This document shows positions 1-64,000 of a stretch of 64,000 bases of DNA, piece by piece. The notes below the pieces were generated by a model. It had not been told where the DNA came from, did not search any database, and saw only the letters and a program-made list of their open reading frames with translations. The stretch covers positions 7,347,966 through 7,411,965 of the forward strand of contig NC_088296.1 in assembly GCF_032854445.1 (NCBI RefSeq), given 5' to 3'. The stretch comes from Liolophura sinensis (Eukaryota > Mollusca > Polyplacophora > Chitonida > Chitonidae). Both the position numbers and the translations under genes were made by a program. Each line of letters opens with the position of its first letter. Position 1 is the stretch's first letter.

Positions 1-71
1 CGTTGTGAGATCCCCCTGGGTCATTGCGTCGCGCTGGCACACTATCCACCTCGGCCGTATAGGCCCCGAGA
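1..71 (-). repeat. SINE family A, tRNA-like head fragment
   Basis: The segment matches the reverse complement of the tRNA-like head of the SINE that recurs throughout the window (tcattgcg, cgctggcac, ggccccgag). Only the head is inside the window; the element is degenerate or cut by the window edge. Confidence 0.7.
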
Positions 72-649
72 TGTTACAAAACTTAGGTCCAGTGATGCCT
101 TGATTGTGTGCAAAGCCAGATGAAGACATAGTTTTATTGACAGGTTAGTTAATTCTTTCACAGATATAGTTTTAGGTTTTAGGTTTATCGTCCCCAATCA
201 TCGGCAAGTCAATGATATTTAAGTGTCAATAAATGTTGATTTGTGGCCTCCTCTTGCACATTGGAAGCAAAACAATTTATTTCTACATTAGCCATTACCA
301 TGCTCAACTTTTGGCATGTAAAGCACCTGGAGGGATTAGGTATGCATAGGCCTACTTGGGCACTATACAGGCAAATTGAGAATGACTGAGGAAAAGAGGG
401 GTTATTAAATGTCGATAAGTAGGTATTGAGTTTGCTATCACTGTCAATTTTATGTTGTGAATCGTTTGACATTACGACCCCTTGTGATTTTAGTTCGGAG
501 GATATCTTCTCTAACCGACTGCTCAAACTGAACCAATCCGATCTTCAGTCTCTAACTGAGAGCCGTAGTGGAGTGTTGGGCTTAAAATCTCGCAAGACCA
601 TTCTCTTCAATTAAGTGTGACAACCAAGGGCAGTCAGGTAGGTCTACTC
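72..649. other. No gene recognised
   Basis: Only short chance open frames are present. I see no splice-compatible coding sequence and no clear repeat. It lies just upstream of the duplicated 5' region of the TRIM gene. Confidence 0.4.
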
Positions 650-1048
650 CTCTACAGCCCTTTATACAAATATAGGAGATGTGAGTCCATTATATTTCAC
701 CGAGGCCACACGGCAGAGCTCTATGTTACGACAAGCTTGCCAAGTAAACTGAGGTCCTATTCGTTTCAGCCCGGAGAACCCAAGAGGTTTATGCCGATTG
801 AATTCAATGGGCCAATATTCTAGCTACAGCCTAATCTCATTATGCCGGTTTCAGAAAACCCATCCGACATTTCTCAATTGTCTTTCCTATGTATTCTGTT
901 TGGAACTAAAAGTGATAAATATAAATGATTTGAACCCATTTGCTGAAGTAATTTTGTGGGAAAGTGATTGTTTGTTGAAATGTGACATTCACATATAGGC
1001 TTAAAGTAAATGGCGAGCTGCGGAAACCAATGTTGAGATGTCACAGAG

Positions 1049-1055
1049 TATAAAT
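1049..1055 (+). promoter_or_regulatory. TATA-like box
   Basis: The sequence TATAAAT lies about 25-35 bases before the conserved block GAGGGATTTACCTCCCCTGC, which leads into the candidate first exon ending at 1175. In copy B the matching place reads GTGTAAAAG, so the box is degraded there. Promoter activity is inference. Confidence 0.35.
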
Positions 1056-1079
1056 GTGTACAAACATACTGAGGGATTT

Positions 1080-1175
1080 ACCTCCCCTGCACAGATTTCT
1101 CAGATCTAAATATTTTCTAATTCAATCTGCTCAGTTTCACAATGTTGTGAAGCCAGGTTGGATTTGTGTCGACAG
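1080..1175 (+). other. Candidate alternative 5' untranslated exon A of TRIM
   Basis: A block conserved between the two duplicated copies ends in GTGTCGACAG followed by the donor GTAAGC. The first coding exon of TRIM starts after an acceptor at 4241-4243, so at least one upstream non-coding exon must exist. This is one of two candidates; the exact start is a guess from the TATA-like box. Confidence 0.45.
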
Positions 1176-1761
1176 GTAAGCTCTGTAAGACGATTATATG
1201 TAGTTTGGATGGAAACCATCACTCGGGTTAAGGGGTTGTTTTTTCTTTATCATATTGCCGACTGTCAGACACAGCTTAATTGGTCTGGTCGTCCTCAAAT
1301 CGACACAATGTAGATATACGAATGGGGCGTTTCCTTTATATACTTTAACAACAGCCATGTCAGCCTGTGTTTAAGCCTCGAACCCTCGATATTTACGTAT
1401 CAACGAAAACGACTGATTTTTATTTAGGTTCAAGGTTCATACTGTTTAACTGTGTCGATCTTGTCACCATAGATACAGTTCGATAGTACATTATTAATGT
1501 GGGGCTCTGAAACTTTGGACCTAAAAGGCATTATGCAGTCATGCTGAACGTCGATTACTTGCGTTGAAGTGCCGCCTATGGCACACAAAGTCTGAATATC
1601 TTGCCTATATGGATCGCTGTTTGTTTACTTACAACGTTCGCCTGTCTGGTCCAAATATAACAACTGTGATAGTATAAAAGCCCTGTCAGGGGTATAAGCG
1701 TTCTCCTAATCCATGTAGGTCAGTCCGTCTGTTATATGATATCCTATATCAGTTGCTCATA

Positions 1762-1980
1762 GGGGCCTCCGTGGCCGAGGGTATTAGCACAACAGAACGG
1801 CTCAATGACCATAAAGCCTTCCGCCAATGCGATCGCTGCGAGCATGTGGGAATGTCTGTCAGCATCAAGCGGATGGTCGTTGGCTTCCCCCAGCCCCAGT
1901 TTCCTCCTACCATAATGCTGGCCGCTGTCGTATAAGTGAAGTATTCATGAGTACGGCATAAATCAAATAAATAAATAAAT
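1762..1980 (+). repeat. SINE family A, internally deleted
   Basis: It starts with the tRNA-like head (ggggcctccgtgg), keeps the conserved 3' domain (ATAATGCTGGCCGC, AAGTGAAGTATTC, GAGTACGGC) and ends in a TAAA-rich tail. The middle around box B is shortened compared with full copies such as that at 61009. Confidence 0.85.
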
Positions 1981-2420
1981 ATTGCGGGAGGTAAATTGTT
2001 ATTGATCGTTGATCTGTGAGATCAGCTGCAGTTAAAACAGTACTCTGCAAATAATGGCCTTTGCGAGGGCCAGCATTTTTACGGTTATGTGCACATTCTT
2101 GAGTTGGGCATAAAAGTAAAATAAATAATTAAAATCTATTGCCCATAATGTGTGTGTACGTAATTGGTGCTAAAAGAGTCTTAAAATTATGTACAGATGT
2201 GCACACATTATTTTCAGCCCTACTATAATATATATAGGTGATGTCTTCGTAAGACTGTCTATTGGACAGTGTTTAGACGCAAATCTCCATACAAATATAA
2301 ATGAATTGAGCTAAACTACTGAATTCATTTTAGGGAAACTCCATGGTAGTTTGTTAAAATATGGTATTCGCACATAAAGTTAAAAGAGAACTGTGCTAAC
2401 CATTGTGGGGATGTCATAGA

Positions 2421-2554
2421 TTTATTTATTTATTTAATTGGTGTTTTACGACGTACTTAAGAATATTTCATTAATACAACGGCGGTCAGCATAATGGTCG
2501 GAGGGAAACCGGGCAGACTCCTGGGAAAACTCACGACCATCCGCAGGTTGGGAT
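2421..2554 (-). repeat. SINE family A, 5'-truncated, with target-site duplication
   Basis: This is the 3' half of the SINE in reverse orientation: tail TTTATTTATTT, then the complement of the conserved domain, ending at CCGCAGGTTG. It is flanked by TGTCATAG at 2412-2419 and 2555-2562. Copy A of the duplication has TGTCACAG once at the same point, an empty site. Confidence 0.88.
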
Positions 2555-2589
2555 TGTCATAGAGTGTAAAAGTGTAAAAGCATACTGAG

Positions 2590-2700
2590 GGATTTACCTC
2601 CCCTGCTCAGATGACGTGTACTTCTCCGAACCAAGTATTTTCTATTTCACTTTGCACAGTTTTATCAATTAGAGAAGCACGGTGGGAATTGTGTCGACAG
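2590..2700 (+). other. Candidate alternative 5' untranslated exon B of TRIM
   Basis: This is the paralogue of the 1080-1175 block. It ends at GTGTCGACAG with a strong donor GTAAGT and lies 1.54 kb before the acceptor of the first coding exon. The TATA-like box of copy A is not conserved here. Start uncertain. Confidence 0.45.
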
Positions 2701-3324
2701 GTAAGTCCAGTGAGATATGGTACGTCTATGTTTATGACGGGATGTTTCTATGAGGTGACGGAATTGTCTTACTTGATCGTGTGCCGACTTTCAGACAGTA
2801 TTTAATTGGTCTGAACGTCCTCAAATGGACATGAAGTCGATGTACGACTGGGGGCGTGTCTTTATATAGACTCTACTCTCGCCTTGTGTGTGAACCTCTG
2901 ATACTGTCTACAAAACCCGGAATATTTTCTTCTCAAGCAAACGACTGATTTAATTGGGTTCAAGTTCATACTGTCTAATTATGTTGATCTTCTCACTATA
3001 TCCAGGACGACAGTACGTTTTTAATGTACTTTTCTGAAGCTTTGACCTTGACAGGCATTATGTCTGGTTTTGCTGAAAGTCGTTGGTTGCTGGCGACGTG
3101 TTGTCTGAGGCTGGGCCTACATACATATTGATAGCCACAACAGCCGACCTATATGGATCGCTGTTTGTTCACTTCTAAGGTTTGCCTCTATGCATCAAAC
3201 ATAAAAACTATAATAGTTAAAAATTTCTAGTTAGGATATATATGTCCTCCATTTGATCTTGGATCTTCCGACTTCCGACTTCAAGACAGAAGAGGTGTAT
3301 TACCTGTATAAGTAAATCGAATCG

Positions 3325-3630
3325 AAATTATGTACTGAATTGCACACAGGATTTTCAGCGTTGCAGAACTGGAGATACATGTATTATTAACTTCTCACTC
3401 AGCAAGCATTACAACCTCGCCCATTGATCACCAATAATGGGGTTTGTTATATGACACAGCTTAACCAGTCAGGACAGCCGTATACCGCACGTAGGTCTAC
3501 TTATATATTAGCTCGATCTGTCTGTATGAAGGTATCTCTGACGCTGACCTACTTTTTCAGAGTATATAACTGACATGATAAACATTATAAAACACTGGGA
3601 GCTGGGAGACTTTGACCTTAATTCATATCC
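3325..3630 (+). repeat. Probable third, shortened copy of the upstream duplication
   Basis: The run AAATTATGTAC, GCACACA, ATTTTCAGC matches the start of copy B (about 2185). Later GACACAGCTTAA and GACTTTGACCTTA match copies A and B. Most of the unit, including the GTGTCGACAG donor block, is missing. Confidence 0.45.
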
Positions 3631-4243
3631 TTTTTTAATCTAAGTAAGAAATGTTCGTGTTACTCGTCACTATTAGTAATGTTATAGTTATTGTATCTCT
3701 ATAATCTTTAATTATTTATTATAATTCTGTAGATAGAGCTGCTCCAAATGTTTTGCCCAATTATCATAAAGTATATAGGGTCAAGTTACCTTCATAACCA
3801 ATGCAGTCCACAGGCCTGGCTAAATTATCATACTGAGTGAAATCTACTTTTAAACCGCGACAGTTTCGTTTTTACACACGAATCTGGTAATTATGGATGG
3901 GAGCTATATGTGTGTCGAACATCACTATCAAACACATCTGCCCAAACTGGCTTGACCAGACCTTTGTCAAAACAGTTTCTCGTGCGCAATAAAAGGTAGA
4001 ATCGCTAAATTTCTAACTGACCAGAATGGATTCCTTTTCAGAAAAGTGATTTGCGCACACTCTCCTCATACATGAATAGGTACTTTAATGCTTTTTAAAT
4101 GAGAATAGGAGAATAGTATCTAAAAAGTAACGTGTAGAATGTTTTAATAGACGGAGGCTGTGTGTTGTCTTGAAAATTAATATTTTTTAAATAGGAACAC
4201 CCTCAATGATGCAAATCTGAGCGATTTGGCGTTTTTATTTCAG

Positions 4244-4930
4244 GAAAAAAAACCTGAGCAAATAATGGCCGAGAGCAAGCAGAATCTTGATGATGTTCTC
4301 ATATGTTCGATATGTATGGAAACATTCCGGAAACCAGTAATGCTACCCTGTCAGCACAGTTTTTGTAGGAAATGCATTGATTTGTATGCTGCCAAGTCCA
4401 AATCTGTGCAGATAGATGAGACCTCCGACAGCAGGGGGAATGATGACGTCCATCTGATAGCATGCCCTGTGTGTCGGGCACCAACAAATCTGGGAAGAGA
4501 AGGTGTGGCTGGACTGGCGCCTAACTTTCATCTGGCAGAAATGGTGGAGAGATTCTCTACTGCTGTTAAGGTTGAGGAAGACATCCCATATTGTTCTCTG
4601 TGTGAGGAGGACAATCATGCTAAAGCTGTCAAGTCTTGCACCATCTGTGGTGTGTTCTACTGTCAGGAATGTCTTGCAAATTTCCATCCAATGAGGGGGC
4701 CTCTAAAACGTCATCGACTGATTTCGGCTATGGAGTACCTCTCCCAGGAAACCTCACAGGGTGAAGTCAGCAGGGACCAACAATCAACTCAGCAGCCGTC
4801 ATGTGCTAGACACGGTCAGCCATTCGTCATGTACTGTGTACCGTGTCGGATGGTAATCTGTCTGGGGTGTGTGGTTGAGCATCCGGAACATGCTATGCGG
4901 GATATACCATCAGCTGCTGAGAATGACAAG
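4244..4930 (+). CDS. TRIM exon with 21-nt leader, RING and both B-boxes
   Basis: The acceptor TTTTTATTTCAG ends at 4243. An ATG at 4226 is intronic; the first usable ATG is at 4265, opening MAESKQNLDD. The coding part is 666 nt (222 codons) and ends in phase 0 at AAG before GTAATG. The RING loop between Cys37 and Cys67 is long (29 residues) and acidic. Confidence 0.92.
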
Positions 4931-7900
4931 GTAATGCGAAAAAGACATTCGTTCATCAGCCATCAACCCAAATGGATGTCATGAGTCATTAATCGTAAGG
5001 TCAATTCCCGAACAATGATTAATACGGACCACGAAAAAACTAAGAAATTGTGCAAGTTCAAAATTACTTTGGAATCATGTAATGAGAAGTAGTAAAAAGT
5101 TTTTAATGATGTTAAAAAGACGCAAGGAATGTTTTGGGCGAATAACTTAAATCACTATCTAATTCGTGTACCATGCTAGTATATAAATCGATACTCAAAA
5201 TAAAGATGGCATGATTTGGAACTAAATATTAACCCAAAGTTTGTGATCTATAATAAAGAATGGGGCTTTGTGTTCTGTACTGTAGTGAGTCATTTGAAAG
5301 GCTGATTTTTTAATGTAGTATTTTTTCCATTACAGCAATTTGTTTTGAACAAAACTAGTGAACTGGAGAAAGTGCTACAGGAATCTAAAGAATCGCTGGC
5401 AGGAGTTATGAGGTTGCACAGGAAGATACAGGTTGGTATTTTCCATGACACTTGTTCAGCCTGTGTTGTACTGCATACCCTGGTGACTCATATTGACTAT
5501 GTGGACTATTGCTATCATTCAGAAATCCAGGTAACATACAGCTTTCAATGATCTAGTCTTGATAAAGCTGTCTTCTGTCACATATTATATATGTAGATTA
5601 CAATCAAAGAGTTAAACCCGAACAGTGACGACTTTTTACAAGAACGTAAACAGGGGAATGCACGAACTGATGAGGGAATTTACTTGCGTGATGGGCGAGT
5701 CAATTTCACCTATTTCTTGTTTATCTTATCTACTATCGTATCATTATTAAGTAACACACACGGTATATGCCCACCTCAGACATCTCCATTTGATGTATTA
5801 TCGCCGATAATACGCTGTCATAAAAATATCTATAATATATATATATATATATATGTACACCATTTGATCTGATGGGGAGACAGCGTTCGGGTTCGGGCAC
5901 TGTCCGAAGCATGTAAGACTCCACCATCTCGCCCTGTTCTGAGCATCAGTTGTGATGGCACGACCCTTTTTGGAATTAAACGACGTACTTTGGGTTTTGA
6001 GTCGACACTTACATGTACATCCCTAAACTAGAGGGAAATCATCTCCATCCCGGAGATACACTGTAGCCACAGTTGTGTGGCGCTTATATTTCTCCCTGTT
6101 ACACATACATATATAACTTCTTCAACACACAATTCTATAGGTCTAGATGAGGCAGTAAACGATTTTTCTGTTCGGCAGGAAAACCAGGAACTTCACACTC
6201 AGGAGGTAGAAAAGGCTTATTGTGCAGCCTTTGAAGCTTTACAAGCATGGAAACAACAATCCTTAGATGGCATAAAAACCCGCTATTCACAGTGGAGCGT
6301 GGAGTGTAGAGCCATACTCAAACATCTTCAGCTACAGACCCAGGAAATGGAGAGGATGGTACAGGCTTCCAAAGATTTGTTACCGTCAGTGGACGTCGAG
6401 TTTTTGCAGGTAAGTCAAATGTGCACGTTCTCAAACATTGGTTCAGCTGCCTATACTATGTAATAGATCAGGAAATGGTCTAAATGTTTTGAGGTAAAAG
6501 CCATGGGTGGCTGTGTACTTGAAGAGGTAAGACATTTCAATTACAAATGTGTTCTTGTTATATGTTGAATTGACAGTATAGCTACAGTATCTCAGTTTCG
6601 GTTATCATCTTTACATGATTTTATATGAGTTTTTAATTCTGTTTGTTGACAGGGTTCCACGGACTTCACCAAAACGTATGTATAAATGTGTGATACCTCT
6701 CTAGGTTTGTTATACATTTGCATATGGCTATTGTCAGTAGTCATGAGCAACAGCACTGTAGTTATCCAAAACATGACCCGACTGTAAAATATATCCAATG
6801 TTTAAACATACGTTTGTCCAGACAAATCAGATCTAACCTACTAGGAACAGTACATCATGGCATTCTTATAACTGCCTTGTACACAAGATTACTACACAAC
6901 TGTGTCTCTTTGTTTTCTCTTATCATCTCACAGAATTGATGACCAGCTAAAAGATATAAGAGCAGATCTGGAGAAACATGAGGTCAGCAAACAGAAGCTT
7001 CTAGATTCTGTACAACATGACTACGTTGTCCCTAGACAGGTGACTGTAAAAGAACGTCGCGACTTAGTTACAAGTAAGTTCGTATATGTATGAAAAATAA
7101 ACAGAAGGGTGTGCTGAAAGGACATAAACAACTGTAGGGTTTACGTTAGTATGTGCATCGAGTGAGTGAGTGAGTGAGAGCTTGGGGTCTAACGTCGAAC
7201 ATAACAACTTTTCAGTCATATGATGACAATGTGTGCATCGAAGACACAAACATAAAAGTATAAGGTGTACACTAGGGTGTGATCAAAACTGGGGTATGGG
7301 AAAAAAGCACAAAGTTATGCAAGGTGTAAGTAGGGTGTACACAGAAGACACACACTAATGTGGGACATGCATTAGGCTTTTCACTAAGCATACCACGTAA
7401 ACTTATCCATCCCCTTAAGGTCTTCACAACAGATACAAACTAGTGGGAGGCATGCACTAGGATGGGCAAAACAGATAGAAACTCATGTGAGGCATGCACT
7501 AGGGTGGGCAAAACAAGATAGAAACCCATGGGAGGCATGCACTAGGGTGGGCAAAACAAGATAGAAACTCATATGAGGCATGCACTAGGGTGGGCAAAAC
7601 AAGATAGAAACTCATGTCAGGCATTCACTAGGGTAGGCAAAACAGATACAAACTAATGTGAGACATGCACTAGGGTGGGCAAAACAAGATAGAAACTCAT
7701 GTCAGGCATGTACTAGGTTGGGCAAAACAAGATAGAAACTCATGTCAGGCATTCACTAGGGTGGGCAAAACAAGATAGAAACTCATGTGAGGCATGTACT
7801 AGGGTGGGCAAAACAAGATAGAAACTCATGTGAGGCATGCACTAGGTTGAGCAAAACAAGATAGAAACTCATGTGAGGCATGCACTAGGGTGGGCAAAAC

Positions 7901-10900
7901 AAGATAGAAACTCATGTGAGGCATGCACTAGGGTGGGCAAAACAAGATAGAAACTCATGTGAGGCATGCAGTAGGTTGGGTAAAACAAGATAGAAACTCA
8001 TGTGAGGCATTCACTAGTGTGGGCAAAACAAGATAGAAACTCATGTCAGGCATTCACTAGGGTGGGCAAAACAAGATAGAAACTCATGTGAGGCATGTTC
8101 TAGGGTGGGCAAAACATGATAGAAACTCATGTGAGGCATGCACTAAGTTAGGCAAAACAAGATAGAAACTCATGTGAGGCATGCACTAGGGTGGGCAAAA
8201 CAAGATAGAAACTCATGTTAGGCATGCACTAGGTTGGGCAAAACAAGATAGAAACTCATGTGAGGCATGCACTAGGGTGGGCAAAACAAGATATAAACTC
8301 ATGTGAGGCATTCACTAGGGTTGGCAAAACAGATACAAACTAATGTGAGACATGCACTAGGGTGGGCAAAATAAGATAGTATCTAATGTGAGGCATGTAC
8401 TAGGGTGGGCAAAACAAGATAGAAACTCATGTGAGGCATGCACTAGGGTGGGCAAAACAAGATAGAAACTCATGTGAGGCATGCACTAGGGTGGGCAAAA
8501 CAAGATAGAAACTCATGTGAGGCATGCACTAGGGTGGGCAAAACCAGATAGAAACTCATGTGAGGCATTCACTAGGATAGGGAAAACAGATACAAACTAA
8601 TGTGAGACATGCACTAGGGTGGGCAAAACAAGTTAGAAACTAATGTGAGGCATGTACTAGGGTTTGCAAAACAGATACAAACTAATGGCAGGCATGTACT
8701 AGGGTGGGCAAAACAAGATAGAAACTAATGTGAGGCATTCACTAGGGTTGGTAAAACAAGACATACACTAATGTGAGGCATGCACTAGGGTTGGCAAAAC
8801 AAGATAGAGACTCATATGAGGCATGCACTAGGGTGGGCAAAACAAGATAGATACTAATGCGAGGCATGCACTAGGGTGGGCAAAACAGATACAAACTAAT
8901 GGCAGGCATGCACTAGGGTGGGCAAAACAAGATACAAACTAATGGGAAGCATGCAGTTGGGTGGGCAAAACAAATACAAACTAATGTTAGACGTGCAATA
9001 GGGTGGGCAAAACAGATAGAAACTAATGTGAGGCATGGAAAAGGGTGGACAAAAAAGACTCGCAAGCTCGTCCCTTTCCTGGGCACCCAGGACTCGTCCA
9101 TACAGGACCATACAATCAAATAACCTATAATAGAGTACCTTGTGGGCAAAGGACACAGGCTAATGTAAGGTATACAATAGAGTGTGCACGGAAGACACAG
9201 AATAATGTGAGGTATACAGAAAGGTGTGCTCAGAAGACATAGACTCATGTAAGACTTACAGTAGGGACTGTACAAAAGACACAGACCAATGTGAGGTATA
9301 CAATAGGGTGTGCCCAGGAGACACAGATACAATAGGGTGTGCCCAGGAGACACAGACCAATGTGTTGTATAGAGAAGGGTTTGCTCAGAAGACACAGACT
9401 AATCTGAGGTGTGCAGTAAGGTGTGCACAGAAGACATCGACTCATGTAAGACTAACAGTAGGGTATGTACAAAAGACACAACCTAATGTAAGGTATACAG
9501 TGGGATGTCCCCAGAAGACACAAACAGATGTGAGGTATACAGTAGGGCATGCTCAAAAGACACTGACTAATGTGAGGTACACAGTAAGGTGTCCCAAGAA
9601 GATAAGCTGATAAGAGGTATACAGCAGGGTATGCCCAGAAGACACAAACAAATGTGAGGTATACACTGGAGTGTGCCCAGAAGACATAGACTAATGTGAG
9701 GTTTACAGTAGGGTGTGCACAAAAGACACAAACAAATGTGAGGTATACACTGGAGTGTGCCCAGAAGACACAAACTAATGTGAGGTATACAGTAGGATAT
9801 GCTCAAAAGACACAAACTAATGTGAGGTATACAGTAAGGTGTCCCAAGAAGACACAGGCTGATACGAGATATACAGTAGGGTATGCCCAGAAGACACAAA
9901 CCAATGTAAGGTATACAGTAGGATGTGCACAGGAAACACAGATTAATGTGAGGTATACAGTAGGGTGTGCACAAAAGACACAAAGAATTGTGAGGTATAC
10001 AGTAGAGTGGGCCCAGAAGACAACAACTAAAGTGACGTATACAGCAGGGTGATGTATACTATAGGATGTGTACAGAGAACACAACCTATTGTGAGACAGA
10101 AAATAGTATGTGGTACTCGTAAAGTGTGCAGTTGGCTCTTTGAAGTCAAAAGGCATTCAGTAGGCCATTCTAAGAAATTTAAAGCCAATGTAAGCTATAT
10201 ACACAATGGTTCGCTAAAAATTAATAAAAAGGTAGTGTATACAACATTATGGTTTTTTTTTTAATGGAAGTACATTACAGAGCTTTATATCAGCAGCTGT
10301 ATAGTTAGAACAGGACAGATAGTTGTGTAACCCCTTTGTCAGGTGTACTGTTAGGACAGAACAGATAACATATTGTACCCCTGAGTGTCTGAGTGATATT
10401 TACCTCATGTGTACAAATCAGCAGATGTACTGTTAGGACAGAACAGATAACATATTGTAGCCTACCCCTCGGTGTCAAACATGTATTTCAAAGGGAAAAC
10501 AACCCTCATATCTGTTTTATTGTTAATATTAAAGGGTTTCCATCTATGTATGTAGAAATAATTGTTGATCTAGATTTATTTCCTCACTTGATATAAGTTT
10601 GCTTTTAAAATTTAAATATATTAACTATCCTTTAAAAATATATTAGAGAAACTTCAATAGTTAGAAGATTCCAATACTTCTTTATTACTAATAATTCTGA
10701 TGGATTAAATAGTCTTTTGAACATTGTGGCAAAAGAATGTCACTTGGTAAGTTATGTGTGGCGAGTTACCTCCCTTACTAGAGGACGGCTTCGGTAGCTG
10801 GTCACTCCACGAATGACAACAGGTCTACCACAGCTTCATAGTGAGTTTTGTGTTCAAATGTGCCATAACTGATGACTAAAACCAAGTACCGGATAGAGGA

Positions 10901-11805
10901 AGGTATTGTTCTTGTTGTAGGTAATAAGTTTCAAACAAATTAGAGCGCTAAATGTGTGTATTTTAACGCATTACTCGGCCTATGTCGTACCCGTCAGTTA
11001 GTCATATATCCAGTTCTTGTCGAAGCACAACTCTTTTAAACTGGCTGAAAATGACAGAAATCAGTGTATAAATTACATTCATGTCAGAAGTATATGTTAT
11101 TTTATTCCAAGAGATTGTGTGGAGAAAGTAAAACCACGGTATGTGTACACCTCAGTCTTACAGTGTGTGTTTATGGTTTGCTGTTGTTTATACTGCTTCT
11201 GTTGTGTTTTTGCAGAGCCGACGCTGAGATTCACAGAGACAGACGACAGTGAGCTGAGAATCACTGACAGCGGCTTTGGGGTAGAGGGTAAGGACTTATC
11301 CCGGGGGAGGTGGTGGAGAACTGTGACAGACGGGCGTTACCAGACGGGCAGGTACTACTGGGAGATACACATCACCTGTTCACATGGCTGTTACTGTGAC
11401 TGTCGTGTAGGAGTGAAACAGGAGAGCTGTGATGTGAGTGAGGAGACAGACCGTGGCCGTAACTCCTGGTACATTTGGGTGGTGTACTATGGTGATGAGG
11501 TCTGGTGCTATAGTCACAGTGGTGGTGAGATCAAACCTGGCTATCTACAGTGGAGACGTTACACACGACCTCATCACCTGGGTGTGTACCTGGACTGTGA
11601 TGACCAAACACTGACAGTCCTGGACTGTGACAACAACCAGGTAATGTACACTGTCAGTGGTGTTATCGTCACAGAGCCTCTCGTGCCATCGGTTGGGTTT
11701 TATGTCGGGTCTCTGTCTGGATCTGTGTCTGTGTCTGCTCGTCTGGTAACGGGTGACTCTGCAACTCTGCCTCCTGTTCTCTATGATATGATAAGCACTT
11801 CCTGA
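4244..11805 (+). CDS. TRIM-family E3 ubiquitin ligase (RING, B-box 1, B-box 2, coiled coil, SPRY)
   Basis: The coding exons are 4265-4930, 5336-5431, 6179-6409, 6653-6675, 6934-7073 and 11216-11805, with GT/AG at each intron and matching phases. The product is 581 residues. A C3HC4 RING uses Cys14, Cys17, Cys29, His31, Cys34, Cys37, Cys67 and Cys70. B-box 1 spans about 110-150 (Cys110, Cys113, Cys125, Cys128, Cys133, Cys136, His141, His150). B-box 2 spans 180-209 (Cys180, His183, Cys191, Cys194, Cys199, Cys202, His206, His209). A Glu/Lys/Gln-rich coiled coil follows (about 223-370), then a SPRY domain (386-581). The family ligates ubiquitin through the RING and E2, dimerises by the coiled coil and selects targets with SPRY. 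The exact orthologue and substrate cannot be told; many such genes act in innate immunity. Confidence 0.93.
5336..5431 (+). CDS. TRIM exon 2 (96 nt, coiled coil)
   Basis: The acceptor TTCCATTACAG and donor GTTGGT bound a 96-nt exon in phase 0 (32 residues, including NKTSELEKVLQESKES), a heptad-like coiled-coil start. It has the same length as the second coding exon of typical vertebrate TRIM-SPRY genes. Confidence 0.9.
6179..6409 (+). CDS. TRIM exon 3 (231 nt, coiled coil)
   Basis: The acceptor TTTTTCTGTTCGGCAG and donor GTAAGT bound exactly 231 nt (77 codons, phase 0). The open frame continues upstream, but this acceptor has the best pyrimidine tract and gives the canonical length. The peptide is rich in Glu, Gln and Lys (QTQEMERMVQASKD). 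Confidence 0.88.
6653..6675 (+). CDS. TRIM exon 4 (23-nt microexon)
   Basis: GTTGACAG then a 23-nt exon then GTATGT. It encodes GSTDFTK plus two bases, and the phase joins perfectly to the next exon. Vertebrate TRIM-SPRY genes have a 23-nt exon at this place. Confidence 0.85.
6934..7073 (+). CDS. TRIM exon 5, end of coiled coil and linker
   Basis: The acceptor CATCTCACAG and donor GTAAGT bound 140 nt. It encodes the coiled-coil end (DDQLKDIRADLEKHEVSKQK) and a basic linker (VTVKERRDLVT), and ends in phase 1, as the SPRY exon needs. Confidence 0.9.
7162..7231 (-). repeat. SINE family B, 3' fragment with target-site duplication
   Basis: It shows (GAGT)n, then GCTTGGGGTCTAACGTCG and TTTTCAGTCATATGA, the 3' end of family B in reverse. 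It is flanked by TGTGCATCGA at 7152-7161 and 7232-7241. Confidence 0.85.
7258..7427 (+). repeat. Degenerate leading edge of the TRIM intron minisatellite
   Basis: Pieces such as GTAGGGTGTACACAGAAGACAC and ACTAATGTGGGACATGCATTAGG match the 42-bp subfamily found beyond the 43-bp block, so the array flanks resemble each other. Confidence 0.55.
7428..9058 (+). repeat. Minisatellite, 43-bp unit, about 37 copies
   Basis: The unit has landmarks ACTCATGTGAGGCATGCACT, AGGGTGGGCAAAACAAGATA, then GAA. Variants include a 41-bp form with AAAACAGATACAAAC. The array lies in the last TRIM intron. Copies are highly alike, with scattered substitutions. Confidence 0.95.
9130..10110 (+). repeat. Minisatellite, 42-bp unit, about 23 copies
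   Basis: The unit reads ACTAATGTGAGGTATACAGT then AGGGTGTGCCCAGAAGACAC and AG. It aligns with the neighbouring 43-bp unit across its length, so the two are subfamilies of one repeat. Because 42 is a multiple of three, the array stays open in some frames on both strands; these frames are not genes. Confidence 0.93.
10285..10475 (+). repeat. Short diverged triplication
   Basis: Three copies carry the core GTACTGTTAGGACAGAACAG followed by ATAACATATTGTA; the first (about 10291) is diverged, and the second and third are about 81 bases apart. Confidence 0.65.
11216..11805 (+). CDS. TRIM last coding exon, SPRY domain
   Basis: The acceptor TGTTTTTGCAG precedes 590 nt ending in TGA. Phase 1 entry gives Lys-Pro-Thr-Leu-Arg-Phe. 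SPRY landmarks are GRYYWEIHI (residues near 430) and LGVYLDCDDQTLTVLDCD. The domain has many Cys in its first half (CSHGCYCDC). The first residues SELRITDSG are the PRY-like N-terminus. Confidence 0.92.
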
Positions 11806-12291
11806 CCATCGGGTAATTATTCATTACATCTTTTCCGTCATATTATAGTTTGTTGAAATAGACTTTGATTAAGTTTTTTTTTAAACAAACTGACCATTTT
11901 GCGTATAGATGTTTTAGTTAATTCAGCAGTGTGGCTAATTCAGTATGTTTAGCTTCTTCTGCAAAGTGGTCAGTGATCTGTCACAAGCTTACAACTTGGT
12001 GTAGTTATACACAGTCTGTCTGACTTGTCCTGAACATCAATGTCAGTTTTCTTCCAGACAAAATACATGTAGATAATGACTGGGTAGTTTATTTTTAGTA
12101 ATGGTGACTTGTAAATCAGCATAATCAGGAGTGTCACTGAGCAAAACAGGTCACAGTTTATACATGACAATACATATAGTCAACATGGTACATGTAGTAA
12201 TTCTTGTTGCGTTATGTAACTTTAGTTTCGAAGAAAAAAAAAAGATATTTCCCTTACAGTTTTAGGTTAGATGCGGGCATTGATTTTCTGC

Positions 12292-12297
12292 AATAAA
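12292..12297 (+). terminator. Candidate TRIM polyadenylation signal
   Basis: AATAAA downstream of the TRIM stop, with T-rich sequence further on. No transcript data support it. Confidence 0.3.
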
Positions 12298-12962
12298 TCT
12301 GTAGCAAATCTTCAACTTTTACAATATACATATAACCTAAACTTTCGCGTGGTGCCTTACCATACCTCCACATGTAGCTTGACCTTTTGTCTACAACATT
12401 CTCAGCTACCATTTTTTTTTAGCTGTGGTAGTGAAGTCATAACATTTCTTACCCAAGTAACCTCTGAGATGTGGGTAATGGTTGTAATGGTTGGGGATAA
12501 CCCAGGGCCTAATCTGTCCTCAGAAGGGCAGTGGGTGGAATCACCGGTGAAGGGCACCTCATTGTTGAATATTTTGATATATCTGCCATCCCTAATGACA
12601 TGTGCACCTGATCATCACATTGTATCATAGCTACCCCAGATCATCATTAAAAAGTTGTTTGTTGAAGGTAACAAACCCTGTTTTTGGAAGTCGGGTTGGT
12701 CGTCATATTATTTTTTTTTTTGAAAGTAAATTGAAAGTAACCCGGCCCACATAATCTGAATGATAATTGAATTATCGCGGGTCACCTGCTTCAGGGCATA
12801 CGTTTCCGATTTTAAATTCTCTTTAAAAACTTTGTTGTTTTCATAACCAAGTTCTTTCACACTGATCTCAAATATCCCTTATTGATTCTGGACCCAACAT
12901 TAAATTTGAGTAAATTTACAAACTTTAAACCTAAACAACTGAAGTTGAAAGGTATATATTGC

Positions 12963-13040
12963 TTTCGCCACTGTGGCGAAGGGACGTTCCCTCGAAAGGG
13001 CACTTCGAGGGAACGGCAGCGTCCGGTAATGGGACGCTGA
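12963..13040. other. Cluster of three small inverted repeats
   Basis: TTCGCCAC/GTGGCGAA, then GTTCCCTCGAA (12986-12996)/TTCGAGGGAAC (13004-13014), then GCGTCC/GGACGC (about 13019-13038) stand one after the other. They could fold as three stem-loops. Origin unknown. Confidence 0.6.
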
Positions 13041-14420
13041 GAAGGGCTGGATTAGGGCCCTGTAACCCATGGTAAATACCCTAAAAAGTAGTCCAGTTAA
13101 GATAAGACACTCACAACCTGACCCAGGGCCTCCGTTGGCACTCGTCATTGTCGCAAATTTAGAACAGTATTTTGAAATGGCGATAAAATTTTAAAAAATG
13201 TGAGTGCCTTTAGTGACAAATTAATTTACTTAAGAAAAGATTCAAACGTTTTAGAAAATCTAACAAGAAAGTTTTCTGGGGCTGTTGGCAAATTTTCGCA
13301 ATTTTTCCAATGAAAAAATCCACTTAGACCAAGTTGCATTTTAAACGGCCTGATGTTGGCAAAGTGAGGAAGGATGATAAGCATTTATATTATAAATTAT
13401 AAATATTTCCTTTCCACGAGCTATGATGTTAGATGATATGCATTACTACACATTGTATTCTCTGCCGAGGTAGATCCATATCCTGTAAGTATTACACCGT
13501 GTGTGATCAATATATGTGATGACACTGTGATAATTTCGCCCAGTGCAAATCATATGTTTTAGATGTATTGCTAGTATATGCTTTTCTCAATACATGTATA
13601 TACATTGATTACATGCATGCTGTGTGTCAGTTGTTTAAGAACTTTGTTTAGAATATAGATCGTGTTTGGTTTGGATGTGCTTAGTCCGGTGAACTGATAG
13701 GTGTATCGTTGTTACACCGTTTTTCTTTTTCAAATTTTAATGTAAACAATACTGTCCATAGTTTTTCTTTAAAAAACCTGATCAGTTGTTGTTGTACATG
13801 TACTGAGCGCTAATTCTCTTTTATTGCATACATGTATGGATAACTACAAGATGAGCTGTCTCCTTATTATGTTTACTGAACTTCATTCAGATCTGTGGAC
13901 CTACACGTGCTTAAGTTAAAGTAAATTGACATGTATGATATACACCCTGACATATCTGCTTGTAACACACTCACAGCCAGCTTGTAATGGCACGTATCAC
14001 CATGTGTGCTCTACAGAATTGGTAGATAGTTCCATTTTAAGTTTTACGTCAAAGACCACCGTTCGTCTCCAAGTTGATGTCCAGCTCATGTATCCAAGCG
14101 CTTAATATGTTGCCATGTGTGACTTTGTTTTGCTTCAAAATCCCCGTACATGTATGTTAAAACACACAACTTCGCAAATGTGTGAGTCTGGCTTTGGGTA
14201 ATTCTATATCAGTGACATCTAAGTGGCATTTTGTTTACCTAATTCTGCTTAAGCCATGGTGTGAGGGGGCGTGTGACTTGCTACTGTTTATATATTTACA
14301 TAAAGAGTTAGAATAAAACCCTGACTGAGGTAAATGGACAAGAGGCGGTATTTCATCGGTTACGTGCGGCCATTTGCCAGCAATCACACTGTTGTCTCTG
14401 CTCTGGTTTAACTCTCTATG

Positions 14421-14485
14421 AATGAATGATAATGGCTTAACGCCACATCGGCAATATTTCAGCCATATTGTGGCGATTTACTGTC
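14421..14485. repeat. Possible fragment of a third SINE family
   Basis: AACGCCACATCGGCAATATT then TCAGCCATATTGTGGCG resembles the 3' region of a common molluscan SINE as I remember it. There is only one copy here, so the call is weak. Confidence 0.3.
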
Positions 14486-14619
14486 TATGCTGTCCGTCTT
14501 TAGTTATATTGTACCTGATTTACGTGGTCATCAATAGTACTGTAGCTATGAGAGCGTGTAGTCAAGATTATGAGGTCATCTATTAGCGCATGGCGCTATT
14601 GCATCTGCTTGGTGTTTTT

Positions 14620-16018
14620 AGGGATCCCGTTCTCCCGAACGGGATCCCTATTGTATTCGTTCTGTTTTTTCTTATTAGGGATCCCGTTCTCCCGAACGGG
14701 ATCCCTATTGTAATCGTTCTGTTTTTTCTTATTATTATTATTATTATTATTTTTTTTTCACCGACATTGTTCGCATGGAAACTTTTTTACCGTTTAACAT
14801 ACAGATCTGAAATTTTGCACACATATTCTGGCGGTCAATACCTCGGGACAAATTCTCCACTTTTTTGCCATGTCACGTGGTTCAGACGCCATATTGGATT
14901 TTGTGTAAAATCTTTAAAAATCTTCTTCTCCAGAACCACTGAACCGATCGGTTTCAAATTTGACATGCTGCTAGTAAGTTACGAGTTCTTTAAAGTTTGC
15001 GAAAATGGTTTACTTCCGGTCAAAATTCTGGAAGTTCGCCATTGGTCGAATTTATGACGTCACCAAAAGGTCTCAAAGTTCAAATGTTCTGAACGCATTC
15101 TGGTGTATCTTGAGCTGCTGATTCTGAATCTGCTTGTATTTTTTGCATATCTGTGTAACTTTTTGAGATATTAGCAAAAAACTCAAAAAAGTGACGTAAC
15201 TTCAATGACCTGTAACTCGAGATCTGTGGGAGCTAGAAATGTGCAACCTGCACGAAATTGTAGAACAAGACATGCTCTTTCAAGCATTCGTCAACAGATT
15301 TGAGCTCCGATAAATAGTTTTTTCGCTACAAGCGTTTAAATGACAACACCGTTTTTTGTTTAGAAAAAGGTGCTAATCCTATTGCTTTAACATGGAGTTA
15401 GATGGGGACAAAACTGGGTTTGTAGTATTTGACCTGATGCTTTCGGCTACACTGTCCGTGATCTCCCGAAACGGTTGTAGGATGACATTGATTCCAGTTC
15501 CCATCTAACTCCAGTACTCTATTAGATGGTGTAGAGATCTAACTACAACAGCAAACGACGTGGACCTGTAAAGGTTAGCTTTGTTTTGCGCAGGCCTCGT
15601 GCTCTTTACTATACATTAAACAGGCCAGGGTGATTGACAGATATGGACATGTGCCGCGGTCCAAGTGTTGACTTTCTAACGATTGTCGAGCTTTCAGTGG
15701 AGCTGTGAGTCTGTACAAACTTCCTGTTACACTGGTCGTGTTTTAGCGTAATTTCTTACAAATAGCGGGCTATGTCTGCCAAAGATCGACCGTTTTTCAC
15801 TGGGCATAGCGTAGCATCATCAAGGTCGCTGATATATTCGAGGGAATGCAAATGACCGGCCGACTGCCTCAGTGACAAACGGTGTAAGGTCGCATGGAAA
15901 CTTTGAAAGCGGTGTATGTGGAACATGTGTCCTTCGAACACAGATCATGAAGGGGAAAACGTCATCGATCCGATCCGGGATCCCGGCCTAGGATCTGCTG
16001 TTCGCAGATCCATTCTAG
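14620..16018 (+). mobile_element. Helitron-like copy 1, with two hairpin modules
   Basis: It begins with two copies (57-bp period) of a module holding the palindrome GGGATCCCGTTC-TCCC-GAACGGGATCCC and a T-rich tail, then (TTA)n and the body. It has an internal inverted repeat near 15390 and 15495 and ends in CTAG at 16015-16018. Confidence 0.65.
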
Positions 16019-17462
16019 TTATTAGGGATCCCGTTCTCCCGAACGGGATCCCTATTGTAATCGTTCTGTTTTTTCTTATTATTAGGGATCCCGTTCTCCC
16101 GAACGGGATCCCTATTGTTTTCGTTCTGTTTTTTCTTATTATTATTATTATTATTATTATTATTTTTTTTTCACCGACTTTGTGAGCAGCAGAACTCAAA
16201 CACCGTTCAACATAGAGGTCTCAAATTTTGTACACACAATCTGGCGGTGATTTTCCAGGGGTATATTTTTTGTTTTTTTCTTAAGTCACGTTGTTCGGCC
16301 GCCATATTGGATTTTGTGTAAAATCTTTAAAAATCTTCTTCTCCAGAACCACTGAACCGATCGGTTTCAAATTTGACATGCAGCTAGTAGGTCACGAGTT
16401 CTTTAAAGTTTGCGAAAATGGTTTACTTCCGGTCAAAATTCTGGAAGCTCGCTATTGGTCGAATTTGTGACGTCACAAAAAGTTCTCAAAGTTCAAATGT
16501 TCTGAACGTATTCTGATGTATCTTGAGCTGCTGATTCTGAATCTGCTTGTATTTTTTTTGTATCTGCAAACCTTTTTGAGATATAAGCAAAAAACTCATA
16601 AAAGTGACGTAACTTCAATGACCTGTAACTCGAGAACTATGGCAGCTAGAAATGTGCAACCTGCACGAAATTGTAGCCCAAGACATGCTCTTTCGAGCAT
16701 TCGTCAATGGATTTGAGCTCCGATCAATAGTTTTCTCGCTACAAGCGTTTAAATGACAACACCGTTTTTTGTTTAGAAAAGATTGGAATCCTATTGATTT
16801 AACATGGAGTTAGATGGGGACTGGACTGGGTTTATAGTATTTGACCTGATGCTTTCGGCTACACTGTCCGTGATCTCCCGAAACGGTTGTACGATGACAT
16901 TGATTCCATTTCACATCTAACTCCAGTATTCTATTAGATGGCGTAGAGATCTAACTACAACAGCAAACGACGTGGACCTGTAAAAGTTAGCTTTGTTTTG
17001 CGTAGACCTTGTCCTCTTTACTATACGTTAAACAGACCAGGGAGATTGACAGATATGGATATGTGCCCTGGTCCAAGTGCTGACTTTCTAACGATGGCCG
17101 AGCTATCAGTGGAGCAGTGAGTCCGTGCATGGCAGGTCGTGGATTGAGATGTCAATGTACAAACTTGCTGTTACACTGGTCGTGTTTTTGCATTATTTCT
17201 TACAATTAGCGGGCTAAATCTACCAAGAAACGGCCGTTTTTCACCGGGCATAGCGTGGCATCATTAGGGTCGCCGATCTATTCGAGGGAATACAAATGAC
17301 CGGCCGACTGCCTCAGTGACAAACGGTGTAAGGTCGCATGGAAACTTTGAAAGCCGTGTATGTGGAACATGTGTCCTTCGAACACAGAACATGAAGGGGA
17401 AAACGTCATCGATCCGATCCGGGATCCCGGCCTAGGATCTGCTATTCGCAGATCCATTCTAG
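16019..17462 (+). mobile_element. Helitron-like copy 2, with two hairpin modules
   Basis: Palindromic modules start at 16024 and 16084; the body follows (TTA)n. CTAG stands at 17459-17462. The body is close to copy 1 with scattered differences. Confidence 0.65.
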
Positions 17463-18614
17463 TTATTATTATTAGGGATCCCGTTCTTCCCGAACGGGAT
17501 CCCTATTGTTATTGTTCTGTTTTTTCTTATTATTATTATTATTATTATTATTATTTTTTTTTTTCGATTTTGTTAGCAGCAGAACTCAAACACCGTTCAA
17601 CACAGAAGTTCAAAATTTTGCACACATAATCTTGCGGAAATTTTCTAGGGGTATATTTTTTTTTTTTCGGCTATGTCACGTGGTTCGGCCGCCATATTGG
17701 ATTTTGTGAAAAATCTTTAAAAATCTTCTTCTCCAGAACCACTGAACCGATCGTTTTTAAATTCGACATGCGGCTAGTAGGTCACGAGTTCTTTAAAGTT
17801 TGCGAAAATGGTTCACTTCCGGTCAAAACTCTGGAAGCTCGCCATTGGTCGAATTTGTGACGTCACAAAAAGTTCTCAAGGTTCAAATGTTCTGAACGTA
17901 TTCTGATGTATCTTGAGCTGCTGATTTCGAATCTGCCTGTACTTTTTACATATCTGTATAACTTTTTGAGATATTAGCAAAAAACTCAAAAAAGTTACGT
18001 AAGTTCAATGACATGTAACTCGAGAACTATGACAGCTAGAAATGTGCAACCTGCATGAAACTGTAGTTCAAGACACGCTCTTTCGATCATTCGTCAACAG
18101 ATTTGAGCTCCGATTAACAGTTTTCTTGCTAGAGGCGTTTAAATAACAACACCGTTTTTGTTTAGAAAAAGATGGGAATCCTATTGATTTAACATGGAGT
18201 TAGATGGGGACTGGACTGGGTTTGAAGTATTTGACCTGATGCTTTCGGCTACACTGTCCGTGATCTCCCAAAACGGTTGTAGGATGACATTGATTCCAGT
18301 TCAAACTTGTACAAACTTGCTGTTACACTGGTCGTGTTTTTGTGTTATTTCTTACAAATAGCGTTCTAAGTCTGGCAAGAAACGACAGTTTTTCACTGGG
18401 CATAGCGTAGCATCATTAAGGTCGCTGATCTATTCGAGGGATTGCAAATGACCGGCCGACTGACTAAGTGATAAACGGTGTAAGGTCGCATGGAAACATT
18501 GAAAGCCGTGTATGTGAAACATGTGTCCTTCGAACACAGAACATGAAGGGGAAAACGTCATCGATCAGATCCGGGATCCCGGCCTAGGATCTGCTGTTCG
18601 CAGATCCATTCTAG
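17463..18614 (+). mobile_element. Helitron-like copy 3, one hairpin module, internal deletion
   Basis: One palindromic module begins at 17474 with a one-base insertion in its loop. About 280 bases after the right arm region (near 18302) are missing compared with copy 2. CTAG stands at 18611-18614. Confidence 0.65.
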
Positions 18615-18794
18615 TTATTATTATTATTATTATTTTTTTTTCACCGACTTTGTTAGCAAGGAAACTTTTTTACTGTTCAACATAGAGGTCTGAAATTTTG
18701 CACACATATTCTGGCGGAGATTTTCCAGGGATAAATTCTCCATTTTTTTTTCATGTCACGTGGTTCGGCCGCCATATTGGATTTTGTGTAAAAT

Positions 18795-18825
<31 letters not shown>

Positions 18826-19932
18826 ACCGATCGTTTTCAAATTTGACATGCAGCTAGTAAGTCACGAGTTCTTTAAAGTTTGCGAAAATGGTGCACTTCC
18901 GGTCAAAATTCTGGAAGCTCGCCATTGGTCGAATTTGTGACGTCACAAAAAGTTCTCAAAGTTCAATTGTTCTGAACGTATTCTGATGTATCTTGAGCTG
19001 CTGATTCTGAATCTTGTTGTATTTTTTGCATATCTGTATAACTTTTTGAGATATGAGCAAAAAACTCAAAAAAGTTACGTAATTTCAATGACCTGTAACT
19101 CGAGAACTATGGCAGCTATAAATGTGCAACCTGCACGAAATTGTAGAACAAGACATGCTCTTTCGATCATTCGTCAACGGATTTGAGCTCCGATCAAAAG
19201 TTTTCTCGCTAGAAGCGTTTAAAAAACAACACCGTTTTTGTTTAGAAAAAGATGGGAATCCTATTGCTTTAACATGGAGTTAGATGGGGAATGGACTGGA
19301 TTTGCAGTATTTGACCTGATGCTTTCGGCTACACTGTCCGTGATCTCCCGAAACCGTTGTAGGATGACATTCAGCTATACAGTACTATATTAGATGGCGT
19401 AGAGATCTAACTACAACAGTAAACGGCATGCAACTGTGAAAGTTAGCTTTGTTTTGCGTAGACCTCGTCCTCTTTACTATACGTTAAACAGACCAGGGTG
19501 ATTGACAGATATGGACATGTGCCCTGGTATAACTGCTGACTTTCTAACGATGGCCGAGCTATCAGTGGAGCTGTGAGTCTGTGCATGGCAGGTCGTAGAT
19601 TGAGATGTGAATCTTCAAACTTGCTGTTACACTGGTCGTGTTTTTGCCTTATTTCTTACAATTAGCGGGCTAAGTCTGCCAAGAAACGACCGTTTTTCAC
19701 TAGGCATAGCGTAGCATCATCAAGGTCTCCGATCTATTCGAGGGAATGCAAATGACTGGCCGACTGCCTCAGTGACAAACGGTGTAAGGTCGCATGGAAA
19801 CTTTGAAAGCCGTGTATGTGGCGCATGTATCCTTCGAACTCGAACTTCGAACTTCGAAACATGAAGGAGAAAACGTCACCGATCCGATCCGGGATCCCGG
19901 CCTAGGATCTGCTATTCGCAGATCCATTCTAG
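18615..19932 (+). mobile_element. Helitron-like copy 4
   Basis: There is no palindromic module; the preceding CTAG is followed directly by (TTA)n and the body. The right arm of the internal inverted repeat is damaged near 19370. CTAG stands at 19929-19932. Confidence 0.65.
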
Positions 19933-20349
19933 TTATTATTATTATTATTTTTTTTTTTTCACCGACTTTGTGAGCAGCAGAACTTTAACACCGTTCAACA
20001 TAGAGGTCTCAAATTTTGCATACAAATTCTGGCGGAAATTTTCCAGGGGTAAATTTTTTGTTTTTTTCTTATGTCACGTGGTTCGGCCGCCATATTGGAT
20101 TTTGTTTAAAATCTTTAAAAATCTTCTTCTCCAGAACCACTGAACCGATCGTTTTCAAATTTGACATGCAGCTAGTAAGTCACGAGTTCTTTAAAGTTTG
20201 CGAAAATGGTTTACTTACGGTCAAAACTCTGGAAGCTCGCCATTGGTCGAATTTATGACGTCACAAAAAGTTCTCAAAGTTCAATTGTTCTTAACGCATT
20301 CTGATGTATCTTGAGCTGCTGATTCTGAATCTGCTTGTATTTTTTGTAT
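19933..20349 (+). mobile_element. Helitron-like copy 5, 3'-truncated
   Basis: Only the first 400 or so bases are present. The body stops in TTTTTGTATAT, where the (TTA)n of the next copy begins, so it was cut by unequal exchange or by insertion of the next copy. Confidence 0.65.
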
Positions 20350-20531
20350 ATTTATTATTATTATTATTATTTTTTTTTCACCGACTTTGTTCGCATGGAA
20401 ACTTTTTTACCGTTCAACATACAGGTCTGAAATTTTGCACACATAATCTGGCGGTGAATATCTCGGGACAAATTCTCCACTTTTTTGCTATGTCACGTGG
20501 TTCGGCCGCCATATTGGATTTTGTGTAAAAT

Positions 20532-20562
<31 letters not shown>

Positions 20563-21669
20563 ACCGATCGGTTTCAAATTTGACATGCAGCTAGTACGTC
20601 ACGAGTTCTTCAAAGTTTGCGAAAATGGTTCACTTCCGGTCAAAATTCTGGAAGCTCGCTATTGGTCGAATTTGTGACGTCACAAAAAGTTCTCAAAGTT
20701 CAAATGTTCTGAACGTATTCTGATGTATCTTGAGCTGGTGATTCTGAATCTGCTTGTATTTTTTGTATATCTGTAGAACTTTTTGAGATATCAGCAAAAA
20801 ACTCAAAAAAATGACGTAATTTCAATGACCTGTAACTCGAAAACTATGACAGCTAGAAATGTGCAACCTGCACGAAATTGTAGCCCAAGACATGCTCTTT
20901 CGAGCATTCGTCAACAGATTTGAGCTCCGATCAATAGTTTTTTCGCTACAAGCGTTTAAATGACAACACCGTTTTTTGTTTAGAAAAAGACGGGAATCCC
21001 ATTGATTTAACATGGAGTTAGATGGGGACTGGACTGGGATTGTAGTATTTAACCTGATGTTTCGGCCACACTGTCCGTGATCTCCCGAAACGGTTGTGGG
21101 ATGACATTGATTCCAGTTCCCATCTATCTCCAGTACTCTATTAGATGGCGTAGAGATCTAACTTCAACAGCAAACGACGTGGACCTGTAAAAGTTAGCTT
21201 TGTTTTGCGCAGACCTCGTCCTCTTTACTATACGTTAAACAGACCAGGGTGATTGACAGATATGGACATGTGCCCTGGTATAACTGCTGACTTTCTAACG
21301 GTGGCCGAGCTATCAGTGGAGCTGTGAGTCTGTGCATGGCAGGTCGTAGATTGAGATGTGAATGTACAAACTTGCTGTTACACTGGTCGTGTTTTTGCCT
21401 TATTTCTTACAAATAGCGGGCTAAGTCTGCCAAGGGACGACTGTTTTTCAATGGGCATAGCGTAGAATCATCAAGGTCGCTGATCTATTCGAGGGAATGC
21501 ATATGACCGGCCGACTGCCTCAGTGACAAACGGTGTAAGGTCGCATGGAAACTTTGAAAGCCGTGTATATGGAACATGTGTCCTTCGAACACAGAACATG
21601 AAGGGGAAAACGTCATCGATCAGATCCGGGATCCCGGCCTAGGATCTGCTATTCGCAGATCCATTCTAG
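20350..21669 (+). mobile_element. Helitron-like copy 6
   Basis: A full-length body following the break in copy 5, without palindromic module; CTAG at 21666-21669. Confidence 0.65.
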
Positions 21670-22988
21670 TTATTATTATTATTATTATTTTTTTTTCACC
21701 GACTTTGTTCGCATGGACACTTTTTTACCGTTCAACATACAGGTCTGAAATTTTGTACACATAATTTGGCGGTGAATATCTCCGGACAAATTCTCCACTT
21801 TTTTGTTATGTCACGTGGTTCGGCCGCCATATTGGATTTTGTGTAAAATCTTTAAAAATCTTCTTCTCCAGAACCACTGAACCGATCATTTTCAAACTTG
21901 ACATGCAGCTAGTAAGTCACGAGTTCTTTAAAGTTTGCGAAAATGGTTCACTTCCGGTCAAAATTCTGGAAGCTCGCCATTGGTCGAATTTGTGACGTCA
22001 CAAAAAGTTCTGAAAGTTCAAAAGTTCTGAACGCATTCTGGTGTATCTTGAGCTGCTAATTCTGAATCTGCTTGTGTTTTTGGCATATCTGTGTAACTTT
22101 TTGAGATATCAGCAAAAAACTCAAAAAAGTTACGTAATTTCAATGACCTGTAACTCGAGAACTATGGCAGCTAGAAATGTGCAACCTGCACGAAATTGTA
22201 GTCCAAGACATGCTCTTTCGAGCATTCGTCAACGGATTTGAGCTGCGATCAACAGTTTTTTCGCTACAAGCGTTAAAATTACAACCCCGTTTTTTGTGTA
22301 GCAAAAGACGGGAATCCAAATGCTTTAACATGGAGTTAGAAGGGGACTGGTCTGGGTTTGCAGTATTTAACCTGATGCTTTCGCCTACACTGTCCGTGAT
22401 CTCCCGAAACGGTTGTAGGATGACATTGATTCCAGTTCCCATCTAACTCCAGTATTCTATTAGAAGGCGTAGAGATCTAACTACAACAGCAAATGACATG
22501 GACCTGTAAAAGTTAGCTTTGTTTTGCGCAGACCTCGTGCTCTTTACTATACGTTAAACAGGCCAGGGTGATTGACAGATATGGACATGTGCCCTGGTCC
22601 AAGTGCTGACTTTCTAACGGTGGCCGAGCTATCAGTGGAGCAGTGAGTCTGTGCATGGCAGGTCGTGGATTGAGATGTCAATGTACAAACTTGCTGTTAC
22701 ACTGGTCGTGTTTTTGCGTTATTTCTTACAAATAGCGGGCTAAGCCTGCCAAGGAACGACGGTTTTTCACTGGGCATATCGTAGCATCATCAAGGTCGCC
22801 GATCTATTCAAGGGAATGCAAATGACTAGACGACTGCCTCAGTGACAAACGGTGTAAGGTCGCATGGAAACTTTGAAAGCCGTGTATGTAAAACATGTGT
22901 CCTTCGAACACAAAACATGAAGGGGAAAACGTCATCGATCAGATCCGGGATCCCGGCCTAGGATCTGCTATTCGCAGATCCATTCTAG
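21670..22988 (+). mobile_element. Helitron-like copy 7, outer end of the array
   Basis: A full-length body ending in CTAG at 22985-22988, followed by unique sequence TTGTATTTGTATTC, which marks the 3' edge of the whole array. Confidence 0.65.
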
Positions 22989-23204
22989 TTGTATTTGTAT
23001 TCATCTACATGTATGATCCAGTGATATTTTGCCACTTTCTCTCCTTTGTGTTCCAACTTCTGAGAAATATGCTAAATAAAAATGAATGATTGTGTATTAT
23101 GTAATCTTTTGTTTGAATGATTGAATTAGTGTCGGTGAAATGTCATGAACCGTATGTAGTATTTTTACACGATTTTTTACGTATACGAACTAAATATTTA
23201 ACGT

Positions 23205-23733
23205 ATTCAATTTGCTGGATGGGTACCTTATCAGTAGTGCTGGTTTCCTCTCAAATACCCGAGTACTTACATTACCCGATGAGTATCTTCTCAGGAGAGC
23301 TCGTTTTCCTCTCTTTCTAATACTGGGTCCACATATTACCCGATGAATATCTTCTGAGGAGAGCTTGGTTTTCTCTCTTTGTAATACTGAGTCCACACAT
23401 TACCTGATGAGTATGTTCTCTGGAGAGCTGGTTTTCCTCTCTCTTTCTAATACTGGGTCCACACATTACCTGGTGTGTATCTTCTCTGGAGAGCTGGTTT
23501 TTCTCTCTCTGTAATACCGGCTCTATACATTACCTGATGTGTATCTTATCTGGAAAGCTGGTTTTCCTCTCTCTGTTATACCGGATCTATACATTACCTG
23601 ATGTGTATCTTATCTGGAGAGCTGGTTTTCCTCTCTCTGTAATACCGGATCTATACATTACCTGATGTGTATCTTATCTGGAGAGCTAGTTTTCCTCTCT
23701 CTGTAATACCAGATCTATACATTACCTGATGGG
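23205..23733 (+). repeat. Minisatellite, 64-bp unit, 8 copies
   Basis: The unit has GTGTATCTTATCTGGAGAGC, TGGTTTTCCTCTCTCTGTAA and ATTACCTGAT. The first copies are diverged; the last three are almost identical. Confidence 0.93.
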
Positions 23734-23734
23734 A

Positions 23735-23990
23735 TGAAGTAATGACGGTAGAAAACTACGAACGTGTCAAAAATCTCCAGTCAACGAAATTGATAACATT
23801 TGCTTCAAAATTAGAAGAATTAGGGTAGTCAAGAAATCGGCTGTGAACTTTTAATATTGAGTAATTTCTAGTTCAGCGGCCTGCGCGTGTTTGTAGATTC
23901 CGAGACCAGATTTTCGGGCTACCACCTTTACAATTAGGAAAGCAAAATGGAAAGAAAAACGAAACGCAAAGATGATCAGAAACACTTAAA
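23735..23990 (+). repeat. Dispersed repeat, copy 1
   Basis: It matches 28430-29150 in order: AACGTGTCAAAAA, GTAGTCAAGAAATCG, TTTAATATTGAGTAATTTCT, CCGAGACCAGATTTTCGGGC. No coding capacity; family unknown. Confidence 0.7.
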
Positions 23991-24539
23991 TTTAACAGAT
24001 TAATTGTTTGAGTGTACATGATATTATCTCCGCACCGGGTTCAGATCATTCCTTACGTGGACAGTCATTGGTCAAATGTTGAATGGAATATGAACGTGAA
24101 AGAGCCACTGACCAATCAGAAACGACGATCTGTTAATGTTTAGCCCGGAAGTCTTCTGTCTGACAAAAACAACAGCTGCACGGCGGAAGCTTGAGTTGTT
24201 CGGTTTATTGGTAAATGAAAAGTTTTGGTCGCTAACGGAATACAGGCTGGTTTGCATGGAGTATGGAGGCCAAATCACTGGTTACAAAACCATTAACAAA
24301 CATGATAGAGACCTTTAAATACTATTATCAGCTGGATATTTCAAGTTTTTCAAATACAAGTGACCGATACACCAAGACAACGTATCTCTACCGTATGTGT
24401 CGTCGTGACAGTATGACTTAGACAAGCTGTATCGCAATCTGTTTATCTTAAAATGAATTAAAATTTTGGCTATACTTGCACACATAACTTCAATTTCTGC
24501 GGGAGTCCCAAAGCCAATATCCAATGACACATGAATTTA
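23991..24539. other. No gene recognised
   Basis: Short open frames only, with no conserved protein and no splice-compatible neighbours. Confidence 0.35.
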
Positions 24540-24780
24540 GCCTAATAGAATAGGGGAGGTAATCCAGCCCAACAACGTCATATCATGTTGAGGAATCTAT
24601 TCTGAAGTTTTCATTGGCTGTTTCGTTGACTTCCAACAAACGCGATAGCCCATTACCCTTAGGCTCATTTTTATAGCGTAACAAAGAAGAGAGAGGCAAT
24701 CCAGGCTACGAACGTCATATCACGATGAATTTCGCGGGAATACGTTACAGACGTTTCAATTGGATCATACGGTCATGTGA
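24540..24780 (+). repeat. Diverged tandem duplication (about 150 bp)
   Basis: GGTAATCCAG.CC then AACGTCATATCA occurs near 24555 and as GGCAATCCAGGCTACGAACG then TCATATCA near 24695. Confidence 0.5.
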
Positions 24781-24885
24781 CGTCAACTTTTTTTTGATCA
24801 TCGTTTTGGTTCAGGTTTCGACCAGCTGAGACGTGAGTATTGATCAATTTGCAGCACAGCGACAGCAAAAGTTCCTGTGAAAGGA

Positions 24886-25219
24886 GTGAGTAAGTGCTTG
24901 TGTTTTAACGTCGTACTAAACAATTGTTCAGTCATATAACCACGAAAGAATCCTTGTGGTGTATGTAATGTGCCTCCTTGTCACAGAACGGATTTCCACC
25001 GCTCTTTTATCTAGTGCTGGTTTACTGAGGCGACTTACCAAAGGCAAGTAGGCCGACCCGCCCGAGCCATTATACTGATACGGATCAACCAGTAGTTGCA
25101 CTATCCCCTTCATGCTAAACGACAAGCGAGGAAGTTTGTTGGTGACCCGACCCATGCAGGATTCATCCTGGATCTACCAAGCGGACGCTCTACCAACTGT
25201 GCTATCAGGGCCGGTCTCT
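24886..25219 (-). repeat. SINE family B, full length
   Basis: In reverse: (GAGT)n-type 3' end, GTGCTTGTGTTTTAACGTCG, a core with CCGCTCTTTTATCTAGTGC, and a tRNA-like head with GTGCTATCAGGGCCGG. The flanks carry a 10-bp target-site duplication TGTGAAAGGA at 24876-24885 and 25220-25229. Confidence 0.92.
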
Positions 25220-25581
25220 TGTGAAAGGAAGAAATCATCTGAAAGCTGTTATTTTATCAGGTAACTGACCATTTGTACCATCCGAAGATGTAAAATCACC
25301 CGAAAATTACCAGGATTTGTAAAATGGCCTAATTGTGTAAAACATTACCCCAAGATGTAAAATTTTGGATACAAGCAAATATAAAACATTTACCTGAATA
25401 TGTAAACAGGCAAAACGTATTAGGATTTATAAAAAGTTATCCGCAAATGTAAAATCATCTTAGCTGTTCCTTCCCGCTGCTGTGAGCCAAAGTATTTAAT
25501 TACACTTAAACTGCAAGGAGCGGCTACATTCGTAACCGTCATATAAGTCTTTATCGCTCAAATCAAGGTCAAAAATCGATT

Positions 25582-25772
25582 CATGTTGGCTTCCTCTCTG
25601 GACATACAAGGGAAGATCTGCCAGTAACCTGCGGATGACGTGGGTTTTCCCCTGACCTGTGTCGGGTTTCCTCGTTCCATAATGCTAGCTGCTGTCGTAT
25701 AAGTGAAATATTCCTGAGTACGGTGTAAAACACCAATCCAACAACAAAAAAGAAATAAAATAAATAAACACC
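25582..25772 (+). repeat. SINE family A, 5'-truncated
   Basis: It starts in the middle of the element (GGCTTCCTCTCTGG), runs through ATAATGCTAGCTGCTGTCGT and AGTGAAATATTCCTGAGTAC, and ends in an AAATAAA-rich tail. Confidence 0.85.
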
Positions 25773-26094
25773 TTTCACCGACAATATGCCCCTACTTCCA
25801 TTTTTTTTTAGCGCCTTTTAAACAAACAAATAAATAAATAAATTTACATTTTAAACGACATGCATGTATTTCCGTTTGAAGAAATATAATCGACTATTTT
25901 CAAATGACAGACCAGGATAACTTCCCCTTTGCCAGTTAGTGTTATCTGAACATCTAAAACTTTTCTTTCAGTGTGGAAATTAAGTCAAAATTTTGAAATG
26001 TATCCCACCTATATTACCTACCTATATGTGGCATTTCATGGCATGCACGTTCCCAACACATGTAAGCAACTTCTAGTAATTTTCGTGTGAGGAT

Positions 26095-26640
26095 GTGTTA
26101 TTTTACAAATGCTGGCAACTGAAAACGTAAAACTTACTCCAGTTAAGTCAGTAGCTGACAAACGTAAGACAATTTCGTGATATTATATAACTTACAGAGA
26201 TTATTTAACCTACAGAGAACACCAATTGTCTTTTCAAGATATATGTGCCTACACAAATTTAATGATCGAGATCATGGTTTTACAAATTCTGGTAATTCTA
26301 TCCAATAACCGGAAATATAAAACCTGTCCCATCTAAGCCAATATTTGACAAACTTAAAGTTTCAGACGCATGTGTAATTTAGAGAGAAAACCTACAACGC
26401 ATCAATTAATCCAATTTACGACTTCATATGGGTCTATGTGGACACATATCCCAGTTTTACACATATCGTGTATCGTTTTACAAACTGCTAACCGAAAATA
26501 TAAAACCTGTCCATCTGATTCAACTTGCAGTTTTACCAAATAATACGTGACTTACAGTGAACACCTATATTGCAACATAACTTATATACATATAGGGTTG
26601 TAAACGCAAGTCAATTTTTCCAAATTTTACACTTTAAGGG
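26095..26640 (+). repeat. Diverged tandem repeat, about 185-195 bp, 3 copies
   Basis: The core TTTTACAAAT/CTGG..AA then A(A/C)CGGAAATATAAAACCT(G/T) is seen at about 26100, 26280 and 26473, each followed by a T/A-rich stretch with TTACAG.GAACACC. Old and degenerate. Confidence 0.55.
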
Positions 26641-28254
26641 TGGATGTTTTACTAAGTCTCTTAAGAAAAAGAAACAAAATCTTTCTCAACCGTTTCATTA
26701 ATTGCTAGTATTTTAAACAATAAATGATTTTAACAATTACATAATTTCACAAAATATGTCTGTTGAAAGACGTTTCAGTGACTTTCAGATAACGGTAGTT
26801 ACAGACACGCAGACTACACCACAAGCGAAGACGATGGCTAGGAAAGATGAAATGGCGGAGTACAAAAGCTTCGTAAAGCCAAGAGAGAGCCAGTCAGGTG
26901 ACCTCGGTAAGACACGAACTTTGGCCCGGTTAAGGGGAGCAGTACAATGTATGTGACTTACGACTTTTTTTCGTTCCATTGCGTCTGTCACCAGGGAATA
27001 TCATTATACTGCACTCTTTTTTTTTTCTGACGTGCACTTTCTACCGTCAGAACTATCCAATCAATACTTGGTATAGAAAAAAGAAAATGGTAGCAACGAC
27101 TTCTCTGGAATGTAGAATTTTCTTTGGGTAAAATAAAAATGCTTGCAAACAGGCAAACAAATATCACAATTAAGCCAAATAAACATAATCAAGATCACGG
27201 TCATTGGACGTTATCACCCACAAGGTGGAGATCAGGGAAAAACAAGGGTTCAGGTCGCCTCTTCCAATCAGAAAACGACCGTTTTGAGACGTCCTTATTT
27301 AAAATCGAGATTTAAAATCGGAGCAATATAGGACTTAGCTGAAATCACATGTTAACTGAGTCATAACCTTCCTTGCCAGGCTAATGCATATAAACTACAT
27401 TGAGTTGCTATTTTATAAAAGGATGGGGGCTGTATTTCTAGTCGAAGGTCGTGATTTCGATAGAGAAAAAACAGGTGTCGCAGAAAGTGGAAAAAAAACT
27501 TTTGTGAAGAAATCGTCAGTGGGAGATTGGGTTGTGCGCACGTCGTCATGCGGTAAGTCCGTCATAGACGCCAAAACATATGGGGCTTTGTTAGCAATAC
27601 TCTAGGTCAGGTTCATTCGCTGGGAAACATGAGGTGTGGCGTCAAGCCCGGCTTTGGACAGGAAATTCGTGAGCTCTGACTACTAGTGTAGGCTTCATGA
27701 CATTGGCCGGTCGACGACGCTTGTGTGGCCGTTTGCGCTGTCCAACATTCTTCAGAAGCCACTTGTCTTCCACCAGTATCCATGTAGTCCGAGACTGCTC
27801 TGACGTTATGTTTGGCAAAAGTTTTGATTGGCCAAGGATGGCTCCAAACCGTCGGCAGGCCGCACTTCATTTAAAAACCTGATACAGTTACCTGCCCTCG
27901 TCAAGCATGTCGAGGATGTCTGTGCAGCCGTTCGTTTTGAGCAGCACCAAGGGATCTCGGGTCCACGCTGCCTAGGAAATAACCGATCGACATTGTGCGT
28001 GCGTTACGTCGACAGACGAAAAGATAAGAAACACACGTGTCTGCAAACTCCAGGCCGTATTTGATAGGTAAATTTTGTTTTCAACGCCGTGACAAGCTGC
28101 CACGGCAACTGCAGTTTAAAAATGCACTCAACACTGCAAGTTTTTAAATTGAGCACACTCTGACTAGTACGCATGGTGCACATATCCGTAAGTGACGTGT
28201 GGACAAATTTGTCAGTGTCAGAGGTCAAGTGGTTCATTCACACCTCTGACAAGG
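26641..28254. other. No gene recognised
   Basis: Several short open frames are present. One stretch, 26834-26906 (an ATG to a GTAAG donor, starting MARKDEMAEYKSF), could be a first exon, but no partner exon was found. Nothing else is supported. Confidence 0.3.
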
Positions 28255-28355
28255 TACTCTGGTTTCATCCACCAACGAAACTTAACGCCATCGTTCAAGT
28301 GAAAAATTCTTCAGTACGGCGTTTGACAACAATCAAACAAAAAAATAAATAAAAG
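28255..28355 (+). repeat. SINE family A, degenerate 3' end
   Basis: GGTTTCATCCACCAACG, GCCATCGTTCAAGTGAAA, TTCTTCAGTACGGCG and an AAATAAATAAA tail follow the order of the family A 3' domain with many changes. Confidence 0.6.
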
Positions 28356-28429
28356 AATGAATAATCTCTTAGGCGGCGGCAGTGACCCAATGTCCATTCG
28401 CAGATTACATCAGCTGGCCACTTAAAGAT

Positions 28430-29150
28430 GGGTGGCAGTAGTGCCGGTTGATAACAACCAACGTGTCAAAAAGCTCCTCTCAACCAAATTGTTAACACAT
28501 TACATGGACCGGCCCCGATAGCACAGTTGGTAAAGCGTCCGCTTCGGGGACGGTAGATCCAGGGTCAATCCTGGGACGGATCACACCTAAGACCTTAACA
28601 AAGAGGAAATTGTAAATTTCCCGCTCGGCGATCAGCATTAAGGGGACAGTTCGGTTAGTCGTCACAGTGAAGCAGCACTAGATAAAAAGGGCGGTGGAAA
28701 TCGCCCCTGCAACAAGGAGGCACATTACATACACTCTAAGGACACCTTATGACTGAAAAATCGTTAAGTACAATGTTAAATCTTTACACTCACCACTCAG
28801 TACATGGTACAAAATGCAGCCGTGCAGTTTATGTGGGTTATAGACGTCAATGATTTTGATACCAGTATTACATTTGATTCCCCACCATTGTAGTCAAGAA
28901 ATCGACTTTTATTATAAAGTCTAGTTCTGCGATCACCGCATAATATCAGATCCTGAGACCAGATTTTAGGGTTACCACCATTACATTGTGACCACTATTA
29001 CAATTAGGGCAGTTAAGAAAACGGAACTTTTAATATTGAGTAATTTCTAGTTCAGCGGTCTCCGCGTATCAGTAGATCCTGAGACCGGATTTTCGGGCTA
29101 CCACCATAACAATTAGGAAAGGAAAGCGAACTGAAAAGAAGACCAGAAAT
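28430..29150 (+). repeat. Dispersed repeat, copy 2, internally duplicated and SINE-interrupted
   Basis: It matches 23735-23990. The block with GATCCTGAGACC and GG(G/C)TACCACCA occurs twice (about 28890-28995 and 29005-29110), and a SINE sits at 28508-28800. Confidence 0.7.
28508..28800 (+). repeat. SINE family B, full length
   Basis: The tRNA-like head has CCCGATAGCACAGTTGGTAA (box A) and GGTAGATCCAGGGTCAATCC (box B region), followed by the core and 3' end TGACTGAAAAATCGTTAAGT. The target-site duplication TACATGG stands at 28501-28507 and 28801-28807. Confidence 0.92.
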
Positions 29151-29750
29151 TGAAAATGCCCCATCATGTTTTATTCCAAGATTTAGCTGGCTCTTCATAC
29201 AAGCATTAAGTACAAGCATGACGGGCTAATTCAGGGGCACTGAAATACACGAATGTGAAGCACTCCCGGAATATGACTCCCATTATAGGACACTGGCACT
29301 ATCTCACTGGGTGTCAAAAAACAAAACGGCACTTTCTAGAAATACATATTGCAGCTGTAACGGAACTCCTATGTAAAAAAAGAGTTTTAGCAGATCTTCC
29401 CCTTTCACTATAAAAACAATTTGCTTCATTTATTTTTTCTTTTAACAGTTCTATAATTCAAACTATTTCAATGAATTAAAAATTCCGCAAACTGGTCAGA
29501 AATCTGTTTAGGTATGTAATATGATGAAAAAATTCCATGTCATATGCAGCTCATATTCTAGCTATTAATTCCTCAACATTACAAATATAAAAAAATCCCT
29601 TGTTAACAGTAATTTAAATTGATTTCTTTGCAACAAATTTAAATCTGGATTTCTTTGCATAAAAAAGAAAAATGAATCTCAAGAGACAAATAATAAATTC
29701 CTTTCTCAGAAAAATGAGTATGCGCATCGAAAGTGTTATGCCAAAATATA
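29151..29750. other. No gene recognised
   Basis: AT-rich DNA without recognisable coding sequence or repeat. Confidence 0.35.
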
Positions 29751-29754
29751 TACA

Positions 29755-30480
29755 CAAAACATGCAGATGTATACAAGTGTTGTGGCAAATTAGGTACACA
29801 AAACAAGTAGATGTATGCAAGTGCTGTGGATGTATACAAGTGTTGTGGCAAATTAGGTACACAAAACAATACGTATTCAAGTGCTGTGGATGTATACAAG
29901 TGTTGTGGCAAATTAGGTACACAAAACAAGATGTATACAAGTGTTGTGGCAAATTAGGTACACAGAACAAGCAGATGTATACAAGTGTTGTGGATGTATA
30001 CAGGTGTTGTGGCAAATTAGGTACACAAAACATGCAGATGTATACAAGTGTTGTGGCAAATTAGGTATACAAAACAAGTAGATGTATGCAAGTGCTGTGG
30101 ATGTATACAAGTGTTGTGGCAAATTAGGTACACAAAACATACAGATGTATACAAGTGTTGTGGCAAATTAGGTACACAAAACAAGTAGATGTATGCAAGT
30201 GCTGTGGATGTATACAAGTGTTGTGGCAAATTAGGTACACAAAACAAGATGTATACAAGTGTTGTGGCAAATTAGGTACACAGAACAAGCAGATGTATAC
30301 AAGTGTTGTGGATGTATACAAGTGTTGTGGCAAATTAGGTACACAAAACAAGATGTATACAAGTGTTGTCGCAAATTAGGTACACAAAACAAGATGTATA
30401 CTAGTGTTGTGGCAAATTAGGTACACAAAACAAGATGTATACAAGTGTTGTGGCAAATTATGTACACAAAACAAGCAGAT
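29755..30480 (+). repeat. Minisatellite, 41-bp core with optional half-unit
   Basis: The core is GATGTATACAAGTGTTGTGG then CAAATTAGGTACACAAAACA. Some copies are separated by a related half-unit GATGTATGCAAGTGCTGTG, giving a two-level pattern. Open frames on both strands are products of the repetition. Confidence 0.93.
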
Positions 30481-30591
30481 GTATAAAAGATTTGGCAAAT
30501 TGAAGTATGAATGCACAAGATGGATGTACACAAAGTATAAATACTTACACATATAATACATGTAGGTAAATAAACTATACACTTATTACAA

Positions 30592-30762
30592 TTTAAAGGG
30601 ATACAGAGTCGATGCTGATTGGCTGACAGTGGAGATAGGGTTTCCTGGGTTAAATCCTTTAATAAAACTGTCATACCTAAAATTCAGCTTAGGCAAGGCA
30701 AAGCCTAGACTTGGCCTATCTTTCACACCAGCCAATCAGAATCGATTCTGTATCCCTTTAAA
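30592..30762. mobile_element. MITE-like element with 34-bp terminal inverted repeats
   Basis: The left end TTTAAAGGGATACAGAGTCG then ATGCTGATTGGCTG is mirrored by the right end CAGCCAATCAGAATCGATTC then TGTATCCCTTTAAA, with only three mismatches. Total 171 bp, no coding capacity. The outer TTTAAA may include a TTAA target duplication, as in piggyBac-like MITEs; superfamily is inference. Confidence 0.8.
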
Positions 30763-30795
30763 ACACATTAAAAGCAAATATGCAATTCACATGGC

Positions 30796-31056
30796 TATTT
30801 ATTTATTTCACTGGTTTTCTTATGCTGTACTCAAGAATGTTTTCACTTATACAACAGCAGCCAACAATCTGGTGGAAGGGTACCGGACAGAGCCCAGGGG
30901 ATTCCAAAGATCATCTGCAGATTGCTAGCAGACCTTCCCACGTACTGCCACAGAGAAAGCCAATATGGACTTGAACTCACAGAGACCCCATTATTGAGGC
31001 TCATGTGTTACTGCGCTGCGTTGGTATGCTTACCACCTCAGCCATGGAGATCCCAA
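30796..31056 (-). repeat. SINE family A, full length, diverged
   Basis: Reverse orientation, tail to tRNA-like head (CACCTCAGCCATGGAGATCC). The target-site duplication ATGGCTATT stands at 30791-30799 and 31057-31065. Confidence 0.87.
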
Positions 31057-31588
31057 ATGGCTATTACGTTCATGATATCATTCCCAGGGGATAGACTGTC
31101 CACAGATTAGGAAAGGGACTGTGGGCTCATTTTGGAAATTTTGACAAAAAAAGAGCTGTGATTTTTAAGCACTGCATACTTTACCGTTCAGTGGTAATTA
31201 TACTTCAGTAACTTAGAATTGGTAGCAAGGCTTCCAAAGAGCTCGCCTGTATGAGACACATAAATGCAAAACTTTAGCTCAATGCTATCCCCCTTGTGCT
31301 ATTGTGCTCCACATGTGTGCAAACCCTGAGCCCAATACACGCAGTACATTTTTGAGAAACCACCCCTAACACAAATCAACCGCACAAACCTTCACATCTC
31401 ATTATACCTTACCCTTAAACCCAATCTGGGTTTGTACCGTGACTAACTGGTCACTACATATCTACATTGTATATTATGCTATTAAAATGTTCAGTACATA
31501 ATACATGAACATTCATAAAGAATATGATTCAATAAGCAATATTTATATACATACATCTGCCAATATACAACAAATGCCAAATAAATCC
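31057..31588. other. No gene recognised
   Basis: No coding sequence or clear repeat seen. Confidence 0.35.
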
Positions 31589-31616
31589 TAAAAAAAAAAA
31601 AAAAAAAAAAAAAAAT
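31589..31616 (+). repeat. Poly(A) run
   Basis: About 25 consecutive A residues; possibly the tail of an old retroposon, but no body is recognisable upstream. Confidence 0.8.
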
Positions 31617-31699
31617 ACCACTGATAAGTTTCATGTGATACACAAGTTGTGTCATTCCGACTTGCCATCGTCAAGCATGTTGAAACTGATACTAATAGC

Positions 31700-31810
31700 T
31701 ACATGGTTACTCAGTGGTAGGATTCGCAAATATATGGTGTCAGTAATCCTAATATTACTCAGGCTACTGACACCATATATTTCCTTATCCTATCACTGAG
31801 TAACCATGTA
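31700..31810. mobile_element. Fold-back MITE-like hairpin, about 47-bp arms
   Basis: The left arm begins TACATGGTTACTCAGTGGTA and continues to ATATATGGTGTCAGTA; the right arm is its reverse complement (TACTGACACCATATAT to CACTGAGTAACCATGTA) with few mismatches, around a loop of about 20 bases. Outer TA could be the target site. Confidence 0.8.
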
Positions 31811-33267
31811 AGGAATTTATCCTGCAAAGACCTATCAATTCAGTGCAGAAGGTGAATCGCTTCAGCCATGTGACTATTCTTGGAGCACAACAAAGGGAGA
31901 TAACCTACCCAGCAGACACATTTGACGTCATCTGCAGGATTTGAGACTATATCTGTACCCCACGTGACTGTTGTTGTCCAATAAAAAGTGGAATATTTTG
32001 TCTAATGCAGGATAAGGGGTCACACTACTTGTGTATAATTAAGTACACCTGTCCCCAGACATATCTGCAGACTCTATGTAACGATGTCTGGTGAGAGTTC
32101 TGCTGACCAACTTGAAAAAATAAGAAAAAAAATAATCATTTTCACTAAAACAGAAATTTATCTTGGAACTGCAAATAAATTACAAAGTATTTGTATTTAC
32201 AAATTGTACTAAAAATCTTTTACTGACACCGCATTCAACATGTTTGCACCATAATGTGGTGCCAATGGAAGCCAATAGATGTTCACTTTACCAGACCTTG
32301 AGAGACATTGACTTTATACATCTGGGCAAAGTGTAAATACATGTTGACAAGAAAATTCTTCATGGTTCTGTGTGCCAGACAAATAGCACTTCCTGGTGTG
32401 CTTAATATAATTTGGTGTCGACCATCAATTCATTTTGCTGGAATTTCGTCATATACTGTACAAAAAGAGGCGTGAAGTTCATAAATTGTGTAACTTACAT
32501 GTGCAGTCATTGATTTGAAAACAGAATTTCGACGTTTAAACATCCATCTCGTGTTCTTGTCCTTTACATGCAAAAACAGTGTTCAATACATGTAGGAGTC
32601 AGTACCTTATTAGCACTTCCGTTTCTCTGCAGGGATGAAATTTTTTTTTTCACTGGCAGCCTATCATTTTTGGTGCACAGGTGCATGATTGGCATGGAAT
32701 TGATGGAAATTGTCTATGCTTTAGGCAGGTATGAGTTTTAATCATGAAAATTGGAAACTCAGGGCGAGGGGACACAAGGAGACAGGTTGTGATGAGGTGG
32801 TGATGAGGCTGTGAGTGACGTCCCCTTGGAGTTGCTAGGCACCCCTCCCAGCTGCCAGCATAGAAAGGTCCAGATTTTGACGGTCAGCCTATGTCAAGAT
32901 TTTCATGGCTTCTTTTGCTCAGGCTGAACCAGGTATGCTCCAAAGCTTATTCGCCACAGAATGCTTGGGACTGAGCTACAGCACTAAATGTTAACGTTAT
33001 CGCTTATGGAAAATTAACAGGGCTCTGAGGCCAGATAGCACCTTTAACATTTTCCTAAACATTAGCAGAAGTTGTTCAAGGAATGGTGGGAAAAGAACAG
33101 ATAAGCTAATATTCAAACGAGAGAAAATGACCACCATATTTATACCTTGCACACATTACTATCATTGATATCAGAATTCTATAAAAGCTAGACCTGCAGG
33201 AAAACACACTGACTGCAGATATAAAACACCATCAGAATTACAAATGAGGTCACCTCACACTTGTGTT
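31811..33267 (-). other. SPPL2 3' UTR and intergenic DNA
   Basis: The segment lies downstream of the SPPL2 stop. I saw no clear AATAAA on the - strand close to the stop, and no other gene. Confidence 0.4.
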
Positions 33268-33435
33268 TCAACTAGCTAACTGTCTGTTTATAAGAAGCTG
33301 TCTCTCATCCGTTTCCCTGACGACCGTAGGCCCCTCCTCCTCCTCCTGCACATCCAGTTCAGGAACAGGGGGCGGAGTTTGGTATGATGGCTCGGTGACA
33401 TCTGCATGAGGCCCACCATTGGTCTTCTCTGTGAC
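33268..33435 (-). CDS. SPPL2: SPPL2 exon 15, cytosolic tail and stop
   Basis: The acceptor TTGTATGACAG precedes VTEKTNGGPHADVTEPSYQT, then a Pro-rich and Glu-rich tail (PPPVPELDVQEEEEGP), ending LLINRQLAS and TGA at 33270-33268. DERQLLI resembles an acidic dileucine sorting signal. Confidence 0.88.
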   Translation of the reverse strand, partial: VTEKTNGGPHADVTEPSYQTPPPVPELDVQEEEEGPTVVRETDERQLLINRQLAS

Positions 33436-36400
33436 CTGTCATACAAATGCATATTCATGATGGAAGTGAATGGCATATTTATTTATTTGAGTAGTGTTTT
33501 ACGCCGTACTCAAAAATATTTACTTATATGTCAGCGGCCAATATTGAAGTGGAAAGAAACGGGGCAAAGCCCAGGGGAAACACACCATTTGGAGGTTGCT
33601 GGCAGATATTCCCACGTATGGCCTGAGAGAAGGCCAGCATGGACTGGCATGTGTAATGGCTTATTGTGCAGAGTTATAAGTGTTGAAGTCTGTCATATTT
33701 TTAATTGATATTCTTAAAATTTTCATAGTTTTCCATGTGATGAACAAACAGATGACATAATCATGATAATGGTACTTGTATCACTATGGTTACAAGCCGT
33801 AGTCTCCAGCAGGTCCAAGCTGGTTCGTAACGAAGCACTTGCATTCAAACGGGAGATCACAAGCCCTCTACAAAGGGAAGCAAATCTTGTATTGACCCAT
33901 GGAACTTGTCCAACATTTATTTATTTGATTGGTGTTTTACAGTGTAATATTTCACTTATACCATGGTGCCCAGCACTACGGTGAGAGGAAACCGTTCAGG
34001 GCCCAGGAGAAACCCAGGACTATCCGCGGGTTGTTGGCAGACCTAGTCCAGACGCTTGACCGGACTCACATTAAGGTCAAGTACACTTCACCGCCATTGC
34101 TTTGGAGGTAGCATTCCGATTCGCTATTGACAAATCTCTCTTTAAATCAGCCTCCTTTTCGCACGCAGGTCAGCTATATACCGATGAATATCGTTGGTGA
34201 CCAGTCATCAGTATCACCAATATCAAATTCATCCGCCCATCTAACACTAAAATAAATCCGCAGTTAACAAAGTAAGAAACACAGAATTTAATTTCTTTCA
34301 ACCCATACGGGTGGATTGTTTGAGGGTGTGTTTGGATAACATTGTGCTTCATGTATTGGCCAAAGGCAGCGATACGGAATATTTCTCATTTTGGAAAACA
34401 TTCCCTACATGAAGAACGAAGAACTGCCTCAGTTACATTTCGTGGAGTGTGCGTCAAATCAAGACGCACTCTCCATACAGAGGTAGTGGTATTCTGTCAG
34501 GAGACAGAAGCAATTGCCCTCTCCTTAGCAGTTCTTACTTTTGGAATTCAAGAACATCTCAGTCAATGAAACAGTGACAAGTTAAGCAAAGGAGGTAGTC
34601 AGTACTAGACCCTGTGTTGTCAGATCAGGGGAGGTAACAAGAGTCTAAGTACTGGAATACTAACACACCTTTCCTACGTACAACCGGAAAGGTAACTAGC
34701 ATGAGCTGGGCTTAAACTGAAGGCGACCCTGAGAGGTTCCTGAGCCACTATGCTGAGCCAGCACAATCATCTTCGGCCAGTAAGGCCCCGGCCTGTGATT
34801 ACCAGCAGGCTGGGGTGAATTTCCTATGAACAAAAATTCCCTTGATGATCAGAAGTGCTGCATTTTATACTTACCGGGTCACCTGACCACATCATTTTCA
34901 GCTCGCGACGTTTCAGTGCCAACACGACAGTGGACAGGAGAGTGCAGGGCACGAGATACAACAACGCTGGCTGACCCGTCTCCATAAGGGCTAGGGCGAT
35001 GAATGTGATGATCAGGCCCACGCCATAGGCTGGGGACAAGCAAACAAAATCAGTCAACCTTAATGTAAAGTGACATGAATGTGATAATCAGGCCTACACC
35101 AAATGCTTCTGTTAGGAGAATTCTCAAGCGATCCCAGAAAACACACATCAGTCAGCCTTCATGTAAGGTGACATGAATCTGATAATCAGGCCTACACCAA
35201 ATGCTTCTGTTAGGAGAATTCTCAAGCGATCCCAGAAAACACACATCAGTCAGCCTTCATGTAAGGTGACATGAATCTGATAATCAGGCCTACACTCATT
35301 GGTGAGATAAAACATGCACGGCAACATGATCATAATGATCAGGCCTACACCAAATGATAGGGCAGAAAAGTCAGTCAACCTTCATGTAATGTGACATGAA
35401 CCTGATAGTCAGGCCCACACCATCGGCTGGAAACAGAAAACATCAAAGTGGAAGTCAAGGTTCATATGTGTATAAGGTGACATGAATGTAGTGATCTTGT
35501 CTACATCGTAGGCTGGGGGCAAAAAACGCAGGTGTCAGTAAATCTTGTAAGTTCACATGAATAAGACGATTAGGCCTATAGCATAGGCTGAGGACAAAAA
35601 AAAAAACATCAGTCATCCTGCATGTAAGCTGACATGAATGTGCTGATCTGGCCTACATCATAGGCTTGCAATAGAAAAGGCAAGCCCATTTACATGTTTG
35701 TGTTTGTTCTTTGGTGCTTAGCAGGTTGGTTCTACTGCTAATGTTTATAGCACTGCCTCACTGAAATGCCCAGCAGAATACACCCCATACAAGACGCCCA
35801 ATCAGTGTACAGACACCAGGCAGACCAGTTGCTTGACCTGTCCCTTTATCCTGAATGGCAATTTGCTTAGACACCAGTTAGACTTGGGCTCTCACCACAG
35901 ACACTAAAACATCTTGTTCATTGCTCTTTGGTTCCATAATAATACTGGTAAACTACGAGCCTGAGGTATTTCTTGAGTGAAATAAAACTCTGTAAGGCCA
36001 CATCAGTTTAAATTGCTGTTTTTTTTTACACCATACTCAAAAATATTTCACTTATACAACGGCTGCCAGGATTATAGTGGAAGGAAACCAGGCAGAGCTC
36101 AGGGGAGACCCACGACAGTCCGCAGGTTGCTGCCAGACCTTCCCACCTACGGCCGCAAAGGAGGCCAGCATGAGCTGGATTTGAACTCACAGCAACCGCA
36201 TTGGTGAGAGGCTCCTGGGTCATTAAGCTGTGCTAGCGCGCTAACCAACTAAGCCACGGACGCCCCTAATTGTTGTTTTTTGGACAGCAGAAATCTTGTG
36301 ACAATTTTGCCTGATAAAGACATATTAACATGATCGGGGAAACTTAAAAAACAGAAAAATCATAAAAATATCAAGACTGGAAAAAATAATGCCCAACAAC

Positions 36401-39400
36401 GAGAACTTTAGCAGACACTTGTACCGTTGTGGGTGGAGTTTTATTGTTTGAAATAATGATTGGAAAGAAAGAAAGAAAGAATCTTTTTAAGAAAGGCAGC
36501 AGGGCACAGTTTTATAAGGGGAGGGCCTAGCAAGGGGTCTGGTAAATAACGGAAATAATTGCCAAAAATATCACCAATGATTAAAAAACGGAATTTTAAT
36601 TCAAAGATTGGACGCCAGGAACATAAAATACGGAATATAATGTCAGGAATTCAGTAATTTATGGTGCTTAATATGCACACATCCAATCAACGATGGGATA
36701 TCCCCCTAATGCTAGTGTGATCCACATATATGCAAACACTCAGCTCGATACCTGCAGTACCTTTTAAGACACCACCCTAACATTTTGTTTAATGTTGCTT
36801 TCTCTGGTATTGGACCCCAATGCCAATGCTCAGGGTACGATATAAGCTATGTCTATACTCTTTGCAGGCCGGCTGAATAGGTCAATATCAGTTTTATTTT
36901 TATTCCATATCTGGATTTTTTAGTGTTGGCTTGCCACAAAACACAAAGTAAAATAAGTGTCAAGTAAATACTCAAATGTTAAAAAATACAGAATAAAGAC
37001 AGAAATTGGAGATTCCTATGTGCCAAGACACAGTTCACACCCAGCACGAAACAGACAAATATTTTTGAAAATATATTTGTGATAATCTGATAAAATTACG
37101 CAATACAATATATCACTATGAACATCATAGATCTGTACTTACCTGCTGCTCCACATAGAAAGTACACGTAAGGACATCGTACTTTACGTCCAAACCCAGA
37201 GCAGAATGAAATCAGTAACCCTGATGAAAGATAATAAAGAGGTAGTTCTATGAAAGTGTTAATTTTCAAGAAGATTGAGATGACAATATACCTAAAACAT
37301 GGAACCATGATATAGCACACTTCAGCCTACGATATCACTCACTTTGCACTATGATATCACTTGCTTCACACTATGATATCACTCACTTGGCACTAGGATA
37401 TCACTCACTTCACCCTATCATATCACTCACCTGGCACTATGATATCTCCAAAGCCCAACAGAGAATATGGCCGGTAACACATGGCAGCTAGGCTGGTGGA
37501 AAAACGTGGCACTTTGAACACCATGGGAAGCTGAAAGAGGAAAGACAAACATTACAATGTAGCAACCTCAACAACTGATCTAATGTGTATGAATGAGTGA
37601 AGCACTAGAGCGACCACTCAGGCCAAGTTTGTAGTCTTTTAAAAAATTAAAATAATTTTTAATTTGGTATAGTTTTCCAGCTGCATGCAACCACATTATC
37701 AGAAACATTAGAGTGTTACCTGTATGTACAGTGCAGTTTTGTCCTATAGCAAACAGTTGCTCCCTCTGGTCAAGTTGATAAGGCTTGTAGGATATTGTTC
37801 TTGACCTTAATCTTACCCTTAAATGAAGATATGGCCTGTAGGACATTGTTCTCGTCCTTGAGCTTACCCCTAAATGATGATATGGCTTGTAGGACATTGT
37901 TCTCGTCCTTGAGCTTACCCCTAAATGATGATATGGCCTGTAGGACATTGTTCTCGTCCTTGAGCTTACCCCTAAATGATGACATGGCCTGTAGGACATT
38001 GTTCTCGTCCTTGAGCTTACCCCTAAATGATGATATGGCCTGTAGGACATTGTTCTCGTCCTTGAGCTTACCCCCAATGATGATATGGCCTGTAGAACAT
38101 TGTTCTTGTCCTTGAGATTACCCCTAAATGAAGATATGGCCTGTAGGACATTGTTCTCGTCCTTGAGCTTACCCCCAATGATGATATGGGCATTGTTCTT
38201 GTCCTTGAGCTTACCCCTACATGATGATATGGCCTGTGGGATATTGTTCTTGTCCTTGAGCTTACCCCCAATGATGATATGGCCTGTGGGACATTGTTCT
38301 CGTCCTTAAGCTTACCCCTAAATGATGATATGGGCATTGTTCTTGTCCTTGAGCTTAACCCTACATGATGATATGGCCTGTGGGATATTGTTCTTGTCCT
38401 TGAGCTTACCCCCAATGATGATATGGCCTGTGGGACATTGTTCTTGTCCTTGAGCTTACCCCTAAATGAGGATATGGCCTGTGGGACATTGTTCTTGTCC
38501 TTGAACTTACCCCTAATTGAAGATATGGCCTGTGGGACATTGTTCTCGTATTTGAGATTACCCCTAAATGATGATATGGCCTGTGGGACATTGTTCTAGT
38601 ACTTGAGCTTACCCCTAAATGAGGATATGGCCTGTGGGACATTGTTCCCGTTCATGAGCTTACCCCTAAATGAGGATATGGCCTGTGGGACATTGTTCCC
38701 GTTCATGAGATTACCCCTAAATGAGGATATGGCCTGTGGGACATTGTTCTTGTCCTTGAGCTTACCACTAAATGATGATATGGCCTATAGGACATTGTTC
38801 TCTTCCTTGAGCTTACCCCTAAATGATGATATGGCCTGTGGGACATTGTTCTTGTCCTTGAGCTTACCCCTAAATGATGATATGGCCCGTGGGACATTGT
38901 TCTAGTCCTTGAGCTTACCCCTAAATGATGATATGGCCTGTAGGACACTGTTCTTGTCCTTGATCCTACCCCTAAATGATGATATGGCCTGTGGGACATT
39001 GTTCTCGTCCTTGAGCTTACCCCTAAATGATGACATGGCCTGTAGGACATTGTTCTCGTCCTTGAGCTTACCCCTAAATGATGATATGGCCTGTAGGACA
39101 TTGTTCTCGTCCTTGAGCTTACCCCCAATGATGATATGGCCTGTAGAACATTGTTCTTGTCCTTGAGATTACCCCTAAATGAAGATATGGCCTGTAGGAC
39201 ATTGTTCTCGTCTTTGAGCTTACCCCCAATGATGATATGGGCATTGTTCTTGTCCTTGAGCTTACCCCTACATGATGATATGGCCTGTGGGATATTGTTC
39301 TTGTCCTTGAGCTTACCCCCAATGATGATATGGCCTATAGGACATTGTTCTCTTCCTTGAGCTTACCCCTAAATGATGATATGGCCTGTGGGACATTGTT

Positions 39401-42400
39401 CTTGTCCTTGAGCTTACCCCTAAATGATGATATGGCCCGTGGGACATTGTTCCCGTTCATGAGATTACCCCTAAATGAGGATATGGCCTGTGGGACATTG
39501 TTCTTGTCCTTGAGCTTACCACTAAATGATGATATGGCCTATAGGACATTGTTCTCTTCCTTGAGCTTACCCCTAAATGATGATATGGCCTGTGGGACAT
39601 TGTTCTTGTCCTTGAGCTTACCCCTAAATGATGATATGGCCCGTGGGACATTGTTCTAGTCCTTGAGCTTACCCCTAAATGATGATATGGCCTGTAGGAC
39701 ACTGTTCTTGTCCTTGATCCTACCCCTAAATGATGATATGGCCTGTGGGACATTGTTCTCGTCCTTGAGATTACCCCTAAATGATGATATGGCCTGTGGG
39801 ACATTGTTCTCGTCCTTGAGCTTACCCCTAAATGAAGATATGGCCTGTAGGACACTGTTCTTGTCCTTGAGCCTACAGCTAAATGATGATATGGCCTGTG
39901 GGACAATTGTTCTCGACCTTGAGCTACCACTAAATGGTGATATGGCCTGTGGGACATTGTTCTCGTCCTTGAGATTACCCTAAATGATGATATGGCCTGT
40001 AGGACATTGTTCTCGTCCTTGAGCTTACCACTAAATGGTGATATGGCCTGTGGACATTATTCTCCTCCTTGAGCTTACCCCTAAATGATTGATATGGCCT
40101 GTGGGACATTGTTCTTGTCCCTGAGCTTACCCCTAAATGGTGATATGGCCTGTGGGACATTGTTCTTGTCCTTGAGCTTACCCCTAAATGATAATATGGC
40201 CTGTGGGACATTGTTCTCGTCCTTGAGCTTACCCCTAAATGATGATATGGCCTGTGGGACATTGTTCTCGTCTTTTAGCTTACCCCTAAATGAGGATATG
40301 GCCTGTGGGACATTGTTCTTGTCCTTGAGCTTACCCCTAAATGATAATATGGCCTGTGGGACATTGTTCTCGTCCTTGAGCTTACCCCTAAATGATGATA
40401 TGGCCTGTGGGACATTGTTCTTGTCTTTTAGCTTACCCCTAAATGAGGATATGGCCTGTGGGATATTGTTCTTGTCCTTGAGCTTACCCCTAAATGAGGA
40501 TATGGCCTGTGGGACATTGTTCTCGTCCTTGAGCTTACCCCTAAATGATGATATGGCCTGTGGGACATTGTTCTTGTCCTTGAGCTTACCCCTAAATGGT
40601 GATATGGCCTGTGGGACATTGTTCTTGTCCTTGAGCTTACCCCTAAATGATGATATGGCCTGTGGGACATTGTTCTCCTCTTTGAGCTCACCCCTAAATG
40701 ATGTTATGGCCTGTGGGCATTGTTCTCGTCCTTGAGCTTACCTCTAAATGATAATATGGCCTGTAGAACATTGTTCTCGTCCTTGAGCTTACCCCTAAAT
40801 GATGATATGGCCTGTAGGACATTGTTCTTGTCCTTGAGCTTACCCCTAAATGGTGATATGGCCTGTAGGACATTGTTCTCGTCCTTGAGATTACCACTAA
40901 ATGGTGATATGGCCTGTGGGACATTGTTCTTGTCCTTGAGCTTACCCCTAAATGATAATATGGCCTGTGGGACATTGTTCTCGTCCTTGAGCTTACCCCT
41001 AAATGATGATATGGCCTGTGGGACATTGTTCTCCTCTTTGAGCTTACCCCTAAATGATGATACGGCCTGTGGGACATTGTTCTCGTCTTTGAACTTACCC
41101 CTAAATGATAATATGGCCTGTAGAACATTGTTCTCGTCCTTGAGCTTACCCCTAAATGATGATATGGCCTGTGGGACATTGTTCTCGTCTTTGAGCTTAC
41201 CCCTAAATGATGATATGGCCTGTAGGACATTGTTCTTGTCCTTGAGATTACCCCTAAATGAGGATATGGCCTGTAGGACATTGTTCTTGTCCTTGAGCTT
41301 ACCCTTAAATGATGATATGGCCTGTGGGACATTGTTCTTGTCCTTGAGCTTACCCTTAAATGATGATATGGCCTGTAGGACATTGTTCTTGTCCTTGAAC
41401 TTACCCCTAAATGATGATATGGCCTGAGGGACATTGTTCTTGTCCTTGAGCTTACCCCTAATTGATGATATGGCCTGTGGGACATTGTTCTCGTCCTTGA
41501 GCTTACCCGTAAATGATGATATGGCCTGTGGGACATTGTTCTCGTCCTTGAGCTTACCCGTAAATGATGATATGGCCTGTGGGTCATTGTTCTCGTCCTT
41601 GAGCTTACCCCTAAATGATGATATGGCCTGTAGGACATTGTTCTCGTCCTTGAGCTTACCCCCTAAAGGATGATATGGCCTGTGGGTCATTGTTCTCGTC
41701 TTTGAGCTTACCCCTAAATAATGATTATGGCCTGTAGGACATTGTTCTTGTCTTTAAGCTTACCTATTGATGACCTTTAATTTTGTCCATGACTAATTTG
41801 CCCAAGATGTGCTTGGAACATGGGATGATATTCAAATGAAAAATTGTATATTTCAGCAATAAAAAATAATATTTTGAGACACTTATTTGCACTTTAGTGG
41901 GCAAAATTTTAGCTCATTTCCAAACTTGTGTATGTGGCTGAAGTAAAGAAGCGGAGTAGAGTGAGTGAGTGTGTGAGTGAGTGAGTGAGTAAGTGCTTGA
42001 GGTTTAAATCACAGTTATCCATTTTTCAGTTCTCATCAACTAAAAACACAAATGTACTATATGTCATGGGTGAAGGAAACTGAGTGCCCATCATCCTTTT
42101 TTTTGGAACAGTAATCCAGATGTTCAATTTGTAAGTTCTTGCTACCAACTAAAAAACACAAATGTACTATATGTCATGGGTGAAGGAAACTGGAGTGTCC
42201 ATCATCTCTATTTTGGAACAGTAATCCAGATGTTCAATTTGTAAGTTCTTGCTATCAACTAAAAACACAAATGTACTATATGTCATGGGTGAAGGAAACT
42301 GGAGTGTCCATCAATCTCTATTTTGGAACAGTAATCCAGATGATCAATTTGTAAGTTCTTGCTATCAACTAAAAACACAAATGTACTATATGTCATGGGT

Positions 42401-45400
42401 GAAGGAAACTGGAGTGTCCATCATCTCTATTTTGGAACAGTAATCCAGATGTTCAATTTGTAAGTTCTTGCTATCAACTAAAAAACACAAATGTACTATA
42501 TGTCATGGGTGAAGGAAACTGGAGTGTCCATCATCTCTATTTTGGAACAGTAATCCAGATTTCAATTTGTAATGTTCTTGCTATCAACTAAACACAAAAA
42601 GTAGCATATGTCTTGTCTGTAATTTTAATGCTTGATTATTGAGGGAGGTGCTATCTTTGGCCTATGCTGCAAACCGCCTAAAGACGGTGAGGTAAATGAC
42701 TGATCTTCACTGAGTTCCTGACAAACCTTCTAATTTAAATCTGCTGCCGAAATAGCGACAACAAGATTTGAACATGTAACCTCACTGGTATTGTGCCTGC
42801 ATGACACATAAACACTTTAATTCAAATCCAATCCAGCACTTACCTGTTCCCCTGAAGAGCTGCCACCCCCTGTAGCCACTTCCACATGACACTTTCCCCA
42901 CTCTGTGCACACAATGAGACATAGTAAGGGTTAGTTCATTCTGATCGATGGGTAAGTTTTGAATCTCAGATACGTTTAAATACTAGTATTTATTTGATTG
43001 CTGCTTTACGCCACACTGTTTTATGCCATTGCTCAAGAATATTTCACTTACATGACAACGGCCAGCATTATGGTGGGAGCAAACCCGGCAGAGCCCAAGA
43101 GAAAACCCATGGACCATCTGCTGGCTGCTGGCATGCACCGGCCGAGAGGAAGCCAAGCATGAGCTGGACTGATTCCCAGCGGCCCCATTGGTGAGAGGCT
43201 CCTCTGTCATTGCACCACTCTGGGGTGCTAACCCCCTGGGTCACGAAGGCCCCTCAATCTCTGATACAGTTAGCTTCATAGGAAATCACTAATCTAACCG
43301 ACGTTTTTGCATATTTACATGGCATTTCACACTGAGGGCAGTACTATGTCAAGACCCACAAACTACACTTTTTGTGAAGCCCTGATGTTGGTCAATCAAG
43401 CGGATACTGTTCCTCTCCAAATATCTTATTTATTTATTTGATTGGTGTTTTATGCCGTACTCAAGAATATTTCACTTATGCGACGGCGGCCATCAGTGTG
43501 GGTTGACAAAACCAGGCAGAGCCGGGGGAAACCTACGACCATCTGCGGGTTGCAGACAGACCATCTCATTTACAGCCCAAGAGGAAGCCAGCATGAAATG
43601 GATTTGAACTCACAGTGACCACATTGGTGAGAGGCTCCTGGGTCATTACGCTGTGCTAGCACGCTATCGAACTGAGCCATGGAGGCCCCCTCTCACAAAT
43701 AAGTGCAAAACAAAAAAAATTCAAATTGGCATTTTATATTCAAAAAGGCGGACTGATGGATTAGCATTTTATTCATGATACGACTGCCATACCGCCTAGG
43801 TGGTGTTAACTGCTTATTCATTAATGCATTCTGTTCATTAATGCATTCTGTTCAGTAATGCATTCTGTTCATTAATGCATTCTGTTCATTAATGCATTTG
43901 GCAGCAGTTGATACTTTAAACATGTTGAAAGGTTAAATAACTGAGTGATTTTGGCACTCACCTTGGTGAACAGCTTTGTGATGAACACGAAGAAAATATC
44001 GTAGAAAAATAACAAGACTAATAGAATTGTACAAGCCTGAAAAAGACAAGAATGGCAATAGGTCAGATCGCTGACAGGTTTCAAGTTAAATTAATGCTGG
44101 CCCCAGCTGTATATCAAAGTAAAATATTCTTGAGCACAGCATAAAACTAGATCAAATTTAGTTTCAAATTAAATAAATAAACAAATTTTAAGTTTTACAG
44201 CTGCTTCTACTTTGTGGTTAAGAACTTCATGTTGAAATACTTTTATCACTGAATCACCGCCTGGATCTGTTCAGGAGAATAATCAAAAAATTTTGAAATA
44301 CAACATCAGAGGTTAAGAATTCAGCAGTACCGGGCAACTGATAGGATCCATAGCATGTGGGAGTAAGTACTGCTTGTATAGCAGGAGGCCTTACAGGTGC
44401 TTAGTTAGTACTGCTTGGTTACAGGTGTTACAAATTTTAACACATGTACTCTTATTCTTCAACCTTTTCACATATTTGCAAAATGTTTCTTTAAGCGTCA
44501 TCTGAAGGCATTATTATCTGTAGACTATTCAAGTTAGACTTTTCGTGAAGCTCTGAAATTAGCTTTGTCTCCAAAATCAAATTCCAAATGTGTATAAATT
44601 GCACCGAAAGTTGCTCTTTCATATGCAAAAAGTTTTGGAATTTAGGGTACCCTATTTTTAAAAACCTTTTTGCATGCTTAAGGGCAATTTTGAATGCTAT
44701 TTATATATACCTTAATCTTGTGATTATGGCGATGAAATAAGTCTGCTGGTTTTACCAAAATCAGAGATTCACAGAAAATATAATTTTAGTAGGCAAAGAA
44801 TAAAACTGCCTTGAAAATATGTTTAGAAAAACATATGCAAAAAAGTTGAAGAAATACGAATAGGTTTCCTCTGAATTACCTCCCTTATCATATCACAGTG
44901 ATTATGACGTAACGTGAAGTTAGTTTTCCAGGTGTTAAACTTCGAGATGTGGGACCTCGCCTGTTGAAGCATGCAGCATATTGGATATGTCACAACAGTG
45001 ACAGATATTTTCTCGACAACAGGATATGAAAAAAAATATCAGCCTTTGGGAGTTCCAGAAATGTCACAAGATTTTGAATGAAGACTTGAAGTGCATGTTT
45101 TTCAGCTTTTCAGCAGTTTCACCAAATTATTTTATTAATCAGGGCCAGGATTTTAAAAGTACGATGAAATGGATTAAAAAAATACATAACGGTTATCCTG
45201 AGCTTTCCGAATAAGTTTAAAAAATAAAGTATCTGTGTTAAAGCTACAACTAGCTTTAACTCTGAAGCCATTGCCATTGAACATTTTCTGTGGTCCCAGC
45301 TAACCACTGATTACTCCTAAAAATATACCTTTTAAATGAGACAGTGACATCAACGGAGGTAATTCTGTGTGGACCTATTGTCAATGAAAATGGAGAAGCA

Positions 45401-48400
45401 AATCAGAATGTGGCTGTAACCTGAACTGTTTTTATTCTAATTTTCTCCCCAGATCTGCAGTACTAGTCACCTATAAACTTGGTAACCTGCAGTACCACTC
45501 ACCTTCAAACTTGGTAACCTACAATACTGCTCACCTTCAAACTTGGTAACTTGTATTACCACTCGCCCGCAAACTTGGTAACCTCAATACCACTCACGGT
45601 TCAACCTTGGTAGCCTGCAGTACCACTCACCTTCAAACTTAGTAACTGCAGTACCACTCGCCCTCAAACTTGGTAACTGCAGTATCCCTCACCTTCAAAC
45701 TTGGTTATCCTGCATTTACACTGACCTTCAATCTTGGTAGCCTACAGTACCACTCACCTTCTAGCTTGGTAACTTGTGGTACCACTCGCCCTTGAATTTG
45801 GTAGCCTGCAGTGCCACTCACCTTTAAACATGGTAACCTGCTACACCACTCACCTTTAAACTTGGTAACTGCAGTATCCCTCACCTTCAAACTTGGTATC
45901 CTGCATTTACACTGACCTTCAATCTTGGTAGCCTACAGTACCACTCCCCTTCTAGCTTGGTAACTTGTTGGTACCACTCGCCCTTGAATTTGGTAGCCTG
46001 CAGTGCCACTCACCTTTAAACATGGTAACCTGCTACACCACTCACCTTTAAACTTGGTAAACTGCAGTACAGCTCACCTTCAAACTTGGTATCCTGCATT
46101 TACACTCACCTTCAATCTTGGTAGCCTACAGTACCACTCACCTTCTAACTTGGTAACTTGTGGTACCACTCGCCCTTGAATTTGGTAGCCTGCAGTGCCA
46201 CTCACCTTTAAACATGGTAACCTGCAACACCACACTCACCTTTAAACTTGGTAAACTGCAATACAGCTCATCTTCAAACTTGGTAACCTAGAGTACCACT
46301 CACCTTCAAACTTAGTAATTGCAGTACCACTCGCCCTCAAACATGGTACGGTGCAGTACCACTCACCCTAAGACTTGGTAACTGCAGAGCCACTCACCTT
46401 TAAACTGTGTAGCCTGCAGTACCACTCACCTTCAAACTCGGTAACCTGCAATACCACTCACCTTCAAACTCGGTAACCGGCAGTACCACTCACCCTCAAA
46501 CTTGGTAACCTGCAGTACCACTCACCTTCAAACTCGGTAACTGGCAGTACCACTCATTTTCAAACTCGGTAACCGGCAGTACCACTCACCTTCAAACTCG
46601 GTAACTGGCAGTACCACTCACCTTCAAACTCGGTAACCTGCAGTACCACTCACCTTCACACTTGGTAAATGCAGTACCACTCACCCTCAAACTTGGTAAC
46701 CTGCAGTACCACTCACCTTCAAACTCAGTAACCTGCAGTACCACTTACCTTCAAACTCCGTAACCTGCAGTACCACTCACCTTCAAACTCCGTAACCTGC
46801 AGTACAACTCACCTTCAAACTCGGTAACCTGATAGTTTTCAGCATGAATATGCAGAATGTAACACCCATCAGGTCTTGTAATATCCAAGCATATCTGCAA
46901 ATACAAAGTCCTGTCTAATAGGAAATATGAAGAAATCATGGCAGGAAAAAAAATGTACACTCTTAGGTGGCTTAGATGTACACTCCAAAGTTGAAAACTA
47001 AATTCATTTTTATTTATTAGATTAGTTTTTAACTCTGAGATCAATAAGTTTAATAATGACCTAAATTACCCCCCATAACGTGCATTTTTAGAGGCCAAAA
47101 AAAAAAAGAAAAGAAAAACGCTGAAAGTTAAATTTTTTCAGTGGGATATAAGCCTATTTTCCAAACAAACCTCAGCTTTTTCTAAGATCAATAAAACTCT
47201 CAGTCAGGCAAACTGTCCAACTTTATAAAATCAGTATGACGTTTCTGGGTAGAGGGAACCAGAATGCCAGGATTTGACTGCGGGAGTGCTTAGGATAAAA
47301 CGTCGTACTTAAAAAATTTTCAGTCATATGATGACAGCAGAGTCCTTAGAGTACAAGTAATGTACCTCCTTGTTGCAGGACGGATTTCCACCGCTCTTTC
47401 ATCTAGTGCTGCTTCACTGAGACGGCTCACTGAAAGCAAGTAAGCCACTCCACCCAAACCATTATACTGATACGGGTCAACCAGTCATTGCACTATACTG
47501 AACGTCAAACGAGGAAGCTACAACTTCATCTTTTATGGTCTTATGTGTGACCCGACCCAGAAACTACCGCCACCAAATTGGGCGTTCTACAAACTGAGCC
47601 ATCAGGATCGGTATTGAACCCTTGATCTTTGCTACTTAACAGGCAAACCTCCTGACTTAAAATTCGCGGCCAAAATTTTATTTTTTTATCTATTTGATTG
47701 GTGTTTTACGCTGTACTCAAGAATATTTCACTTATATGACGGCGGCCAGCATTATGGTGGGTGGAAACCGGGCACAACCCGGGGGAAACCCACGACCATC
47801 CGCAGGTTGTTGACAGACCTTCCCACTTACAGCCGGAGAGGAAGCCAGCATGAGCTAGACTTGAACTCACAGGGACTGCATTGGTGGGAGACTCCTGGAT
47901 CATTAAGCTGTGCTAGCGCACTAACCAACTGAGCCACGGAAGCCCTTTGCAGCCAAAACTGCACCCGACTAGAACGCATGTGTACAAACTTACCTGGCGT
48001 TCCTCTCCACTGCCCATGTGATGCCCACTGTGAAACACAAAGCCAGTAAAACCAGACTTTTCACCTGTGGCTGGTGGGACAGTAGCGGAATACGACTGGG
48101 CGGAATCCTGAAAAAGATTTGATAAATTTTAATTGCTGTAATTGGTAATGAAACTGGAGAGGGTCATTAACAATTTGGATTTCCTATAAACAGCATCATG
48201 TTAATTCTAGTTCAAAACCATGTTTTGACTTTTATAGTTGATTTGGATGTAAATTTATGTACGTACATATTGCTGTATGATTTATTTATTTATTTATTTG
48301 ATTGGTGTTTTACGCCGTGCTCAAGAATATTTCACTTAAACAACGGCGGCCAGCATTATGGTGGGTGAAAACCGGGCACAGCCCAGGGAAAACCCACGCC

Positions 48401-51400
48401 CATCCGCAGGTTGCTGACAGACCTTCCCACTTATGGCAGGAGAGGAAGCCAGCATGAGCTGGACTTGAACTCACAGCGACCGCATTGATGAGAGACTCCT
48501 GGGTCATTATGCTGTGCTAGCGCCCCAACCAACTGAGCCACGGAGGTCCCCTATTGCTGTATGAGTGATTGGGTGAGTGATTGGGCCTTTATGTCGTACG
48601 TCACAATTTTGCAGTCATATGACAACAGTCATTCAGGTGAGTGCACATACATGTATATATACTGCTTCTGTGGGAAGGTCTGTCAGCACCCCGCAGATAG
48701 TCGTGGTTTTCCCCCTGAATTCTGTCCTCTTGCCTCTCGCCATTTTGCCCTCCGTTGTCGTATAAGTGAAATATTTTTGAGTACAACATAAAACACCTAT
48801 CAAGTTAATAAATAAATACATGCACCGTGTCTTCTTGTGGCAGGTTAAGTCCATGCCACCAAAGTCATGCTTCCAATGAAGTATTGTGCCGAAGGCACCA
48901 GACAAGATCTCATCCAGTACACGTTATTCGAACTAACCAGTTTAGTCTCCTTGTTCTAACCTTTCAGTGCTAAGCGCCAAGCCAGGCAGCAAGAAATACC
49001 ATTTCTGAAGTCTTTGGTATGACCAGCAGGGGCAACAGGTTAATTGATGGTAATCATGACATTTACTGTAATTCTTTAAGCTTTGTGTACTATTAAGAGT
49101 ATATTCTAAAAGCCTTACGCTGTGCAGGCTGATATAATTACACTTTGAGAAGCCCTGAAATAGTCCAACCCACCAATGTAGTTTGGTCTCTAAAATCAAA
49201 CAAACGAGGAGCATAATCCACACTGAATGTTGCACTTTTATATGTCAAACGGTTGTTCTTTGATCTCATTTGTCACAGCACAGTTGGTCAGCACGAGAGC
49301 CCAGCATAATGACCCAGGAGTCTCTCACCAATGCGGTTGCAGTAAGTTCAAGTCCAGCTCATGCTGGCTTCCTCTCCAGCCGAACGTGGGGAAGGTCTGT
49401 CAGCAACCTGCTGATGGTCGCAGGTTTCCTCCGAGCTGTGCCCGGTTTCCTCCCATCATAAGGCGTCATATAACTGAAATATTGTTGAGTACGGCGTAAA
49501 ACACCAATCAAATAAATAAATAAATAAATCACTTGTCAAAGGCTTTATAGTCACGGTTCATCAACCGTCTGCACCAGAGAGGATGGCACTGTATGTGACA
49601 CCACATTAAACATTATCTAAGCTTACCGTGCAAGCGGCTGGAGGTTTTCAACCCAAGGCCAGATACAGTTGTACAGAGATGTTGAGCCAGCTATACAGAA
49701 CACAACGATGATGATGTACACTGGGGAAGAAACAGAGAGGCAAAAGCCATGATGCACATATTACACCACAGTAGAAATCTTAACCCTTTAACTTTTTCTT
49801 AGAAAGTCTCCCAAAATTTGGCTTGGAAATAACTTTTCTAAAGAGCTTAGACATCATATTCTCGATGAGCCTGAATTTGGTTTGAATGATTGGTGTTTTT
49901 TTTACACCATAACTAAGAATATTACACTCATATTGTGGTCGCCAGCATTATGGTGAGAGAAAACCCACAATTATCTGCAGGTTGCTGCAAGCCTTTCCAC
50001 GTACAGCCGGAGGGCTCCCCTCCCTCCCCCATGAGCCTTAATCAACTTTGAGACCAAAGTTATGAGTCTGAATGAAAGATGAAAGTATGATATAGCTTTT
50101 CAATCCATAAGGACCAATTGTCATCAAGAATACAGCTTTTGGAGTGAGTGAGTAAGCGCTTGGGGTTTAACATTGTACTCAACAATTTTTCAATCATATG
50201 ACAACGAAGGAATCCTTGGGGTGTATGTAATGTGCCTCCCTGTTGCACGATCATTTTTCAACAAATGTTTCGGGACCGGTAGATCCAGGATCAATCCTTG
50301 ATCGAGTCACACCTAAGATAGTGCAACGACTGGTTGACCCGTATCAGTATAATGGCTCGGGCGGGGCGGCTTACTTGCCTTCGGTAAGTCGTCTCAGTGA
50401 AGCAGCACTAAATAAAAGAGCGGTGGAAATCCGTCCTGCTTCACTGAGATGACTTACCGAAGGCTAGTAAACCACCCACCCAAGCCACTATACTGATACC
50501 CATCAACCATTCATTGCACTATTCCCTTCATGCTGAACGCCAAGCGAGGAAGTTACAACTTCCTCTTTTAAAGTCTTAGGTGTGACTCAACCCAGAAATG
50601 ATCCTGGATATACCGTTCCCGAAGTTGACACAGCTTTTGGAAGGCATGTACAAGATAACTGTGAATGAGGGTCAAGTTAAAAAGCATATTAAAGCTGTGT
50701 GACTGAAAAAAATTACATTTCCCAGCTTAATTTCAGGTACATGTATGTAAATTTCCGCTCCCATGTTGACAATTACCTTAATTGTGGAACTTGTTCAACC
50801 CTCTCTACAACTAATGTTTTGAAACATTCGGAGAGAGCTATTGGGTGTAGATAACTACTTTATACAGTTTTATGAAGCTGGCATCGTTATTAACACAAAC
50901 GAATCATATTAACATCAGTTTGATAATAACGATACGTTTAAATTCCCCTGGAAAAAAGTGCTTTCGTGGTTAAAAAGGTTGGAGATTTACATTACAGACA
51001 TAGAGACCACTGCAATGGATTTCAAGCATTAACCCGCAGGTGACAAGCACCCTGCATACATCACATATAACATACTGTATACTGACAACCAGTACAGTGT
51101 ACCAGGGCTTCACACATGGTGATAACCAGTACAGTGTACCAGGACTTCACACATGATAACCAGTAGAGTGTACCAGGGCATCATACATGGTGATAACCAG
51201 TAGAGTGTACCAGGGCTTCACACATGGTGATAACCAGTACAGAGTAGCAGGGTATCACATATGGTGATAATCAGTACAGTGTACCAGGGCATCATACATG
51301 GTGATAACCAGTACAGTGTACCAGGACTTCACACATGGTGATAACCAGTACAGTGTACCAGGGCTTCACATGTGGTGACAACCAGTACAGTGTACCAGGG

Positions 51401-54400
51401 CTTCACGCATGGTGATAACCAGTAGAGTGTACCAGGACTCCATACATGGTAATAACGAGTACAGTGTACCAGGGCATCATACATAGTGATAACCAGTACA
51501 GTGTACAAGGGCTTCACACATGGTGACAACCAGTACAGTGTACCAGGACTTCACACATGATAACCAGTACAGTGTACCAGGACTCGATACATGGTGATAA
51601 CCAGTACAGTGTACCAGGGCTTTACACATGGTGATAACCAGTACAGTGTACCAGGGCTTCAGACATAATGATAACCAGTACAATGTACCAGGGCTTCACA
51701 CATGGTGATAACCAGTACAACGCATCAGGGCTTCACACAGTGATAACCAGTAAAGTGTAACAGGGCTTCACACATGGTAATAACCAGTAGAGTGTACCAG
51801 GACTCCATATATGGTAATAACCAGTACAGTGTACCAGGGCTTCACACATGGTCATAACCAGTAGAGTGTACCAGGACTCCATACACAGTAATAACCAGTA
51901 CAGTGTACCAGAGTTTCACACATGGTGATAACCAGTACAGTGTAGCAGGGTTTCACACATGGTGATATCCAGTAGAGTGTACCAGGGCTTAACACACGAT
52001 AACCAGTACAGTGTACCAGGGCTTCACACATGGTGATAACCAGTACAGTGTAATAACCAGTACAGTGTACCAGGACTCGATACATGGTGATAACCAGTGC
52101 AGTGTACCAGGGCTTCACACATGATGATGACCAGTACTCACCCAGATAGTCATACAGGAAGTACAGCGCCAACGGCACACCACACATGATGACCTGTACT
52201 CACCCAGATGGTCATACAGGAAGTACAGCGCCACCAGCACACCACACATGATGACCAGTACTCACCCAGATAGTCATACAGGAAGTACAGCGCCAACGGC
52301 ACACCACACATGATGACCAGTACTCACCCAGATGGTCATACAGGAAGTACAGCGCCACCAGCACACCACACATGATGACCAGTACTCACCCAGATGGTCA
52401 TACAGGAAGTACAGCGCCAACGGCACACCACACATGATGACCAGTACTCACCCAGATGGTCATACAGGAAGTACAGCGCCACCAGCACACCACACATGAT
52501 GACCAGTACTCACCCAGATAGTCATACAGGAAGTACAGCGCCAACGGCACACCACACATGATGACCAGTACTCACCCAGATAGTCATACAGGAAGTACAG
52601 TGCCACCAGCACACCACACATGATGATAACCAGTAACACCAGGTGTTTTAATCCTAGATTAACACTTCCTTCATCTTCAGATTTTGGGTGATCATCAACA
52701 ATCTTTTCCTCGCCCGGACGCATCAGGTGCGGACGTTTTCTGAGAAATCTGCAAAATGATAAAAGAAAACTTTGTGGTGAGGCTAACAAAAGAGCTTGAC
52801 TGTTGACACATGGATGCAAAACTTCAGCTCAATAAAGTCATGAAGCTGTGAATTTTTGAATTTACGGTATTAATATGAAAACGTCCTCCTGGTGAAAGTT
52901 GTGCTTTACAAGTTGGCAAATCTGCAGCTCTTTTTAAGACACTACCCCTAACATTTACTTTGACATGGCTTTCCCCGTTAATGGATACCGAAACCAACAC
53001 CAAGCCTTGGCATATGACATCAGGTATGCCTGTAATTTGTGAAGGTGAGCTAATACATTTACAAAAAATAAGAAAAAAATAAAGAAATCCTAGATGTGAA
53101 CTGTACACATTTTTTTTCGCACCTAGTTACTTTAACTGCTATCACTGTTTGTCTATCTTGCCCCAAGAATGTGATCATAAGCCAAACTTTATTTGTACAT
53201 GTATATTTATTTCTTTCTTTGATTACTGTTTTATGCTGAACTCAAGAATATTTAACTTACACGACAATGGCCAGCATTATGATGGGAGGGAGCCGGCAGA
53301 GCCTGGCGGAGACACACGACCATCCGCACGTGGCTGTCAAACCTCCCCACTTACGGCCGGAGAGGAAGCCAGCATGAGCTGGGCTCGAACTCACAGCAAC
53401 CGCATTGGTGGGAGGCTTCTGGGTCATTACGCTGCGCTAGCACGCTAACCGACTGAGCCAAGGATGCCCCCGAATAAACACCTAGGAACACCTTTCAAAG
53501 ACCATTAAACAGCTCATCTTTGCAACATGTGTCAAGAATTGTGTTGACTAAGATTTATTTATTTCACACATATATCACTGAGTTTTAAGCAGTACTCAAT
53601 AACATTTTACTTCTACGATAGTGGAGAGCATTATCACGACCATCTGCAGGCTGCTGGAAGACCTTCCCATGTAGATGTATGTTGTGAGAGCAAACCAGCA
53701 TGACCTAGACTTGAATTCACAATGATCATATCGGCGGGAGGCACCTGGGTCATTTTGCTGTGCTAACACGCTAACCTCTTAGTGCGCATGGTCTAAGATG
53801 TGCTGATTACAATGGTTTAAGTTACGAGGGAGGAGACAAATATTTCACTTACTGTGAGAAAGTGATGTTCCCTGCCCAGTGGCTTCCGATCACGACGCAG
53901 ATCATAGCGATCAGCCAGATTAAAATCATATTAAGATCAGCTTTCGGAGGGTCCGGAGAAAACAGCCGCACTTGAATCTTGTCAATGCCTAATTTCTGTC
54001 GGGTATATCAAAACAATCATCCATCAATCAAGTCAACAGCAAACCTGAAAGTAGGTATCTCCTGTTTTTGGAGAATGGAGGTATTAAACTGATATATTTA
54101 ATTATTTGGTTGGAATTTTAAGCCGTACTCAAGAATGACAATGGTGGACAGCATTATGGTGAGAGGAAACCAGGCAGAGCCTGGGGAAACCCATAGATTG
54201 ATATAGTCCAATTACACAATATTAATTCAAAGTTACTTTGACCAAATTACCTTTGTTCATTATTAGGTAATATAGACAATATGGGTCTTGACAAACTGTG
54301 TCCAATATATTCTGAATCACCTGGGTCTAGGAAGTTTATTTTTTGCCATCATGTCTTTGTGTTTGCATGCCAGCCTACCTGTCTGTATGTCAGAAAAAGT

Positions 54401-57400
54401 TGTGCATAGATTATGGTAAACTTTTTGTACATTTAGCTGTCGTGGACATTTGTGCATTTAGCTGTCGTGGACATTTGTGCATTTAGCTGTCGTGGACAAC
54501 TGTGCATTTAGCTGTCCTGGACATTTGTGCATTTGGCTGTCGTGGACATTTGTGCATTTAACTGTCGTGGACATTTGTGCTACTGGAAAGCCCTTTACAT
54601 GTACCCTAATTTCTCAACTTTTTTGCATGTGAAAGAGAGCAACACTCATTGCAATTTATACACAATTTTATTTTGATTTTAAAGACAAAACTAGTATAAG
54701 TATAAAAATACAATTTTTATCATTCAACACAAAATAATGCGTTCATAACATGTTTGAATAAACAGCTTGTAAACATGCAAAAAGCCAGAAGAACTGCATT
54801 ACATATACTGTACTTACTTACTTCAGCGCACTGAAAACACTAAAACTTGGTATGTATGTACGTATGTATGCTTGTACGTACGTATGTATGTATGCTTGTA
54901 TGTATGCATGTATGTGTGTACATATATGTAAGTATGTATGTATGTATATGCATGTATGTATGTATGTATGTATGCTTATATGTATGCATGTATGTATGTA
55001 TGTATATATATGCATATGCATGTATGTATATATATGCATATGCATGTATGTATGTATGTATGTATGTATGTATATGTATGTATATGTATGTATGTATATG
55101 TATGTATGCTTGTTTGTATATGCATGTATGTATATGCATTCATGTATATGCATGCATGCATGCATGTGTGTATGTGCGTGTGCGTGTGTGTGTGTGTATG
55201 TATGTATGTATGTATGTATGCATGTATGTATGCTCAGGATTTTATGTAGTATGTCTAACCATTAGGCCACCGAAGCAGTCCTGGAATTTGGTAAACAAAC
55301 CTGAAAGTCAGCGAAATCCTTTTCAGACACCATGGCCACAGTGATGTTGATGTCCAATGTCTTGTTCACACCTGGCGTCGTCTGTAGCACAAATATAAAT
55401 AAGATTAGTTTGACAGGCAGCAATACATCAAGAACAATAACCTTAACATGCAAACTAGTTAAAACATGTTAGATATGTGAAGGTCATCAATTTTGTATAT
55501 GTGTATATATATGGTAATTGACAAATATGCAAGGCATCAATAATGGAACATCCAGCTTGTGCTATTGTGTTTGTATGTACTAAAATTCTTCAATCTTTTC
55601 TCACGTTTACACCATGTTTATTTAAGCATATTCTGAGGGCATTATTCTGTGCAGACTGCTAAAATTATAATTTTGGTGAAGCCCTGAAACTGGCCAACCC
55701 AACCCATGTAGTTTTGTCTCCAAAATCAAATTGAAAACGTGCATAATTTGCACTGAAAGTTGCTATTTTATATGTGAAAAGGTTGAGGAATTAGGGAATG
55801 CAAAAACCTTAGCTCAATATATTCAGTACCGTAATTAAGCATTCCCTATCATATCTACACAGCTAGCCAATCAGTATCGATTACGTGTCCATTCAACATT
55901 GAATTTTTGTATCGGTAATACAAAAATTAAGGGTAATTAACATGCACAATGAACATCAACAATGGAACATTTCCCCTCATGCTGTTATGTGCTACAAGTT
56001 TGCAAAACTTGAGCTCAGTACATGTAGTACTTTTCAAGATACCACACTAAACATTTTGTTTGGCATTCCTTTCTCTTTAAGTGATGCCAACACCAACACT
56101 CGGGGTGATGAAAGCTAAGAATGGTAGTTGACCCTCACCTGAATTGTGTGTGTCTACTGAGGGTTACAATGCTTTAACACTGTTTCAGCTTAGTTGTGTG
56201 CGTCTACTGGGGGTTACAATGGTTTAACACAGTTTCAGCTGAATTGTGTGTGTCTACTGAGGGTTACAATGGTTTAACACAGTTTCAGCTGAATTGTGTG
56301 TGTCTACTGAGGGTTACAATGCTTTAGCACCATTTCAGCTGAGTTGTGTGCGTCTACTGGGGGTTACAATGCTTTAACACTGTTTCAGCTGAATTGTGTG
56401 TGTCTACTGAGGATTACAATGCTTTAACACTGTTTCAGCTGAATTGTGTGCGTCTACTGGGGGTTACAATGCTTTAACACTGTTTCAGCTGAATTGTGTG
56501 TGTCTACTGAGGGTTACAATGCTTTAACACAGTTTCAGCTGAATTGTGTGTGTCTACTGAGGGTTACAATGCTTTAACACTGTTTCAGCTGAATTGTGTG
56601 TGTCTACTGAGGGTTACAATGCTTTAACAGTTTCAGCTGAATTGTGTGTGTCTACTGAGGGTTACAATGCTTTAACACAGTTTCAGCTGAATTGTGTGTG
56701 TCTACTGAGGGTTACAATGCTTTAACAGTTTCAGCTGAATTGTGTGTGTCTACTGAGGGTTACAATGCTTTAACACAGTTTCAGCTGAATTGTGTGTGTC
56801 TACTGAGGGTTACAATGCTTTAACACAGTTTCAGCTGAATTGTGTGTGTCTACTGAGGGTTACAATGCTTTAACACTGTATCAGCTGAATTGTGTGTGTC
56901 TACTGAGAGTTACAATGCTTTAACACAGTTTCAGCTGAATTGTGTGTGTCTACTGAGGGTTACAATGCTTTAACACAGTTTCAGCTGAATTGTGTGTGTC
57001 TACTGAGGGTTACAATGCTTAAACACAGTTTCAGCTGAATTGTGAGTGTCTACTGAGGGTTACAATGCTTTAACACAGTTTTAGCTGAATTGTGTGTGTC
57101 TACTGAGGGTTACAATGCTTTAACACTGTATAAGCTGAATTGTGTGTCTACTGAGGGTTACAATTCTTTAACAGTTTCAGCTGAATTGTGTGTGTCTACT
57201 GAGGGTTACAATGCTTTAACACAGTTTCAGCTGAATTGTGTGTGTCTACTGAGGGTTACAATGCTTTAACACAGTTTCAGCTGAATTGTGTGTGTCTACT
57301 GAGGGTTACAATGCTTTAACACTGTATAAGCTGAATTGTGTGTCTACTGAGGGTTACAATTCTTTAACAGTTTCAGCTGAATTGTGTGTGTCTACTGAGG

Positions 57401-60400
57401 GTTACAATGCTTTAACACAGTTTCAGCTGAATTGTGTGTGTCTACTGAGGGTTACAATGCTTTAACACTGTATAAGCTGAATTGTGTGTCTACTGAGGGT
57501 TACAATTCTTTAACAGTTTCAGCTGAATTGTGTGTGTCTACTGAGGGTTACAATGCTTTAACACAGTTTCAGCTGAATTGTGTGTGTCTACTGAGGGTTA
57601 CAATGCTTTAACACAGTTTCAGCTGAATTGTGTGTGTCTACTGAGAGTTACAATGCTTTAACACAGTTTCAGCTGAATTGTGTGTGTCTACTGAGGATTA
57701 CAATGCTTTAACACTGTATCAGCTGAATTGTGTGTGTCTACTGAGGGTTACAATGCTTTAACAGTTTCAGCTGAATTGTGTGTGTCTACTGAGGGTTACA
57801 ATGCTTTAACACAGTTTCAGCTGAATTGTGTGTGTCTACTGAGGGTTACAATGCTTTAACACTGTATCAGCTGAATTGTGTGTGTCTACTGAGGGTTACA
57901 ATGCTTTAACAGTTTCAGCTGAATTGTGTGTGTCTACTGAGGGTTACAATGCTTTAACACAGTTTCAGCTGAATTGTGTGTGTCTACTGAGGGTTACAAT
58001 GCTTTAACACAGTTTCAGCTGAATTGTGTGTGTCTACTGAGGGTTACAATGCTTTAACACTGTATCAGCTGAATTGTGTGTGTCTACTGAGGGTTACAAT
58101 GCTTTAGCACCATTTCAGCTTAGTTGTGTGTGTCTACTGAGGGTTACAATGCTTTAACACTGTTTCAGCTGAATTGTGTGTGTCTACTGAGGGTTACAAT
58201 GCTTTAACACTGTTTCAGCTGAATTGTGTGTGTCTACTGAGGTTTACAATGCTTTAGCACCATTTCAGCTTAGTTGTGTGTGTCTACTGAGGGTTACAAT
58301 GCTTTAACACTGTTTCAGCTGAATTGTGTGTGTCTACTGAGGGTTACAATGCTTTAACACTGTTTCAGCTGAATTGTGTGTGTCTACTGGGGGTTACAAT
58401 GCTTTAACACTGTTTCAGCTGAATTGTGTGTGTCTACTGGGGCTTACAATGCTTTAACACTGTTTCAGCTGAATTGTGTGCGAACAGTTTTCAAAAAATT
58501 TGTCCAATCGACTTGAACTCATAGCAACTGCATTGGTAAGAGATTCCTGGGTCATTACAACGTGCTGGCACAATAACCACCTCGGCCACGGAGGCCGCTA
58601 TACCAGTTCTGATCGATGATTAAAAGGCTGGGGGTGGGGGTATTGGTGGGTGGGGGAAGGGATCATACCATTGCCTGACTGGGGGTGTTAACCACCAGAA
58701 GGCCAATCGCTCCATGTTCCTGGGCAAGATGTGCTTTCTCTGAGAAGGAACAATTTCCTCGTAGAACTGTCACCAGCTTCTCGCTGACATCATTGTCATA
58801 AATGGGGGTACCTTGACAGCCCAAATCTGTTGAAAAATCTACGACATTTTCCGGTTTCTGAAAGTGAGAGATAAATACACAGATCACTGCCTTATTCACT
58901 ACAATAGTAACTTGATCAGTGTTTTATGGAATATTCAAGAATACTTCACTTACAATGCCAGCCAGCATTATGGTGGAAGGAAACATGGCAGAACTTGAGA
59001 GAAACACATAACCAAGTTGCTGGCAGACTTTCCCACATAGGATTGGAGAGGAAGCCAGCATAGGATTGGAGAGGAAGCCAACATAAGCCAGACTTCATCC
59101 CACAGGGATCACACTGGTGAGAGGCTAACTGATGACTTCATGTTTCATGACCAAAATACAGTTATCAAATCTGGGTAGCTTGGAAAATAGGAAACTGGGA
59201 TAAAATATACATATACACACGATATATACACTCATGTTCAAGAAAATATCTAATCAAAAAAAAAAACAGGAGATACTTTTGATCACATAAATAGAATTAT
59301 CAGTATAATAAAGTGAGACTCTAACCCTGGAATATGGGGGTCTCAATCATTGTTTTTTTGTTCAGAATTTGTCAACCTGTTAATATATGGATAACAGTCT
59401 ATAGTTGCCCCTTAAATTTGTTAAATTTATTATAGCTGAATGATTTTAGGTATTTAGGTCTGGCATTTTGGTCTTTGATTGTATCTAAAATCAGCAGAAA
59501 TCTCCTCTGATTACCATATTTCACCTAAAGTTTGGTATACCATTTAGAAATACACTTCAAGAAATGCATAAAGGCTTTAAAATAATCTTTTTGATGCCAA
59601 GACTTTAAAAGTTTTTCAAATACGAAATTAATCAATATTCTTGGGGATGAATCAGTCAAAATCAAGAAAAATGTGCAATTTGAAAAACGCTAAGTTTTGG
59701 GGGAAACACAGAGTATATTATTCCAAAAATTTCTCACAATTTGGATAATGTAACTACAGATCGAGTACCAACAAGAAAACCAGATTTGGTGTTCACAATT
59801 TGGATATTACATTGCTTTTCCTGAATATGCCTACTAAAAATCTTAGAAAGAATTACTGATCATTTTGAAAAGTATATCTATTTAAAATTTATTCAACACA
59901 TGGAATTTTTCACTTGTATGACAGTGGTCAATTTTTATGGACGGAGGAAATTTACACAGCTGGGATTAAACCACAAGCCTTTGAAGGGTATGTGACAAAC
60001 CTGAGCACTTAAAAGCCACAGCTGAAACATTCAAAGCCGGATTCCGAATAGATTAAAACATACAACCTCACTGGTCTAGGGCTGGATGGTTGCAGTGAAC
60101 CAGCATTTTAACCGTGTCAGCATGGTCCCGAAAAGTATAATCATGCAGAGAAATGCATACAGAGAATTATTCGTCAAAATCAGCATGACTAGCAAAAGAG
60201 AGTTTTTGAAATAAGCCTCACTCACAGCATCCTCCAGTGTTTTGGGCAGAGCTTTGAAGTCAGGGTTGTAAAATATACAGGCAGAAACCTGTGTTGATGC
60301 GTCTCCAATCACTTCTCCAACCAACAGTCCATTATCAGCTTGTACCTGGCAAACAGAAACCAATCACAAACTTAAATAAGACGTAGAATTTACATGTAGA

Positions 60401-62656
60401 GTTGTTTAAAGAAGTTTATTTAGAATTTAGTTGGAAGCTTTTAATGCCAACCCTTAGTCGGATTTTAAAAAAAAGCATAAGGTCTTTAAAGAAGTGGATT
60501 TCAAAATGAACGCTGATGGCGAGCCCGCTTTGGTACCTTCAGAGTTTTCACAGTAAACCTGGCAACAAAACTGCACGTGAATTACGACGTCATTGATGAT
60601 GGTAGTTAAATAGACCCCACTTTAACACACTAAATACTCATGACAAGTGTGTTCTTAAGTCTGGTAAATGGACTTACTAAGTTCTGTTACCTATCTCTAG
60701 AGCCAAGAGTGACTTAGTGTCAACAATATGTAAATTATTGTCGCAAACACAAACAGGGTGAGTTACACCACCAGCCTATGTACTTTCAGAGATACATGTA
60801 CATGTATATGAGCCTGTAGCCAAAATACTGTCAATATAGAAATTAGTGAAAGATTGCACTGAGAAATGAAGAACATGTAGAAATGTGCTGGGACAAACAG
60901 GAAGGTGAGCTTAATGGAAACCTGTCAATCGCCTGGCAGCAAGACCTTGACGTCATTTTACTGGCTTTAAATGTTCCTTTCCCAGCTCATCATGATGGCA
61001 TCACATTAATTTATTTATTTATTTGATTGGTGTTTTACTCCGTACTCAAAAATATTTCACTTATACGATGGTGGCCAGCATTTTGGTGGGAGGAAAATGG
61101 GCAGAGCCCGGGGGAAACCCACAACCATCCGCAGGTTGCTGGAAGACCTTCCCACTTACGGCAGGAGAGGAAGCCAGCATGAGCTGGACTTGAACTCACA
61201 GCGACCGCATCGGTGAGAGGCTCCTGGGTCATTACGCTGCGCTAGCGCGCTAACTAACTGAGCCTCGGAGGCCCCAAACGTCACATTAGAGAGAGTAGGA
61301 TGTTACAATAGAAACTGATACATCGTAACGGTGTAGACGTTACGCTATAATCCATTCTTGATGTAGCAATGGTTTGAGGTTCTGCTTCACACTAGCGCCA
61401 CTTCACGAGATTAAAAAATATGCCGCTCCCCATTGTCATGAGCGTTAAGTCTTTGGGAGTTTGATTTTGACACCAGAGGCCACTTTCACAAAACTTCATA
61501 AATCAATTTTTCATAACTTTTCTCGTAAATGACGTTGCTTTATGGCACTATAACCTAGATCTTTAACGAAAAACAGAAATTTTAAGATTTTGAGAAAGCA
61601 ACCCCAGCTCTTATTCCATAAGACTGCACGGAAGGTGGAGATCATGCGATTCCCCTTGTGTAGGCTAGGACAGAATGGACATTACATGTTGAAGCAAGCT
61701 GACACTGGCTGATGTTTGCCACTCCTCAGCAACCACATGCTGTGGCAAAATTCTGGCAATTATAGAAATTAAACCAAGACACTGTCACTGAGAGCAATTC
61801 AAAACTATGCATTTTCCTATATGCTACACCATTTGGTTGAAATTTTTTTTCTCCTCAACCCATCTGTTACTAAGGAGATCAAGTGGTCTCTCTAGCTTCT
61901 GAGAGATCTTTCAGAAAGCTTTTTGCATGCTGTCACTGCATATGTCAGAAAAAGCTTGTGTCCCTCAGGAAAGACTATAATTGTACCCGAACACGTAGTT
62001 ACATGTACATTTGTTTTATTTATTTGACTGTTGCTTTACATCATACTCAAGAATATTTCGCTTATACGATAGCAGCTAGCATTATGGTGGGAGGAAATGG
62101 GGCAGAGACCGGGAAAACCCACGACCATCCGCAGGTAGAGGACAGACCTTCCCACATACGGCCGGAGAGAAAGCCAGCATGAGCTGGACTTGAACTCACA
62201 GCGACCACATTGGTGAGAGACTCCTGGGTCATTACGCTGCGCTTGCACGCTAACCAACTGAGCCACGGAGGCCCCTCCGCAGATTGATGACAGACCTTCC
62301 AACATACAAAACACATACAGATGAGATTGATCAAGCAATGGTTATTCCTAGTCTCTGCCCATTAAAGCCCTTTAGCTTTACCGCAAAGAATACTGCTTTA
62401 AATAATACACAACTCATTTTATAATCCTATGTCACATACATGATGTTATAAGTGAACACATTCAATTTCACAGACCAAACTGGAAAAACGAAAGTTGTAA
62501 CAAAAGTAACAAAAACTGCACTGGCAGTCTTCGAAAGCACGGGCAACATCAATAGCCTAGCCTAATGGAATCGTGACTTAGGATCACATTTTCATTCAAA
62601 AAAATTAAAACTACCTTTGAAGACAAAATAACAACGACAAACAAAATCAACTTCAT
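33268..62656 (-). CDS. SPPL2: Signal peptide peptidase-like 2 (intramembrane aspartyl protease)
   Basis: Fifteen exons on the - strand: 62656-62615, 60345-60226, 58857-58669, 55381-55301, 53995-53853, 52748-52576, 49720-49627, 48107-47994, 46894-46813, 44036-43962, 42902-42844, 37530-37431, 37220-37143, 35029-34875, 33435-33268. The product is about 557 residues: hydrophobic N-terminal signal (MKLILFVVVIL), PA domain (about 55-120, LRGNCSF), then the multi-TM protease. Catalytic motifs are FFYDIFF (Asp359), LLGFGDIIVPG (Asp420) and QPALLYLVP (PAL 471-473). The C-terminal tail is acidic. Order and sequence match animal SPPL2A/B, which cut the membrane stubs of type II proteins after shedding in lysosomes and at the cell surface. 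One exon (42844-42902) is a base short; otherwise all phases fit. Confidence 0.95.
33475..33650 (-). repeat. SINE family A, 5'-truncated
   Basis: Reverse orientation within SPPL2 intron 14: TTTATTTGAGTAGTGTTTTA, GCCGTACTCAAAAATATTTA, ending near AGAAGGCCAGCATGGACTGG; head missing. Confidence 0.8.
33914..34055 (-). repeat. SINE family A, 5'-truncated
   Basis: ATTTATTTGATTGGTGTTTT then GTAATATTTCACTTATACCA, GAGAGGAAACC and ATCCGCGGGTTGTTGGCAGA; the head is missing. Confidence 0.8.
34875..35029 (-). CDS. SPPL2: SPPL2 exon 14, PAL motif
   Basis: The acceptor CTTGTCCCCAG and donor GTAAGT bound 155 nt (AYGVGLIITFIALALMETGQ then PALLYLVPCTLL). The PAL motif closes the active site in presenilin-type proteases. 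The start of this exon is the source of the repeat at 35030-35690. Confidence 0.95.
35030..35690 (-). repeat. Tandem repeats built from the acceptor edge of SPPL2 exon 14
   Basis: About eight degenerate copies of the exon start (plus-strand form GACATGAATGTGATAATCAG then GCCTACACCA) follow the real exon edge (GAATGTGATGATCAGGCCCA then CGCCATAGGC). Copies start near 35071, 35169, 35267, 35325, 35392, 35477, 35551 and 35627. The middle three have a 98-bp period. Several keep an AG acceptor before the copied exon (TCCTCAGCCTATGC, GCCCCCAGCCTACG). Confidence 0.82.
36013..36266 (-). repeat. SINE family A, nearly full length
   Basis: From CCATACTCAAAAATATTTCA to the tRNA-like head CTAACCAACTAAGCCACGGA then CGCCCC, reverse orientation, in SPPL2 intron 13. 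Confidence 0.88.
37143..37220 (-). CDS. SPPL2: SPPL2 exon 13
   Basis: A 78-nt exon, phase 1 to phase 1, encoding GLLISFCSGFGRKVRCPYVY then FLCGAA, a transmembrane segment and loop after the GFGD motif. Acceptor TTTCATCAG, donor GTAAGT. Confidence 0.93.
37326..37430 (-). repeat. 22-bp tandem repeat copied from the donor edge of SPPL2 exon 12
   Basis: Five units directly follow the exon 12 donor. In sense, each holds a version of GATATCATAGTGCCAG plus GTGAGT, which is exactly the last 16 bases of the exon and its splice donor. Some units keep GTGAGT, one has GCAAGT-like sequence. Confidence 0.85.
37431..37530 (-). CDS. SPPL2: SPPL2 exon 12, GFGD catalytic motif
   Basis: 100 nt; acceptor CCTCTTTCAG, donor GTGAGT. 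It encodes LPMVFKVPRFSTSLAAMCYR then PYSLLGFGDIIVP. Asp420 of GFGD is the second catalytic aspartate of the family. Confidence 0.95.
37780..41766 (-). repeat. Minisatellite, 51-bp unit, about 78 copies
   Basis: The plus-strand unit is GGACATTGTTCTCGTCCTTG, AGCTTACCCCTAAATGATGA, TATGGCCTGTG. It fills most of SPPL2 intron 11. Since 51 is 17 codons, it stays open for up to about 330 codons in several frames on both strands; these are not genes. In sense each unit has CCACAG before GCCATAT and GGG before GTAAGC, an acceptor-like and a donor-like site around about 20 bases. The stretch TAC.GGCCATAT with GGG resembles part of exon 12. Confidence 0.95.
41955..42035 (-). repeat. SINE family B, 3' fragment
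   Basis: (GAGT)n then AGTGCTTGAGGTTTAAATCA and TTTTTCAGT, directly beside the 110-bp tandem repeat. Confidence 0.65.
42036..42610 (+). repeat. Minisatellite, about 110-bp unit, 5 copies
   Basis: The unit has CAACTAAAAACACAAATGTA, CTATATGTCATGGGTGAAGG, AAACTGGAGTGTCCATCATC, TTGGAACAGTAATCCAGATG. Copies are nearly identical, so recent. In SPPL2 intron 11. Confidence 0.92.
42844..42902 (-). CDS. SPPL2: SPPL2 exon 11 with an apparent one-base deletion
   Basis: The acceptor GTGTGCACAG and donor GTAAGTG bound 59 nt. Both neighbouring junctions are phase 0, so 60 nt is expected. The start reads SGESVM in frame, as in the family motif before VEVATG; after that VEVATGGGSSSGEQ appears one frame over. 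The missing base is at ATG-TGGAAG, where one G seems lost. This is either an assembly or sequencing error or a real frameshift. Confidence 0.88.
42987..43253 (-). repeat. SINE family A, full length
   Basis: Reverse orientation with a small insertion in the tail region (CACACTGTTTTATGCCATTG). The flanks have AATCTCAGATAC at 42962 and AATCTCTGATAC at 43256, a likely target-site duplication with one mismatch. Confidence 0.85.
43427..43690 (-). repeat. SINE family A, full length
   Basis: TTTATTTGATTGGTGTTTTA to the head GCTAGCACGCTATCGAACTG then AGCCATGGAGGCCCCC, reverse orientation. Confidence 0.9.
43818..43902 (+). repeat. 17-bp tandem repeat, 5 copies
   Basis: CATTAATGCATTCTGTT repeats five times just downstream (gene sense) of exon 10. 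It does not match the exon. Confidence 0.85.
43962..44036 (-). CDS. SPPL2: SPPL2 exon 10, YD catalytic motif
   Basis: 75 nt, phase 0 both sides; acceptor CTTTTTCAG, donor GTGAGT. It encodes ACTILLVLLFFYDIFFVFIT then KLFTK. Asp359 of YD is the first catalytic aspartate. Confidence 0.95.
44092..44187 (+). repeat. SINE family A, 3' fragment
   Basis: AATGCTGGCCCCAGCTGTAT, AGTAAAATATTCTTGAGCAC and an AAATAAATAAA tail, plus orientation (antisense to SPPL2). Confidence 0.75.
45453..46812 (-). repeat. 32-bp tandem repeat copied from the donor edge of SPPL2 exon 9, about 42 copies
   Basis: In sense each unit reads CTGCAG, GTTACCGAGTTTGAAG, GTGAGTGGTA. The 16-base core is the end of exon 9 (last codons ending LPSLK) and is followed by the exon's own donor, here repeated in most units. 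CTGCAG before it looks like an acceptor. A higher-order repeat of about 192 bp (six units) is visible near 45711, 45902 and 46095. Confidence 0.93.
46813..46894 (-). CDS. SPPL2: SPPL2 exon 9
   Basis: 82 nt; acceptor GTATTTGCAG, donor GTGAGT. It encodes YAWILQDLMGVTFCIFMLKT then IRLPSLK, a conserved transmembrane segment and loop of SPPL2 proteins. The real donor is the first of a long series of copies. Confidence 0.94.
47285..47612 (-). repeat. SINE family B, full length
   Basis: Reverse orientation from AGTGCTTAGGATAAAACGTC to the tRNA-like head CAAACTGAGCCATCAGGATC then GG. Confidence 0.85.
47678..47946 (-). repeat. SINE family A, full length
   Basis: Reverse orientation; head AACCAACTGAGCCACGGAAG. 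It ends about 50 bases before SPPL2 exon 8. Confidence 0.9.
47994..48107 (-). CDS. SPPL2: SPPL2 exon 8
   Basis: 114 nt; acceptor TCTTTTTCAG, donor GTAAGT. It encodes IPPSRIPLLSHQPQVKSLVL then LALCFTVGITWAVERNA, loop plus transmembrane segment. Confidence 0.94.
48281..48551 (-). repeat. SINE family A, full length, with 13-bp target-site duplication
   Basis: Head CAACTGAGCCACGGAGGTCC. The duplication TATTGCTGTATGA stands at 48268-48280 and 48552-48564. One of the best-preserved copies. Confidence 0.93.
48565..48628 (-). repeat. SINE family B, 3' fragment
   Basis: GTGAGTGATTGGGCC, TTATGTCGTACGTCACAATT and GCAGTCATATGACAAC; only the 3' end. Confidence 0.65.
48668..48823 (+). repeat. SINE family A, 5'-truncated
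   Basis: TGGGAAGGTCTGTCAGCACC through GTCGTATAAGTGAAATATTT to a TAAATAAATA tail, plus orientation. Confidence 0.8.
49273..49529 (+). repeat. SINE family A, full length
   Basis: Plus orientation: tRNA-like head with CACAGTTGGTCAGCACG (box A region) and AAGTTCAAGTCCAGC (box B region), then the conserved domain and a (AAAT)n tail. Confidence 0.9.
49627..49720 (-). CDS. SPPL2: SPPL2 exon 7
   Basis: 94 nt; acceptor TTCCCCAG, donor GTAAGC. It encodes VYIIIVVFCIAGSTSLYNCI then WPWVENLQPLAR, a transmembrane segment close to SPPL2A/B. Confidence 0.94.
49884..50012 (-). repeat. SINE family A, 5'-truncated
   Basis: TTGAATGATTGGTGTTTTTT, CCAGCATTATGGTGAGAG and TATCTGCAGGTTGCTG; head missing. Confidence 0.75.
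50142..50622. repeat. Composite fold-back of SINE family B
   Basis: 50142-50260 is the 3' end in reverse; about 50268-50445 is the head and core in plus orientation; 50440-50622 is the head and core in reverse. The two inner parts form an inverted repeat of about 170 bp (GGTAGATCCAGGATCAATCC against ATGATCCTGGATATACC). Confidence 0.8.
51070..52131 (-). repeat. Minisatellite, about 37-bp unit, about 29 copies, related to SPPL2 exon 6
   Basis: The plus-strand unit is CACACATGGTGATAACCAGT then ACAGTGTACCAGGGCTT. In sense, CTGGTTATCACCATGTGTG matches the exon 6 stretch CTGGTTATCATCATGTGTGG. Copies vary in length by loss of a few bases. Confidence 0.92.
52132..52575 (-). repeat. 62-bp tandem repeat copied from the donor edge of SPPL2 exon 6
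   Basis: Seven further copies of the exon end and donor follow the true one at strict 62-bp spacing (CACCCAGAT at 52139, 52201, 52263, 52325, 52387, 52449, 52511; real donor 52573). Each holds about 45 bases of exon (GTGTGGTGTGC to TATGACTATCTGG) plus GTGAGTACTGG. Two variants (CCAACGGC and CCACCAGC) alternate, so the larger unit is 124 bp. All units are almost identical. Confidence 0.96.
52576..52748 (-). CDS. SPPL2: SPPL2 exon 6, first protease-domain helix after the lumenal part
   Basis: 173 nt; acceptor CATTTTGCAG, donor GTGAGT. It encodes FLRKRPHLMRPGEEKIVDDH, an acidic stretch, then LVLLVIIMCGVLVALYFLYD. Eight equal donors follow; only the first keeps the frame into exon 7 without a stop seen. 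Confidence 0.93.
53204..53470 (-). repeat. SINE family A, full length
   Basis: From TTTCTTTGATTACTGTTTTA to the head CGACTGAGCCAAGGATGCCC, reverse orientation. Confidence 0.9.
53552..53788 (-). repeat. SINE family A, diverged
   Basis: AGCAGTACTCAATAACATTT, ACGACCATCTGCAGGCTGCT and TGGGTCATTTTGCTGTGCTA follow the element in order with many changes and a deletion. Confidence 0.75.
53853..53995 (-). CDS. SPPL2: SPPL2 exon 5, end of lumenal domain and first TM
   Basis: 143 nt; acceptor ATACCCGACAG, donor GTAAGT. It encodes KLGIDKIQVRLFSPDPPKAD then LNMILIWLIAMICVVIGSHW and AGNITFS, with an N-glycosylation motif NIT. Confidence 0.94.
54101..54193 (-). repeat. SINE family A, 3' fragment
   Basis: TTGGTTGGAATTTTAAGCCG, CAGCATTATGGTGAGAGGAA and AGAGCCTGGGGAAACCCA. 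Confidence 0.75.
54427..54576 (+). repeat. 25-bp tandem repeat, 6 copies
   Basis: GTGCATTTAGCTGTCGTGGA then CATTT repeats six times with few changes, in SPPL2 intron 4. Confidence 0.93.
54850..55240 (+). repeat. (TATG)n microsatellite, imperfect
   Basis: A stretch of nearly 400 bases of TATG, TATATG, CATG and GTGTGT repeats. Overlapping open frames on both strands (Tyr/Val/Cys/Met and His/Tyr/Ile/Thr) are artefacts. It ends about 60 bases before SPPL2 exon 4. Confidence 0.95.
55301..55381 (-). CDS. SPPL2: SPPL2 exon 4
   Basis: 81 nt, phase 0; acceptor GTGCTACAG, donor GTTTGT. It encodes TTPGVNKTLDINITVAMVSE then KDFADFQ, the end of the lumenal PA-domain region, with NKT and NIT glycosylation motifs. 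Confidence 0.9.
56141..58480 (+). repeat. Minisatellite, 50-bp unit, about 47 copies
   Basis: The unit is GAATTGTGTGTGTCTACTGA, GGGTTACAATGCTTTAACAC, AGTTTCAGCT. Variants (AGTTTC, TGTTTC, TGTATC, CATTTC, and shortened 46-48-bp forms) recur in groups, showing block duplication. In SPPL2 intron 3. No match to an exon was seen. Confidence 0.96.
58506..58599 (-). repeat. SINE family A, head fragment
   Basis: GACTTGAACTCATAGCAACT, TTCCTGGGTCATTACAACG and CACCTCGGCCACGGAGGCCG; the 3' part is missing, next to the 50-bp array. Confidence 0.8.
58669..58857 (-). CDS. SPPL2: SPPL2 exon 3, PA domain
   Basis: 189 nt, phase 0; acceptor TCACTTTCAG, donor GTATGA. It encodes the PA-domain core (LVTVLRGNCSFSEKAHLAQE then HGAIGLLVVN); NCS is a glycosylation motif at Asn89. 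The PA domain lies in the lumen. Confidence 0.95.
58912..59126 (-). repeat. SINE family A, diverged, with small internal duplication
   Basis: GATCAGTGTTTTATGG, CAGCCAGCATTATGGTGGAA and a duplicated ATAGGATTGGAGAGGAAGCC; head incomplete. Confidence 0.75.
59127..60225. other. SPPL2 intron 2, mostly unique AT-rich DNA
   Basis: A very degenerate SINE A piece may lie near 59890-59990. No coding sequence recognised. Confidence 0.4.
60226..60345 (-). CDS. SPPL2: SPPL2 exon 2
   Basis: 120 nt, phase 0; acceptor TCTGTTTGCCAG, donor GTGAGT. It encodes VQADNGLLVGEVIGDASTQV then SACIFYNPDFKALPKTLEDA, like the start of the mature SPPL2 lumenal domain (FYNP, ALP.TLE). Confidence 0.93.
61009..61280 (-). 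repeat. SINE family A, full length, with target-site duplication
   Basis: The best full copy: tail TTTATTTATTTGATTGGTGT, central GGGGGAAACCCACAACCATC, box B complement GGACTTGAACTCACAGC and head CTAACTGAGCCTCGGAGGCC. TCACATTA stands at 61001-61008 and 61281-61288. Confidence 0.94.
62011..62275 (-). repeat. SINE family A, full length
   Basis: From TTATTTGACTGTTGCTTTAC to the head CAACTGAGCCACGGAGGCCC, reverse orientation, in SPPL2 intron 1. Confidence 0.92.
62615..62656 (-). CDS. SPPL2: SPPL2 exon 1, start codon and signal peptide
   Basis: 42 nt from ATG to AAG with donor GTAGTT (weak). It encodes MKLILFVVVILSSK, a short signal peptide core that continues into exon 2. The frame and position fit; no further ATG lies in frame close by. 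Confidence 0.82.
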
Positions 62657-63200
62657 CCTCTTCCTTCTTTTTAGCCGCAAGACGAACTGTCACGTGCTTT
62701 TCAGAATCTTAACCCCTACAAATGTAAAACTGAAATCGGACATTTAAGCAAACAAGGAAAATATTTAATATCTGAACTAAGTCACAAACTTTAAGTTCAG
62801 AAAGAAATAAAAAAAAAATGTTCATTATTAATTTCTTTAAATTTGAGACAAACTCGATTGTGTTTTTTCAATACATGCATATTAGATCAAATGCATTTCC
62901 ATTCCTAATGCTGGTTACTAATTTAGCAGCTCCTACTGTTTTTGTTACGTTTTCAACACGTGAAAGCAAGGCGGTGAAACAAAAATTGAAAATAAGACTG
63001 TATCATCGATAAACTATCATGTCGAAGGAGCAGGTACGTATTTAAAGGAAGGAGGGGTAAATTATGAGGTCTTGCAAAACGGGTCGTATGGAGAGCACGC
63101 CTGTAATCAGTGAACAACGAAGGAGCAGAATGGTTTTCTTTACTCTTAACAGCAACAACAACAACAACAACAACAACCTTACACTGCTAGTGCCTAAGGA
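62657..63200. other. SPPL2 5' flank
   Basis: No clear TATA box. An (AAC)n run of about 28 bases lies at 63151-63178. No other gene recognised. Confidence 0.4.
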
Positions 63201-63494
63201 ATAAGCCGAGTCGGCATTTCAGGAAGTAGGTGTGGAAAGCAGGTCTTTACCATGCTGTCTTTTATCTGCGCGAGACTTGTTCGATAATAAATACAATCGG
63301 CCTGGACATTCGTTGAGTACGAAATTAACATTAACTAGGCCAGTGTGAGAAAAGGAGTTAGAGTCTATGGGGGATAGTCAAGCAAATACTGTAAAATCTT
63401 GCCTTTTAGCTGCGTAAGTTTACGAGAGCCCCCACCCTGTCTCGTCCATATCTGCATGATCTTACAGGTCTGCTGCAATGCCGACTCGGCTTAT
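63201..63494. mobile_element. Possible MITE with 18-bp terminal inverted repeats
   Basis: ATAAGCCGAGTCGGCATT at 63201-63218 is the exact reverse complement of AATGCCGACTCGGCTTAT at 63477-63494. Inside there is no coding sequence. No clear target duplication was found. Confidence 0.45.
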
Positions 63495-63723
63495 TAGACG
63501 TCCCATGCTAGCAATACAGCATCCAACGGAGGCCCCTTCCCAAAATGTTGGGTGTTTTCCGCATTTCAAACCTCTACAATGTTTCATACCAGATTATGTC
63601 AATCCGCTAACCCAGGCCAAGGTTAGTGCAATTAAGTTAATCATTGACACATGTTTTCAACATTTTCTGACCTGCCTTAAAGTTTATTCATTGAACTGAA
63701 AAATTACCTTTTATCGAAGTCGA

Positions 63724-63922
63724 GAGACCCTGTGATCAAACTCGGGAGACCCCGTGATCAAACTCGGGAGACCCTGTGATCAAACTTGGAAGACCCCGTG
63801 ATCAAACTCGGAAGACCCCGTGATCAAACTCGGAAGACCCCGTGATCAAACTCGGGAGACCCCATGATCAAACTCGGAAGACCCCGTGATCAAACTCGGG
63901 AGACCCCGTGATCAAACTCGGG
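63724..63922 (+). repeat. 22-bp tandem repeat, 9 copies
   Basis: AGACCCCGTGATCAAACTCG then GG repeats nine times with small changes. Confidence 0.95.
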
Positions 63923-64000
63923 TCAGGTCATACCAAAGACTTTAAAAATGGTACTTACTGCTGTGTCGCCTGGTGCTCAGCAGTGAGGGGTTAGAGCAAA

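Follow-up and report, generated by a model that had tools for sequence, protein, structure and literature searches.

The window, by which we mean the whole 64,000-nucleotide stretch of DNA analysed, carries on its minus strand a gene for a signal peptide peptidase-like 2 protein (SPPL2), whose introns hold tandem arrays beside several of the exons. The gene, the exons concerned and the arrays are as follows, with the sources of each array call in brackets.

33268-62656, minus strand: SPPL2 (signal peptide peptidase-like 2), 15 exons, with PA and Peptidase_A22B domains
34875-35029, minus strand: exon 14, whose edge is copied in the acceptor-side array
35030-35690, minus strand: exon 14 acceptor-side array, 8 degenerate extra copies (copy list)
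37300-37430, minus strand: 22-bp array on the donor side of exon 12, with 4 clear extra copies and degenerate remains (TRF, edge test)
37431-37530, minus strand: exon 12, whose end is repeated in the 22-bp array
37776-41764, minus strand: 51-bp array in intron 11, internal control without exon match (p=0.38 for edges, p=0.43 for exons)
45455-46812, minus strand: 32-bp array on the donor side of exon 9, with 42 extra copies (TRF, edge test, copy list)
46813-46894, minus strand: exon 9, whose end is repeated in the 32-bp array
51083-52123, minus strand: 37-bp array from the exon 6 interior, without a splice site, in intron 6 after the 62-bp array
52124-52575, minus strand: 62-bp array on the donor side of exon 6, with 7 extra copies of the exon end plus GTGAGT donor (TRF, edge score, copy list)
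52576-52748, minus strand: exon 6, copied in part into the 62-bp and 37-bp arrays
56135-58480, minus strand: 50-bp array in intron 3, internal control without exon match (p=0.39 for edges, p=0.45 for exons)

The exon model has GT/AG borders in 14 of 14 introns, and Pfam PF04258 and PF02225 were matched in the product of exons 1-10 (PA, Peptidase_A22B). When 7994 candidate proteins were scored, the closest named ones among the best 120 of 1622 matches listed were SPPL2B of Haliotis, Tubulanus, Owenia and Lingula, at 45-46% identity; a Branchiostoma record within the same 120 of 1622 had 41%. The window gene was placed outside the group of three chordates (SH-aLRT 99) in a tree of 25 rows, of which 21 are non-chordate, 15 of these being named and all protostomes, with no echinoderm, hemichordate or cnidarian included; within those 25 rows it had no supported sister group. 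On the identities given above, an amphioxus origin of the window was rejected; the host is taken as a non-chordate and, from the ranking of the protein matches, as probably a lophotrochozoan. Exon 11 (42844-42902) is one base short of whole codons relative to its orthologues and the frame is broken as sequenced, the missing base being either a sequencing or assembly error or a real allele. Rfam, at its gathering thresholds, and ARAGORN returned no matches.

Other repeats occur outside and inside this gene. On the plus strand, a TRIM-like gene (4181-11802) with Pfam matches to RING, B-box and SPRY has a long intron with a 43-bp and a 42-bp array that contain GTGAG/GTAAG inside their units. Nested direct duplications of 0.3-1.8 kb occupy 14600-23000, with ~87-95% identity and offsets of, for example, 1318, 1404, 1737 and 3055; some of the duplicates hold a palindromic 57/60-bp repeat with GATCCCGTT (14618, 16019). 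At 23269-23731, outside recognised genes, a 64-bp array repeats the donor-like CATCAGGTAATG on the minus strand and has no recognised source exon. Finally, a SINE-like dispersed element of ~255 bases gave 21 matches in the window, the query included and many of them partial (for example 48291-48545, 61016-61270 and 47687-47940), which we take to have a tRNA-like start and to resemble molluscan SINEs.

Intronic arrays copied from exon edges

We confirmed that four intronic arrays of SPPL2 consist of the adjoining exon's own edge together with its splice site, copied in tandem. This had been proposed in a first-pass annotation of the window, and it is borne out by own-edge best matches, by scores above those of shuffled sequence and by copies that could be listed singly. 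TRF, which is blind to exons, delimited arrays that reach into exon 6 (52124-52626), exon 9 (45455-46831) and exon 12 (37300-37446), and placed another next to exon 14 (35042-35295). In the edge test, each of 14 array units was compared with the full set of 28 exon edges, and 200 dinucleotide shuffles served as its control. For four of the 14, the top match was the edge that the array itself adjoins. The exon 6 donor edge scored 98 (top shuffle 32), the exon 9 donor edge 46 (top shuffle 26) and the exon 14 acceptor edge 36 (top shuffle 27), each at p=0.005, the floor of 200 shuffles; the exon 12 donor edge, the weakest of the four, scored 26 and was equalled by one shuffle (top shuffle 26, p=0.010). 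The claimed likeness of array to exon was thus upheld against shuffled controls in all four cases.

Nine of the remaining ten array units gave p values from 0.13 to 0.95. A 22-bp array upstream of SPPL2 (63713-63922) matched the edge of exon 9, which it does not adjoin, at p=0.045, and among whole exons it again matched exon 9 (p=0.015); we rejected it as an exon 9 copy and ascribe the similarity to multiple testing. The 51-, 110-, 17-, 25-, 50- and 23-bp arrays of SPPL2 were likewise rejected as hidden exon copies, neither edges nor exons scoring above shuffles. The exon comparison did not extend to the microsatellites or to the 57/60-bp, 419-bp and 18-bp arrays. Neither array of the TRIM-like gene matched its own adjoining edges: the best p values were 0.91 and 0.03, the latter between the 42-bp array and a non-adjoining edge, which we attribute to multiple testing, 16 arrays having been tested.

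A scan that ignored the arrays compared 28 pairs of an exon and a flanking intron, with antisense and 30-shuffle controls. In the sense orientation, the downstream side of exon 6 scored 94 against a shuffled maximum of 28, the downstream side of exon 9 scored 38 against 24, and the upstream side of exon 14 scored 39 against 29. The downstream side of exon 12 reached 26 against 22, under the preset flag, and among the other pairs only the upstream sides of exons 8 and 12 exceeded their shuffled maximum (24 against 23). Antisense scores were 14-19 for the four array pairs. Mapping the exons back to the introns, the check that had been suggested for the first-pass claim, therefore makes exon 6 downstream, exon 9 downstream and exon 14 upstream stand out, with a weaker signal downstream of exon 12.

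The four arrays listed in the first-pass annotation do not include the 37-bp array of intron 6, which is likewise derived from exon 6. TRF gives this array 26.5 copies at 51083-52052. Against exon 6 it scored 46 (shuffle mean 18.1; p=0.002, the floor of 500 shuffles), and the next exon scored 17. The comparison with exon edges alone gave p=0.13, and alignment to the 62-bp unit was weak, with a score of 23 (shuffle mean 15, top 31).

Structure of the copies and the sites they carry

In the exon 6 array, eight donors, including the true one, follow one another at an exact spacing of 62 bases, all of them GGGTGAGT, and GT is kept in 7/7 extra copies. Identity is 98.7% at an offset of 124 bp versus 95.2% at 62 bp, and two unit types are found, mostly in alternation. 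The 32-bp unit of exon 9 joins 17 bp of exon end to 15 bp of intron start. GT is retained in 33 of its 42 extra copies and GTRAGT in 26. Copies nearer the exon are more exon-like (Spearman -0.47, permutation p=0.0015), and identity in the distant part of the array is 0.64 at an offset of 384, 0.61 at 32 and 0.57 at 192. Conservation across this unit is 0.930 for the donor hexamer, 0.863 for the exonic part and 0.842 for the intronic part, and the hexamer ranks second among the 32 six-base windows. The exon 9 array therefore has no sign of decoy erosion and lends no support to the earlier suggestion of weak purifying selection against the addition of decoy sites.

At exon 12, the 22-bp unit comprises 16 bp of exon and 6 bp of donor, and GTGAGT occurs in 3/4 clear copies at 22-base spacing. 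The copies at exon 14 join the acceptor to the 31 bases that open the exon and carry 5-9 mismatches in the 31; AG is kept in 6/8, and three have a T-rich tract plus CAG. Their spacing runs from 55 to 98 bp. The value of about 98 bp given in the first-pass annotation holds for only 2/8 steps and does not describe the spacing overall; apart from the 98-bp pair, the array is degenerate. Elsewhere in the window, the exon 14 pattern was found on the same strand at one site, with 11 mismatches, and on the opposite strand at none.

When the outermost copies are taken as the exon edges, the protein alignment with 24 orthologues from molluscs to mammals, 18 of them named, has no gap at junctions 6/7, 9/10, 12/13 and 13/14. 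This is consistent with the outermost copy being the true exon edge, and we infer that it is probably the site used in splicing. Extension to any of the other donors alters the reading frame or ends it. At exon 6, the first decoy adds 62 bases, which are open but shift the frame, and the other six add a stop. At exon 9, a stop is present from the first decoy on, and every decoy extension has one because the longer extensions contain the stop of the first decoy. At exon 12, a stop lies in 4/4 extensions. Scored with a donor weight matrix built from SPPL2's own 14 donors, decoys equal or exceed the true donor in 7/7 cases at exon 6, 22/42 at exon 9 and 0/4 at exon 12; these counts are unchanged when the matrix omits the donors of exons 6, 9 and 12. 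Exons 6 and 9 offer a natural test of splice-site choice: the spliceosome has to select one of 8 donors at exon 6 and one of 43 at exon 9, many of which have equal scores, and at both exons nearly any wrong donor choice would bring a stop.

Origin of the arrays and comparison with known systems

The first-pass annotation knew of no named class for such arrays, and in this it was mistaken: minisatellites at exon-intron boundaries have been described in amphioxus as "mirages", in the parts of the literature compared here (PMC3087553, PMC3902484). We consider it likely, judging from the sequence, that the four SPPL2 arrays are mirages, that is, minisatellites whose founding unit by chance straddled an exon-intron junction. 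On this reading the arrays would need no function. A tandem duplication of 22 to ~100 bp over a junction would have given the intron side a second exon edge with its splice site. The two ends of the exon 9 array, an exonic ATCAG and the TGCAG that precedes unique intron, would fit a founding duplication between short CAG repeats. The copies would then have expanded by slippage and unequal exchange, processes whose marks, established for minisatellites, are alternating types, multi-unit periods and gradients. The alternation at exon 6, the period of ~192/384 bp at exon 9 and the more exon-like copies near that exon are all features of the observed copy structure and argue for such an expansion. 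If splicing stays on the exon-adjoining site, the remainder would be left as plain intron, and the arrays could persist and spread because the extra copies are ignored; splicing to a decoy donor would in nearly every case lead to a premature stop and would presumably be selected against. Minisatellite growth is evidently general here, since SPPL2 also has intronic minisatellites without an exon match.

What the four units have in common is limited to the donor consensus or to runs of 7-13 bases, in a comparison made without a shuffle control. The four events therefore look independent, in agreement with the first-pass annotation. Their placement is less easily reconciled with blind seeding. 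With its arrays collapsed, SPPL2 has 19,082 bases and 28 edges, and four of 11 arrays (microsatellites omitted) span an edge, compared with 0.74 expected under uniform placement; the P value of 0.004 overstates the surprise because SPPL2 was selected for its pattern. The excess is more than blind seeding predicts, though in a gene chosen for showing it. For the same reason, the local junction-duplicating process put forward in the first-pass annotation gains support from this count that is suggestive only. In a more general form of that idea, junctions would be preferred seeds of tandem amplification in the genome, with co-transcriptional R-loops, pausing or splice motifs, for example, favouring slippage or template switching. 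The excess of edge-spanning arrays speaks for such a preference, as do the four unlike units, which would represent four separate events, the involvement of donor and acceptor sides alike and the fifth array, likewise derived from exon 6. However, this is a single gene, selected for its pattern, and the two big arrays of the TRIM-like gene match neither adjoining junction; we therefore regard the preference as doubtful. Somewhat more doubtful still is the wider proposition that junction hotspots exist in some animal lineages, shared by cephalochordates and this non-chordate, and feed decoys and at times new introns. Were junctions preferred seeds, one gene could gather several independent junction satellites.

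Chance founding followed by expansion must also be weighed against retention of the extra sites for a function, with decoys holding U1 snRNP or tuning intron retention, and premature-stop transcripts serving as an off switch. The many decoys at exons 6 and 9 that match or outscore the true donor would suit such a role, as would the high conservation rank of the exon 9 hexamer and the stop or frameshift that follows from any donor decoy of exons 6, 9 and 12. Conservation is slightly higher in the hexamer than in the remainder of its unit, which counts against plain drift, though the copies are non-independent. Yet none of the exon 12 decoys is as strong as the true donor, GT has been lost from 9/42 decoys at exon 9 and AG from 2/8 at exon 14, and the motifs would survive by recent homogenisation alone, so that we judge a function improbable. 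We give almost no credence to chance similarity or an assembly fault. The base missing from exon 11 indicates that the assembly may contain errors, and support is weakest at exon 12 (p=0.010), but edge scores of 98, 46 and 36 stand above the best of their shuffles, antisense scores are 14-19 in the four pairs, and the differences between copies are ordered, which would be unexpected for a looped assembly.

The preferred reading, minisatellites founded by chance across junctions, can be set beside known cases. The founding paper on mirages reportedly dates from 2002. A minisatellite is also said, by the title of a 1995 article in Nucleic Acids Research cited in PMC2572611, to provide multiple splice donor sites in a human interferon-induced transcript. 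Its units, so far as that title describes them, carry splice donors as those of the SPPL2 arrays do; there the donors are provided to a transcript, whereas the SPPL2 copies are known from sequence alone. Internal tandem repeats in human segmental duplications have units of ~30 bp on average, and half are in coding exons and some at exon-intron boundaries; manual inspection left 27 intron modifications, and boundary repeats may form new introns, with transcript support, according to the portion of that study compared (PMC2812944). The SPPL2 units are likewise of minisatellite size and lie at exon-intron boundaries, but, unlike the human repeats as described there, they leave a true exon edge that fits the orthologues unchanged, with the copies in the intron.

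The closest resemblance is to amphioxus, where Adh3, the globins BflGb6 and BflGb9, PGBD5 and troponin C have tandem duplications at boundaries that were called or likened to mirages in the excerpts compared (PMC3087553, PMC3902484), and where mirages have been suggested to supply the raw material of new introns (PMC3087553). As in those descriptions, the SPPL2 arrays are minisatellite copies of a boundary, each tandem unit containing the exon end and neighbouring intron with its splice site, taken from the donor side (exons 6, 9 and 12) or the acceptor side (exon 14). Their units of 62, 32, 22 and 55-98 bp fall inside the 10-160 bp given for amphioxus (PMC3087553). Many copies, not all, keep the splice dinucleotide (GT in 7/7 at exon 6, 33/42 at exon 9 and 3/4 at exon 12; AG in 6/8 at exon 14), and concerted evolution within the array is apparent from the two unit types at exon 6 and the multi-unit period at exon 9. 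Mirages are further characterised by undisturbed regular splicing and by length polymorphism with somatic instability; for SPPL2, where the analysis covered a single sequence, the protein is conserved over the four junctions. The SPPL2 case differs from the amphioxus mirages, as these are portrayed in the same excerpts, in its non-cephalochordate host, whose SPPL2 has 41% identity to the Branchiostoma record and groups outside the chordates (SH-aLRT 99), and in having four arrays in one gene, with up to 42 extra copies. As far as the literature compared here goes, the non-chordate host and the four cases per gene are new, and cases in other animals may exist. Four mirages in one non-chordate gene suggest that amphioxus is not the only lineage in which the process operates.
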